Of a DNA stretch of 64,000 nucleotides, positions 1 through 64,000 are shown piece after piece (the stretch's first letter is position 1; every line of letters starts with the position of its first letter). The notes under the pieces are model-generated. The model was given only the letters and a program-made list of their open reading frames with translations, searched no databases and was not told where the DNA came from. The DNA lies in assembly GCA_011033025.1 (NCBI GenBank), contig WFMF01000626.1, positions 1 through 64,000 on the forward strand, in the 5' to 3' direction. The translations under genes were made by a program, and so were the position numbers. The DNA comes from Beroe forskalii (Eukaryota > Ctenophora > Nuda > Beroida > Beroidae).

Positions 1-1072
1 ACCCCTTTGTTATGCTGTGATTGATCAAATAAATTGGATTGACAACCCATTTGAACGAATGTTGTGTTGACATGAATCATGTTTGAATGAGCAATATTTA
101 GTTTTTCCCCTACTGGCTTAAAGATTTTCTATTAAAACACATCAGTCGATCAAATGAAACAACATAGTTTAATGAAACAGCATAATTTATATTTTACTTT
201 TTTTTATCTTATCTTATTATAATGAACAGTTTGTATTAATTGATATATTTAACTTATTGAATGTATGAAATTAATTAATTAATTGCTTCTAAATATACAC
301 ACAATGTGTCATGGACACCTAGTGCTTTCTCAGCCTATGTAATACTTATTTTTATTCTATATTAAATAGTACTTCATTTTATATTTCATTTGTAGATGTA
401 AAATCGCAGATTCTAGTTTATCTTAAATATCTTACAGCAGACTTGACCATGTGTTGGCATGAATTCATTAGAACCAATAGAATGATTTATTTTTAAAACT
501 ATTACTAAGACTACTACTAGCTACTAGCTAATTCATATGTAGCAAATCAAACAAAATGCAATATAAAATAACGTGCTGAAAATAATCTAGGTTAAAATGA
601 AGTTGATCAATCGATTAATTCCATTCGATCAACTTAAGAAAGTTACAGGCACCTCACACCTGCCCACATGCATTTTGACTTAATGAAAAATTATAAATGT
701 TGAAACTTAGCATGTGTTGGCTGATCAGTTTCGTTATGTTTGGCATATTTTATCAGTTTCGCATTTTGTAGTGAAAAATTGAGTTCTATCTGAACTGTAT
801 CTTTTTCATTTTCATCAAATCACCATGAAACTTGCAGAAATTTTGAAAATCAAAATTGGAGGGTGACTGATTTTTCATAATTTTAAAAACACAAATTAAG
901 AGACATTTTCGGCTATAAAGTAAAGTAAGCATGATAAATATAAATTTTTAACAATTATTTAGCACCATTTCACTCTGGTGCCCATTCCATAGAAACATTA
1001 ATAAAGAGAAATTTTACAACAAACAAATAACTTCTTATTCAATGTGATAAAATTAATTCTAACTTTTCACAA
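1..1072. other. AT-rich stretch without recognisable gene
   Basis: Very AT-rich sequence with short direct and inverted AT motifs. No open frame with a recognisable protein, no clear repeat family and no RNA gene were seen on either strand. Confidence 0.5.
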
Positions 1073-1934
1073 TACCTTACAAGACAAAATAACATGGGAC
1101 ACTAATTCCGGGGATCGAAATTTTGGGGGTTCGAAAATATGGGGATTTTTTTCAAAAATCCCCAAATTTCGTACCCCAAATTAATTCAGGTGATTTTCGC
1201 CTTTTTTTCAAATTGAAAAAATAAGGTAACTTTTTGGGAATAAATCAGAACTTCAGAAAGGCCAATGTTACTGAGGTGATCGAAGTAGTAGAATTTCCAG
1301 TACAAGATCCCTTTTATCGAGTCGAGTGTAGGAGGTTTTATTAGAATTACTGCATTTAAGATTTTATGCAATTGATATACTTATTGAAATTTGTCTGGGA
1401 ATTCCATATTTTATGCACTGTTAGTCAAATCACAAACCCGCAATTAACTAATTTGGGGGAAATAATTTGGGGGATCGAAATTTTGGGGGAACGAAAATAT
1501 GGGGGAACGAAAATAGTTTAGTTTAGTTTAAAATTTTGTCATACAACAACACGATTGGATACAATTCCTCGCCACACTTATTCACTCATCATGCAAATTC
1601 TAACAAGGTACTGAAATACAACAATAAGTTAAAAAACATAAGCATTGTACCACAAGCAGGTACCAATCATAAATAACATAAGGCAGGCTCATTTCTTCAT
1701 AATATACATACAGGTGAAAGCTTGCATTCTGCCACAAAATTTCCTATTCTGCTATTATAAAGTCATAATATATCAATTTTAAAAATACAAGAAACATAAA
1801 CTGAAAAAATAATCCCAGTATAAAATAATGCATTAATGAGTATAAATATTTATACCTTTTTTCCTTGCTATAAAAGGGGGATTTTTTCTTAAAATCCCCA
1901 AATTTCGTACCTTTTAAATATGTCTCGTAAGGTA
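1073..1934. mobile_element. Non-autonomous DNA transposon (MITE), copy 1, with internal insertion
   Basis: The ends read TACCTTACAAGACAAAAT and the inverted complement of ATGTCTCGTAAGGTA, giving short terminal inverted repeats that start CCTTAC inside a TA dinucleotide. The body carries GGGGATCGAAATTTTGGGGG several times, plus the hairpin GGGGATTTTT/AAAAATCCCC. A second copy lies at 47769-48265. This copy carries about 360 extra bases near 1515-1870 that copy 2 lacks. There is no transposase. The TA flank would fit a Tc1/mariner-type element, but that is inference. Confidence 0.7.
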
Positions 1935-2560
1935 GCTAGTATTTCACCCTACCCTCCACCGCGCGCCATTTTTTCCGCTGAGTTTTATGGAGTCTACCAA
2001 CAGGATCTCTCCTATAATAATCTGGCTCTGAGTGACGTCAATCTCCGACTTTTCTGTATCCGAGTTTTGCGCGCGCCAAACAACCTCACCGAATTTAGAA
2101 TTTGAAATAACCCTAACCTATCCTAACCCTTGTTTTAAAGCGCCGCTAGGTGACGTCACAGATCTAAGGCCTCGCTTATATGGGAGACCTACCGAAATAA
2201 TGGGTCCGATGACGTCAAACAACCCTAGCTCGTATGATGTTACCCTACCCTCGCGCGCGGCGCAACGTTCCACATTTGGACGCGGACGTCGCTTTGCGCT
2301 TTCGCCCGGTCCAGCCATCCAGTGAGAAGAAATAAATGGGCAACGTTTGTCGTACCCTAGCGCGCAACTTTCCCCTTTGCCCGGCCCTGACTTGCTCTAA
2401 CCAGAACCAGATCTTTAGTTTTACTCGTAGGATTGCTCTAACCAGATCTCTAGAATTTTACGCGCGTCGAGATGCGAGACGACGCGACACCCCTGGTTAG
2501 GGGAACTCGTAGGATGTTACCCTACCCTCGCACGCGAGGCGCAACGTTCCACAGCGTGGG
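1935..2560. other. Locally GC-richer spacer with a direct repeat
   Basis: No gene was recognised. A block of about 45 bp containing GATGTTACCCTACCCTCGC followed by GGCGCAACGTTCCACA occurs near 2231-2275 and again near 2508-2555. CG-rich clusters (gcgcgc) are more frequent here than in the surrounding sequence. Confidence 0.45.
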
Positions 2561-4960
2561 GCCTTTGGGAATTCAAAAAAATTTCCTATTTTTTTTTGCG
2601 CGCGGAAAAAATACCAAATTTTTAGCCTAAGACCGGGGTTTTTTTTAAACTTCGGGTTTTTACTTAATCCGAAAGTGGTTGTTTTGCAAATGTTTTTTCA
2701 AAAACCTAGGTTTGACGGGGGCCTCGAAAAAGGAAAAAAACCCCCTTTCTTTGCTCAAATTTTAACCGGAATCTTTGCCCAAATAAAATTTTTTAGAAAA
2801 ATATAAAAATAGTATTTGGGGCATTGGGTCAAAGAAAACTTCAATGGAAAAGGGTAAATTTAAATTTTAAAAATGCAATTTTTTTAAAATTAAAAGCTTT
2901 TTTTTTAAATTACTGTTTAACTTAAATAAAAAATCATTTCAAAGGAAAAAAATTTTTTCGTAAAATTTACAAACAATTTTTCCCAACCCCTCCCAAAGGC
3001 AAAATAATTTCCCTTTTTCAAATGACTTGATTTCATTTAAACGGGGAAAAAAGGCAAATGGCAAAAAAAACTGAAATTTTAATTTCAAAACATTACTCTT
3101 TATTTAATTTTTAATGGTGGCCCCATTAATAAAATTAAATCCCCTTCCCTCGATTTTTCAAAAAAATATTAAATTTTAAGAACCCTAATTTTTTCCAGAT
3201 CCAGCCAAGAAAACAAGCACCCCGGTTTTTTGTGAAAAAAAAGGGGCGCGGAAAAAACCCCCCTTTTGCCCGGCCCCCCTTTTTAAAAAAATTTTTGCCT
3301 AACGGAAAAAAACCAAGGCCCCCTTTTTTTAAACCCTGTGTGGTACCAAGGAACCCTTTTTGGCCTCCCCAGGTAATGGGGCCCCCCCAAAAAAAGGGTT
3401 TAAAGGAACAGATGTTAATTGAGAATTTAAAATTTGACCCTTTTAATTTTAAAATACCCCGGCCCAAAATAATTGAAATTTTCCCATCAAAAATATGTTG
3501 TCCCATTTTTAAAAACATGAAAAAGACGTAGGGGGGAATCTTTTTCAAGTTTTTTGGGGATGAAAAGGATCAAAAAGGGTTTTTTTAAAACTTAAGCAAA
3601 AGGGGAAAATCCCTGCAAAATGATAAAAAATGTAAAAATCAAAAATCTTCCTAAAAAAAGGGAAAAAATGACCCAGAGTTTTTTAGTTATTTAAATTTTT
3701 CTCCTCTGAGACACTGCAGTTAAAATTTGATGACCTATTGGTTTTAGTTTCCTTAAAATTTTTAAACAAAAAACCCCCCAACATTTTTCCCACGACCCCC
3801 AAATCAAAAGCAGGGAAAAGTAGTTTTCAAAGTTCCATTTTTGAAATAAAAATTTAAAGGCCCTGTTTTAAAAAACTTTGGTTAACTTGGAAAGTTAAAC
3901 CCCCAAAAGGAAAAGTACATTCGATAAAAACGGAAAACGCCCACAAAAACCCATTTGTTTATTTCCGCACATAATGAATGGGATTGATGGGGAAAACATT
4001 TTAATTCTTGCGTTTCTGAAACACCGCAAAAAAAATTTATTAAAAACCCCCAGGGGAAAGGAAAATAAAAGTGATAAGTTTTAAAAAAATTTTTGGCCCA
4101 ATTTAAAACCCCTTTTTTAAAAAAATGTTTTTAAAAAATAAAAAGGTGGGAAAGCCCATTTCGGAAATAAATCATACTTTGAGAGTGCCGGTGCATTCGT
4201 AAACGGGGGAAACCATTTAATCCACCCCAACCCACACCCCCCCAACCCTTTGTAAGAATTTTGGGCCTTTTTTGTAATAGATACGTTTTTGTTTTTTTGT
4301 TTAAACAGTTGGCATTCCGAAGACTTTTTTTCTTTTTTCATTTATCAAATGTTGCATGTTAGAAAAGAAATATTTTAACATAAAAACGGAAAAAGAATAA
4401 AAATGGGGGGTTCCCTTCCCATCAGAGAAAACCTGGGGGGAAAGAAATATTTGAACGCCCAAAAATTTTTCCAGACCGATAGGTAATTACGCTGCTTTTA
4501 AATATTGTCCAGGGGTCGAGGGGTTTTAAGAATTTTTATTTTTTGCAAAAAAAAAAGTTTTAAAAACTATTTTTCGTTTTGGTCAAAAGGTTTTTTTTTA
4601 AAACCCGATCCCCAAAAGAAATATTTCTGATTGATCCCCAACCAAAAAAATTTTTTGAGGATCTGAAAGTTAAAAACAGCCCTTTTTCTTAAAAAATTTG
4701 GTTTTCAGCCTGGAAAAACGAAAAAAGCATTGACCCTCCTTATGTATAGCCCGCCGTTTCAAAGGGGAAAATGAACGAAACAAAAGGGAAATGTTTAACC
4801 TTGTAAAAAGGTCCCAGCATCAGATTTAAACATTTAAAAGATTAGTTTAAATTTTTGGGTTTCCACCCGTGATTTAATTTTTTTCTGATTTTTGATACTC
4901 CAAAGAAGAGGGGTCTAAAAGAAACGTGGTTGTATTATGATGAATTTTATTTGAAAAACC
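2560..4960. other. Homopolymer-inflated, apparently corrupted sequence
   Basis: The texture changes abruptly to long runs of A, T, C and G. Parts align as stretched or contracted versions of sequence elsewhere. Bases 3590-3660 resemble 13684-13750, and 3760-3900 resemble 13880-14030, which holds the last methyltransferase exon and the bases 3' of it. The edge near 4960 resembles the outer arm of the foldback at 4965-6000. Open frames here are not credible genes. I read it as low-quality read or assembly sequence, or otherwise a badly decayed duplicate. Confidence 0.6.
3690..3900 (-). pseudogene. Degraded trace of methyltransferase terminal exon (copy 1)
   Basis: The order of short matches (a CAACATTTC-like stretch, then CCCCCAA, then AAAAGTAG, then TTTCAAAGTTCCATTT) follows 13870-14000, where the complete last exon of methyltransferase copy 2 lies. 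It is too garbled to translate. If the copy-1 gene ends here, its last intron would be about 3.7 kb. Confidence 0.4.
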
Positions 4961-4964
4961 TTTT

Positions 4965-6000
4965 TGGGTGTCAACCTTTTTGTGTAACATTATTTAAACA
5001 CCATCGATAATTATTTATGTACCTGCCGGCCATCTGAGAGAAATGCTGAATGGTATTGGCCTTGCTCTTAGTCGTATCAAGTTTGATAACAAGAATCTTG
5101 ACTAATTATCAGTTTTTTCTGGCTTGGAAATTTCACTCATTTAAAGAGTATTGCCTGAATACGGTTGTTGCTTATACTCTTAAAATATATTAATATCGAT
5201 GGTTGACAACCAAAATGGTTGACACCCAAAATGGCTGACACCCAAATGGTTGACACCAAAATGGTTGACACTAAAATGGTTGACACCTGGGGCCGAAAGC
5301 TGGGACACCCAAATGGTTGACATCCAAAATGGTTGACATCCAGCTGTGATCATGACTTATATATTTGACACTGCCTTGACGGGGTCATATGATACTCTGA
5401 AATGTGATGTATTATGGCTGTCAAACCATTTTTTATGTGTCATAAACCATTTTGGGTGTCATCAATCATTTTGAGTGTCATCAACCATTTTGGGTGTCAT
5501 CAACCATTTTGAGTGTCATCAACCATTTTGAGTGTAATCAACCATTTTGGGTGTCATCAACCATTTTGGGTGTCAACCATTTTGGGTGTCAACCATTTTG
5601 GGTGTCAACCATTTTTGTTGTCAACCATCGATAAATGTATTTATAAGAGTATAAGCTGCAAAACTGCCGGTAATTCGAGCCATCAAAGAATTTAAGATTT
5701 TGGACCCACGGAATGCTTCGATATAAGAATGGGTAAATTTTCCCAGAAATCAGAAAAACGATGAATTGAAAGGTCAAGTTTTTGTTAAACATAAACTTGT
5801 TACACATTTCAGGTGACCCATAGGAGAAATGCCGGGTTGGTAACGTCATACCATTTCAACATTTCTCTCGAATGGCCGGCAGTTTTGCTGCCTATAAATT
5901 AATTTATCGATGGTTGACACCCAAAATGGTACACAAGCAAAAGGTTGACACGCAAAATGGTTGACGCCCAAAATGGTTGACACCGTAAACGGTTGGCAGT
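4965..6000. repeat. 1-kb foldback: nested inverted repeat with minisatellite arms
   Basis: The outer arms (about 4965-5090 and 5850-5990, inverted) contain ATCGATAA and GCCGGCCAT..GAGAGAAATG. The inner arms are minisatellites of about 16 bp built on GGTTGACACCCAAAAT, forward at 5203-5340 and inverted at 5425-5636, around an 85-bp loop. The motif TTATACTCTTA flanks the inner arms on both sides in inverted order. No coding capacity is visible: open frames in the array are translated repeat. Confidence 0.75.
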
Positions 6001-6178
6001 CATAGTACAGTTACATCTCACAGTTTCTTATTATGAGACCCGTCAATAGCTAACAGGTAGTATCAGAAAATGTTAGAGAAATCACGGCTGGAGAGCATTT
6101 AGTAACTCATCTTTCAGAGCTGAGTCTTGCTAAAAGTGATTTGACAATTGCAGATGATAACTGAGATCTTATTCACAA

Positions 6179-6312
6179 GGTTAAAACATTTCCTTGTGTT
6201 TCGTTCATGTTGTCAGCACTTACTGAAAAGAGCAGAGCTATACATAAGGAGGAAGCAATGCTTTGCTCGTTTTAGCCAGTGCTGACTAAACACAAGGAAA
6301 TGTTTTAAACTT
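6179..6312. repeat. 134-bp imperfect hairpin
   Basis: TTAAAACATTTCCTTGTGTT at 6181 pairs with AACACAAGGAAATGTTTTAA ending at 6310. An inner pair GTCAGCACT/AGTGCTGAC lies closer to the loop. This looks like a small foldback or MITE. No product is predicted. Confidence 0.6.
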
Positions 6313-6319
6313 GTAAATA

Positions 6320-7525
6320 AGTTTTTAGTTATTCACAACTTGTCTAGATCGCTCAACGTAGCATTTCCTCCTCATCTGGGATGATGTGAGTAAAACTATT
6401 GATCGGATCTCCTAGAAATATTTCTTTGAGTGATCGGTGTACCACGGGTCACGTACAACAAAACAGCTATTACATGACAAAAGCTTGGTGTACCCAAAGT
6501 ATGGTCTTTTGAAAGCTTGTATTTTGGGTGTAAAGCATCAATAAATCTCTCTATAGGCAGCAATACTCCGGTCATTTGACCCAGTGCTGACAATATTAAA
6601 GCATAAAATCATTGATTTTCAGCGTAATTCACCTTCTATCGGAATACAAGTTCGAAATATTCTGAACGTACCGTTACTAAGATCCCAGTTATCCTCTGCT
6701 CACCCAGATCACTGCGTTTATTTGATGGGAGAGACCATAGGCTGTGTTCCTACTCTGGTCTCCCCTTTTCTGATTCTGTTACTACCTGAAAAATTGATTA
6801 TGTTAGAAATATTTCTTTATGCTAACATGCTAACATGAGTCATGATGCCAAATGAAAACTATGAAACAAAGTCTTCAGGAGGAATTAGCAGCAACTGTAT
6901 TCTAATCTAAAACTTACAAAAACACAGTATCTAGTACCTACAAACAAAGTTGTAACCAATTGTACACACTTACACACAGAAATGAAACAAGTGAGGTAGT
7001 GAGTAATGAAGGATGGGATGAGATGGTTTCCATGCGTTTCAGCCGTTTGATGCGCGCGCGTCGCTCAAAAGTCACGTGATTACTTACTACCTCACGTTTC
7101 GGGAACTGGTCATTTTTACACATATGTGTGGTTTATTTTATAGAAATCCACATTTTTCAAGGTAGAGATTTGAAACTTTGGGAATCACAAGTTAGATAAA
7201 TTTCAGAGCGCCCGTTGATCTTACTTTTCGATATCATGTTCCTGAGCTTCACAGTCGTCCATGGAACACGCCACAATTGAAAATACTGTTTCGTTGCGAG
7301 CTGTTTCAGTACATTACTTCTGACCTACTGGGAGTATTAAGATGATCGTTTCACCATCAGAATCCTTCAACTGTGCTCTATTGAATGGTCACGGCCCAAT
7401 TACACGAATCTCAAAATTGAGCAGTGAAATTGGGCCGTTTTGTCGCCAAATTGGCGTTCTTCCGTAAACTGCGCACATGCTACTAGCACGATTGACGATT
7501 GACTACCTCACGCGTATGGGGTGAG
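6320..7525. other. Spacer without recognisable gene
   Basis: No supported gene. Short open frames here have no recognisable domains or flanking splice signals. The segmental duplication boundary lies at about 7526, where the sequence starts to match 14033 onward. Confidence 0.45.
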
Positions 7526-7611
7526 TTAAGCGTGCACACGCAAAGGATTTTTCACTCACGACAATACGAAATTTAATTCATTGCCACTCGCTGACTTTCA
7601 CTTTGACTTAC

Positions 7612-10600
7612 CTCCACTGGATAGCGAAACTGACATGCAATGGTGAAGTGATATGTTGTACAGACACGTTGACACAGGTTTCTTAATCTGAAAATAACAC
7701 AAAAATATAGCTAATTTAGGTCATACGAGCGAATTACTGCGGGAGACTCCCGGGAGTCCTCCGGGAGTACTCCGAGAGTCCTCCGGGAGTACTGCGGGAG
7801 TATTCTGAGAGTCCTCCGAGAGTCCCCCAGGAGTCCTCCGGGAGTCCTCGGGAGTCCTACGGGAGACCTACGGGAGTACCACGGGAGTGCCACGGGAGTA
7901 CCCCGGGAGTACCCCGGGAGTCCCCCGGGAGTCCTACGGGAGTATCCCGGGAGTGCCACGGGAGTACCCCGGGAGTACCCCGGGAGTCCTACGGGAGTAC
8001 CCCAGGAGTCCCCCGGGAGTACTCTGAGTCCTACCCCGGAGTCCCCCGAGTCCCCTGGAGGCCCCCCAGTGCCATGAGCCCCAGGGAGTCCCCCGGAGTC
8101 TCCCAGGAGTCCTGGGAGTACTCCCAGACCTCGGGGGACCCCTAGGACCCCGGGGACCTCGTGGCACTCCCAAAGGACCCCGGGGTTCTCCCGTAGGACT
8201 CCCGGGGGACTCCCGTGGCACTCCCAAAGGACTCCTGGGGTACTCCCGTGGCACTCCCGTAGGACTCCCGGGGTACTCCCGTAGGACTCCCGGGGGACTC
8301 CCGTAGGACTCCCGGGGTACTCCCGTAGGACTCCCGGGGTACTCCCGTGACACTCCCTGGGTACTCCCGTAGGACTCCCGGGGTACTCCCGTGGCACTCC
8401 CGTAGAACTCCCGTAGGACTCCTGGGGGACTCCCGGAGGACTCCCGGGGGACTCTCGGAGTACTCCCGGAGTACTCCCGGAGGACTCTCGGAGTACTCCC
8501 GGAGGGCTCCCGGAGGGCTCCCGGAGGACTCCCGGGAGTCTCCCGCAGTAATTCGCTCGTATGACCTTAATTTAAATTTCAGCCCTGGACTAAAGAAATT
8601 TCAAAACAGGAAAAATACATTTCAAAAGTTCAAAAGCTGCATATTTTTTTCTGAAATTCGTTTAAAGAAACACAAACCTGTTTGACCATGTTGGAGGAGG
8701 TATCTATATCCACCATAGTGACGACCCCACTCTCCTTCAGCACTCCCTTTAGTCCTGCCATAGCCTTTGATGGGAAGGGTAGATCGTGCATGCAGTCGAA
8801 TATCATGACGTAGTCAAACCTGAGAGGAGGATCTCGTCAAAAGGGAGTAAAACTAAAATCTGTGGGGGATGTGTTGGAAACCAAATTTGAAACTGAAATT
8901 AAAAAAGCTTATTAATTTATTGGGAATTATTGAGAATTATTATGTAAATGAGCAGCTCCGTCGAATGTCGAATTCGATATTCGAATTAAACCTGTTATTC
9001 CATTCTACTGGCATGTTACAAAAGTCCCCGAGAACGAACTCAATGTTAGTCATCCCACTCTTCTTTAGACCTTCCCTGCAAGTGGGAAAGTCGATTAACT
9101 TTAAGTTTAACATGACAAGATGATTTTAAAAAGAATTACGAGGACCCAATGGATATCTCCAAAATATGAAATTTCTGGACAGACGAAGAAAAAAGTGAAA
9201 AATGGAAACTGCTGTGGAAATAACTTTTAAAAAATTCAGCGCTTACCTGTTTTCCTCCAAAGTCTCGGGATCGATATCAAAGCAAGTGAAGTGACTGTTG
9301 GGGTAGCGTGCAGCTATCTCACTCACATGTCTGGCTTTCCCGCAACCCGGCTCCAGAACACTGATACCTGAGCAGTGGGGAATTAGAATACAAAATGTAA
9401 AATTGCAACATGTCAGGCTTCTCTGAAACGTAAAGATTTTATGAAATTAAATATATTAAAAAATATCAGTTACAAGTAGAACTTGAATTTTCAATTTATT
9501 TAGAAATTAAATTCGGGCGACTCGACAATATCTTTATTAATATTTCGTGTACCATAGATCATTCCAATTTCAATAATTCATGATTTTTACGAAAAAGAAA
9601 AACCTCTTTCCAAAGCCTCATGAACACCGTCTCCAATCAATTTGATGAAACCCAGTGGGAAATTCTGATTCTCGTTTCTACAGTTCGTCCAGCCAGCCAT
9701 CCATTCTTGGTTTTTAATGAGTTAAATATAGTGTTATATGATATGAGGGGTTGTAATATTGCAAACGTAAGAAACATATCAGATTTCATTTCAAATTCAA
9801 TTTCACATCCGCAATGAGTACCAAACCCTCCTACCCTCCATACCCCAGTGGAGCAATGGCAATATCCCAGTATTTCTCCACAGGAGCACATAGAACTTAC
9901 CTTGGAAGTTGGGGAAGTCACTGTACCCACAGCCCAGTGGTCCGTCCTTCTTAAAACATGCCCCTATCTTATCTTCCTGAAACAAAGCCGATTTGATAAA
10001 ACTATAAAGAGTTACCTACCTCAAACTAAGATGGTTTCATCATTCCGCGTCGATCGAATGGACTGGTCAAATGAAAATCGCGCACAATACACTTAAATAG
10101 TTTGGGCTTGGCATGGCTCACACCACTAGAAAAACTAACAGATTCCATGATACCTTATCAAAAATGAACTCGAGAGACTTGAAGAAGTGGAGCATCTCTG
10201 AAGAAGTGATGAGCTTTGAAGCTACACTCGGCTTACACGATACCATCATCTCCTCGTCAAGACTCAGAACCCTGGAAGAGGCCAAGACACCAACCCATTC
10301 CTTGACCCAACTGCAAAGAAACAACAAGCTTTTATTGATCATATTACAACAGTAATTTCTTGTCTAGGGATTAGCAAAATGACAAAAAATAAATTAAAGA
10401 TAAGCGAAGCCAATCAAAAATTTAAAGGTTAGAGGGATAGAAATTCGAGGGACAGTTAGCAACAAAAAAACATGAGTGATCAAATTCACAAGCACCAATA
10501 ATTAAAATTTGAATTGTATTTGGGATTTTCCCAATTAAATTTAATGAAATACGAATTGACAAAGTTTGAAATGAACATAGACGCCTATTATGAACATAGA

Positions 10601-11593
10601 CGCCTATTATGATGATAGAAATAAGGTATTGTTCATGCTATGTAACGATATCGACCCGACCATTAATTATCTAAATCTATCGGCTAAATGGTACATAAGT
10701 AAGAACTTTCAAAACTCTAAGCCGCTAGATTGGCTAGAATATACTAGATATACGAAATTCGCGTTAAACGGCGATAGAACAAATATCCGCGTTATTCTGC
10801 TGGAGAAGCTGACTCCGTGATCTAACTACTCTTCCTCTCTCTCTCGGTTATCTCGTTCCTGCTCTTCCCTCCCTGAATTCTATCTCTTTTTTCTGACATC
10901 TTCAGATCTTTGTGCTGTGCCAGGGGTGGTGAAATCTGACGTGGTGAGGAGCTGTCTGCTGATGAGGCGATATATGAAATTACAAAAAACCAAAAAAAAT
11001 CAAAAAATGTACAAAAAACACAAAAAAAGAAAAAAAAAGTTAAAAAAGAACGTAAAACAAATTAAAAAGAAAAGAAAAGATAAGAAAAATTTAGTTTACT
11101 TTAATTTATTTTAATTTATTTAATTTATTTTTTTCTTATTTACTTTTATTTCAGGTACTTCAGATTTTGTGGGATGAAGGCTGAGGCAATAGACAAGGGA
11201 AAAATGTCACTGTTTAAGTACATTATCACTATGATGAATGTGACAGGATGTGAGAGCGCCCTAACAGGTGCTCAGTGATCATTCGCCACACTCTGAGTGA
11301 AAAAAAAAAAATTTTTAAAAAATAAAAAATTAAAAAAAAAAAAAGTTTGAAATTTGGCAAAGTTCCAAATTTGAAAAATTGATTTGAGTTCCACAAATAA
11401 TTGCACTCCAAGTCTCCACAGTATACCGTTCCTTGCAGTCTGCAGCCTCAGCCAGCTCCGCAATACTCCACTTCTTGTTCGGGTGCTCATGGAGGACACT
11501 CCACAGCCCGGCGTAGTGCCCCGCCACAATGGCTGAACTGGCGTGACCCCCGGCAAGAATAGGACCAAGTACCTCCATCACAGATCCTAAATA
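7612..11593 (-). CDS. Winged-helix class I SAM-dependent methyltransferase, copy 1 (3' exon lost or garbled)
   Basis: Likely transfers a methyl group from S-adenosylmethionine; the substrate is unknown. Minus-strand exons in order are 11427-11593, 10154-10310, 9901-9976, 9604-9705, 9247-9367, 8678-8819 and 7612-7687, all with GT-AG junctions and consistent phase. Exon 1 encodes a helix-turn-helix-like stretch (WSIAELAEAADCKER, then WVKEWVGVL). Exon 5 carries SAM motif I (VLEPGCGKARHV) and the acidic FDIDPETLE. Exon 6 has FDCMHDLPFP. The layout matches the Rv2258c-like family, which also has nematode members. Translation probably starts at the sixth codon of exon 1 (MEVLGPIL). A donor-like GTAAG at 12372, conserved in both copies, may end a non-coding first exon. 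The terminal exon is seen only as a garbled trace near 3.8 kb, so function is doubtful. Confidence 0.8.
7718..8567. mobile_element. Palindromic GGGAGT minisatellite element with terminal inverted repeats, copy 1
   Basis: The element lies in the methyltransferase exon 6-7 intron. Its left half is an array of about 11-bp units on GGGAGTCCTCC, and its right half is the same array inverted, so the whole 850 bp can fold back. The ends are AGGTCATACGAGCGAATTAC and its inverted complement, flanked by the direct repeat TAATTT at 7712-7717 and 8568-8573. Open frames through it are translated repeat (GST/RTPG-rich), not genes. Confidence 0.8.
10575..11345 (+). other. Insertion in copy 1 with possible plus-strand exon fragments
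   Basis: Present only in duplication copy 1. A 76-codon open frame (10590-10820, ending EKLTP) is followed by a long pyrimidine tract, TCTTCAG and a short open stretch (10907-10970). Then come A/T-rich sequence, TTTATTTCAG at 11154 and an open stretch of about 40 codons ending in TGA at 11278 (ALTGAQ). The acceptor-like sites suggest a captured gene fragment. No family was recognised, and the donor after the second stretch is not visible. Confidence 0.3.
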
Positions 11594-11735
11594 CTGTAAA
11601 GTGAATACTGTTAGCTTGTTAATTTTCACGGGGTATTATATTTCATGAACGCTGTGCTGAGGCGAATTGCAGGACTGTAATTCCCAGAATAGGGGAGAAG
11701 GGGGTAGGGGACTTATCAGCCTGAGACACTAAAAC

Positions 11736-11860
11736 TACTCTCCAGTGCCAAATAGAAGGGGGGGGGGGGTCGAAATAAACGTCTTTGGGTAGTGAATTAG
11801 CAAAATCACTGCAAACAGGTGGGTCTTAAATAAACGGATGGTGGTGGGATGGTGAGTGTC

Positions 11861-11896
<36 letters not shown>

Positions 11897-11917
11897 TTTA
11901 TTTGGCACTGGAGAGTA
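11736..11917. mobile_element. Poly-G/poly-C MITE, copy 1
   Basis: Ends are TACTCTCCAGTGCCAAATA and its exact inverted complement, within TA. The body has a G run near 11759 and a C run of more than 30 near 11862-11895. It lies upstream of methyltransferase exon 1. No coding capacity. The same element is at 17421-17592, so it predates the duplication. Confidence 0.75.
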
Positions 11918-12497
11918 CCCGACATTTTCTGGTGGCTTAGCCCTCAGACCCCCAAGGGGGCTTCTTTCCACGAAATGGGCTCAAGACGCTCACACCCCCC
12001 AGTCTGAGACAAGAGTAACGGCCTCGTTAATAAATTGAAAAACACGCAGAATCCAGAACAAAGCAGATAAACTCTTACTCCTAGATAGCATTACAGCTGA
12101 TAACACTACAGATAGCACTACACCAATATCACAATTTCCGTTCTTTAATTCAATTTGGCGCGGTGTTAATCACGGAAATCGTTCCCTTCTTAATAATATT
12201 AATAGTTTGATTTTTTGCGTACTGTAAAACCTCTGTGACAAAGTTACTAATGAATTCAAAGAAATGCGGTAGAAAATAAGAAAGAAGAAAATAAAAACCG
12301 GACCTATTGTACTGAGTACACATCACGAGGCTTGTTAAAACACATACAATTTTGTACTTCTCAAGTTCTTACGTACAGGAAATTTGATCTGGATTCTGGA
12401 AAGTCCGCGAATTTTCTCTGGCCCAATGAATATCGACATATGATGAACATGTGAATTTTAGAATACAGTATGCCATTTTGAATAATATTAAGAGTCA

Positions 12498-13767
12498 ACT
12501 GACTTTATTATTGGCATATGTGGACATACAGTCACTGTTCAAAAAGAAAAGTGATTTCGCTTTTTTGGCTCTTTTTACCGCAGTGAATTTCAACTTTGAG
12601 CGATCACTGTGTGGAGCTGAAAAGCAGCACTGAGTATGAATATTGTATTTGTTCCGATGCGGGTGCTGCGCGCAACCACCGAGAATACGAATTGGCACGT
12701 GCCATTTCTTCTAAAATTCCTGCGCGCGCGCGTTCGTTGTTGTACTCAGTTCGTTGTAGATTTCGCGCCATTTGTTGAATTGGTTTACGTTTCACATCAA
12801 ATTGTGTCACCGTTTATTCACGCGATGTATTTTCTTGAATGTTTATACTAAGTTGATATCACTTTTTATATGATTTTCAAATTTCGTGCTTTTGTTTTCT
12901 GTTTCAATGCTGTCTCTTGTTCCAAAAAGCAATATTCGTCTTTCACAGCGAATAGCATTTCTCAAACTTAGTCGAATCCAGCAGAAAATCTAATAGTTAT
13001 GCAGTTTGGTACTTAACCTAGTACAAAACAGAAGCCTTTTCCTCAAATCCACCACCCAACTCACACCTAAGATTTTAGCTTTTTAAGACACGAATTCTTC
13101 AACAGTCTAATTAAATTTAGAACTTATCATAATTTAGGAGTTCGAGCATGTGGCACGGATGGGCCAGATCAACCTATAAGATTTAAACTTTTGACAACCG
13201 ACAGCTCCATGAATTAAGAAATTCGTTATTTTGAAGATGTATGTGATATTGGGGGGGGGGGACGGACGGACGGACGGAAGGACATTTTCGCGACTGATAT
13301 TATAAAGGAGCAATCCGGGCACTTTCCAGAAATTACAGTAGTTGTATTGCAAAACTGGACCTGCTATGCACATATCCTATTTCTCACCCTCCCAGACCAC
13401 GATCTCTGCCAACCCTCTCATTTGCCTTTTTGTATACACAAAAAGGCCAATGGGGAGGGAAAAAATACCACTCTGACCGCTAATAATAACTTGTACCCAC
13501 ATCGTTGTCCATCGATCGATCGATCGATCGTATCGTACCGATCAATAACAACATGCAAAAAAGTGCTCAAGCATGCGTGAGGCGCAGCTTTGCACATACA
13601 TTTTTCGCAACCGATCGATGGAGACCGATGCAAACTCATGCGATGCATAAAAGGGCTTTGGTTAAAACTTAGAGCAAAATGATTTAATAACCTCAGCAAA
13701 AATGATAAAAATGTCCAAAAATCATAAAAATCTTCCTGATAATAAAAACTGATCGACAGCTCGTCAT
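12498..13767. repeat. Inverted copy of the 1.1-kb interspersed repeat
   Basis: About 12590-13460 matches 49556-50640 and 52384-53525 in inverted orientation. Shared landmarks are a GCGCGAAATCTACAACGAAC block, a GGACGGACGGACGG microsatellite next to a G run (13252-13290), and AAAAAGGCCAATGGGGAGGG at the edge. From 13460 to 13767 there are CGAT repeats and no gene except the methyltransferase last exon that follows. Confidence 0.7.
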
Positions 13768-16700
13768 TTAGCATTTCAGTCCGTTTCCCTTCGTCATGAC
13801 GTACACTGCATGATTAGGAATGGGGCCGGTGATGACCCGTATCTCGCTCTCAGCCCAGCCTGCTTCCTGCAACATTTCCTGAGCTAACTCAACGCCCCAA
13901 CACGTTCCTACACCGACACCTGCAAATAAGGGGGAAATGAGACAGTGAGAAAAGTAGAATTTCAAAGTTCCATTTCGAAATAGAAATTGAATTGGCTCCT
14001 GATTTAAAATCTAAGGTTAACCGTTAAGACAAGTTAAGCGTGCACACGCAAAGGATTTTTCACTCACGACAATACGAAATTTAATTCATTGCCACTCGCT
14101 GACTTTCACTTTGACTTACCTCCACTGGATAGCGAAACTGACATGCAATGGTGAAGTGATATGTTGTACAGACACGTTGACACAGGTTTCTTAATCTGAA
14201 AATAACACAAAAATATAGCTAATTTAGGTCATACGAGCGAATTACTGCGGGAGACTCCCGGGAGTCCTCCGGGAGTACTCCGAGAGTCCTCCGGGAGTAC
14301 TGCGGGAGTACTCCGAGAGTCCTCCGGGAGTACTCCGAGAGTCCCCCGGGAGTCCTCGGGAGTCCCCCGGGAGTCCTACGGGAGACCTACGGGAGTGCCA
14401 CGGGAGTACCCCGGGAGTACCCCGGGAGTCCCCCGGGAGTCCTACGGGAGTATCCCGGGAGTGCCACGGGAGTCCCACGGGAGTCTAAAGTGCAGGAGTC
14501 CTGCAGGAGTCCTGGGGTAGAGTCCCCAGGGGAGTACCAGGAGCCCAGGGGTCCCTGGAGTACCCCCGGGAGTGCTACGGGAGTCCCCCGGGAGTCCCCC
14601 GGGAGTCCTACGGGAGTACTCCCGTAGGACTCTCGGGGGACTCCCGTAGGACTCCCGGGGGACTCCCGTGGCACTCCCAAAGGACTCCCGGGGTTCTCCC
14701 GTAGGACTCCCGGGGGACTCCCGTGGCACTCCCAAAGGACTCCTGGGGTACTCCCGTGGCACTCCCGGGGGACTCCCGTAGGACTCCCGAGGGACTCCCG
14801 GGGGACTCCCGTAGGACTCCCGAGGGACTCCCGGGGTACTCCCGTAGGACTCCCGGGGTACTCCCGTGGCACTCCCTGGGTACTCCCGTAGGACTCCCGG
14901 GGTACTCCCGTGGCACTCCCGTAGGACTCCCGTAGGTCTCCCGTAGGACTCCTGGGGGACTCCCGGAGGACTCCCGGGGGACTCTCGGAGTACTCCCGGA
15001 GTACTCCCGGAGGACTCTCGGAGTACTCCCGGAGGGCTCCCGGAGGGCTCCCGGAGGACTCCCGGGAGTCTCCCGCAGTAATTCGCTCGTATGACCTTAA
15101 TTTAAATTTCAGCCCTGGACTAAAGAAATTTCAAAACAGGAAAAATACATTTCAAAAGTTCAAAAGCTGCATATTTTTTTACTGAAATTCGTTTAAAGAA
15201 ACCTTAATCTGTTTGACCATGTTGGAGGAGGTATCTATATCCACCATAGTGACGACCCCACTCTCCTTCAGCACTCCCTTTAGTCCTGCCATAGCCTTTG
15301 ATGGGAAGGGTAGATCGTGCATGCAGTCGAATATCATGACGTAGTCAAACCTGAGAGGAAGATCTCGTCAAAAGGGAGTGAAACTAAAATCTTTGGGGGA
15401 TGTGTTGGAAACCAAATTTGAAATTGAAATTAAAAAAGCTTATTAATTTATTGGGAATTATTATGTAAATGAGCAGCTCGGTCGAATGTCGAATTCGATA
15501 TTCGAATTAGACCTGTTATTCCATTCTACTGGCATGTTACAAAAGTCCCCGAGAACGAACTCAATGTTAGTCATCCCACTCTTCTTTAGACCTTCCCTGC
15601 AAGTGGGAAAATTGGATTAACTTTAACAAGACAAGATGATTTAGAAGAATTATGAGGACGCAATGGATCTCCAAAATATGAAATTTCTGGACAGACGAAG
15701 AAAAAAAAAAACAAAAAAACTGAAAAATGGAAACTGCTGTGGAAATAACTTTTAGCGCTTACCTGTTTTCCTCCAAAGTCTCGGGATCGATATCAAAGCA
15801 AGTGAAGTGACTGTTTGGATAGCGCGCAGCTATCTCACTCACATGTCTGGCTTTCCCGCAACCCGGCTCCAGAACACTGATACCTGAGCATTGGGGAATC
15901 AGAATACAAAATATAAAATTGCGACCTTTCAGGCTTCTCTGAAACGTAAAGATTTTATGAAAAATATATTAAAAAATATCAGTTACAAGTAGAACTTGAA
16001 TTTTCAATTTATTTAGAAATCAATTAATTCGGGCGACTCGAAAATATCTTTATTAATATTTCGTGTAACATAGATCATTCCAATTTCAATAATTCATGAT
16101 TTTTCCACAAAAGAAAAACCTCTTTCCAAAGCCTCATGAACACCGTCTCCAATCAATTTGATGAAACCCAGTGGGAAATTCTGATTCTCGTTTCTACAGT
16201 TCGTCCAGCCAGCCATCCATTCTTGGGTTTTAAAGAGTTAAATATAATTTAAATTAGATAATTAGATGAGGCGTTGTAATATTGCAAACGTAAGAAACTT
16301 ATCAGATTTCATTTCAAATTCAATTTAACATCCACAGTAAGTACCTAGTAGGATTTTACCAAACCCTCTTACCCTCAATGCCACAGTGGAGCGATGGCAA
16401 TGCCCCAGTATTTCTCCACTGGAGCAGCACTCACCTTGGAAGTTGGGGAAATCACTGTACCCACAGCCCAGTGGACCGTCCTTCTTAAAACATGCCCCAA
16501 TCTTATCTTCCTGAAACAAAGCCGATTTGATAATACTATGAAGAGACGCCTCAATCTTAAAGATGAATATCTATCATATTCAAAGTTTGGGCTTGGCATG
16601 GCTCATACCACAAGAAAAACTAACAGATTCCATGATACCTTATCAAACATGAACTCGAGAGACTTGAAGAAGTGGAGCATCTCTGAAGAAGTGATGAGCT

Positions 16701-17272
16701 TTGAAGCTACACTCGGCTTACACGATACCATCATCTCCTCGTCAAGACTCAGAACCCTGGAAGAGGCCAAGACACCCACCCATTCCTTGACCCAACTACA
16801 AAAAAATAAATAAGCTTTTATTATAGTATTACAACAGTAATTTATTGTCTTAATTAGCAAAATGACAAAAAATAAATTCATAATAAGCGAAGCCAATAAA
16901 AAATTCACAGATTAGAGGGATTAAAGTTCCAGGGACAGAAGAAACAAAAAAACATGGGTGATCAGTATCACATTCACAGGCATCAACAATTGCAATTTGA
17001 ATTTTGGTCTTTGCCAATTACTAAATAGAATTGGCTTAGTTCCAAATTTAACAAATTTCCAAAGTTGGCAAATCGATATAATTGCATCCCCATCCAGCAG
17101 TATACCGTTCCTTGCAGTCTGCAGCCTCAGCCAGCTCCGCAATACTCCACTTCTTGTTCGGGTGCTCATGGAGGACACTCCACAGCCCGGCGTAGTGCCC
17201 CGCCACAATGGCTGAACTGGCGTGACCCCCGGCAAGAATAGGACCAAGTACCTCCATCACAGATCCTAAATA
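13768..17272 (-). CDS. Winged-helix class I SAM-dependent methyltransferase, copy 2
   Basis: Same family and exon plan as copy 1, complete from its first recognised exon to the stop codon. Exons are 17106-17272, 16639-16795, 16435-16510, 16120-16221, 15763-15883, 15203 or 15209-15350, 14120-14195 and 13768-13919. Joined from MEVLGPIL they give about 325 residues, the usual family size. The last two exons supply the conserved C-terminal part (HHCMSVSLSSG, GTCWGVELAQ) and end at GNGLKC. The original donor of exon 6 (CAG|GTTTGT in copy 1) reads CAG|ATTAAG here. A GT six bases downstream (AAG|GTTTCT) would add two residues and keep the frame. The methyl acceptor is unknown. Confidence 0.85.
14226..15097. 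mobile_element. Palindromic GGGAGT minisatellite element, copy 2
   Basis: Same ends, same TAATTT flanks and same intron position as the element at 7718-8567, so the insertion predates the duplication. Internal unit order and length differ (872 against 850 bp), which shows that the arrays have been rearranging since. Confidence 0.8.
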
Positions 17273-17420
17273 CTCAAAAGGTAATACTGTTAAGTTGTTA
17301 ATTTTCACGGGGTATTGTATTTCATGAACGCTGTGCTGGGCGAATTGCAGGACTGTAATACTAATTCCCAGAGAAGGGGGGGGGGGGGGTAGGGGACTTA
17401 TCAGCCTGAGACACTGAAAC

Positions 17421-17592
17421 TACTCTCCAGTGCCAAATAGAAGGGGGGGGGTCGAAATAAACGTCTTTGGGTAGTGAATTAGCAAAATCACTGCAAACAG
17501 GTGGGTCTTAAATAAACGGGTGGTGGTGGGATGGTGAGTGTCTCAAAACCCCCCCCCCCCCCCCCCCCCCGTTTATTTGGCACTGGAGAGTA
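17421..17592. mobile_element. Poly-G/poly-C MITE, copy 2
   Basis: Counterpart of 11736-11917 with the same 19-bp inverted ends within TA. Its C run is shorter (about 22) than in copy 1. Confidence 0.75.
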
Positions 17593-18180
17593 CCCGACAT
17601 TTTCTGGTGGCTTAGCCCTCAGACCCCCAAGGGGGCTTCTTTCCACGAAATGGGCTCAAGACGCTCACACCCCCCAGTCTGAGACAAGAGTAACGGCCTT
17701 GTTAATAAATTGAAAAACACGCAGAATCCAGAACAAAGCAGATAAACTCCTACTCCTAGATAGCATTACAGCTGATAACACTACAGATAGCACTACACCA
17801 ATATTACAATTTCCGTTCTTTAATTCAATTTGGCGCGGTGTTAATCACGGAAATCGGTCCCTTCTTAATAATATTAATAGTTTGATTTTTGCGTACTGTA
17901 AAACTTCTGTGACAAAGTTACTAATGAATTCAAAGAAATGCGGTAGAAAATAAGAAAGAAGAAAATAAAAACCGGACCTATTGTACTGAGTACACATCAC
18001 GAGGTGTTTAAAACACATACAATTTTGTACTTCTTAAGTTCTTACGTACAGGAAATTTGATCTGGATTCTGGAGAGTCCGTGAGTTTTCTCTGGCCCAAT
18101 GAATATCGACATATGATGAACATGTGAATTTTAGAATACAGTATGCCATTTTAATATTAAGAATAATATTAATATGAGTC

Positions 18181-20081
18181 AAAAAAGAAAAGTGATTTCG
18201 CTTTTTGGCTGACTTTTCAACTTTGATATGTGGACATAAAAAAGCAATTGAATAATACTGAATTGCTTGGCTTATGTCCACGTATATCTCAGTCTGTTGA
18301 CAGGAGAATCCGAATTTCGACTTTTGCATTCCCAATTACAAAAAGAATATTATCGAGTCGCCACAATCAATGATATAATTCTCTTCTTAGACTTTTGAGA
18401 TAGGGGGGAAGAAGGGCTGGGCGAGGGCCGTGAGTCCAATCTGTGAAAAAGAAAACTCCTTGGGGTCTGGGGGCGGAGCCCAAGAATTTTTTTGGTATTT
18501 TCAGTGCCTATTTTGAGAAATAAAAAGAGTTAAATTAATGATCAAAAGAGCTGATAATTTTTATAGACAAGATGAAATTTTGCTTTGAAAATCTGGGGGG
18601 GGGGCTTCAGCCCTAGCTCCAGGAATTACGGCCCCACCAATAATCTATATCAATATGAATAATTTGAAAGTCTTCGCGCCTCATTTTATGGCTTCTAATT
18701 CGCTACTAGCACAATGCCACAATAATTTTTGTAGGACTTTTCGCTGAAAAGGAAAACAACAAACTTGACGAGATAATAATTTAACTCAACCAATCTTCAC
18801 AATTTGCAATAAACACTCAAAAATATCAGTACAAAACTCTCCTTCTCATAGTGGCCGCTTTTATTTTTAATCTAACCGCAGACGAAAAGCAGCAATTGCA
18901 CGTTAAGGACTGCTCGGATATTACGTAATTGACCGTTTGCCACACTTTAGTGACGAGAAACCGAAAAATGGTGAATATTTTTATGATATGAAGATCTAAC
19001 TCCTCGGAATTTCCATTGGATTTGGTACATGAAAAATCAAAATTGTCCAATGAATTGCGGCAGTTAATTTGAGCTCGCTTTAATTAAGTTAATAATAAAG
19101 TTAAAGTTTAAAAAAGTTTTCTTAACCTTTTTTAGAACTCAAATTTTCTTTTCTCAATCATATCAATTGATGCGCAAAAATATGCACGATACTATTAGTA
19201 TTACTATCAGTTGTATGATATGAAATTTGATAATCAATAATTTGAAAATAATAATTGATAATCAATAATTTAAAAGTAACCAAGCATTTACAATCTGAGA
19301 TAACATTTGCAATCTGAGATAGCATCTGATTAAGTTAGAATATACAGAACTCCAATCTACAATCTTAAATACAAACTAAACTATATAAAATTTCAATTAT
19401 ATTCAAGGTTACAATTTAAAAACTTAAAACAATTAATTTATCTTTTGACAGGGTCAAATAAATAATTCAAGTCAAACATATAAACAATTAAAAATTGAAT
19501 TAGTCTGGACTGGTTATTTTAACTTCGAAGTATATTGATACCAGCAATACAAAAATCTCAATCTTAAGTTCTAGGAGGTTTATATCTTTAGTTGAACTCT
19601 ATTAGCTATTTTTGATCAAAAGTTTAGAGATAAAAATTCTGTACCTATTCGGAAAAAACTTCGCCGAATATGAACACGCCTCCTAAAACTCTACAATAGA
19701 ATTTAATCATACAAACAATACAAATAATTATCTCCCTTGCAAAAATGCAGAAATATCCTCCGCACAGCAAATAAACACAGTCTGAAAGTTTTCTGCTTCA
19801 TTGTTTGGCAGATAAGCACCTTGCAATCGCCGTCGATACACCATCCTTTGCAATGTGCTCATCTGCCCATTGTTTAGTTTTAGTTTCCTTATGCGAGACC
19901 CCATGCGAGAACTCGTGGTAATAAAAACTCTGATATTGGTTAAGTGGGATGCCAGCAGTAACCAGTAGCTGGTTCTTGTCAATCTTTAAAATTGAATATC
20001 AATCAGGTGAAATCATTTCGTTTATTGTCTCCACAAATTTCTCGTGGTACTGAACAGAAAGTCTCTGTTTTCACTTGGTTT
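18181..20081. other. Intergenic spacer between methyltransferase copy 2 and the ABCA 3' end
   Basis: AT-rich sequence with small G runs (18597-18603). No recognisable gene on either strand. The part just below 20082 presumably includes the ABCA 3' untranslated region, since that gene reads toward lower coordinates. Confidence 0.45.
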
Positions 20082-23000
20082 TTAGTCGAAAGAAAGCTGC
20101 AAGTTCGGCACAACATTCTCCTCCAAACACAGGAGTTCGTCGTCAATGTCGTTGGAAGGTGCCTCTGCTTGAGCGAAGTTGATGAAAACCTGAAATAGCA
20201 TAGGTGTCATTTGCTGCTTCATTGCGAGAATGTTATAAAATTGAATGCAAGATACTTACGTGGAAAAAAAACAGAAAACCATCTATTACCAACTTGAAAA
20301 ACGCACCTGCTCCAGGTTAGTCTGATGAACTGCGTAATCAAGCAGAGCCAGGTCCGGTTTAGCTTTCTGGAGGACTGTGAAGATATCTGACACGTGACTT
20401 TTGCTCTGCTTAACTTCGTACTTTAGGCTGCAGTAGTTTTCTTCTTTGAGAGCTGCAGCTGGCAGGTGACGCATCATGTACGATTTCACCTGGCAGTTAA
20501 GTGATTGAGCATTGTTTGAAACATAACAACACTACTTTATACAATCAAATTTGAGAACAATGAAGCTCGTGTGTTTTCTTACTTGTTGTGGAACTTTACT
20601 TTAATCAATAAATTGAGTAATTGAGTTAATTGATTGACTGATTATTCGCCAGAGTATTAAGTGCCTGGAGCAGTAAATAAAATTATTCGTAAAAGGACAT
20701 TATTTTTCTCAAAATTGATAACACATTTTAATTTCACATATTCTTATCAACCTTATTGACGTTGTAATCTTGCGGGTTGAGTTTCAGCCGGATAACGTAA
20801 CCATTGCCGTACTTATCTCTGGGAGAAATTGGTGTTAATGTTTTACTGAGTTAATCATAATGAGATAATAGGGGTTCTGTTATTATTAAAGCTGAGGAAC
20901 ATCAGCCCATTCAGATTACATATGTTCTGGATCTACTACTTGAGAGAAATTTCAATCAAAGTTTCACTCACACCCACCACCCATCCCCCACTCCCTGACA
21001 CCACTCATTTCATTTATAAGCATCCTCTCACCTTCCATCTTCAGCTGACGACGATAATCACATGATTTTCGAAAGCTCCTGATTTAAAGTTTATCGTATC
21101 ATTTAAACGTTTTAACTTGCTCTCTAAAAAGTTTCAGGAGTAACTGATAACTTTGCAAAGAAGCGGGTGTAACGTGAGATGCTTGGCGCTGCCTAGACAT
21201 CTGTAAACAATAACTTTGCAAAGGAGTGGGTGTTACCTGAAGTGCTGGGCGCTTGAGTAACTAATAACTTTGCAAAGGAGCGGGTGTTACCTGAGGTGCT
21301 GGGCGCTGCCTAGACACCTAGTAAACAATAACTTTGCAAAGGAGCAGGTGTTGCATGGGGTGCTGGAGTAAGTGAAAACTTTGCGAAGGAGCGGGTGCTA
21401 CCTGAGGTGCTGGGCGCTGCCTAGACATCTGAGTCTCCCTGCCACCATGATTCCTATCCTGCTACACAGCACCTCACACTCAGCCATGCTGTGGGACGTT
21501 ATCACCACTGCTTTTCCTGGGAAAATTGCAGTATTTTAAGATGGTGATGTCACCAACGTCCAACGCTGTATACAAACTCAATGTGATGACATCACCAATG
21601 CAAGATTTCACCTCAAAATGATGAGGCATATCATTATCAAACTTCATGTATATGAAAATTGAAAGTAGCTTTCCACACAAATCACAATGCTACTGATTAA
21701 GATGTAATTTCCACAGTAAGTTTCGAGCCTGATGCAGTTTGCAGCTTTCTCTCACCTTTGTTTTTCTGAGCTTGTATGACAGACCACAGAGCCCGTCTAG
21801 CTCCAGGATCCATTCCAGCAGTGGGCTCATCCAACAGGATCAGTCTAAGAAGAGGACATGCGGTTAACAAGGCGAGTAGGGGTCACGGCCTTGCGGAAAA
21901 GGGGGGGGGTGCTGGAGAAGGGATCTTATTTGGTCAAAAATTTAAAATTTGCGAACGCACTTAATGGACGTTACCTTATTAACGCACTTAATGGACGTTA
22001 CCTTATTAAGATAGGTGAAAAACATTGCTCTCAACAATAAACTTGTTTCGATGTCGGCACCTACTTAAGCTCGCCTATGTCAATAAAGAGGATGGCTTTG
22101 TGGACAAGGGGGGAGGGATCTAACTTATTCAAAAAATGGACATTCACTTATTAAATTTAAATAAGAGTGTCTTTGGAAAACATTGCTTTTAAACTCAGGG
22201 ACATTATTTCTCCACCTACTTAGGCTCGCCTATGAGAGTTATTGCAGCAGATAGTTTCCTCTTGTTTCCCCCACTGTACGTTCCACAGGGTCGAGAGGCC
22301 CATCTACTGAGACCCACTGTCCTGATTATCTGAAGACGTGGTAAAATGTTTATAGAGAGTCCTTGCTGGATTGTCGATAATTCAATATGCGAAACCGCGA
22401 ATAGTCCATCGATCATAACCATTACACCGCAAGCACGAATACTTCAGACAAATCACAAAATCCCATGGACTCAGTGAAAAGTTGCAACAAGCTCTAACAA
22501 TGAACAGCTACTTACCTGTCTGGAAATGAACTCTATCTGTGACTCCGGGATGCCCCTGAGTCTAGCGAATAGAGCCAGTGTCTCGTAGGAAGTGAGGGTG
22601 GGGAGGAGGGCGTCTGTCTGCGGGCAGTAGCCCATCTGACGCCGGGCAGCGGACATCTGATGCAGCAGACTGATCTGTGTCACCACCTGCAATTATTATT
22701 ATTAAAGTCATGAAATTATCTGGCCTTAAATTATTGTTATTAAAGTCATGAAATTTGCCTATGATTGTTTGAAAACCCCGGAGGGGCACCACTAAGGGCT
22801 TTGAAACTTATTACATAGTTAGTACATAATATGTGTTGAATGTATGAATGATTTAAAATTTTAAGTGCATGAATGTCCATATTCAAACCTGTTTTTTCAA
22901 ATAAATTATTCATAACACAGAGACATAAGTTGGTCTAATTGCTGCAATTTGTACTGTGTTTAATAGATTACCCGAGATCAAGTGCTCTTAGGAGGGCAAT

Positions 23001-26000
23001 TAGTACCTACTTCCTGCAACAAATCAGCATATACTGAGACCCACTGTCTTGATTATCTGAACGTTTTAACTTGCTCCCTAAGCAGCATTTTACAGTGTTT
23101 GTTGTGCTGTTGAGGCTCTTTGACACGAGTTAGATTTTAACCAGCATGTGTTAATCGTGCTATTCTTATGGGCGCAGTCATTAGTTGCAGGTCCTAAAAA
23201 TACCATCTGATATTTCTACACGACTACCATTTGTAGTACGTCAACGCCATACTGATTTAACAATTTCAGAATGATTCTCTTTTCTCGAGTTAGCGACACC
23301 TGTGTTACTCAATGTTTCAATAGATTATGGTGAGGGTAACTACAAGTACAATTTAACAAGACTTACCACATATCCGTTACACTTTTAAAGGGTCACAAAG
23401 CATCAAACGAGCGATTACTCAATAGCTTCAGCAAAAGGAACATCATTAAATTATGTGACTAGCATCTTAAACATGTAGGTATCTCGAGTTTTGTCGTTGT
23501 GTTAATCGCTCGTTAAATCCTCGATCTTCGTCTTGGATTTTACTCTAATTTTTATTTCGGGCTTCGCCCTCGATAATAATTTATCGATTAACCCCCTCAA
23601 CCTCGATGATAAAGACTAAACTCAGCGCTTAAAACCATTATACCCTGCACTATAAGAAGCTTTTAGGCTATAAAATCACCAACTTCGCATCAGGTTTATC
23701 TTTGTTTTAGGGACATTAGACGTTTAACTTGGGCAAGTGACATTTGCATCACGGTCATATAAAAGCGATTTTGGTTCTTTTTGTGCCATTTCTCCTAAAA
23801 TTTCTTGTTTAAAATAGAGCAACAGCATGCAGCTCGAATATTCTAACTTTTTGAATTTTATTCGTGCTTTAGAAAAGAAGTTCTCCGATAGCTATTTGAA
23901 TTCGATAAACTTACTCAAACCTCCTATCACTTCTTTGAAATTTCATTATTTTTATGATTATGACCCAATCTGCAATAGAGTAGTCACAAATAAAAAATGT
24001 GACACCAATATGGAGGGGGGGGGGGTATTGACTATTGATGTGTTGCCTTATTGCTACTTCTCAGGACACTCTCACATCGTGATGTTATCATGTTTTGGAG
24101 TCAGCACAGTCTTACTCCTGCCAATATGCATGGTAAAGATGCCACGGATTCAGTGTCAACCAACCAACTCCAAGGAGGGGATACTGGATGACCAGTTCAT
24201 GGCATCAGGAGATAAGAACATTGAGAAGAATCATAAAGCGGGGAATTATCCGGAAACCAATGATCGGAAACACTTTGATGACACACAAAGACCCAGCAAG
24301 AATACTAACACCGATTCTTATTTGAATACTAATAGTGATACTAATTTCGATCCTTATTCCGAGGACCCTTATTCCGAGGATCCTAACATCCGCCCTCCGA
24401 TGGGGATGTATACCCCAGCTTTGTATCGTGACTTAAAACGTGGCCGTACAATGAAGCACCAAACCACAACCCCTTTCAGCTCAACCCCTTTCAGCACAAC
24501 CCCTTTCAGCACAACTCCTTTCAGCACAACCCCGACAAAGAAGTTTAGTGGTACAACGATGATGTACACTCCAAGAAGAACTGAAAGAGGAACCCCTTCA
24601 TGGATCATTACTCCAAAAAGAACTGAACACCCAACCCCCCAAAAAATAACATCTTTCCCTCCCTCGAAAAATGATGGGAATCCAACAACCAATAGCATGG
24701 CAGAAGAGGGCAAAGACAGAAATGAAAGTAAAGGTAAAGGTAAGGGTAAAGGCAAAGGTAAAGGCAAAGGCAAAGCAAATAGAGCTGAACAAACGATCGC
24801 AGACTCGAACTTGCCAGATAAGCTTATACCAACCAACACACTTTTGTGCCTTGCCTGCATCATCCTCAATGGATCCATCATTGCAAGGTATTGCAAGAAA
24901 CTGCAAAAGGTCGTTCCTACTTTGTACTTTATGAACGCAACTGTGGATATGACAGTAGGGGTTGGAGTTGCACTCCAGACCTTGACCATCATCCCTTCGA
25001 TTTCAATGAAGTACGACATTTCGGGTTACATTGCAGCCGTATGCTACATTCTCGTGGGTGTATCAACTAGGACCAGCACTTTTGTCAATCTCCTTCTCTG
25101 CACAGTCCGGGCAATCAACATAATCTCGCCTTTCCGCCATATTTCTCGTCTTGCTCTGATCACCGTCACGGCTTGTTACGCTTCTTTCTGGGCGGTCTTA
25201 GCAGCCTGGGATATTTCCTGGTTCGAAAAGAAAGCTGGACTTACGTCAGGGCTCTACGTGATAAAATCACTTGTTTTTAAGCCGGAGGTTGGGTTTGCTG
25301 CTATCAGCAAAGGCATTCCACGGTTCACAAAATAATATGAATAACGTTTTGTGCTTGTTTGTGCCACCCTTCATTGTTCCGGTGGTTATCTTGATTGGAT
25401 CGACCATTCTACAGGTACAACTACACGACATTATAACAAAATTCTTGGTTACTCGAGTAGTTAGTATGCATCTATACAGTACTGCGAAACTACGTTTATA
25501 TTCTGTTCTGTTGGAAATTCTCATGATATCTAACCCCTTTTCTCTTCTAGTTCGCTTTACCAACCCCACATATTCCCCTGCAGGTTGTAAAGCTGAGACA
25601 AACCACCAAAGTCAGTGCTCTAACCCAACAGGATAGCAAGTCTTCCAAACACCGAGCATCAACCACCATCCTCATCCTTTCTCTCATCTTCCTCATTTGC
25701 AACTCAGCTTCCATCATCATCTGGCTGGTTGTCTATCACGACTACTTAGGACAAACCACCATTAAAGCCATCAGCTGGTTTGAGCTGTGGCTGATCTATT
25801 TCTCCGGCACTACCCTCTTCCTTGTCTCCTCCACCCTGACACCCCATGTCCTGGAGATGAGGAGTTCTACAGACCCCATCCTGGAAAGGATTGTGAGATG
25901 GATGAGGAGGGTGGGTAGAAGAGTCATCTCTGTGTCTGGCCAGTGGAGGAGGTTTAGTAATAGTGTAGAGATCACAGAGTCCTTCAAGATGTCGGGAACG

Positions 26001-27357
26001 GAAGCATCGAACGATGTCATTTCAATACCAAGGGATTCAAGCTGCTGATCTACCAGAAGAGCAGAAGTAAGAACTTATGGAGAAATGTTGGTATACGTAA
26101 TAAGAGGCAGTTGTTAGTTACATGAACTTCATTAGGAATCTACATGAGATGTAACCACGGGCTTCTGACCGCCATAGCTGGTTTGAGAGAAATTTGACTC
26201 CAAAAACAGTCCCTTTTTACATCTAAAATTTGATTGTATGGAGAGACGCTTAATTCGATAGTTTCGGGACTCGATTAAGTGAGGAGTTGCGTAGGTGACT
26301 ATTCACTATTTCAATGAGTTCATTAGTGGGAATCTTTTTCAATCAATATTTTATATTCGAGCAATGAGTCATAGTGCACTATTATATGGAGAATGACGTA
26401 ACTATTCTTTGAGATTTCCATTTATTGACTGAAAATCAGAGATATCAACTTCTTGCAATACAAACCGTAATATTTTGAGTCAATAAAGGCAGAGCAACTA
26501 GAATTACTCACTGCATCTCCGTTAGAGGGCTGTATTTCACCCGTCAACATCTTGAATGTGGTGGTCTTTCCGGCCCCGTTAATTCCCAGCAACCCGAAAC
26601 ATTCACCTGACAAATACAAAACCCTCAGCGAGTATATTGGTTCATTGTGCCATTTGTAACCCTGAGATATGGACGGACCAAACCACAGCACTTCTGTACT
26701 GTAGTTTGTAGATTGAAATATTGCTGTCTAAGTTAAACGTTTTGCATACTGAATTAAAGCCCGGATATTCTGAAGAGATTAAAGAAAAGAAGAGAGAAAT
26801 CAGAAAAGTTTACTCTAATTCATAATCACAGAATAAATTACGCATCGTAAAGAGATAGAGGGTGCTTCATGTTTGATACTGACCAGGGGAAACAGAGAAA
26901 GCGAGTCTGTTCACTACCACCTTATTCTTGGAGTAGATCTTACAGAGGTTCTGTGTCTTCAACACATCGTTGTAGGCGTAGGAGTAGATGGTTCGTTGTC
27001 GTTCTGCTTTGTGGAGAAGGAGAGAACTCTTTAGGGAGACAATGTGACAATGAAATGAAATTATTAATCTTAGTAAAGTTTAAATCACATTGAACGATGT
27101 GAAGATACCTTATTGGCCTTTATTTAGCCGGGCCGGCCTTTTTTAACGGGCCCTGTGGGCAAAAATCTCAAAGTCGTTTTTGTCCTTATTAAGGGCCGGT
27201 TCAAAAAGGGCCAATAAGGTATCATCAGTTTCAGGGCCACCTAGATCCTGCTCAAGGAACCCTGATTCCCTCCTCATTAGGCTCTGCTTTGACATCTTCG
27301 TCCTCTACATCCTTGTGAATGTTCGGCACGTTCCTCCTTTTCCCTTTCCGCGGAATG
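20082..27357 (-). CDS. ABCA exons: NBD2 and C-terminal domain
   Basis: In order: an acidic linker ([16 protein letters not shown]), [20 protein letters not shown], Walker [10 protein letters not shown] (26512-26606), Q-loop [18 protein letters not shown] (22516-22686), signature [17 protein letters not shown] (22220-22365), Walker [18 protein letters not shown] (21756-21844), H-loop [14 protein letters not shown] (21402-21516) and the ABCA-specific tail [27 protein letters not shown]. All catalytic elements of an active ATPase are intact. The stop follows QLSFD at 20082. The phase between the 27261 and 27006 exons is not fully resolved. Confidence 0.9.
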
Positions 27358-30300
27358 CTGCGGATATGTCACTTTACAAATACAGTACATGGCTTCTATA
27401 GAATTCCATGTATTGGAACCATTGACCTTTATACAACCCTCTGGTACGTGGCCTCCATGTATTGAAGCCATTACCCTTTATACAACCCTCTGTATAGACA
27501 AAGACACTTGCTTGATCCGGTCCATTATATTGGTTTAGACCCTCGCCCTTCGGGATGCAGGCCTAACTGGATATATCCCTCGGGAAGTATACAAGAATGG
27601 TCCTGGTATGTTATCATTTATCAGACTTTCATGCAGGCTTTGGACGATTTCTAAATTAATTGACTTGGATGATTATTGATTACGATTTATGGTTGTTAAA
27701 TAAGCTGCTGAGATTAGTGTCATTCTCTATTATTTTCGCTTTGAAATTCCTGATATTTTTAGTCGTTTACCTTTGACTGCCCTTACCTGATTAGACAAAG
27801 GATTGCAATGAAAACAAATCCGGTGACTGCCATGAACGTCAGGTTCCTTCCAATGATCTTCCAAGACCAAGGGGACACAGTGGGGTAGCCTGTAAATGTA
27901 GATGTGAGAAATATCATATTCACAAAATAAACAAAAATAATTATAAAAACCATTCTTCTGTAGATTATAAGAAAACGGACTTATTAAATTCACCTTGAAT
28001 GAGACTCACCGAAGACGACATTGATGTCGTTAATGAACTGGTTAGCAGCGAGGTCCATGACACCTCTGCCCAAACAGTAGTTAGGCAGCAGTAGGAATAG
28101 GTACTTCAGGATGTTGTTGAAGCTGAGGTGAAGAGAGGGTATTACGAGATACAGAACCGATTGAGATGAAAACTTCATGACTGCTTAATCTGACACGCTG
28201 ATTTCGAATATTTTGCTCTCAATATTATGTCACATTCATACAAGTAGTCATTATATTGGAGTGTCCAAATAGCTTCGACATGGGGCGAACCACGGACCTG
28301 ACAATGCCGATGTCATTTGTTAAAAGAGACCAGACACTTAACAGGAACTCGACATGAGTTGGTTATACCCAGTGTGTTCAGACAGATCATTATCACGTAC
28401 GCGTTGTTAGCTTCCGCGAATATCTTAGACGAAATGTACTTGCGTTTGATAACTCATGGAATTGACTTAGGATCAGTGGTGTATGTCGTTTGGGCACTGA
28501 ACTCAATATCCTGGTGGTGAGGGTGGTGGTAATCCCACAGAAGGTGTTCAGACAGATCATTATCACGTACGCGTTGTTAGCCAAGCGTACAGGAAACTGT
28601 GCGGGAGGACGAAATGAGGAGCTGCACATTGCAGGATTAATTATACCCAAAACCCATTATAGGGTCCTGAAATTCCTGTAGTCATATTGAACAAAACCTT
28701 CGAGATAAAAAAGAGTTGGTGATTACCTCGCGCCCTGATTGGTCAAACTCAAATCGAGTCCAGTCATTTAATTTAAAGTAATTTAGGGAGAATGAATAAT
28801 ATGCGCTTTAAGGAGGTAAATAAATCTCATTCCATCTGAGGAAAATTTAGAAAATGAGATCCTAATTCTACTCACATAAGTGGAGTGATTGACCAGGAGT
28901 AAAGGACGAAGAGCATGGTAATAGCAGGGATGTTATCGGCACTGGAGAAGGAAGGAGAGTGGAAGATCACGATACCTGAGAGATGTTGTTATAGCAACCG
29001 ATACCAGCTGAGAGATGTTGCAATAGCAAACGTAAACGATACCTGAGAGATGTTGTTATAGCAACAGTAAACGATACCTGAGATATGTTGTTATAGCAAC
29101 CGATACCTGAGAGATGTTGCAATAGCAACCGTAAACGATACCTGAGATATGTTGTTAACTTGTTATAGTATCCGTAAACGATACCTTAAATAATAAGTGA
29201 TACAACATCAAGCACCATGTAACCCGAAATGTAAGATACCATACAGTAGATAATATCATACAGTAGATAACATCAACATTCAACAGGATCGTAACAGTAG
29301 GGCATTGACACGAGTAATAAGATTTGGAGTAAAAACAATGTAAAACCCCTACAGTAGTGACCACTCACCATGTCCCAGATCAGATTGGATATCCAGTAGG
29401 GGACTATCCTAGCACCTGCAATACACTCCAGCAGATACAAACTAGAACACCTGGTAAAGGGAAGTGATGTCAACACCATGCCAAAATACTGCAAATAACC
29501 AAATCATACTTCATTCACAACTACGGCATTTTATTGAGGCCCCCTTTTGTCCATTATCTCAATGAATGATTCATCTCTTCCTGTCGCTTCTTCTTAAAAT
29601 CATCATCAGTATACCATCGACAGTTTATTAGCATTATACCCATAAGCAATTTAAAATCAACCAATCAGCGCGTGAGTCGACTGTATACTCGTTAGCTGAT
29701 TGGTCGCAGTCCCTACCTCTCACTGACAAGGAAGAGCACGAAGCTGGCTGGCACGAAGCTGAGAGCCACTATAATAAACACACTGATCACGAGGTCGTAG
29801 GATTCCTCGTCCATCAACTCCCACGTTTCTGGGGGGTTTGTTGAGGGTTGTAGGGTTTTCAAGGGGTTGGAGGGTTTCAAGGGGTTGTAGGGGTTTCAAG
29901 GGGGTTTATTAGGGGGTGGCAGGGTTTTCGTCGGTTGAATGATCAATCAATATTTCGCGTCATAATATTCCTCATAATAAGCTCTAAAACTGAAGAACAG
30001 CAGAACACCACTGACCTGCCAGGGAACTGTTGCTGGGTAGAGGGTGGGTGGACACAGTGATACCGTACTCTGATATGTTGCTCCATTCTGAGGGGTTATG
30101 GCGATTGGTGATACATTCTTTCTAAGATCTCGCAAGCTTTTCATGAACTAATATAGGGTTTCAAAGGGGTTGGAGGCTTTCAAAGGGAAGAAATTACAAA
30201 TTGCCAGAAAAGCAAGTAGAAACGGTAGGGGTTTCAATCATGGGTCACGTTTTCAAATTGCCAATTTCATGTATTTCAAAAGGGGTCAAGAAAAGGGGGT

Positions 30301-33300
30301 TGAGGGTTTCAAAGGGAAAGTGGAAACATAATAAAGAGTCCAGAACATCAAATTTGAATTGAACCCATGCCATTGGCCAAGGGGGTGCCCCAAAGGGGTT
30401 GGAGGGTTTCAAAGAAGGGGGTTTATCCCCACCCCCCAGTATCTGCCCATAGTTCCCAAGTTTGAGAACCCTGATGCCATTCCCCATATTTCCGTCAGTA
30501 TCGAGTCAGTATCCCCCCCCCCTCAGCATCACCCACCCCCAGAGTACTGTTGCTGGGTACCCCTCAGTACAGTGATCCCCATATGTTGCTCCATTCTGGA
30601 GGTTATGGTCATTGGTGATAAATTGTTTCTAAGATCCCCACCCCTCAGTATCCCCACCCCCTCAGTATCCCCCACCCTCAGTATCCCCCCCCTCAACCAC
30701 CCCTGTATCCCCACCCCCCCCTGTATCCCCACCCTCAGTATCCCCCACCCCCCCTCAGTATCCCCCACCCTCAGTATCCCCACCCCTCAGTATCCCCACC
30801 CCCCAGTATCCCCCACAGTATCCCCACCCCTCAGTATCCCCCACCCCCTCAGTATCCCCCACCCCTCAGTATCCCCCCACCCCTCAGTATCCCCCACCCC
30901 TCGGCAGTATCCCCACCAGTATCCCCCACCCCCCCCTCAGTACCCCCACCCCCTCAGTATCCCCCCCTCAGTATCTCCCAGCACCAGGTTATTAATGTCC
31001 CAGGTACAGACGTAGTGGTAGGTGGGGAGGGCGTCAGTATCCCCACCCCTCAGTATCCCCCCTTTGGCAGTATCCCACCCCTCAGTACCCCCCCTCAGTA
31101 CCCCTGAAATTAAATATTTTGATGATCTCAACATATCAAGGTATTAAAAAGTAAACACTCCTCCAGCTATCTACCTCTGAAAGACGTATCTCATGTTGGT
31201 CTGAACCAGGAACTTCTCCAGATTCCAGCCCGTCAGGTTCTGTAGGATGTAACCGGAAATGGAAGTGAACTCCAGTAGTTTGGGGATCTCAGGGAACATG
31301 TGGTTACCGCACATATCTGAGGAGAGAGGTTATACAGGTTCTTAGACGCAAGAAAATATTTTGTTGGGGACGATTTTATATACTTGAGGATGACGGAGAC
31401 ATAAGGAGATGAATTCTGATTCTTTTTTAATTCACTAAATCAAATGGACAGTGCAGAATATGAAATATAAAACGCTTTAGCTATCAATAGGGCTGTTGTA
31501 GTAGTGTTGCCACGGGAAAGCCATTTGAGAGGTATGTTTGGGCGAGGTGAAGTTGTTGAGCGCCATAACCTCAGCATCTGAAAACGCTTATTGAGCAAAT
31601 AAACCCCTCTTCTAGAACCTTCACCACGGGAAATAGTCTCTGCTAAACTTGAACTCTATTTGGCAATCGTATTGAGCTGTTACCAATTGCGTCATTTCTC
31701 GACTCATTTCACCGTAATATTAGCTTGAATACAAATGAATTTAATTGATTTAGGTACATAATTTTTTGTCAGGCGTTGCCTGACCCCCTCGCACGCACTA
31801 ATTTGTACACTTTATGAGATACTGGAGAGAGGGAGTATTTATGAGTCGCATGTTTACGAATGATTGCTAATAAATTCTTATGAAAAGCACTAAAGCAGCT
31901 TTACACGACGGATTAAAAGCCGTTTCTCATTTCGCCGCAAATAACAGTTAAATCAGGACTTATTTCATAAAGTATCCGTATAAATTTTGACGCAAATAAC
32001 TGTTAAGCCAGTATCTATATCGTAAAGTATACCGATGGGAGGTGCCCAAGGTCCCGCTGGGTACCCCACTAGTTCAGCAAGTCGGGAGGTTCCGTCACTA
32101 GAGTTATCAGAGAAGGGTACGTAGTAAGGGTGCTTGAACATGTTCACTGACAGCTCCAGCTTCTTACTTGACAGATATTTACTTGGGTTTGGGAGATGTT
32201 TCCTTGTGTTTGGGATAGATATTTCCTTGTGTTTGGGAAAGATATTTCCTTGTGTTTGAGAAAATTTATCTCCTTGTGTTTGAAAATGTTAAAAGATATT
32301 TCCATGTGTTTGGAAAAGCTACAAGTGGAGGTTGAAAAATGATTTGTCGATGAAGTTGGTAATTCCAGAAGCAGCAAATTCACGAGTTTTGCAATCAGAA
32401 AATAGTATACTCCACAAAAGTCAGTTAAATTTCAAGACGTGTGACTCAGTACTTACTTGAGTCGAGGTGAGGCCTGACGATGGAGATGACCATGGCTAGA
32501 GAGACAAAGACAGCAGGCAGCACTAGCTGGAAAAAGAGACCCCAGCAGTCCCGTCGCGTGTGGTGAATCCTGAGGGTGGGGGTTAGATGGGAGAAATAAT
32601 TCCCTGAAATTGGGACAAAAATCTGATTATGTCGTTTCTACTTCACGACCAATATTTATCATGTGGGATTATAATTCTTTGAGGATCGAAATTTGAGCGT
32701 TTCTAAAATATGGCAATCGTGGAAGGATTAGGATTGGGCTTTCAAAATATCGGGATCTGTTCAGTGTTCGTAAAACCCCCAAGTTTTGTTCCTCTGGTAC
32801 CTCTTCATTCTCTCTCACTTTGTATACAGTAGTTTTGTAACGTCTCTTATTGTAGTTGTACCTAATCATGGAAGGATTAGGGTTTCAAAATATGTTTTTT
32901 TCCGTAAAATACTAACTCCTGCGCCCCAATAATTCCTGTACCTCTTCATGAGTTGTGCGCGTATCTGCCTGCAGGTGGTTGGAGGAGGCAGGTCCTGTTT
33001 GGAAAGGGGCAGCAAGTCAGCCAACTCCTCGTCCACCTTCTCATCGTCATAGAGATGCGGGGGTACTTCGTCAGCAGCGTACTTCTCGTCTGGGAAGTTA
33101 TGAAATACACAGACATGCACCTATTGGGTCCGTTTTGGGATGCAGCCCGAGGGATTTATCCGGTTGAGGCGCGAAGGGCGATTGTCTAATTCAATATGAA
33201 CCCGATAAGGCAAGTTTCTATGTATCATTGACACCGATGGAAATAATTACTGAATGAATATTATCCAAGAGATCAGACAACGAGAATTTGGTTCGGTCAA

Positions 33301-36300
33301 CAAGATAAATCTTCACAGAGTAAACACTGACCTGGTTCTTCCTCTAGCGGCATGTTATCATCGTGTAGCAGAGTGTCACTCTTCTTAGAAGCCATGTTTT
33401 CACCGTCAGCAACACTCAAAAACACCTGCAAAAACTCAGAGTTAGTAATGATCCAAAAATACCTTCCAAAACCTCAGAGTTAGTAATGATCCACAAATCC
33501 CTTCCTAAACCTCAGAGTTACAAGAATGATCCACAAATCCCTTCCTAAACCTCAGAGTTACTAATGATCCAAAAATCCCTTCCTAAACCTAAGAGTTACA
33601 TGATCCAAAAATCCCTTCCTAAACCTCAGAGTTAGTAATGGTCCAAAGATTCCTTCCTAAACCTCAGAGTTATTAATGATTCACAAATTGATTACTGAAC
33701 CTCAGAGTTATTAATGATCCGCATATTGATTTCTGAACCACAGAGTTAATAATGAAGTAATGATCCACATATTGGTAACTGAACCCCAGAGTTAATAAAA
33801 TACTAAAACTTAGACTTATTTAATGATCCACAGACTTATTATTAATCCACAGAGTTACAGGGGCAGTTCAAACTGCACTGTGCGCGTCTTTTTGTGTGCG
33901 CGGTGTAAGTTTACGCGGCGTATAGACATGAAATGTGAATAGCATGGCGTCGAGTACGCCGCGCACACAAAAGATGTTCAAACCGCAGTTCGAGCTGTCA
34001 CCGTTATAACTGAATTTACAGTAACACCTAAAATCGCAATATTAAACACTTATTTGCTGATCTGATCTCACGTGACGCATTTAAAATTCTCTAGAACAGA
34101 TCAACACTAGAACAAATGAAATGGCATAAAACTGATCTATAGATGACTGAAAATCATCGGTCAACCAATCATCATGCTGGATTTATATGGTACTGCGCGT
34201 TCATTTGTCATAGCAAAACTTATTGAAGGGGGAGCTTTCCAGCCAAATCACACGATTGTGGCTGACCAATGAACCCTGCACACCTTAGTAAAACTATATG
34301 TACTTTAGAGGCGTAAGACGAACACGCAGACAATATAGAGCCCTGCGAGAGCAGGGCTCTATATAATATTTAAATGTCGACAGCGTAGCTGGAGACATTT
34401 AAATAATTTAGAGTGCGAGGCGAAGCGAAGCTGAGCCGAGTGCTCTAAATCATATTTCTGCGGTGAGTCTGAGCCTCTAAAGTACTATAGTAGTCGAACG
34501 GTGTACAAAAGACACACCCTGTACACAACAAGCACACATTACCTTATATGGTAATAATAGAAAATGCTTGTTAACACAAAACAAAAAAGCGCATAACTCA
34601 GCCGTTTTTTGAGCAATTTTGATCAAACTTTCAGGATATTACGGGCAAGATATGACCAATACATTCCTGGAGTAGCTAACATTTCTGACCCTCGGAAATT
34701 GAGATATGACAGATAAACCGGTGTTTTGTTTTAAAGTTACCGCTTAACAACTGGCTTTTCGGTCATAACTCCGCTTCTGGAGCTCAAAAATGAATCTAAA
34801 CTTCACTGAGATGTTGCTTTTATGAAGCTCTAAATATCCTGAAAGTTTCATCAAGTTTGCTCAAAAAACCTCGGAGATATGCACATTTTTGTAACGCAAA
34901 AGCAAAGGTCGCTTAGATGTGTATTTAAATTGGTGTGTCATAACAAACACATGATATAAAGCGCGAGTAGAACACGACTCTACGCATATAGTACTACCCT
35001 TTAAATCGGTCAAAACTTGTCGTGAGACTACTATACCACCTTTTGTAGCGTACCCGTCAATTGAGTTCCTCGATAGCTTTCATTATATTGTTCACATAAA
35101 ATATTAGTTCGCATGACATATTCTAGATTCATTTTATTTCTAAAGTGGGTTAATGTATGCTGAGTCCGTCCCAAAGCAAGAGAGTGTGCATATCCCTTTG
35201 TAACGACCTTTAAAAACTGACTAAAGTCAGCCCCCGTACAGTGTACGGGGGGTTTACTTTGGTCAAAATTCAGCCCATATATCGTGTTATCTCAGTTATC
35301 ACTTTAATTAATCTTAAATTCACCAACCTTTGTCAATGCCTTTCATTTCTGATCACTGCAGATTGCAGTTGACCCTGTTTTAGTCGAGCCTATTTGTCAT
35401 TACGCCACCCCAAAACCACTTTACGCCGCCCTACACCACTTTACGCCGCCACTACACCACTTTCACCGCCCCTTCACCACTTTACGCCGCCCCTACGCCA
35501 CTTTACACCGCCCCTACACCACTTTACGCCGCCACTACACCACTTTTCACCGCACCCTACACCACTTTACGCCGCCCCTACACCACTTTACGCCACCCCT
35601 AGACCACTTTACGCCGCCCCTACGCCACTTTACGCCGCACCTACACCACTTTATGCCGCGTCAACACCACTTTACGCCGCCCCTACACCACTTTACGCCA
35701 CCCCTACACCACTTAACACCGCTTCAATACCACTTTACGCCGCTCCAACACCACTTTACGCCACCCCTACACCACTTTACGCCGCCCCTACACCACTTTA
35801 CGCCACCCCTAGACCACTTTTCACCGCACCCTACACCACTTTAAATTGCCACTAAACCACTTTACGCCGCCCCTACACCACTTTACGCCGCCCCTACACC
35901 ACTTTACGCCGCCCCTACACCACTTTACGCCGCCCCTATACCACTTTACGCCCCCCTACACCACTTTCACCACCCCTACACCACTTTACGCCGCCTCTAC
36001 ACCACTTTACGCCGCCCCCTACACCACTTTACGCCACGCCTACACCACTTTACGCCGCCCCTACACCACTTTACGCCGCCCCTATACCACTTTACGCCGC
36101 CCCTACGCCACTTTACGCCGCACCTACACCACTTTACGCCGCTTCAACACCACTTTACGCCGCTCCAACACCACTTTATGCCGCGTCAACACCACTTTAC
36201 GCCGCCCCTACACCACTTTACGCCACCCCTACACCACTTTACGCCGCTTCACACCACTTTACGCCACCCCTACACCACTTTACGCCGCTTCACACCACTT

Positions 36301-39300
36301 TACGCCGCCCCTACACCACTTTACACCGCCTTTACACCACTTTACGCCGCTCCAACACCATTTTACACCATCCCTACACCACTTTACGCTCTACACCACT
36401 TTACGCCGTAACATCTCAGCAATGTCGCCGGATTTCCCTTCTCCTCCCCTCTCATCCACAGAGAAGTACTGTCTGGTGACCTGGTGTCTCACCACCATCG
36501 TTATCGGAGTTATGGGCAACCTCGTAATCTTCCTCGCTACCCGCTCCTCCCCCCGTCCTCTCCGCACGGATCCCGTCAGTAGGATCCTGATCAGGAACAT
36601 AGCCGTCAGCGACATGGGTGTAATAGTGTTCGGGTGCTGTCCAAGGCTAGTGTCAGTGATCCTGGAACAGAACCACTTCCCCTTGGGCACCTCAGCGTGC
36701 TATGTCTTCCACTACCTCAGAACCCCCTTCAACCTAGCATCCCTGCTCCTAATCTGTTGTCTTCACGTCTACAAACTGGTTAACGTAACGTACCCGCTGC
36801 GGGCTCTGGGCAGAACTCGACAGAGCGGGGTTATTCTCGCTACCCTCATCTGGCTGGTTCCCACACCCCTGCTGCCTGTACAACTCCTCATCAACCCTAG
36901 AGACGTGGCGTACAACCCCCGAGTCTTCATGTGTCTCTACTCCTTCACAGACGCTGTTTGGAAGAGAATACGCCCTGTGCAGGCCTTGCTCCTAATAGGA
37001 ATCCCTAATGTGGTCGTGCTGTGTACTACCATATCTCTCATGGTGGTAATGAAGAGGGTCAGGGGCAGGGTTAGAGTGGGAGGGGCTCTAGCCGCCAGCT
37101 ATGTGGGGGCGGTCTACCTTCTATCCTTCATTCCTGTAGCTTTCTACGAGGTGATTGTCAAGAGTAATGTGGTGTTATCTCCCAATGTCAGGTACTTTGT
37201 GGAGGTGAAATACTTCAGGTTTGCCTACTTCATCCCCTTCCTTAATGTGATGTGCAATGTTTTTATCTACTATATCTCTCTGGAGAGTTTTAAAGTGACT
37301 GTGAGGCGAGGTGTCAGTACCTGGATCAAGAAAGTACCCATATTCAGCAGTTACAGACAGAGGTCAGGGGGTCTTCCATGAACGCATTTTGACACACTTA
37401 CGAACACTGTTACGTGACATTTACGAATACTCTACAAGAATTTTGTCCATGAAACTCGGACCCTTCTTCTTAAGTGAAGCGATTTGCGATTACTCTTGGA
37501 CATTTACGAGTACTCCCTAAAATCCTTCTTAAGTGTGCGTGATTCACTGCGTGAGGGTGCGTGACCCTATTAAGAGTGTGCGTAAGTCAAAGATTACTCC
37601 TAAGTCAGTTCGTAATTTGTGCCAACTTATGAAAAATCCTACGACCACTCTGGAGGGGTCTTACGAATACTCTTGACCCATTTCTCCTCAATAAGTTGAT
37701 GGTAGAGTTGGACGTTGGCACGGTATTTCATGACACATTTTGAGTTTAGAGGCATAGAGCATTCCGGCTCCCAAGTCCAACCTCCAAATTTACCACATAA
37801 TCCACATTAGATAATTTTATTCAAAGCAAAATGATTTGGAAATGATGATACAACGTGAAATGACAGCCTCTTGCGTGACTTGAAACGATGATTGTTGACA
37901 AATTGGCATGCCCTCGATATGCTTGTATCTATCAAGTAACAATGAATATGATCGCCTTTCATTTCTATTCTATAATTGGGGTAGGTCAGTCATGATGCTC
38001 TAGATTGATCACGAGTAATATGGATCAGTTGTCAAGTGCCTATGTGAACTACTGGACTATCAAGACAGTGATCATTATTGAACTTAAATGTGTAGTTCAT
38101 ACGCATCTACGACCAAATAGTACAGGTTCAGGTCTCAGGAGCATGAATTTTTCAACCCTGCGATTGAAACTGAATAAAAGAATCGAGGTGCGTTCACAGT
38201 TCACTGAAACTGTACAATGTACATCAATGCTCAAGCAAAAACTGTGCCTTTACCATTGCCTCTAAAATCAAACAAAAACATAAGGTACCTATAACATCAC
38301 ATTTAGATCAAATAGGAAAATAGGAAGGTACACGGGCTACAACAGACAATCGAAGCAATATCATAATCACCTATGTTTCATGTTATCAAATCGGAAATAG
38401 CCGATATCAAGGACAACTCAAAATGTACCTACCTATAACAGAACCGAACGTTTCGAAAATTTTGAAATACATCACGGTAAACACCATTGTGCGAATTCGG
38501 CTAAATCTAGACGCTGAAAGCAGAAATTGAACAATTGGTATTAATAAAGAATTGACACCTGAATGGAACATTCAAAATTTAAACGCATAAAAGCATAAAC
38601 ATGATGAAGACGGTCGACAGTAGAATCAGAAAACGCTGAATAGTGAACCAAGCAGCAAACTAGAAGGAAAGACTACAAATAGGTACGTATGAAATAGCTA
38701 CACCCAAAACATGTATCACTCATACCACAACTAGTTTCCATATAAGGAATAATGAGTGTACTCTCCCGCTCTCAAATGCAGGAACTGCGTAAGTGCGTGA
38801 GAAAAACTAGAACCCTATTGGTTGGTGTTCATTACACGTGACTATGCGAGAGAGTATTCGTAAATCAGAGAGTATTCGTAAATCAGTGTTCGTGGACAGT
38901 GCGCGTGATATTTTCGGATCGTCCAAACATGGTCCGAATGTTTCATGTACACTCTTGGAGAGTATTCGTAAAATTGGTACCCTATTCGTAAGTGCTACGA
39001 GTACTCTTAGACGATTGTTTCATGGAAGACCCCCTGGTAATGTTGTCAGACTGAGACTGAGAATCATGAGATCTTAGTGAAATACGCAGACGAAGACAAA
39101 ACACCTGATTCATTCTACTGGCCCTTTAAACTACCCTTTCCGTTGTCGACGCCCCTACACCACTTTACGCCGCCCCTACACCACTTTACGACGCCCCTAC
39201 ACCACTTTACGCCGCTCCTACACCACTTTATGCCCCCTGCACCACTTTACGCCGCCCCTACACCACTTTACGCCGCCCCTACACCACTTTACGCCGCCCC

Positions 39301-41430
39301 TACGCCACTTTACACCGCCCCTACGCCACTTTACACCGCCCCTACGCCACTTTACGCCGCCCCTACACCACTTAACGCCGCCCCTACACCACTTTACGCC
39401 GCCCTTACACCACTTTACGCCGCCCCTACACCACTTTACGCCGCCCCTACACCACTTTACGCCCCCTACACCACTTTACGCCGCCACTACACCACTTTCA
39501 CCGCCCCTACGCCACTTTACACCGCCCCTACGCCACTTTACGCCGCCCCTACGCCACTTTACGCCGCCCCTACGCCACTTTACGCCGCCCCTACACCACT
39601 TTACGCCGCACCTACACCACTTTACGCCGCCCCTACACCACTTTATACCACCCCTACACCACTTTACGCCACCCCAACACCACTTTATACCACCCCTACA
39701 CCACTTTACACCGCCCCTACATCACTTTACAGCCCCCCCATACACCACTTTACGCCGCCCCTACACCCCTCTACGCTCTACACCACTTTACGCCACCCCT
39801 ACACCACTTTACTCCGCCACTGCACCACTTTCACCGCCCCTACACCCCTCTACGCTCTACACCACTTTATGCCCCCCTACACCACTTTACGCCGCACCTA
39901 CACCACTTTACGCTCTACACCACTTTACGCCGTAACATCTCAGTAATGTCGCCGGATTTCCCTTCTCCTCCCCTCTCATCCACAGAGAAGTACTGTCTGG
40001 TGACCTGGTGTCTCACCACCATCGTTATCGGAGTTATGGGCAACCTCGTAATCTTCCTCGCTACCCGCTCCTCCCCCCGCCCTCTCCGCACTGACCAAGT
40101 CAGCCGGGTTCTGATCAGGAACATAGCCGTCTCCGACATGGGTGTAATAGTGTTCGGGTGCTGTCCAAGGCTGGTGTCAGTGATCCTGGAACAGGATCGC
40201 TTCCCTCTGGGCACCTCAGCGTGCTATGTCTTCCACTACCTCAGAACCCCCTTCCAACTAGCATCCCTGCTCCTAATCTGTTGTCTTCACGTCTACAAAC
40301 TGGTTAATGTAACGTACCCGCTGCGGGTTCTGGGCAGAACTCAACAAAGCGGGGTTATTCTGGCTACCCTCATCTGGCTGGTTCCCACACCCCTGCTGCC
40401 TGTACAACTCCTCATCAACCCACGAGACGTGGCGTACAACCCCCGGGTCTTCATGTGTCTTTACTCCTTCACAGACGCTGTGTGGAGGAGAATACGCCCT
40501 GTGCAGGCCCTGCTCCTCATAGCAGTCCCTAATGTAGTAGTGTTGTGTACTACTATAACTCTCATGGTGGTAGTGAAGAGGGTCAGGGGGAGGGTTAGAG
40601 TGGGAGGGGCTCTAGCCGCCAGCTATGTGGGGGCGGTCTACCTTCTATCCTTCATTCCCGTAGCTTTCTACGAGGTGATTGTGAAGAGTAATGTGGTGTT
40701 ATCTCCCAATGTCAGGTACTTTGTGGAAGTGAAATACTTCAGGTTTGCTTACTTCATTCCCTTTCTTAACGTGATGTGCAATGTTTTTATCTACTATATC
40801 TCTCTGGAGAGTTTTAAAATCACTGTGAGGCGAGGGGTCAGTACGTGGATCAAGAAAGTACCCATATTTAGCAGGTACAGACAGAGATCAGATGGTGATG
40901 TAGTCAGACTTAGACGGAGAATCATGAGATCTTAGTGAAATAGGAAGACGAAGACAAAACACCTGTTCCATTCTACTTACATTCCGTTTTCGACGCCAGA
41001 TAAGCACACTTAGCAACCCCCAAGTACCAACAGTGATTAAGTAACTTAAGAATTACCTCTTCGTTTCTAAAGATTTGGATGATGTGCGGCACAATCCCCC
41101 CCATAATTCATACATTCATAATAATTAATAATAATAGTGAGAAGTGAAGGTGGGTAGTGGGTACCTATTCTAGGGTGCTGTCCATGACACCATAACACCG
41201 GATATAGGGTGGGTTAATAGAGCAGTATTGTGTCAAACCCACCACTCAGGGGGTAGAGAAGGGTATACTCGAGTACTAATGTATAATATTGGAGTGGTAG
41301 AGTTAGAAACTTAAGACTTACCTCTTCTAGGGTGCTGTCCATGACGCCGTAACATCGGATACCCAAATCAGCACTGCTGCCGTCCAGCGCCTTGAAGAGG
41401 TCGGGGAACACGCCTCTCTGGAATGCTTCC
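20082..41430 (-). CDS. ABCA-family lipid transporter, C-terminal half (end of NBD1, TMD2, NBD2)
   Basis: ABCA proteins are full-size membrane transporters that move lipids using two nucleotide-binding domains. Well-phased exons, 5' to 3' on the minus strand: 41322-41430, 33332-33425, 32942-33089, 32457-32569, about 31970-32150, 31175-31316, about 30968-31040, 30016-30087, 29717-29828, 29369-29450, 28877-28975, about 28480-28621, 28010-28122, 27787-27889, about 27261-27357, 26884-27006, 26512-26606, 22516-22686, 22220-22365, 21756-21844, 21402-21516, 20752-20818, 20307-20489 and 20082-20189. Hallmarks are [19 protein letters not shown] (end of NBD1), [10 protein letters not shown] in TMD2, and a complete NBD2. 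Two introns (33426-41321 and 22687-26511) hold plus-strand GPCR genes. Exons for TMD1 and most of NBD1 are not visible anywhere upstream. A small exon after 29369 seems missing, because phases disagree there. Closest in layout to the ABCA1/3/4 group; the subfamily is not resolved. Confidence 0.9.
21120..21401. repeat. Tandem partial copies of an ABCA exon end
   Basis: Four imperfect units carry the exon's last bases and donor (minus strand GGCAGCGCCCAGCACCTCAG followed by GTAACACCCGCTCC and TTTGCAAAGTTATT). They lie immediately 3' of the real exon 21402-21516 in its intron. The inner units keep splice-donor-like sequence, so they could act as decoy donors. Confidence 0.75.
22687..23826. other. 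ABCA intron, part before the nested GPCR
   Basis: AT-rich intron. A 14-bp sequence, ATTATTATTAAAGT, is tandemly repeated near 22690-22745 next to the acceptor of exon 22516-22686. No gene recognised before the GPCR frame. Confidence 0.5.
23827..26048 (+). CDS. Class A-like GPCR with long low-complexity N-terminus, nested in an ABCA intron
   Basis: Seven-helix receptor, ligand unknown. Exon 1 is 23827-25414 and exon 2 is 25584-26048, joined in phase over an intron with GTACAA and TGCAG ends. Helices in order: [39 protein letters not shown] (Asp at the usual helix-2 place), [17 protein letters not shown] (degenerate DRY region), [70 protein letters not shown] (no NPxxY). About 320 residues precede helix 1: one extra hydrophobic span ([20 protein letters not shown]), Thr/Pro/Phe repeats and a KGKGKG tract. 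Helices 4 and 5 are in different frames, with the change between 25271 and 25335. No intron with GT-AG ends fits, so this may be a frameshift, a sequencing error or a pseudogene. Antisense to ABCA. The start is uncertain. Confidence 0.7.
26049..26511. other. ABCA intron, part after the nested GPCR
   Basis: No gene recognised. Likely holds the 3' untranslated region of the plus-strand GPCR and the start of the ABCA intron. Confidence 0.4.
27787..33425 (-). CDS. ABCA exons: linker and second transmembrane domain
   Basis: The linker exons are acidic ([28 protein letters not shown]) and lead into TMD2 with [11 protein letters not shown], then the first membrane span ([20 protein letters not shown]). 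An extracellular part follows ([46 protein letters not shown]). The membrane cluster is IISVF-type: [77 protein letters not shown] and [17 protein letters not shown]. Order and motifs follow ABCA1-like TMD2. The exon near 31.0 kb ([16 protein letters not shown]) is set in a minisatellite and its ends are uncertain. Confidence 0.85.
28365..28600. repeat. Duplicated ABCA exon segment (two copies of a TMD2 helix)
   Basis: GTGTTCAGACAGATCATTAT and the following GTACGCGTTGTTAGC occur at about 28374-28411 and again at 28547-28582. Both encode [12 protein letters not shown] on the minus strand, in open context. The upstream copy (28480-28621) joins in phase to the preceding exon. The downstream copy reads [19 protein letters not shown] and could be a partial duplicate or a mutually exclusive exon. 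Confidence 0.65.
28971..29180. repeat. Tandem array on an ABCA 3' splice site
   Basis: Five or six units built on ACCTGAGAGATGTTG with TATAGCAACCGATA or TAGCAACCGTAAACG. The first unit contains the actual acceptor of exon 28877-28975 (minus strand CATCTCTCAG|GTATCG), so each further unit repeats an acceptor-like CTCAG|GTATCG. Confidence 0.75.
29830..29945. repeat. Tandem array next to an ABCA 3' splice site
   Basis: Units of about 18 bp built on GGGTTTCAAGGGGTTGTA abut the acceptor of exon 29717-29828. Related GGGTTTCAAAGGGG units recur to 30440, mixed with unique sequence. Confidence 0.65.
30440..31110. repeat. CCCCTCAGTATCC minisatellite with a partial ABCA exon copy
   Basis: Dozens of irregular units of about 13-17 bp (CCCCTCAGTATCCCCCA). 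Bases 30543-30640 are a partial second copy of exon 30016-30087 and its upstream intron (CATATGTTGCTCCATTCT, GTGATAAATT). A probable ABCA exon ([16 protein letters not shown], about 30968-31040) lies inside. Open frames of Ser-Ile-Pro-His repeats here are translated minisatellite, not genes. Confidence 0.75.
32160..32325. repeat. Tandem array next to an ABCA 3' splice site
   Basis: About six units of 23-24 bp built on GATATTTCCTTGTGTTTGGG abut the ABCA exon at about 31970-32150. The acceptor itself seems to be embedded in a decayed unit, which is why the exon start cannot be fixed by phase. Confidence 0.65.
33430..33860. repeat. Tandem array next to an ABCA 3' splice site
   Basis: About ten units of 37-40 bp built on CTCAGAGTTACTAATGATCC with AAAAATCCCTTCC. 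The first unit contains the pyrimidine tract of the acceptor of exon 33332-33425 (minus strand GAGTTTTTGCAG|GTG). Units decay away from the exon. Confidence 0.7.
34288..34487. mobile_element. Short inverted-repeat element with three internal hairpins
   Basis: Outer ends TACTTTAGAGGC and GCCTCTAAAGTA are inverted. Inside are three consecutive hairpins: GAGCCCTGC..GCAGGGCTC (34340-34361), ATTTAAATGT..ACATTTAAAT (34369-34404) and TTTAGAGTGC..GTGCTCTAAA (34408-34450). No coding capacity. It lies in the large ABCA intron upstream of GPCR paralogue 1. Confidence 0.6.
34488..35393. other. ABCA intron upstream of the GPCR array
   Basis: No gene recognised. From about 35060 to 35400 the sequence matches 55740-56090 in inverted orientation, so this flank was duplicated together with GPCR paralogue 3. 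Confidence 0.6.
35394..36420. repeat. 21-bp minisatellite upstream of GPCR paralogue 1
   Basis: Nearly 50 units with core TACACCACTTTACGCC and period 21, in places 15 or 18. Because the period is a multiple of three, it stays open (TPLYAAP in one frame, HHFTPPL in another) and one frame runs without a stop into the receptor. The same array precedes paralogues 2 and 3. I treat it as 5' flanking or untranslated repeat, not as protein. Confidence 0.8.
36422..37381 (+). CDS. Class A-like GPCR, paralogue 1 (C-terminus cut by a transposon)
   Basis: Single-exon seven-helix receptor of 319 residues from the ATG ([10 protein letters not shown]) placed where paralogues 2 and 3 start. Helix 1 has [10 protein letters not shown], helix 2 [15 protein letters not shown], helix 3 starts at SACYVF and ends in [13 protein letters not shown] (His-Val-Tyr in place of DRY), helix 4 [14 protein letters not shown], helix 5 [15 protein letters not shown], helix 6 [13 protein letters not shown], helix 7 [16 protein letters not shown] (NVFIYY in place of NPxxY). 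The ligand is unknown. The frame ends RQRSGGLP inside an inserted element. The ancestral tail ([12 protein letters not shown], then TAG) is intact 1.65 kb downstream at 39038-39076. Antisense, within an ABCA intron. Confidence 0.9.
   Translation: MSPDFPSPPLSSTEKYCLVTWCLTTIVIGVMGNLVIFLATRSSPRPLRTDPVSRILIRNIAVSDMGVIVFGCCPRLVSVILEQNHFPLGTSACYVFHYLRTPFNLASLLLICCLHVYKLVNVTYPLRALGRTRQSGVILATLIWLVPTPLLPVQLLINPRDVAYNPRVFMCLYSFTDAVWKRIRPVQALLLIGIPNVVVLCTTISLMVVMKRVRGRVRVGGALAASYVGAVYLLSFIPVAFYEVIVKSNVVLSPNVRYFVEVKYFRFAYFIPFLNVMCNVFIYYISLESFKVTVRRGVSTWIKKVPIFSSYRQRSGGLP
37365..39036. mobile_element. Non-autonomous DNA transposon inserted in GPCR paralogue 1
   Basis: 1672 bp bounded by an 18-bp perfect inverted repeat CAGGGGGTCTTCCATGAA. 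Subterminal motifs ATTTACGAATACTC (left) and GAGTATTCGTAAAT (right) are also inverted. The CAGGGG start resembles hAT ends, but no 8-bp target duplication is visible. No transposase-like frame: the open frames at 38005 and 38838 show no known domain. Confidence 0.75.
39037..39076 (+). pseudogene. Displaced C-terminal end of GPCR paralogue 1
   Basis: Encodes [12 protein letters not shown] and a TAG stop, equivalent to the tail of paralogue 2 ([11 protein letters not shown]). The following bases (GTGAAATACGCAGACGAAGA) also match the 3' flank of paralogues 2 and 3. It is cut off from the gene body by the element at 37365-39036. Confidence 0.8.
39140..39940. repeat. 21-bp minisatellite upstream of GPCR paralogue 2
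   Basis: Same unit (TACACCACTTTACGCC core) as at 35394-36420, about 37 units, ending at CGTAACATCTCAGTA directly before the receptor ATG. A long open frame through it (TPLYAAP repeats, 39077-39946) overlaps the receptor start in another frame and is not credited as a gene. Confidence 0.8.
39946..40935 (+). CDS. Class A-like GPCR, paralogue 2
   Basis: Intact single-exon receptor of 329 residues. It is nearly identical to paralogue 1 up to RQRS and then continues with the full tail ending RIMRS. The helix landmarks are the same: [61 protein letters not shown] and NVFIYY. Most differences from paralogue 1 are silent or conservative (for example EQDRFPLG against EQNHFPLG), which suggests selection on the protein. 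Plus strand within the minus-strand ABCA intron 33426-41321. The ligand is unknown. Confidence 0.92.
   Translation: MSPDFPSPPLSSTEKYCLVTWCLTTIVIGVMGNLVIFLATRSSPRPLRTDQVSRVLIRNIAVSDMGVIVFGCCPRLVSVILEQDRFPLGTSACYVFHYLRTPFQLASLLLICCLHVYKLVNVTYPLRVLGRTQQSGVILATLIWLVPTPLLPVQLLINPRDVAYNPRVFMCLYSFTDAVWRRIRPVQALLLIAVPNVVVLCTTITLMVVVKRVRGRVRVGGALAASYVGAVYLLSFIPVAFYEVIVKSNVVLSPNVRYFVEVKYFRFAYFIPFLNVMCNVFIYYISLESFKITVRRGVSTWIKKVPIFSRYRQRSDGDVVRLRRRIMRS
40936..41321. pseudogene. Flank with a partial ABCA NBD1 exon copy
   Basis: Bases 41160-41215 (minus strand) resemble the end of exon 41322-41430: CCGGTGTTATGGTGTCATGG then ACAGCACCCTAGAA and AGGTACCC. The same scrap, with the neighbouring AATTATTATGAATT-like sequence, accompanies GPCR paralogue 3 at 53540-53650. 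No other gene is present. Confidence 0.65.
41322..41430 (-). CDS. ABCA exon: C-terminal end of NBD1
   Basis: Thirty-six residues starting [16 protein letters not shown] and ending [10 protein letters not shown]. In ABCA proteins the signature (T/S)TLEEVFL closes NBD1. The splice after GAAGAG|GTAAG joins in phase to VFLSVADGE at 33425. The 5' part of the exon with its acceptor is repeated twice more just upstream (about 41450-41560 and 41560-41645). Confidence 0.88.
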
Positions 41431-41765
41431 CTGAGAGAGGGGGTGGTTAAGTGGGGATACCTAGATCAGCACTGCTGCCGTCCAGCGCCTTGAAGAGGTC
41501 GGGGAACACGCCTCTCTGGAATGCTTCCCTGAGAGAGGGGGTGGTTAAGTGGGGATACCCAGATCAGCACTGCTCCCGTCCAGCGCCTTGAAGAGGTCGG
41601 GGAACACGCCTCTCTGGAACGCCTCCCAAGGAGAGGGGGTGGTAAGTTGAGGGGGGTAAGTTGAGGGGGGGGATTAAGTGACACCACAAACCCCTTATAA
41701 ATTGGGGGGGGGGGGTTAAGTGACACCACAAACCCCTTATAGTAAAGCCTGAACAAACAAAAAGT
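41431..41765. repeat. Two further partial copies of the ABCA NBD1 exon, and a poly-G tract
   Basis: Exon segment with acceptor (minus strand CTCTCAG|GGAAGCATTCCAG) repeated at about 41450-41560 and 41560-41645, each encoding [12 protein letters not shown] in open frame. Beyond that are two copies of TAAGTGACACCACAAACCCC around G runs (41665-41740). The copies lie upstream of the real exon in transcript order and could be alternative acceptors. Confidence 0.75.
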
Positions 41766-43045
41766 TTTAAAGATTATCTAGATAAAACACCGGCGAATAG
41801 GAACTTTTTGACTCTCGATACGGCGTTTCCCCATGAGATACAAAAGATTATACTACGATTAAAAAATAACAGCTCGCCAGGTCCCCTTAAAATACCCAAT
41901 ACTTTTATTAAGCTTATTGCCCTACAACTATCGGGACCACTCGCTAATGCCATCAACAAATCAATGAGCGTCGGATATGTTCCTAAGATCTTGAAAATAG
42001 GTAAACAAACGCCTGTTTTTAAATCTAAAGAACACGTGATAGAAAATTTCAGACCTATTACAGTATGTAACGTTTTCTCCAAAATTCTTGAAAAAGTTGT
42101 GCGTGAACGACTAGACAATTTTGTGGATAATAGTAAAATATTGAATAAATTTCAATTTGGTTTCAGAAAAAGTCACTCAACCACGCATGCTATTATCAAT
42201 TTATTTGAAGCAACACTTGATGGGCTTGAAACTAAACTAAAGTTGGAGGAGTATATCTGGATATCTCCAAAGCTTTTGACACAGTCGATCACGATATACT
42301 TCTTACTAAATTAGAGCATTATGGTATTAGAGCAAACGCCCTGCTTTGGTTTGAATCGTACCTAAAAGATAGAGAGCAATATGTTGTGGTGGAGGGCAAT
42401 AAGTCCTCGTCATATACAACAAATATTGCAGTTCTTCAAGGAGGAGTCTTACGTGCTATTTTATTTATTATCTTTACAAACGACATAATCCACGCAACAA
42501 ACATGAAGTTATCCATTTTAAATGCTGATGATACTTGTATGATTATTGCCATTGATGAAAATTCTTACACTGAGCAAATTAAAGTAGAACTCAAATGCAT
42601 AATGAACTGGTTTGTGGCCAATAATTTACTGCTTAATATAGATAAACTGATTACAATTTTTTCGGTCCATACCCAACAAAGTCTATGAAAAGGCGAAATT
42701 GACCTAACAGAACTGCATATCACAGCACCACGCTTTCTCTATGAACTAGATCCAGCTTACATGCTAGAAGGCCATCCTACCGCTGAAGAAATAAACAAAA
42801 AGGATTTCACGTTACAAAATTACACGATACAGCCCCTAAATATTTTTTAGATGACTCAATTATTACTGATAATAACACCCAGTGATACTGTGAAATATCT
42901 CGGAATTCTTATCGACTCTAGACTGAATTTTAAACTCCAAATTAATGTAGTTATAAGTAAAATCAGCAAAATGATAGGTAATTTCTGGCGTGCTGACTGT
43001 CTAGACCTTAAAACCAAAAAACTATTTACCACAGTTTAGTCGAAT
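41766..43045 (+). pseudogene. Decayed LINE reverse transcriptase (CR1/Jockey-like)
   Basis: Several frames together give a non-LTR reverse transcriptase: FRPITVCNVFSKILEKVV, ILNKFQFGFRKSHSTTHAI, then in a shifted frame LDISKAFDTVDHDILLTKLE and HYGIRANALLWFESYLKDR, then VLQGGVLRAILF and LNADDTCMI for the catalytic ADD block, and KYLGILIDSRLNF in the thumb. The active-site block and the PQGS-type motif are altered, and there are frameshifts and stops, so the copy is dead. No endonuclease domain is present. Confidence 0.85.
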
Positions 43046-43162
43046 CACACCTCAACTACGGGAACACTATCTGGTGTTCTGATGCTTCGAAAAATTAATG
43101 ACTGATGCAAATCAATCTTCTATCCCGAGCTCTTTGAAAATTTAGTTGCAACGCAAAACAAT

Positions 43163-43600
43163 GCATTAGCTAGTTTTGAACCTCCTGAGTCCAAACTCGA
43201 GACCCAATTTTGATAGGTGGTGGAACATGGCGCAATGCGCCATTTTGGGCGCCATGGCGCCGAAAATGCTAACTTTGGCTAGGAAGGTCGTAGAGACTTC
43301 GTTTTGGGCTCAAACGAAGCGCAATGGCCATGTTTATATACAACTTGTTAATAAACATATAGTCTAAAACCTTTCCTTTTTGAGTTATTAAGCAAAAACC
43401 GTTTTCGGGCCAACGCGGCGCCAAAAATACTAACTTTCACTAGGAAGGTCGTAGAGACTTCGTTTTGGGCTCAAAAGAACCGCAATGTGCGACTTTATAT
43501 ACAACTTGTCAATAAACATATGATCTAGAACCTTTACTTTTGAAGTTATTGAGCAAAAATCATTTTCTCGCCATAGTTGTTCAAAATATAAACTAAAAGC
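43163..43600. repeat. Left long inverted repeat bounding a 5.5-kb region
   Basis: Starts GCATTAGCTAGTTTTGAACC. It contains GGTGGTGGAACATGGCGCAA and two tandem copies of a block with TAGGAAGGTCGTAGAGACTT and ATATACAACTTGT. One inverted copy is at 48478-48717. The outer ends match over more than 230 bp. Confidence 0.75.
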
Positions 43601-43811
43601 TGCATAGAATTATTTGCTAAACCCATTTCTAAGCATAATATAAGCTATCATCCACATGTTCATTCATCAGAAGACTTATGATTCCAGAAAATGTATTTCC
43701 CAAAGCCCTAGTCATAATATTATAACACGAAAACTAAGTTCATTTGTTTCCAAGCCCAACCCTGGGTTTTCAAGGCAAAATCATAATTGCTTTTGCAATT
43801 TACTTCAATAT

Positions 43812-45542
43812 TCAATGGACCACATTACATTGTCCCTTGCAACCACATCTGAGTAAACATATCTTGCCGGTTTTCTTGCAGCTACATGCTGAACATGAGG
43901 CAGTCCGGCACTTTGACTGGCCTAATAAGAACGGGAGGTCGTTACAGTGTGACTGTAGCAGCTGAGAAAAACGCGTTGAGTGCTCATCGCCTGGAAGTCC
44001 CAATTCTACAAGCCGATGATTGAATACAGTCATCAATTCAGGAAGAGGAACAGACTCTCCTTCAGGCTTTTCAAGCATGAACTGTTTTACTGCGTCCAAT
44101 GCGATGTCATATTTCAAATCAACTTCTGAGTAATCTCCACTTGATATAGTAACCTCATCATTATGGGCTGGTTCACTGAGATTTTTGATAATTCATTATT
44201 ATTAGAGATGGGAATTAATATAAATTTAAAATTAAGTTTTTCTTGATGGCAATACAAATTATCATGAAATCGTAGCACTGTTTCAAAAGTTCATAACGAT
44301 GCTTTAGTCACAGATAAAGCTGTATTCGATTTTGTCCATGGGACCAGTTTCAAAAAGCTGCAATAAGATATAATAAGAGATAAGTTAATTTGATTTACTA
44401 ACCTTGCTTTATATCTATTGGTGTAATCTCTATAACATGGCAAATGGTAGAAACACTCACTTGCCCTAACATCAGTCCCTTCAAGCAAAGCAATAATTTC
44501 TGTGTCATTAAAAGATTTTGCTATTTTCAGGATTTCATTGCTGAAGTTCAGTGCATGTTGAGTGCTGATCTTCTGAGAACCAGCAGCCCTCAGCTTCCAT
44601 TTTTTCGTGCTTGGTTTCTTATTGTTGAACTTATCTCCTTCCCCACAAAACATGCATTTGCATGTCGAAGACTTAGTCCTCTTTGGCCTGGCTTCTGATG
44701 ATGGCCCTGCTTCTTCCGAATCATTTTCAAGACCACTACAGACTGATCTTTTTCTCCTTTCTAGCAACCTCTGGAGCTTCACTTCATTGTATTGTTCGTA
44801 GCATATTTTATGAATGCATGAATATTTTTTCAGATTTTGTCTCAAATCACCATTAAGCAACCTCTGTTTGAGATCTAATTGTTCCTTGTCAAGGGGGTGA
44901 AAGTCCTGACAATTGAAAAACTGTGGAAGCCGTTCAACCAAGCCATCGATCTTGGTGTCACTCAATTCACATGTTTTGTACTCTCTTTTTGACTCCTGGA
45001 TATTGAACAACCATATCAAAACCATGTAACCTTATTGATTCTTACGCGACCAACGTTATTTGGATGTGAGAGCAAAGGAATTTAACTAACTAATGTAGGA
45101 GGGAAATACCTCTATTTTTCGTAATGCTATTATAATTTATAGTTTTTATAAGCATCATTATAGCCCTAATAAAAACTATATAATTGTAAGCATTATGAAG
45201 TTATGATAGCGGTCAAATCAATGAAGGAAAAGTTTACCTGACAAATAACACACTTTTCCTTGATGCCATGTTTGGCTACCACAGAACCTGGGTCATTTTC
45301 AGCGAAAAGCTGCCCAAAATAACCAGGAATAATGACTGGTACATCATCAGTTTGCATATTTTCTTCTAATATAAATTCTTCCACTGATGCTACAAGTGTT
45401 GGTTCAGTCTGACTTGAGCTTTCACATGTCAAAACTGGTCCCTTTGGACCCAAATCGTCACCAAACCATATTTTAGCCACCTCATCACGAATCTTGGTTG
45501 TTGCTGGATTGATCAAGTTGTGGACCTCCAGCTCAGTCAAAC
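43812..45542 (-). CDS. Cysteine-rich CXC-type protein of a repeat-associated family
   Basis: Function unknown. Three phased exons: 45238-45542, 44403-44995 and 43812-44175. Exon 1 ends EKCVICQ and exon 2 continues with zinc-ligand-like pairs (CIHKICYEQY, CKCMFCGEG, ECFYHLPCYRDYTN). Exon 3 ends in a dense cysteine cluster, C-x4-C-x2-C-x-C-x6-C-x3-C-x-C-x3-C, preceded by LQSHCNDLPFLLG. This arrangement recalls a large uncharacterised protein family common in cnidarians, sponges and lancelets, often multicopy, whose C-terminus is CXC-like. That link is from memory of the pattern, not a search. The 5' end is unresolved; open frames at 45847-46177 may hold more exons. It lies between long inverted repeats at 43163 and 48717, so it may belong to a transposon. 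Confidence 0.6.
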
Positions 45543-45771
45543 CTGCAATTTCGGCGAAATTTTAACCCTTTATTTCAAATTTAAACTTGAGACCAACTAT
45601 CCAGCCTAGCACCTCGCATGATGAGAAATTAAAATAACTGCTGCATAAAACCTCACTACTGTACTGAAATCCTGATAATTTCTTACTTTCCTCATGACAT
45701 TGACCAATCATCATCTTAATTGACAGTCAACTGGCTCAGATCCGTTGATTTCTGAGGTTCTAAGAATAAGC

Positions 45772-45825
45772 TAAGAAATCCTTACATTTGGAGTCATGCA
45801 TGACTCCGAATGTAAGGATTTCTTA
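45772..45825. repeat. 54-bp near-perfect palindrome
   Basis: TAAGAAATCCTTACATTTGG, then AGTCATGCATGACT, then the inverted complement CCGAATGTAAGGATTTCTTA. Only one base pair is mismatched. A third half-copy (CCGAATATTAAGGATTTC) follows at 45833-45850. Confidence 0.7.
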
Positions 45826-46230
45826 GTACTCCGAATATTAAGGATTTCAAACAAATGCACCTGCCATGACCTCCAACTTACCACGAACAGCGAAGCATAT
45901 GGCTCTTTTAAGATACCATGGCCTTCCGGCATAATGGCAATAAACCATTTCCCGTGTAATTGACATAATGCAGCAACTTAACTTTCTAGCTTTCTTAACT
46001 GCGCCAAACTCCCTTAGCACAAGTTTCAATATTCCAATTGTCATTTCTCGCAATTTGTACAATTGCATCACGTCTTTCGCCAATACAACCAAGTTCCGTT
46101 TCTAAAATTGAGTTCATTATTATTGAGTAATAGTGTTGGAAAAAGCAGTCAAAATCTTGAAGAAGCTGGAATTTCAAACCAACCCACAGGAAAGTTCACA
46201 TTTGTTGTCGAATAAATGATAAATGCTTAG

Positions 46231-47342
46231 GGTATAGCGGGGTAACTTTGAACGATTTTTGAGTTTTTCTAACTGCCCTCTGAGAATAGAACACATGCCA
46301 AAAAGTTTGTGTGTTCTTGTAACCATTAGGGGCCCTTGCTAATAAACCTGGTATATGAGATGTGTCAGTTTGTACTAACAGAGCCATGATCACGTGATCA
46401 AATTTGCAACTAACTTGTTCAAAGTTACCCGGCTCTGGGGTAACTTTGAACACCCAATTAAACCAATTAGAAGCCTCCTGGATATATATTTTTATGTTTA
46501 GGACAAATTCTGGGTCCATGAAAAGTTCATTACCACATAATTCATTTCATCAATTCAGATTGTGGAACCATGGCCACGCCCATTCAAAAGTGTTGTTCAA
46601 AGTTACCCCAAAAAATTTTTTGTGGTTTTTTGCTTCGAATTGTGCTAAATTGTATTTAAAATATGCTAATGATGCTTCTTATATGCCATTCTTACAAAAA
46701 ATACCTTTGACCAATGAGATTTGACCACTTTTGAAAAGTGTTCAAAGTTACCCCCATTCGCTAATAATTTTTTTCCAGATAAAATTTTGCATGAGGTCCT
46801 CTAGATTAAGATTTGGCTAGCCAAGGTCAACTTTCAACATGTATCTACTTAATTATTACAAAAATAAAGCCCCATTATTGATGTCTGGGCAAATTTGAGG
46901 TGGATCAAGGCCTTTGAAAATCAAATCCATGAAAGCATAAATAAGAAATTGCCTGCATGAAAATATCTGAAACAAAACTCAAACAAATTCTCAAACAAAA
47001 ACACATTCCTGATGCAAGATATAATTTGACAAAAAGTTTACGGATAGTTGAGTATACAAGTAGGCTTAATATTACCAAATCTGAACGTATAGCCGAAAAT
47101 ATCGATTTGAAGGACTTTTCCATGAAATTGTTAGGAACAAGCAATAAAGAAACCAAATGACTTCTATATGTGGCAGAATTGTTCTAAATAAAAACCCGTT
47201 TGTTGAATCTAGGAAATAAGGGAAGTGATATGGAAGCAAATCGAATTGATTTATTTGCTGTTCAAAGTTACCCCAGGAAAATTCAAAGTTACCCCAAGCT
47301 GTTCAAAGTTACCCCATGTTCAAAGTTACCCCGCTCTACCTT
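46231..47342. mobile_element. Inverted-repeat element built on GTTCAAAGTTACCCC
   Basis: The left end GCGGGGTAACTTTGAAC (46237) and right end GTTCAAAGTTACCCCGC (47335) are inverted. The 15-mer GTTCAAAGTTACCCC or its complement also recurs near 46430, 46593, 46737, 47261, 47279, 47300 and 47318. No transposase: the frames present have no known domain. Confidence 0.65.
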
Positions 47343-47768
47343 ATATGATTATAATTTTATATGGAAAACAAAACCAAGCATTCGAAAGAAGGTGATCAGG
47401 CAATGCAAAAGTTTACATACCTTCCTAAATAATGCATAGATCAAAACAATCCAAGCTTTCTCATGAGGCGTGAGCCTTGAATTAATCCGCACTATGCAAG
47501 GATGGCAAAACTTGGTTTTTCTACAGCACTTGCACCATCCATTCTGTTTCACATCGTGGTACTTGCGATAGAGCTGCTTGAGGTGGTACGACAGACTGCA
47601 ATGCAGATCTGCTGTCTGCATTGAAATTTCTGCAGTTCAAAGAAGCGTACTTCAAGATTTATTAACAATTGACAGGGTAGTTTCATAAACTTTATTAGCA
47701 GACTTCTCTTTGAGAAAGAAAGATAAATCGTGAAAATCACAATTTCAATAAGAAAGAATGGAATTGTC

Positions 47769-48265
47769 TACCTTACTAGACAAAATAAGATGGGACAATA
47801 ATTCCGGGGATCGAAATTTTGGGGGTTCGAAAATATGGGGATTTTTTTCAAAAATCCCCAAATTTCGTACCCCAAATTAAATTAGTGGATTTTTGCGTTT
47901 TTTTCAAATTCGAAAAAATAAGGTAGCTTTTTGGAATAAATCAGAACTTCAGAAAGGCCAATATCACTGAGGTGATCGATGTAGTAGAATTTCCAGTACA
48001 AAATCCATTTAATCGAGTCGAGTATAGAAGGTTTTATTTGAAATTACTGCATTTTAGATAATTTTGTACTCTTCTGCACTTTTAAACTTATTGAAATTGT
48101 TCTGTGAATTCCAAATTTCACATACTGTTTGTCAAATCACAAACCCACAATAAGCTAATTTGGGGGAAATAATTTTGGGGATCGAAATTTTGGGGGTACG
48201 AAAATATGGGGATTTTTTCGAAAAATCCCCAAATTTCGTACCTTTTAAATATATCTCGTAAGGTA
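47769..48265. mobile_element. Non-autonomous DNA transposon (MITE), copy 2
   Basis: 497 bp from TACCTTACTAGACAAAATAA to CTCGTAAGGTA, matching 1073-1934 apart from the latter's internal insertion. It probably shows the element's normal length. Non-coding. Confidence 0.72.
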
Positions 48266-48477
48266 CTTACGTATTGATTATTATTATCATGTATTGTCGC
48301 TATGACTGTCTAGGTACCATATGACGTGCACAGGTCTACCATGTGGAAATGATTTTATATTTGCCTGCCATTAAAAAAACATGACTCCGACCATCTTTCA
48401 CTGTCGTATAATGACAATCATGCATGCCTATCAGCTATGGGCTATTAAAACGAAGGCATGTTTCTCTAGATATTATT

Positions 48478-48717
48478 GTTTTTGCTCAATAACTTCAAAA
48501 GTAAAGGTTCTAGAACATATGTTTATTAACAAGTCGTATATAAACATGGACATTGCGCTTCGTTTGAGCCCAAAAAGAAGTCTCTACGACCTTCCTAGCC
48601 AAAGTTAGCATTTTCGGCGCCATGGCGCCAAAATGGCGCATTTGCGCCATGTTCCACCACCTAACAAAATTGGGTCTCGACGGATTTGGACTCAGGAGGT
48701 CCAAAACTAGCTAATGC
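48478..48717. repeat. Right long inverted repeat bounding a 5.5-kb region
   Basis: Inverted partner of 43163-43600, ending ACTAGCTAATGC. It carries one copy of the block that is doubled on the left. Confidence 0.75.
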
Positions 48718-49555
48718 AACCGGTCATTAAGGGTTCTAAAGCCGTTGCAGGCCGCAGCCCTTTTTTGGCCTTAGCTGACCAGACTAATAAAGACAAGATA
48801 TCTTACCTTAACAACACACTTAAGGCCTGGAAACGCTTTGTTCCCTCATGAAACATATTTTGCCTTCATCTTTGCCACTCGACTGGGAATGCTGCTTATA
48901 CTCAATTATTGTCAAATTACTGTCAACGTACATGATACTATGATAATGTATGTCATCTTCAGGCTGAAATTGTGGCTCTTTTCACCTTCAAATTGGGCAG
49001 TTAAAGTCGGGTCGGTTGATCTAAAGGCCATAAAAGCATCTACCTACGCGATTACGAGTTAAAACAAGAACTACAACTTTATAAAAATTCAAGTTACTAC
49101 TGGAATCGTCTAAATGGCCGCTTATTATGGCTCGAAGATTGAAAGGCCATTTGACTTTGGTTGGATGAAAAAGGTCGGCTTAATTCAAAATGTACAAATC
49201 AATCATCAAAGACAATTAACAACTTATTAAGCAACTAACTAGTAAAACTTATTGATGTAAATCGGTTCAATGAGATAGTAGATGACTCACGATTTTGTGT
49301 AACGTTCCTGGGAGGAAGTTGCACATGTTTACGCGCGCGCGACGCGCGCATTTGGAGTGCCGAAATTTGCGGCGCGGCTTGTCCCATGTCGCGTAAAACA
49401 TGTCCTGGCAGAATCATTATTATAAAGGATTAAGGCAGTTGAAGCACCGTGCTTAGCGCAACCCAAACGCCGGCTAAAAACGGAGTTGAAATCCCGCGAT
49501 TTTTTGCAGGGTAGTAGAAAAATAAATTCCCTCTAGAAAAGCATTATTTTTTCCC
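48718..49555. other. Spacer without recognisable gene
   Basis: No supported gene on either strand. It contains a CG-rich patch (ACGCGCGCGCGACGCGCGC near 49332). Confidence 0.4.
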
Positions 49556-50780
49556 TCCCCATTGGCCTTTTTTCCCTCCCCATTGGCCTTTTTGTAAAAC
49601 AAAAAGGCAAATAGGAGGGTTGGCAGAGATCGTGGTTTGGGAAGGTGAGAAATAGGATATGACGTGTATATGAGGTCCAGGTTTGCAATACAACTACTGT
49701 AATTTCTGGAAAGTGCCCGGATTGCTCCTTTATAATATCAGTCGCGAAAATGTCCCATGTCCGTCCGTCCGTCCGTCCGGTGTCCCCCCCCCCCCCAAAT
49801 CACAAAATTATTAATTTTGAAGCTGTCGATTGTTGAAAATGTGCATATCATGGACTGAATAGGCCCATCCGTGCCACGTGCTCAAACTCTCCTAAATTAC
49901 GACTCATTCTAAATTAAAGGGCTGATGATGATTTCGTGTGTCTTAAAATCTTAGGAGCGACTCGGGCTATGGGTTGGTTCTGTATTTAGTTTAGTGCCAA
50001 ACTACATAACTAATCGACTGTATACTGAATTCAACTAAGTTCGAAAAATACTATGGTCGATGTGAAAGACAAATATTGCTTTTCGGAACAAGCGACAGCA
50101 TTGAAACAGAAAACGAAAGCATGAAATTTGAAAGCGATATCAGCTTAGTGAACAACTGTTATAAAGTCCTGAGTGTATAGAAAATCATTATCATTAAATC
50201 AGTGTCATAATCTAACATCAATGCTTAAATTTCATAAATTCCACATCACGGTACGAAATTTCAAATTTCAATTCCTTGATGATCACTCAGCCAATAACTA
50301 ATTGACTTGAAAATTTCCCCCTAGATGGCAAAGTGCATAGGTAATTTGAGGCTTAATGAAGCTGTTTCTTATAAACATTCACAAAAAATACAGCGCGTAA
50401 ATGAACAGTGACACAATCTGATGCAAAACGTAAACCAATTCAACAAAATGGCGCGAAATCTACAACGAACTGAGTACAACCACTTCGTAGGTACGAACGC
50501 GCGCGCAAGAATTTTAAAAGAAATGGCACGTGCCAATGCATGTTCTCGGAGGCCGCGCGCAGCAGTGGAGCGATATTTATACTCTTACTGCGAACGACTG
50601 CGTGTTGTATCATGATGCAAAGGTTACATCAAGCACCGTGGGGGAGGGAAACTAAGCGCCTGCATACGGGAACAATGGTCTAACAAGAATTGTGCTGGCA
50701 GGCGCAATTCTTGTTGTAAGAGATCGTGGTTTGGGAAAGTGAGAAATAGGATATGTGTATATGAGGTCCAGGTTTGCAAT
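49556..50780. repeat. 1.1-kb interspersed repeat, plus-oriented copy and truncated next unit
   Basis: Contains CCCTCCCCATTGGCCTTTTT, GTCCGTCCGTCCGTCCG next to a C run, and GCGCGAAATCTACAACGAAC. At about 50690 a second unit begins (GAGATCGTGGTTTGGGAAAG) and stops at 50780, where a different tandem array starts. Short open frames such as MARNLQRTEYN are repeat-derived: they recur in all three copies. Confidence 0.7.
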
Positions 50781-51050
50781 ATTTGCGCAGTATTTCATTG
50801 GGCATTTATAGGGCATCCTCATGATGGGCGCAATGGCGCAGTATTTCATTGGGCATTTATAGGGCATCCTCATGATGGGCGCAATGGCGCAGTATTTCAT
50901 TGATTAACTATATTGGGCATTTATAGGGCATCCTCATGATGGGCGCAATGGCGCAGTATTTCATTGGGCATTTATAGGGCATTCTCATGATGGGCGCAAT
51001 GGCGCAGCATTTCATTGATTAACTATATTGGGCATTTATAGCGTTTTCTT
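50781..51050. repeat. Tandem array of about 54-bp units
   Basis: Four to five units containing GCAGTATTTCATTGGGCATT, TATAGGGCATCCTCATGATG and GGCGCAATGG. Every other unit carries an extra GATTAACTATATT. Non-coding. Confidence 0.75.
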
Positions 51051-52383
51051 TCAGCATCTTCATAATAATGATATGCAGGGGTTGCATTGGCATGATATTC
51101 TAAACATCGGCAAGCTTTACCTTCTTATCTTTTTCAATCCACTAGCTAAGTCAAATTGGTAGTATTTTCCAATTAATTCAGAAGATTATTCGGAAAACAC
51201 TTAAGAATTATAATAACAACACGACAGAAAACTATACTGGTAGTCTCCCCATGGATGTGCCTGAACATGAATGACGAATGGGCACCCATAGTAGCTTGAG
51301 AAAATATGCTACGGTCGGTCTTGGAATGAAACAAAAACAACGAAGGACCAGATTGATTCTCTTAGACATCACAGAAGCATTGACCTCAGTTGTCAATTGA
51401 AGCCTCGAAGAAGAGAAATCGCACTGATTGCTAAGACTACCAGTTTCAACGAGTATACCAAAAAGAAATTAAGGAAATACAGTGGAAAAAAAACAAACAC
51501 ACAAATCAAAAACACAAACACAGCTTTGGTCATCTGTTACTGATTTGAGCTTTTGCATGCCGTTCTACCTACTTTATAGATTCGTCAAGTACCTATTTCT
51601 TCTAGAATTCTCATAATACCCTAGTTTTCTCATAAGTCCACGGCCCATCTTGAAATAGATAGAAGTAGTGGAGGTTTATTTAGATTATGTCTTGGGCTTA
51701 TGGCTTTTTTTATAATTAGTGCACATTCGTGAAAAACCTCCTCATTATTAATTGTGGCCGTCCTTACTCTCAGCATGATCACCACTATCACTGAATAAAT
51801 GCCTTTTTATGTTGGTTTTTCTAGTGTTGGTATGTTAACAGCTTCCTCTTTGACCAGGAACCCTTTCTCTTGTTCCAGCTTCATCGTAATCAGAGACTGT
51901 CTGCCAGCTCTAGAGAGTGTGGCTACTCTCCAGGTAAGTGGTACTCCTTTCCGCATTGGATAACTCTCCTAAAATTCAACACAATGGGCGCAAAGACGCA
52001 AGAAAAGGGAAGGGGAAAGGATGCAATTGGTGAAATTTCTGCTGACTGGAGAAATACATTTAGATGTAAAGGGCGCTAAGACGATAACTGGATTATTTTA
52101 AAACATACTTATAAACCAGCAAACTCACTTCAATAGATACCTAAGTTATAAAAAAAAGTTCGATTGAGGAAATAAAGGGGGAAATAAATTGGGAAACAAA
52201 AGGGGGTACATAAATTGTCCGACGTCATCTGACCCCCTCGCGGGGATCAGACAACATCTGGCAATATAAAGGAGAGTATTCCATAACTAAGCCCATTGCC
52301 AAATTATCCCAATTTAAGAACGGGATTTACTCGGCGAGACTTGGCTAGCTCAACCAAAAAAAAAAAAAAAAAAAGAAAAAAAA
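51051..52383. other. Spacer, with one candidate orphan exon
   Basis: Mostly featureless AT-rich sequence and an A tract at 52356-52383. One plus-strand exon-like segment is listed separately at 51879-51933. Confidence 0.4.
51879..51933 (+). other. Candidate orphan exon
   Basis: 55 bp between a strong pyrimidine tract with TTGTTCCAG and a consensus donor CAG|GTAAGTG. Open in two frames (one reads FIVIRDCLPALESVATLQ). No family was recognised and no partner exon was found nearby. Confidence 0.3.
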
Positions 52384-53525
52384 GTCTTGAGTGTATAGAA
52401 AATCAATATCATTAAATCAGTGTCATAATCTAACATCAATGCTTAAATTTCATAAATTCCACATCACGGAACGAAATTTCAATTCCTTGATGATCACTCA
52501 GCCAATAACTATTTGACTAGAAAATTTCCCAGATGGCAAAGTGCATAGGTGATTTGAGGCTTAATGAAGCTGTTTCTTATAAACATTCACAAAAAATACA
52601 GCGCGTAAATGAACAGTGACACAATCTGATGCAAAACGTAAACCAATTCAACAAAATGGCGCGAAATCTACAACGAACTGAGTACAACCACTTGGTAGGT
52701 ACGAACGCGCGCGCAAGAATTTTAAAAGAAATGGCACGTGCCAATGCATGTTCTCGGAGGCCGCGCGCAGCAGTGGAGCGATATTTATACTCTTACTGCG
52801 AACGACTGCGTGTTGTATCATGATGCAAAGGTTACATCAAGCACCGTGGGGGAGGGAAACTAAGCGCCTGTATACGGGAACAATGGTCTAACAAGAATTG
52901 TGCTGGCAGGCGCAATTCTTGTTGTAAGAGATCGTGGTTTGGGAAAGTGAGAAATAGGATATGTGTATATGAGGTCCAGGTTTGCAATACAACTACTGTA
53001 ATTTCTGGAAAGTGCCCGGATTGCTCCTTTATAATATCAGTCGCGAAAATGTCCCCTGTCCGTCCGTCCGTCCGTCCGGTGTCCCCCCCCGAAATCACAA
53101 AATTCTTAATTTTGAAGCTTTCGATTGTCGAAAATGTGAATATTATGGACTGAATAGGCCCATCCGTGCCACGTGCTCAAACTCTCCTAAATTACGACTC
53201 ATTCTAAATTAAAGGGCTGATGAAGATTTTGTGTGTCTTAAAATCTTAGGAGCGACTTGGGCTATGTATGGGTTGGTTCTGTACTTAGTTTAGTGCCAAA
53301 CTACATAACTATTCGACTGTATACTGAATTCAACTTAGTTCGAGAAATACTATGGTCGATGTGAAAGACGAATATTGCTTTTCGGAACAAGCAACAGCAT
53401 TGAAACAGAAAACGAAAGCATGAAATTTGAAAGTGATATCAGCTTATTGAACAACTGTTATAAAGTCCTGAGTGTATAGAAAAACATTATCATTAATTCA
53501 GTGTCATAATCCAACTCCATGCAAC
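52384..53525. repeat. 1.1-kb interspersed repeat, second plus-oriented copy
   Basis: Matches 50164-50780 followed by 49640-50200, that is, the same tandem family in rotated order. It keeps the CCGTCCGTCCGTCCG/C-run microsatellite (53058-53090). Confidence 0.7.
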
Positions 53526-53539
53526 TAATCCAATATACC

Positions 53540-53650
53540 GGTTTTATATCCGGTGTTACGGTGTAATGGACAGCACCCTAGAAAAGGTACCCATCTTCAC
53601 TTCTCACTTTTATTATAATTATGAATTGGGGGGGGGGGGCTGCTTGACAA
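53540..53650 (+). pseudogene. Partial ABCA NBD1 exon carried with GPCR paralogue 3
   Basis: CCGGTGTTACGGTG, ATGGACAGCACCCTAGAA and AGGTACCC match the 3' part of exon 41322-41430 and the scrap at 41160-41215, but in opposite orientation. An in-frame TAA replaces the GTC codon, so it is non-functional. Confidence 0.7.
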
Positions 53651-53825
53651 AAACCATATCTTTAGACTCGAAGAGGTACCCTCATTTACTTTATCACTAT
53701 TATAATTTGTGCAAAAACTTATAAATAATAATATTGTTTTATTAATACTTGCCTCGACAACGCGGAGGGTAGTTCAAAGAGCCAGTAGAATAAATCAGGT
53801 GTTTTGTCTTCGTCTTCCTATTTCA

Positions 53826-54809
53826 CTAAGATCTCATGATTCTAAGTCTGACAACATGACCATCTGATCTCTGTCTGTAACTGCTAAATATGGGTACTTT
53901 CTTGATACAGGTACTGACACCTCGCTTCACAGTCATTTTAAAACTCTCCAGAGAGATATAGTAGATAAAAACATTGCACATCACGTTAAGAAAGGGAATG
54001 AAGTAAGCAAACCTGAAGTATTTCACTTCCACAAAGTACCTGACATTGGGAGATAACCCCACATTGCTCTTGACAATCACCTCGTAAAAAGCTACGGGAA
54101 TGAAGGATAGAAGGTAGACCGTCCCCACATAGCTGGCGGCTAGGGCCCCTCCCACCCTGACCCTTCCCCTGACCCTCTTCGCCACCACCATGAGTGATAT
54201 AGTGGTGCACAACACTACTACATTAGGGACTGCTATGAGACACAGTGCAATGACAGGGCGCAGCTTTCTCCACACAGTGTCCGTGAAGGAGAAGAGACAC
54301 ATGAAGACTCGGGGGTTGTATGCCACGTCTCTAGGGTTGATGAGGAGTTGGATAGGCAGCAGGGGTGTGGGAACCAGCCAGATGAGGGTAGCGAGAATAA
54401 CCCCGCTTTGTCGAGTTCTGCCCAGAGCCCGCAGATGGTACGTTACGTTAACCAGTTTGTAGACGTGAAGAGAGCAGATGAGGAGCAGGGATGCTAGTTG
54501 GAAGGGGGATCTGAGGTAGTTGAAGACATAGCACGCTGAGGTACCCCAGGGAAAGCGATCCTGCTCGAGGATCACTGACACAAGAACAGGATAACACCCG
54601 AACACTATCAGACCCATGTCGCAGAGCGCTATGTTCCTGATCAGGATCCTACTGACGGGATCCATGCGGAGAGGGGAGGAGCGGGTAGCGAGGCAGATCA
54701 CGGAGTTGCCCATAGCTCCGATTACGATGGTTATGAGACACCAAGTCACCAGGCAGTACATCTCTGCGGGTGAGAGTGGCGGGGAGGGGAACGCAACATC
54801 CGGCGACAT
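53826..54809 (-). CDS. Class A-like GPCR, paralogue 3
   Basis: Intact single-exon receptor of 327 residues (MSPDVAFPSPPL to RIMRS). It is more diverged than paralogues 1 and 2 but keeps the same key features: [73 protein letters not shown] and [12 protein letters not shown]. Its array, 5' flank (55740-56090) and 3' flank match those of the ABCA-intron paralogues in inverted orientation, so it is an inverted duplicate that left that intron. The ligand is unknown. Confidence 0.92.
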   Translation of the reverse strand: MSPDVAFPSPPLSPAEMYCLVTWCLITIVIGAMGNSVICLATRSSPLRMDPVSRILIRNIALCDMGLIVFGCYPVLVSVILEQDRFPWGTSACYVFNYLRSPFQLASLLLICSLHVYKLVNVTYHLRALGRTRQSGVILATLIWLVPTPLLPIQLLINPRDVAYNPRVFMCLFSFTDTVWRKLRPVIALCLIAVPNVVVLCTTISLMVVAKRVRGRVRVGGALAASYVGTVYLLSFIPVAFYEVIVKSNVGLSPNVRYFVEVKYFRFAYFIPFLNVMCNVFIYYISLESFKMTVKRGVSTCIKKVPIFSSYRQRSDGHVVRLRIMRS

Positions 54810-54814
54810 TGCTG

Positions 54815-55740
54815 AGGAGTAGGGCGTAAAGTGGCGTAGAGCGTAAAGTGGTGAAGGGGCGGTATAAAGTGGTGTAGGGGGCGGCGTAAAGTGGTGTAGT
54901 GGCGGTGTAAAGTGGTGTAGGGGCGGCGTAAAGTGGTGAAGGGGCGGTATAAAGTGGTGTAGGGGGCGGCGTAAAGTGGTGTAGTGGCGGTGTAAAGTGG
55001 TGTAGGGGCGGCGTAAAGACGTAAAGTGGTGAAGGTGCGATATAAAGTGGTGTAGGGGGCGGCGTTAAGTGGTGTAGTGGCGGCGTAAAGTGGTGTAAGG
55101 GCGGCGTAAAGTGGTTTAGTGGCAATTTAAAGTGGTGTAAGGGCGGCGTAAAGTGGTGTAGGGGCGGCGTAAGTGGTGAAGGGGTGGCGTAAAGTGGTGT
55201 AGGGACGGTATAAAGTGGTGTTGGTGCGGCGTAAAGTGGTGTAGGGGCGGCGTAAGTGGTGTAGGGGCGGCGTAAGAGGTGTAGGGGCGGTATTAAGTGG
55301 TGTTGGTGCGGCGTAAAGTGGTGTAGGGGCGGCGTAAAGTGATGTAGGGGTGGTGTAAAGTGGTGTAGGGGTGGCGTAAAGTTGTGTAGGGACGGCGTAA
55401 AGTGGTGTAGGGGCGGCGTAAGGTTGTGTAGGGGGCGGTGTAAAGTGAAGTGGCGGCGTAAAGTGGTGTAGGGGTGGCGTAAAGTGGTGTAGAGGCGGTG
55501 ACGCGGCGTAAAGTGGTGTAAGTGTGGCGTAAAGTGGTGTAGGGGCGGCGTAAAGTGGTGTGGGAGCGGCGTAAAGTGTTGTAGGGGCGGTGTAAAGTGG
55601 TGTAGGGGCGGCGTAGCGTGGTGTAGGGCGGCGTTAAGTGGTGTAGGGCGGTGTAACGTGGTGTAGAGGCGGCGTAAAGTGATGAAGGGGCAGTTTAAAG
55701 TTGTGTAGGTGCGGCGGTAAGTGGTGGTGTCGGCGTAATG
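54815..55740. repeat. 21-bp minisatellite upstream of GPCR paralogue 3
   Basis: Inverted-orientation array with core GGCGTAAAGTGGTGTA, directly 5' of the minus-strand receptor. More irregular than the two other arrays, with variant units (GTATAAAGTGG, GCGTTAAGTGG). Confidence 0.8.
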
Positions 55741-57839
55741 ACAAATAGGCTCGACTAAAACAGGGTCAACTGCAATCTGCAGTGATCAGAAATGAAAGGC
55801 ATTGACAAAGGTTGGTGAATTTAAGATTAAGTAAAGTGATAACTGAGATAATACGATATATGGGCTGAATTCTGACCAAAGTCTGTACCGGGGGTTGACT
55901 TTAGTCAGTTTTTAAAGGTCGGTACAAAGGGATATGCACACTCTCTTGCTTTGGGACGGATTCAGCATACATTAACCCACTTAAGAAATGAAATGAATCT
56001 AGAATAATATGTCATGCGAACTAATATTTTATGTGAACAATATAATGAAAGCTATCGAGGAACTCAATTGTCCATAAAAGCATAAAGGTGCATGTGAAAA
56101 TTGAACTGAATACCAATTTCCTAATGCAAGGATCAGAGTGGAGAGGGAAGATACTAAACTGTGAATCATCAGCGGTTACCCTGTTGATGCAACTGTAATT
56201 CCCAAGCTGAAGAGAAAACTTTCACCTGCAAGGGCCGACGGTATACGACAGCTCATTTGTGCGTTTGGTGTAAAGATAGCTCGTCTCTGGAATTCACCTC
56301 CTAAAACCCGTTCAAACTTTTAAAACAGCCAGAGAATTGGAATATTCCTGGATAAGCCACTGCCTACTGGTTCCGGGTTGCAAACCCTCAAACAACACTA
56401 CTCGACTGGAGCTCTGAGCGAGAGGATGGAGACATGGTCTTCACTGATCCCATCTACGATCCCTGCCGAATCCTCCAAAATACATGTATGTCAGTAGATG
56501 TGAATGTCCCACGGTTTTGGTCTTAACATCCGTATGCCCCGTTGGGGCAGTCCCTAATATCATAACAATTGTTCAGTCTCTCCCTTATTAATGGAACTGT
56601 TCCCTGAACAGTGTTAGCTCCAATAAAACCCAGTCTCAATGCACTTTCAAGGACATCAATAGTTCCGTCACACAGCTTCTGCAGATAGATGTAGTCATAG
56701 TTAGAGTACAATGTACATGATGAACTCAGTGTTACCCAGCGTAAGACGTGGAACTAAGTCGAAACCTAAATAGAACCTTGTCTGAACCTATGTGGCACCT
56801 ACTCGAAAGTCGAAACCTCAATCAAGGTGATACTTAATTAGAGAATCATCTGGCCATTGCTGGAGCTGCAAGTGACGGTCTATTTCAAGTTTCGACTAAT
56901 TTTCACTTGAGTTTCGATCTAAGGTTCCGACAGGATTCCACCCAGTTAGATCGGTCTTGGTCAATTAACTGCGCCTGCCGCCATGATGAACTTCAATGTA
57001 CTAGGACTCACTTCACTGCATCCTAGTCGCTATTCACTTTGAATAATTTCCGAGGTATCAGGATGTCATTATGGAGTTCCCTGATTCCTGCAAGTGTCCA
57101 GCTGCTCCACTCGCAGAATTTCATTTTAGATGATTCATGGCAGCCGTTCTGTAGAACGAGTTCTACTAGATACCTACAATATTCCAATATTCCAATATTC
57201 GTTTGATGCCTACTCAGTATTTCTTCTTAGGAGGTTAAGAGAGCCCCTTGTTTGTGGCTCCTTGGTCAGATGGCAATGCCATGACATGTGCCACCATGGT
57301 GTCAAATAAACATGCCTCTGGAACCTTTGAGCATTGGTATTAAGTCATAAAATCTTCAAATATTATTAATGTCTGTGATAGAACATTAATCTGTAAGCGT
57401 GCCAGGACACCCATTGCAATTTTTAGAAGATGATATGTTGTACCACAGAATATTGGAGATTATATTATGACTTTCCGCGGTAAATGTAACTTATTATAAT
57501 TCATCTTATCTTTAATTTTCTTAACTTAGAATTTAACATATTTCTATTTTAAATATCATCTGCAAACTTTAATACAGAATATATGGTGCTGAACATGAGA
57601 ACTTTAATTTTGAAGATTAATCAAACATGGATGAGACTCCATTAATGAAATCCGTTCGAAATGCCATAAACCCTCATCATTGTATCCAAAAAGGTTCTAA
57701 ATTTTGAATTCTGGTTCCCAATAGAATTTGATATTTCCTCTCCTTTCTTTCCGCCATCGACCCCTCTCTAAAATGTGTCCCCTTGCTGTCACTCCGCCCC
57801 TCCACTCCCCCTCGTCTCTCATCCTCTACCCCATTTCAG
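55741..57839. other. Spacer and presumed WASHC1 intron
   Basis: 55740-56090 is the inverted duplicate of 35060-35400. The rest is unique. A minus-strand open frame at 56523-56711 (ending CPNGAYGC) has no recognisable domain. No WASH N-terminal (WAHD1) exon and no ABCA NBD1 exon could be found here. Confidence 0.4.
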
Positions 57840-59807
57840 ACCGGACCTGGGAGAGGTTCCAGAACTAGACATTCCCGTTTACTTGCCGGACCTGCCCGGG
57901 GTTGCGGAGATCTCCTTCGATCAGAACGTCGGCTCCATCGCTCCCTCCCTGCCTAACCTAGGGGATCTCCCTGATTTACCTGACATCCAGGAAGTGGGGG
58001 AGGTAGCCCCTATTCCCCCTCCCCCTCCACCAGCTGGTGGTGGTGGGGCGCCGCCCCCTCCACCCCCACCCCCGCCAGGACCTCCTCCACCTAACGTACC
58101 CCCTCCACCTCCTCCTCCACCCCCTCCTGCTGCTGCCCCGCCTCCTCCCCCACCCCCTCCTGGTTAGTGTCACTCCACCAAACACCCCACCTGGTGACTG
58201 TCACTCCATCAAACAGTCAGACTCTCAAACATACCATGCTCCTGCCCTCCAGACAGAGGTGGAGCAGCTGTAGTCTGTACATGTACAAATGTATAGTACA
58301 TAAATTCCCAATCGCTCTGACAAGAATGAAATGCTGATACACTGAATTAAACTCTCATTAAAATGAGGCAGAAATCTTTCGTTTTACACATCATCAGTGC
58401 CAATAATGAGAATAAACTAGATTAGGAAAACAGCAAAGCAAATGTACAGAAAACCACCTAAGTCTTAAATGAGAGTAGAGGTATCCCAAAGGGGTCATTA
58501 GAATTAATTCCAAAAGGTTTAATTGATCTTAATTTTTGAATAAATTTATGTTCATTGATTTCTAAATTTTTGGGACTAGAATTCATTAAGATAAGAATTT
58601 CATAAGAGGCATTAAAATCAGCTTTATCTAAAAAGCCATGGTCATCGACCAAGTGAGCTCCCAGACTCACTTGGTCGATGTAGACCAAATGTACGTTATT
58701 CCATCCAACTCCGAACTGGAGTAATTTGAGTACATTTCAATCACACCTCGGTCTTATACTCTGTAATATTGAATTCAATTTAGAGGAACTTCAGTTTAGT
58801 AGTGAAATGATCAGATGGTGTAAAATGTAAACGTGTATTGTGTAATAGTTATGAGTCTGACTCGCAATTGGAAGATCTGGCTTCTCATCCTGACACTATA
58901 CGTTTACATTGTACTCATCAATTTCAAATTTCGGTTAGTTTTAGCGAATTTTCAGAACAAGAACTCTACACTCCCAATTACCTTATATAAAACACGACTG
59001 TTGTAACATAATAGGATTGTTGTAACACAACTGTTGTAACATTAGGATTGTTCGCAGGTCCGAGTGCGCCGCCCCCACCGCCGCAGTCGGCCGGTCAGCC
59101 CAGTTCGGGAGCGCCTGCGGAAGCTCCTGCGGAGCAGGGTGGGCGGGGCGACCTGCTGGCTGCCATCAGAAACGCCAACAAGTCCAAACTGAAGTCTGCT
59201 GAAGAGAGGAGACGCGACAAGAAGGAGGAGATTAAGAAAGAGAAGGAGTAAGTTACAAGATTTCAACATCAAATATTGAAATAATGAAATGATGTTCTGT
59301 CTTTTTGTATTCCTCCACGGTCCTTCTTGCTTCTACCGTTACGACCTTATCACTTTTTAAACTCCTTCTAACTTCCTTATTCCCCTCCCTGAACTACATC
59401 CCACATCTCTGACTTCCTTATTCCCCTCCCTGAACTACATCCCACATCTCTGACTTCCTTATTCCCCTCCCTGAACTACATCCCACATCTCTGACTTCCT
59501 TATTCCCCTCCCTGAACTACATCCCACATCTCTGACTTCCTTATTCCCCTCCCTGAACTACATCCCACATCCTAGGACCGGGGGAGGTGGTGATATGATG
59601 AGTGATTTGATGGCCTCCCTCAACCGGAGACGTAAAGGCATCTCCGGAGACAAGAGTTCCGGAGCAGGAAGTAAGTCAGGCGGGGTGACATCACCCCCTC
59701 CTAAAGTGGGGGCCATGGACAGGGTCTCTGCCATGATACCCCCACCCAAACCTCGCTCAGACACAACCACTACTGACGGAGACGCCAGCGACTTGGACTG
59801 GGATTAG
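57840..59807 (+). CDS. WASHC1: WASH complex subunit 1, C-terminal exons
   Basis: WASH activates Arp2/3 to build branched actin on endosomes. Three phased exons: 57840-58162, 59058-59247 and 59576-59807. Exon 1 gives [20 protein letters not shown] and [15 protein letters not shown], then a long polyproline tract that recruits profilin-actin. Exon 2 has the WH2 actin-binding segment [18 protein letters not shown] and a charged helix. Exon 3 has [18 protein letters not shown] and the acidic Arp2/3-binding end DASDLDWD with the conserved Trp, then TAG. Order and spacing match the VCA region of animal WASH. The N-terminal WAHD1 exons are not visible upstream, so the gene is partial here. The intron before exon 3 carries a tandem array. 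Confidence 0.92.
59365..59575. repeat. 41-bp tandem repeat ending at a WASHC1 3' splice site
   Basis: Five near-perfect units (ACTTCCTTATTCCCCTCCCT then GAACTACATCCCACATCTCTG). The last one runs into the acceptor CACATCCTAG|GACC. The unit is itself pyrimidine-rich, so the array multiplies the polypyrimidine tract. Confidence 0.85.
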
Positions 59808-62800
59808 CATCACTGCTTTATAGGCTAGTCAGTAGTCAAGGTATGGGTTTCTTTCATCTAGTTAAATTATCAGTAATATTTTTATCTACTAACCACAGTA
59901 CAGAATTGCTGTACCCTGATCAGTCCATGTCTTTAAAGTTAGTAAACAGTACAAAAATGAATCTGAAAAGATCATGTCTATGCTCATAGATTTATGTAAG
60001 CTTCATACTGGAATGAATTGTAAATTAATGAGGAGTCAAATAATTTAATAGGCCTTAAACCAACAAGTCCTTGAACCACACCCCGTTTTATGGTACAATG
60101 AAAGCGTTTATGTTTGAGGTTTCTGTGGTTTTATTGATGTTTGTTAAATGTACTGCACTGCATCCATCCCGAACTGAAACCAAACTCAAAATAAGATCAC
60201 CCAAATATATGAAAAGATAATTAAATTTTTAAACTTCATAACATTAAACTCACAACTATTAAAGATTTCACTTTTCATCAAACTTTTGAACAAGGAAAGC
60301 AAACAACGTAGAACCAAAGGTATAAGGATAAAATAAAATCACGAGACACCGAGTCTAACAGAATATTACTTTACCGCAGTGGTATGTCTATGAGATTTGG
60401 CACAGAGACATGAGTTGATCGAATCACTGCAACTTTGTACTGTGTTTTATAGATTACAATAAACAGTACAGAGAGTAAATCTGATCGATAAGATCAGTCT
60501 ATGTACATTGTACAGTACAGAGTATAAGTTGTAAATTAAAGTGAGTCATATCATAATAGACTTTACCCGCGTCCTTGAACCACACCCCGTTTTATGGTAC
60601 AATGAAAGCGTTTATGTTTGAGGTTTCGGTCGCATGGTTTTATTGATGTTTGTTAAATGATTTTGTATTTTAATCTTTGTTGTAATTGGATCATAATTTA
60701 TGTAATGATAATGTAACTTTTTAAACTTCATAACTTTAAATGGCATATTTTGATTCTTTAAAAAGCTGCCATTTTCATCAACTTTTCGACGTGTTGCTTT
60801 CGGCCTAAAGAAGCTCAAATAATAAGCTAAATCACAACTTCAGCCACAACTGTTAAATGTTGGACTGGTAAAAATGCGATTTTGTTCTTTAGGCCGGTAA
60901 ATCAGTGACGATAAGGCACGGTAAATTCTGAAATATAAAAGACAAAATTGCACATTATTAATTGTTTATTTACTATTTGCAAAATTTGCAAATAGTACCA
61001 TGCATTAGAATGCACAATTTGGCATAGGTACCCCTTTCCTAATTAGAACGTATTGGCAATAGGACTTGGGACACCGTAACGAATGATATCAAGTTTTTCC
61101 ACGGAAATTTTCAGCAATCCCCGATAGCAATAGTTATTTTCTGCAGCCCAGAAACAATCACAATTCCTTGGAAAGCCATGTCCATACCTAACCTCGTCAT
61201 TGATGAGGCATTTGGCAGGGCTTAATGAATGCGGGATGATTTAACACTGGTTTATGCGATGATTTAATGGAGGTTTGAACACCCCAACAATCACATTAAT
61301 TGTAAGGCAATACCCCTCAGAAAAGTAGCTAATGATTTTCTGTGGGGTAACTTCACTGAAATGCAGCCCTTCGTGTGACTGAGAGAGAGTGTGTGTGTAG
61401 GTACCACACAAAATAATAAAATAGAGGAGTGTGCATCATAATATGGGTTTAAAATAATGTTCGATATTCAAGTCACGAACAAACAGTGGTGTATGAGATA
61501 AAAGTTGTTGATTCGCTCCAAAAACTAGTTAAAACTTATAAAAATTGATATTATGATAAATATTTCCAAGAACGATTTCTAACAACACTTTCTAACAACA
61601 CTTTCTAACAGGTTTTCTAGCCGGTTTTCCAACAAGGTTTTCTAGCTCTAGTTTCTAACAAGAATTTCCTAAAGGTTCTCTAAAAACTTATCATATAACA
61701 GGCACCGCAGCTTTAGCTCTTAACCTGATCCTACTTTTTTTCTAAAATTATTATTGAAAATACATGATGACTTTCAGACAGAATGTTATACGTTAAAAAA
61801 AAGTTACTCACTTTTTCTTCATGCACAGCCTCACCGAATTGCAAGATGTCGGACGGTGGTTATTTAACTGGTTTGAGAGATAGGAGCTAGAAATGGGGAG
61901 CTTCTATGACCCACGATAATTCAATAAAATATATCATACATGATGAAGTGATTTTGATAGCACCCAGATCTATGATGGCCCTAAATTCAGACCACATTGG
62001 TGTAATCTTCTGTCAGGCTCCCAAGCGACTCTCGGAAGTCTGACCCCATCACCCACCTGCTCCTGCTTTACGAGAACAACTTTCTTCTGTAGCACCCCTG
62101 CGTTTCATCTACAGATTAATTCTCTGGTTCTGGGTTCTCACCATTTCTTCCTCTTTCCTTCTACCTTGGCCTCCAGTGGTCGGTGGAACGGTATGTTGGA
62201 TGAAAACAACCTTTTGGAGCAAATGATGAGGTCATGTTTCCTCGGCCATTTGGAAATTATTTTGGATACTATTTCTAAACTGGCACTATCTCATCTTATC
62301 GGTTCAATCTTCATGAAGTCTGAGCAGCTATTTTGTGTTCCAAAATTAATTGTTACTCCTCTCTTTGTATTCCAAAAAAATAATTACATAGGAAACCCAC
62401 TTTTACTTTAGCTTCAGTGAATGTCTCTCTAATATCAAAACTTCATTTCTACCATCTGGTATCCCTCCCCGTCCCCTAGATAGATTTTGATGCATAACTT
62501 GGCAAGCAGCCCGACACATAGTTTATCCATTCTAGCGTACGGCTAATTTCTCAAATAAAGATGTCTACAGTTTACTGTAAGTCTTGTCTACAGTTTACAC
62601 TAAACTGTAAGCCTTGACCCTAACCCAAACCACCACCCAAGCCATTAACCTTAAACTTAATCAACCTTTACTGATAAACAATAGACATGGATACAAATAA
62701 AACACCGATGTTTGAAATCTATAATAGGTGTCAGAAATTCAAATTACACAAATTCTAAAAATACATATAATATTGTCTACTCAACTCGAATTCTTTAAAC

Positions 62801-64000
62801 CGTTGCCACATCAAATATTGCACCCGCAATTGACATGCTCTTTTGGAATATTTAAGATGGCAATCAAATAGTGACAAGATATGATATTGCTATTTAAAGC
62901 ATTGAAAAGCATTGAAATATTTGCTATTAGATTGGAGGAAATAGCGATGTCCCCAACAGTCTTGATTCTTGAATCTCTACTGCGAGAAGTAGGCAAAACA
63001 AAGAAAAATGTTCCCTTACAATCATACATGATTGTAAGGAAAATCATACATGATTGTAAGGGAAATGATAATCAACCAATTAGTAATAGCTATAAGTTTA
63101 CAAATAATATTGATGTGTACACATATTTTAATTTTATGATGTGCAAACTGACATTTGCGAATGAGAGTTAATCAACTGCTACTTTATTTTTATTCCTGCG
63201 CGTCTGATTTCCCCAAGGTGGGGTTAAAGACATGGCATTGTTGCGGAAAACTCCCAAGCAACCGAAGAGGGCTCCCCAACCTTCGGAGGTTGGTTATTCT
63301 CCCAAACAAAGGCCACATCCATCCCAAACTTGTAGCAACCAGAAACAATTTTATAAGAAAACTCTCCATGAATTCTATTTTTTTTCTCAATATTACTCAG
63401 ACTATAAGGATGAGAATCTATGGGGGTAAGATTCTGACGTAAAATCCTGGTAAAATTTTTATTTTCCATGGCCAAAACCAATATTGATCTGACTATTATA
63501 AGAGTATAAGGTATCTTATGCAGAATTTTTGTTCAATAAGTCAATAGATATCATACCTCCAGGCTGGTTTTTCCATCCATATTCAAAATTCATAGATGTA
63601 TTTTTGACTGACAAAAGTCTAAAATTATTTCAATACTTTTGTAAGTTTGATAAGTGCATGAATTAGTGTATTAGTAAGAGGTTGTTAGTAAGAGATTATC
63701 GGTAGGTGCTTTTACAAGACATGCTTTGAAAACTTATGCTAGCAAATTAAAAATGAGCGTTATCAATCATCGTAAAACCTGCTTCACAGTTCAGGCCATT
63801 TGAGAACGTTTAGACAAATTTCTTGGTTTTGATTTTCAGGCCAGATCTATCTCCTTACAGTCTGATAATATTGCAAAATTATTTTTCTCTCGTACCTCTG
63901 TAAAAAGAATTTCGAAATGTTAGCATATAAATATTTCGAATACTATAACATCTCAACATATTGAATATAGAAAATCAAAATCAAATAAGTAGAACATTTT
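59808..64000. other. Downstream region without supported gene
   Basis: Presumably starts with the WASHC1 3' untranslated region. An imperfect tandem duplication pairs about 60065-60170 with 60570-60660 (CTTGAACCACACCCCGTTTT, TGAAAGCGTTTATGTTTGAG). A short palindromic repeat AATCATACATGATT is doubled at 63018-63060. Open frames at 62166, 62881, 63155 and 63232 have no recognisable domains or splice context. Confidence 0.45.

Follow-up and report, generated by a model that had tools for sequence, protein, structure and literature searches.

Across sampled introns of the ctenophore Beroe forskalii, tandem arrays confined to the intron are distributed asymmetrically, and the asymmetry is a deficit behind donors as much as an excess before acceptors; the probable purging of arrays near donors is its clearest component. 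In more general terms, which we offer tentatively, arrays may pile up toward the intron 3' end: about one fifth of acceptors would have an array no farther than 50 nt away, about one eighth (outside the window described below) would have a tandem near-copy of themselves, and the first 100 nt past the donor would be almost array-free.

We measured the polarity at loci elsewhere in this genome, using 62 introns of 120 nt or longer. Array coverage reached 0.190 in the 25–100 nt before acceptors and fell to 0.037 in the 10–100 nt after donors, against an expected 0.111 (p = 0.0008 and 0.0013, respectively), and flipping acceptor against donor polarity gave p = 0.0003; all p-values in this study are uncorrected for the number of thresholds tried. 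A first-pass annotation of the window had reported arrays placed repeatedly at 3' splice sites and, with the distance of arrays to 3' and 5' splice sites compared with shifted positions, the acceptor excess recurs in these independent loci. When only exons supported by homology were retained (49 introns), coverage was 0.166 on the acceptor side (p = 0.0070) and 0.027 on the donor side, compared with 0.105 expected; none of 4000 shuffles was as low at donors, the acceptor was favoured in 9 introns and the donor in 1, and the flip p was 0.0032. Arrays lay within 50 nt of 13 of the 72 homology-supported acceptors and 3 of the 66 donors (p = 0.012). Extension exons alone gave 3/32 and 0/28 (p = 0.14; flip p = 0.055).

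Introns shorter than 200 nt have overlapping acceptor and donor windows; the 32 introns of 200 nt or more, in which the windows are disjoint, yielded on their own a flip p of 0.0065. Each component survived with the other end set aside (acceptor p = 0.012, donor p = 0.0008; 38 independent introns). In the whole set the flip p stayed at or below 0.0022 when seven genes or gene groups were removed one at a time. With the window included, restriction to arrays of period at least 15 and score at least 80 gave p = 0.0042 for acceptors and 0.0068 for donors (51 introns), and in the 41 introns of 150–1500 nt the acceptor excess was weak (p = 0.098) and the donor deficit strong (p = 0.0014). Edge clipping (37 introns) gave the independent acceptor excess p-values of 0.010 (50 nt) and 0.055 (25 nt); the donor deficit was not significant at these distances (p_lo = 0.34 and 0.21, respectively).

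The window is a 64,000-nt stretch (contig WFMF01000626.1) with two array-bearing genes that, judged by homology, are real. The spliced minus-strand exons match ABCA1 (E = 2.8e-198 in alignment) together with the ABC_tran and ABCA1 R1 domains, and the plus-strand gene matches WASH_WAHD and WH2. A few counted sites carry boundary offsets of 1–3 nt (WASHC1 59,577 for 59,576; ABCA 20,192). The genes and the repeats at their acceptors are as follows; arrays listed as spanning an acceptor or with a distance from one are Tandem Repeats Finder (TRF) calls.

20,082–41,430, minus strand: ABCA1-like transporter gene (coding exons running from the end of nucleotide-binding domain 1 via transmembrane domain 2 and NBD2 to the R1 domain)
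57,840–59,807, plus strand: WASHC1 (WASH) gene, final three coding exons
41,357–41,647, minus strand: 98-bp × 3 array spanning acceptor 41,430
33,431–33,755, minus strand: 38-bp × 8.6 array, 5 nt from acceptor 33,425
33,812–33,857, minus strand: weaker 19-bp array, after the 38-bp one
32,173–32,282, minus strand: 23/44-bp array, 10 nt from acceptor 32,162
29,834 to about 29,896–29,903, minus strand: 19-bp array, 5 nt from acceptor 29,828
28,968–29,157, minus strand: 35/64/99-bp array, 26 nt from acceptor 28,941
22,687–22,760, minus strand: two-copy repeat at acceptor 22,686, below TRF score 50
58,991–59,052, plus strand: 33-bp × 1.9 array, 5 nt from WASHC1 acceptor 59,058, absent from the first-pass annotation
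59,367–59,571, plus strand: 41-bp × 5 array (99% match), 4–5 nt from WASHC1 acceptor 59,576

Seven such placements had been proposed, and at six of them a TRF array lies 0–26 nt from a homology-supported acceptor; at the seventh (22.69 kb) the two-copy repeat is present but falls under the TRF score cut-off. That arrays sit exactly on the acceptor holds for one site (41,430), the others being 5–26 nt away. The unit at 41,430 comprises the intron 3' end, the AG and 74 nt of exon (an acceptor "mirage"), and that at 33,431–33,755 copies the intron 3' end including TACTAAC (copy score 24.5/30). The 19-bp array forms the C-rich tract at acceptor 29,828, and an upstream copy of the intron edge aligns at 23.5/30 at acceptor 22,686. 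Acceptor 32,162 is weak (PWM score −0.6) and its exact position uncertain. Units at 28,968–29,157 carry CTCTCAG|GTATCG, acceptor-like and donor-like together, and contain three decoys that match the real acceptor in strength. In WASHC1, the 59,367–59,571 unit is pyrimidine-rich and includes CTGAC and CTGAA, with the final AG outside it. Two further TRF arrays, both absent from the earlier annotation, span donors.

21,137–21,431, minus strand: 111-bp × 2.6 array spanning ABCA donor 21,402
58,154–58,215, plus strand: 31-bp × 2 array spanning WASHC1 donor 58,162

The unit at 21,402 consists of the exon 3' end plus GT (a donor "mirage"), with 30 nt of exon inside the array. The window alone proves little because the sampled DNA is array-dense (13–15% array by base, with 13.5–15.3% of random points falling inside an array). 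Its acceptor p varies with the null model, being 0.0055 with non-overlapping shuffles at 50 nt, 0.04–0.05 with circular shifts and 0.056–0.11 with edge clipping, and significance rests on the independent loci.

Arrays that cross the exon boundary are as frequent at donors as at acceptors (6/103 and 7/111 overall; 4/87 and 5/95 with homology-supported exons only), and intron-confined arrays are the majority beside acceptors (16/23). Outside the window, boundary-spanning units occur at homology-supported exons in L014 (64 bp × 14.9), the myosin locus L044 (34 bp × 8.1) and L012, and at exons lacking a homology match at C110:21,212 (62 bp × 22.7) and IQSEC 163,668. Copies of splice-site edges were counted at an alignment score of at least 13 of 30. 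Over all sites, the exon 5' edge was copied upstream in 7/108 cases (control 0/109), the exon 3' edge downstream in 6/102 (control 1/100), the intron 3' edge upstream in 18/107 (controls 0/108 and 0/406) and the intron 5' edge downstream in 9/101 (controls 0/99 and 1/377); outside the window the corresponding counts were 5/85, 4/81, 10/84 and 7/80, with all controls at 0. The pooled 18/107 and 9/101 had suggested acceptor-biased copying of splice sites, which we rejected as due to the window, there being no acceptor bias in intron-edge copying outside it (10/84 acceptors vs 7/80 donors, p = 0.34).

As had been claimed from the window, some units copy the splice site and several create decoy acceptors: decoys that score at worst 1 bit short of the real site were found at 8 of the 22 scored array-adjacent acceptors, and at 4 of 7 donors. 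The first-pass annotation had further suggested a duplication process biased toward acceptors. The placement bias it relied on recurs in independent loci, but duplication of splice sites is equally a feature of donors, both in spanning arrays and in copies outside the window, and such a process may operate, still entangled with selection.

Ordinary intronic minisatellites form comparable arrays with similar unit lengths and imperfect identity; the arrays described here differ from them in their non-uniform position along introns and in that some include splice sites. Comparison of TRF units across the window and the other loci bore out the earlier statement that units differ in sequence and length, and no single unit sequence, as of one dispersed repeat family, was common to the arrays. 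Of three units looked up in the assembly, the 98-bp array and the 62-bp unit (the latter by an exact 37-nt piece) matched at their own loci only, and the 16-bp unit of L044:329 is dispersed. Acceptor-likeness of the units was discarded as proof of acceptor origin, with 6/28 units near acceptors and 24/132 other intronic units showing no clear difference.

Excerpts of two reports on lancelet genes (PMC3087553, PMC3902484) describe "mirages", tandem units that include an exon edge and a splice signal, at both 5' and 3' boundaries and without disturbance of splicing. The likeness to these excerpts extends to units of tens to about 160 bp that are locus-specific and to splice-signal decoys in many units. 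Here, too, units span the boundary with exon sequence, both ends are hit and AG or GT is carried; the intron-confined arrays lack the boundary-spanning unit. Judged by sequence, the boundary-spanning arrays appear to be of the mirage kind, and the polarity would be the new part. As excerpted, the lancelet account proceeds gene by gene, whereas we give a frequency over 111 acceptors and 103 donors, separate spanning from intron-confined arrays and see a donor-to-acceptor polarity. Searches of the open-access literature on the subject led to the mirages of lancelet genes, and no title or abstract opening among their results mentions a donor-to-acceptor array gradient. The Rogers model, in which introns are gained when AGGT-bearing segments are duplicated in tandem (as outlined in PMC3087553), likewise involves a duplicated segment with splice motifs, for which CTCTCAG|GTATCG (acceptor plus donor) is an example here, but our arrays sit in existing introns.

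We think it probable that these are intronic arrays of a duplication-rich genome, in which duplication is widespread and selection sorts the survivors, with purging on the donor side and tolerance on the acceptor side. Duplications would arise widely through slippage, template switching or unequal exchange, and selection would decide which arrays survive. Duplication across an exon edge would be tolerated since it still leaves one exon intact, the partial copies lying dead in the intron; arrays just inside the donor would be purged because that stretch is constrained, and those upstream of a compact acceptor would be tolerated. The exon-adjacent copy of the splice site is presumably still the one used by splicing. 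The leftover acceptor excess would call for something more, the likeliest candidate being that the pyrimidine-rich DNA at that end is more prone to duplicate or to retain arrays. That excess persists with the first 100 nt set aside (p = 0.012 in independent introns, 0.0040 in all), and units near acceptors are richer in pyrimidine than those elsewhere in introns (mean 0.60 vs 0.52), both of which would fit a mutational hotspot where pyrimidine-rich acceptor-proximal tracts provoke slippage, triplex formation or template switching and selection is minor. We regard this as rather unlikely, as boundary-spanning arrays, and splice-site copies outside the window, are equally common at donors and the donor deficit is left unexplained.

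It seems quite improbable that there is no real polarity and that striking cases were picked from chance placements in array-dense DNA, with exon calling and low complexity inflating the rest. The flip p-values for the 62 independent introns and for homology-supported exons only, the difference between 13/72 acceptors and 3/66 donors, and survival under gene dropping and stricter TRF thresholds all argue against it, despite the high baseline coverage, the edge-clipped p of the window alone, the placement of splice sites by a PWM favouring pyrimidines and the missing own Pfam match in 12 of 32 first-round C110 exons. Branch-point-like and AG motifs in some units (TACTAAC at 33.43 kb; CTTGACACC at L044:329) might suggest that the arrays work for the acceptor next to them, boosting or regulating it through additional branch points and pyrimidine tracts, and are favoured by selection, which we hold to be very improbable: most introns are array-free (of 79 introns 120 nt or longer, 29 had any array), the true site should face competition from decoy AGs, and the excerpted lancelet reports describe mirages as harmless to splicing (PMC3087553, PMC3902484). 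We likewise give little credence to reverse causality, in which acceptors drift into older arrays whose units already hold branch-point, pyrimidine and AG motifs. The 860-bp array of a 16-bp unit at L044:329, with a branch-point motif inside and the final AG outside, is consistent with it, and this unit is not peculiar to that site because an exact 25-nt match occurs at 16 places in 8 contigs; the reading cannot hold, however, where exon sequence is copied too (an exon-edge copy lies upstream in 6 of 23 array-adjacent acceptors), and it would need exon-edge shifts in conserved domains.

Were the polarity to extend to the whole genome, it would offer many natural experiments in which a splice site is repeated in tandem and the reading frame is entered from the exon-adjacent copy alone, and the rule of splice-site choice, including how the spliceosome picks the exon-adjacent AG, would become testable. 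Decoys, exon-edge shifts and new introns would then be supplied continually by the copying of splice sites at both ends, a supply that could be measured for intron gain and for shifts of exon edges, and lancelet mirages would look like a single instance of something more general.

We rejected ab initio gene finding with self-training, applied to 284 kb and 12 loci, because the reversed-sequence control produced 505 exons against 540, and many control exons remained with stricter thresholds. Non-overlapping shuffling of arrays within introns (p < 0.001 for independent acceptors) was dropped for underestimating edge contact, and edge clipping and circular shifts were used instead. For the 62-intron set, three earlier introns that proved to be divided by extension exons were replaced, and the intron of SMG9 was redrawn. 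We excluded ORFs with 60% or more of their length in arrays, a step that can hide exons eaten by arrays. Also left out were L008 and L009 (no usable splice sites); five "other" anchors, SEC7b, one KANSL2 and one minus-strand cullin anchor; the acceptor of CCDC92 and the COX6B, SCO1 and (for one exon) IQSEC donors; and, from a later set, five more anchors (SMG9 10,974; cullin 33,738 and 34,474; L012 1,039; L020 221) together with some single sites. Seven of the 19 ABC loci (L002–L007 and L010), set aside as intron-free and probably bacterial, contained no arrays and had open frames of 378–1683 aa.

The window forms part of contig C721 of the 216-Mb assembly. Its minus strand carries an ABCA1-type transporter gene at 20-41 kb (spliced exons against ABCA1, E 2.8e-198; ABC_tran and ABCA1 R1 domains matched), and its plus strand carries WASHC1 at 57.8-59.8 kb (WASH_WAHD and WH2 matches). 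The first-pass annotation had placed seven tandem arrays on acceptors (3' splice sites) of these genes, and TRF recovers six, each 0-26 nt from an acceptor, one of which (32,162) is weak and of uncertain position; the array at 22.69 kb falls under the TRF cut-off, but direct alignment of the intron edge supports a two-copy repeat. TRF also identified arrays that the annotation had overlooked:

58,991-59,052, array at an acceptor
21,137-21,431, array spanning a donor (5' splice site), its 111-bp unit consisting of the exon end plus GT
58,154-58,215, array spanning a donor

A fair test of acceptor placement must count donors too. The DNA sampled is rich in arrays: at a TRF score of at least 50 and a period of at least 8, there are 7.14 arrays per 10 kb in 84 kb of C721 (13.1% of bases) and 7.05 per 10 kb in 200 kb of contig C110 (14.9%), and a randomly chosen point falls within an array, or has one no more than 50 nt away to one side, in 16.6-18.4% of cases. 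In the window, arrays come to within 50 nt of the acceptor in 6/18 introns and of the donor in 2/18; the acceptor p value is 0.0055 with a non-overlapping shuffle and 0.056 when arrays are allowed to overhang the exon edge, and the ABCA1-type and WASHC1 genes alone are insufficient to establish the acceptor claim.

Further splice sites were sampled from the 200 kb of C110, from 20 kb adjoining the window, and from loci surrounding exons of ABC transporters and myosin, all picked without regard to arrays. Exon edges were predicted from the reading frame, a splice-site PWM and, where possible, phase, yielding a final set of 111 acceptors, 103 donors and 81 introns (acceptors/donors: window, 23/21; C110 plus loci, 56/54; extension exons added in a later round, 32/28). 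In the first round, 20 of the 32 C110 exons had their own Pfam match, the families matched in C110 being cullin, Ras, SCO1, Sec7 with its PH domain, CCDC92 and zf-C3Hc3H, together with PSMD5, COX6B and CWC15, whose matches fell under the curated cut-off; the remaining first-round exons were assigned from their position and by visual inspection. The spliced cullin exons (E 1.6e-113), the Sec7 domain (1.1e-61), three SMG9 exons (6.3e-44 against solved SMG9) and PSMD5 exons 12,705-13,718 (2.3e-14; 3.6e-12 against solved PSMD5) gave significant matches, and ABC_tran was matched in all ABC loci used and tested, with locus L020 matched in an earlier search. No family match was obtained for exons C110:16,934 and 21,212, two IQSEC exons (163,164; 143,844) and two KANSL2 exons. 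Other ABC transporter loci (L002-L007 and L010, on contigs C3, C726, C694, C702 and C777) have long uninterrupted frames and no arrays; the assembly may include bacterial contigs.

When array distances to 3' and 5' splice sites at the sampled loci were compared with shifted positions, the proposed preference for acceptors held, with enrichment near acceptors and a deficit near donors, at uncorrected p values, from few introns with arrays and at splice sites predicted from sequence. On the intron side, an array lies within 50 nt of 23/111 acceptors vs 7/103 donors (one-sided Fisher p 0.0027; with the window left out, 16/88 vs 5/82, p 0.014), and arrays spanning the boundary are evenly distributed (7/111 and 6/103). 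Across 62 independent introns (outside the window) of at least 120 nt, 19 of which contain any array, arrays cover a mean fraction of 0.190 of the stretch 25-100 nt upstream of acceptors (p 0.0008) and 0.037 of the stretch 10-100 nt downstream of donors (p 0.0013), vs a circular-shift expectation of 0.111 (acceptor vs donor, sign-flip p 0.0003). From donor to acceptor, coverage by intron fifths is 0.034, 0.114, 0.145, 0.190 and 0.145 (55 independent introns). Restriction to exons with direct homology left 49 independent introns, 12 with arrays, and coverage of 0.166 at acceptors (p 0.0070) and 0.027 at donors (a value that low in 0/4000 shifts) vs 0.105 expected (sign-flip p 0.0032); an array lies within 50 nt of 13/72 such acceptors and 3/66 donors (p 0.012). 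With the window included, 79 introns reach 120 nt: there is more array toward the acceptor in 19 of them, more toward the donor in 4, and no difference between the ends in 56. The polarity persists at a TRF period of at least 15 with a score of at least 80, and on dropping any one of seven genes. In the extension exons alone it is not significant (Fisher p 0.14; sign-flip p 0.055), and in introns of 150-1500 nt the donor deficit is clearer than the acceptor excess. With edge clipping, the donor deficit is non-significant, and the acceptor excess in independent introns gives p 0.010 at 50 nt and p 0.055 at 25 nt.

What is copied was assessed independently of TRF, by aligning each 30-nt edge with the 600 nt beside it (score of at least 13 of 30). 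Across the full set of sites, exon 5' edges have a copy in the upstream intron in 7/108 cases (downstream control, 0/109) and exon 3' edges a copy downstream in 6/102 (upstream control, 1/100); the last 30 nt of introns recur further upstream in 18/107 (controls, 0/108 and 0/406), and a copy of the first 30 nt lies farther downstream in 9/101 (controls, 0/99 and 1/377). Outside the window, where own-locus controls are zero, 5/85 exon 5' edges and 4/81 exon 3' edges are copied, along with the intron edge at 10/84 acceptors and 7/80 donors (p 0.34). Splice-site copying is thus real and two-sided, and is not what sets acceptors apart; the acceptor bias shows in array placement but not in this copying, and the suggested process that preferentially duplicates acceptor-proximal DNA could contribute to it.

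Repeat units do create decoy acceptors, as had been noted. Counting as decoys motifs scoring at most 1 bit below the real site, at least one occurs at 8 of the 22 scorable acceptors among the 23 with an array within 50 nt, and at 4/7 array-adjacent donors. The largest cases, C110:21,212 (62 bp x22.7, 18 decoys) and IQSEC 143,844 (a 1.4-kb donor array, 48 decoys), involve exons without a family match, while homology-supported examples include a 64 bp x14.9 array over an ABC acceptor (L014), a 34 bp x8.1 array over a myosin acceptor (L044; 4 decoys) and a 44-bp donor array in cullin. In a non-exhaustive DNA search of the assembly, the 98-bp array over acceptor 41,430 and a 37-nt segment of the 62-bp unit, searched as an exact match, were found in their own loci only; a dispersed unit of 16 bp occurs at a myosin acceptor.

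Excerpts of two reports (PMC3087553, PMC3902484), which cite the original description in Adh3, present lancelet mirages as tandem duplications of both 5' and 3' intron-exon boundaries, with units of 10-160 bp, unstable copy number and apparently normal splicing. The boundary-spanning arrays described here, known from sequence alone, share the structural features of mirages. A donor-to-acceptor array gradient was not found among the titles and abstract openings of an open-access literature search.

We suggest that duplications arise widely, that those across an exon edge would survive because one whole exon remains, and that selection would remove those just inside the donor and tolerate those before the acceptor. 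The acceptor looks compact: pyrimidines increase over the last 15 nt before the exon, and a TRAY motif shows modest enrichment at about 13-21 nt from it (12 per 3-nt bin vs 5.8). TAAC/TGAC motifs often lie at 13-21 nt (79 acceptors), and branch points may be close to the 3' splice site. The acceptor excess left after donor exclusion (p 0.012) needs a further cause, mutational or functional.

The window has further duplications and other features. The 3' end of ABCA exon 41,322-41,430 is partly copied in the downstream intron at 41,160-41,215 (score 22.5/30), so that copies of this exon lie to either side of it. An ABCA exon has a degenerate copy, flanks included, ~0.5 kb upstream within the same intron (30,016-30,087 and ~30,560-30,620), and another exon is present twice, at ~28.4 and ~28.6 kb. 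Open frames at 41,724-42,688, reverse-transcriptase-like by eye, adjoin the 98-bp array. Two similar 11-bp GC-rich arrays (7,735-8,545 and 14,248-15,075) have several reading frames of a single strand open over long stretches. Three closely similar single-exon genes (35,400-37,381; 39,150-40,935; 53,826-55,785), resembling seven-helix receptors by eye, each have a long GC-rich array of a 21-bp unit (like TTACGCCGCCCCTACACCACT) upstream, which extends almost to the start codon; gene and array were probably duplicated as one.
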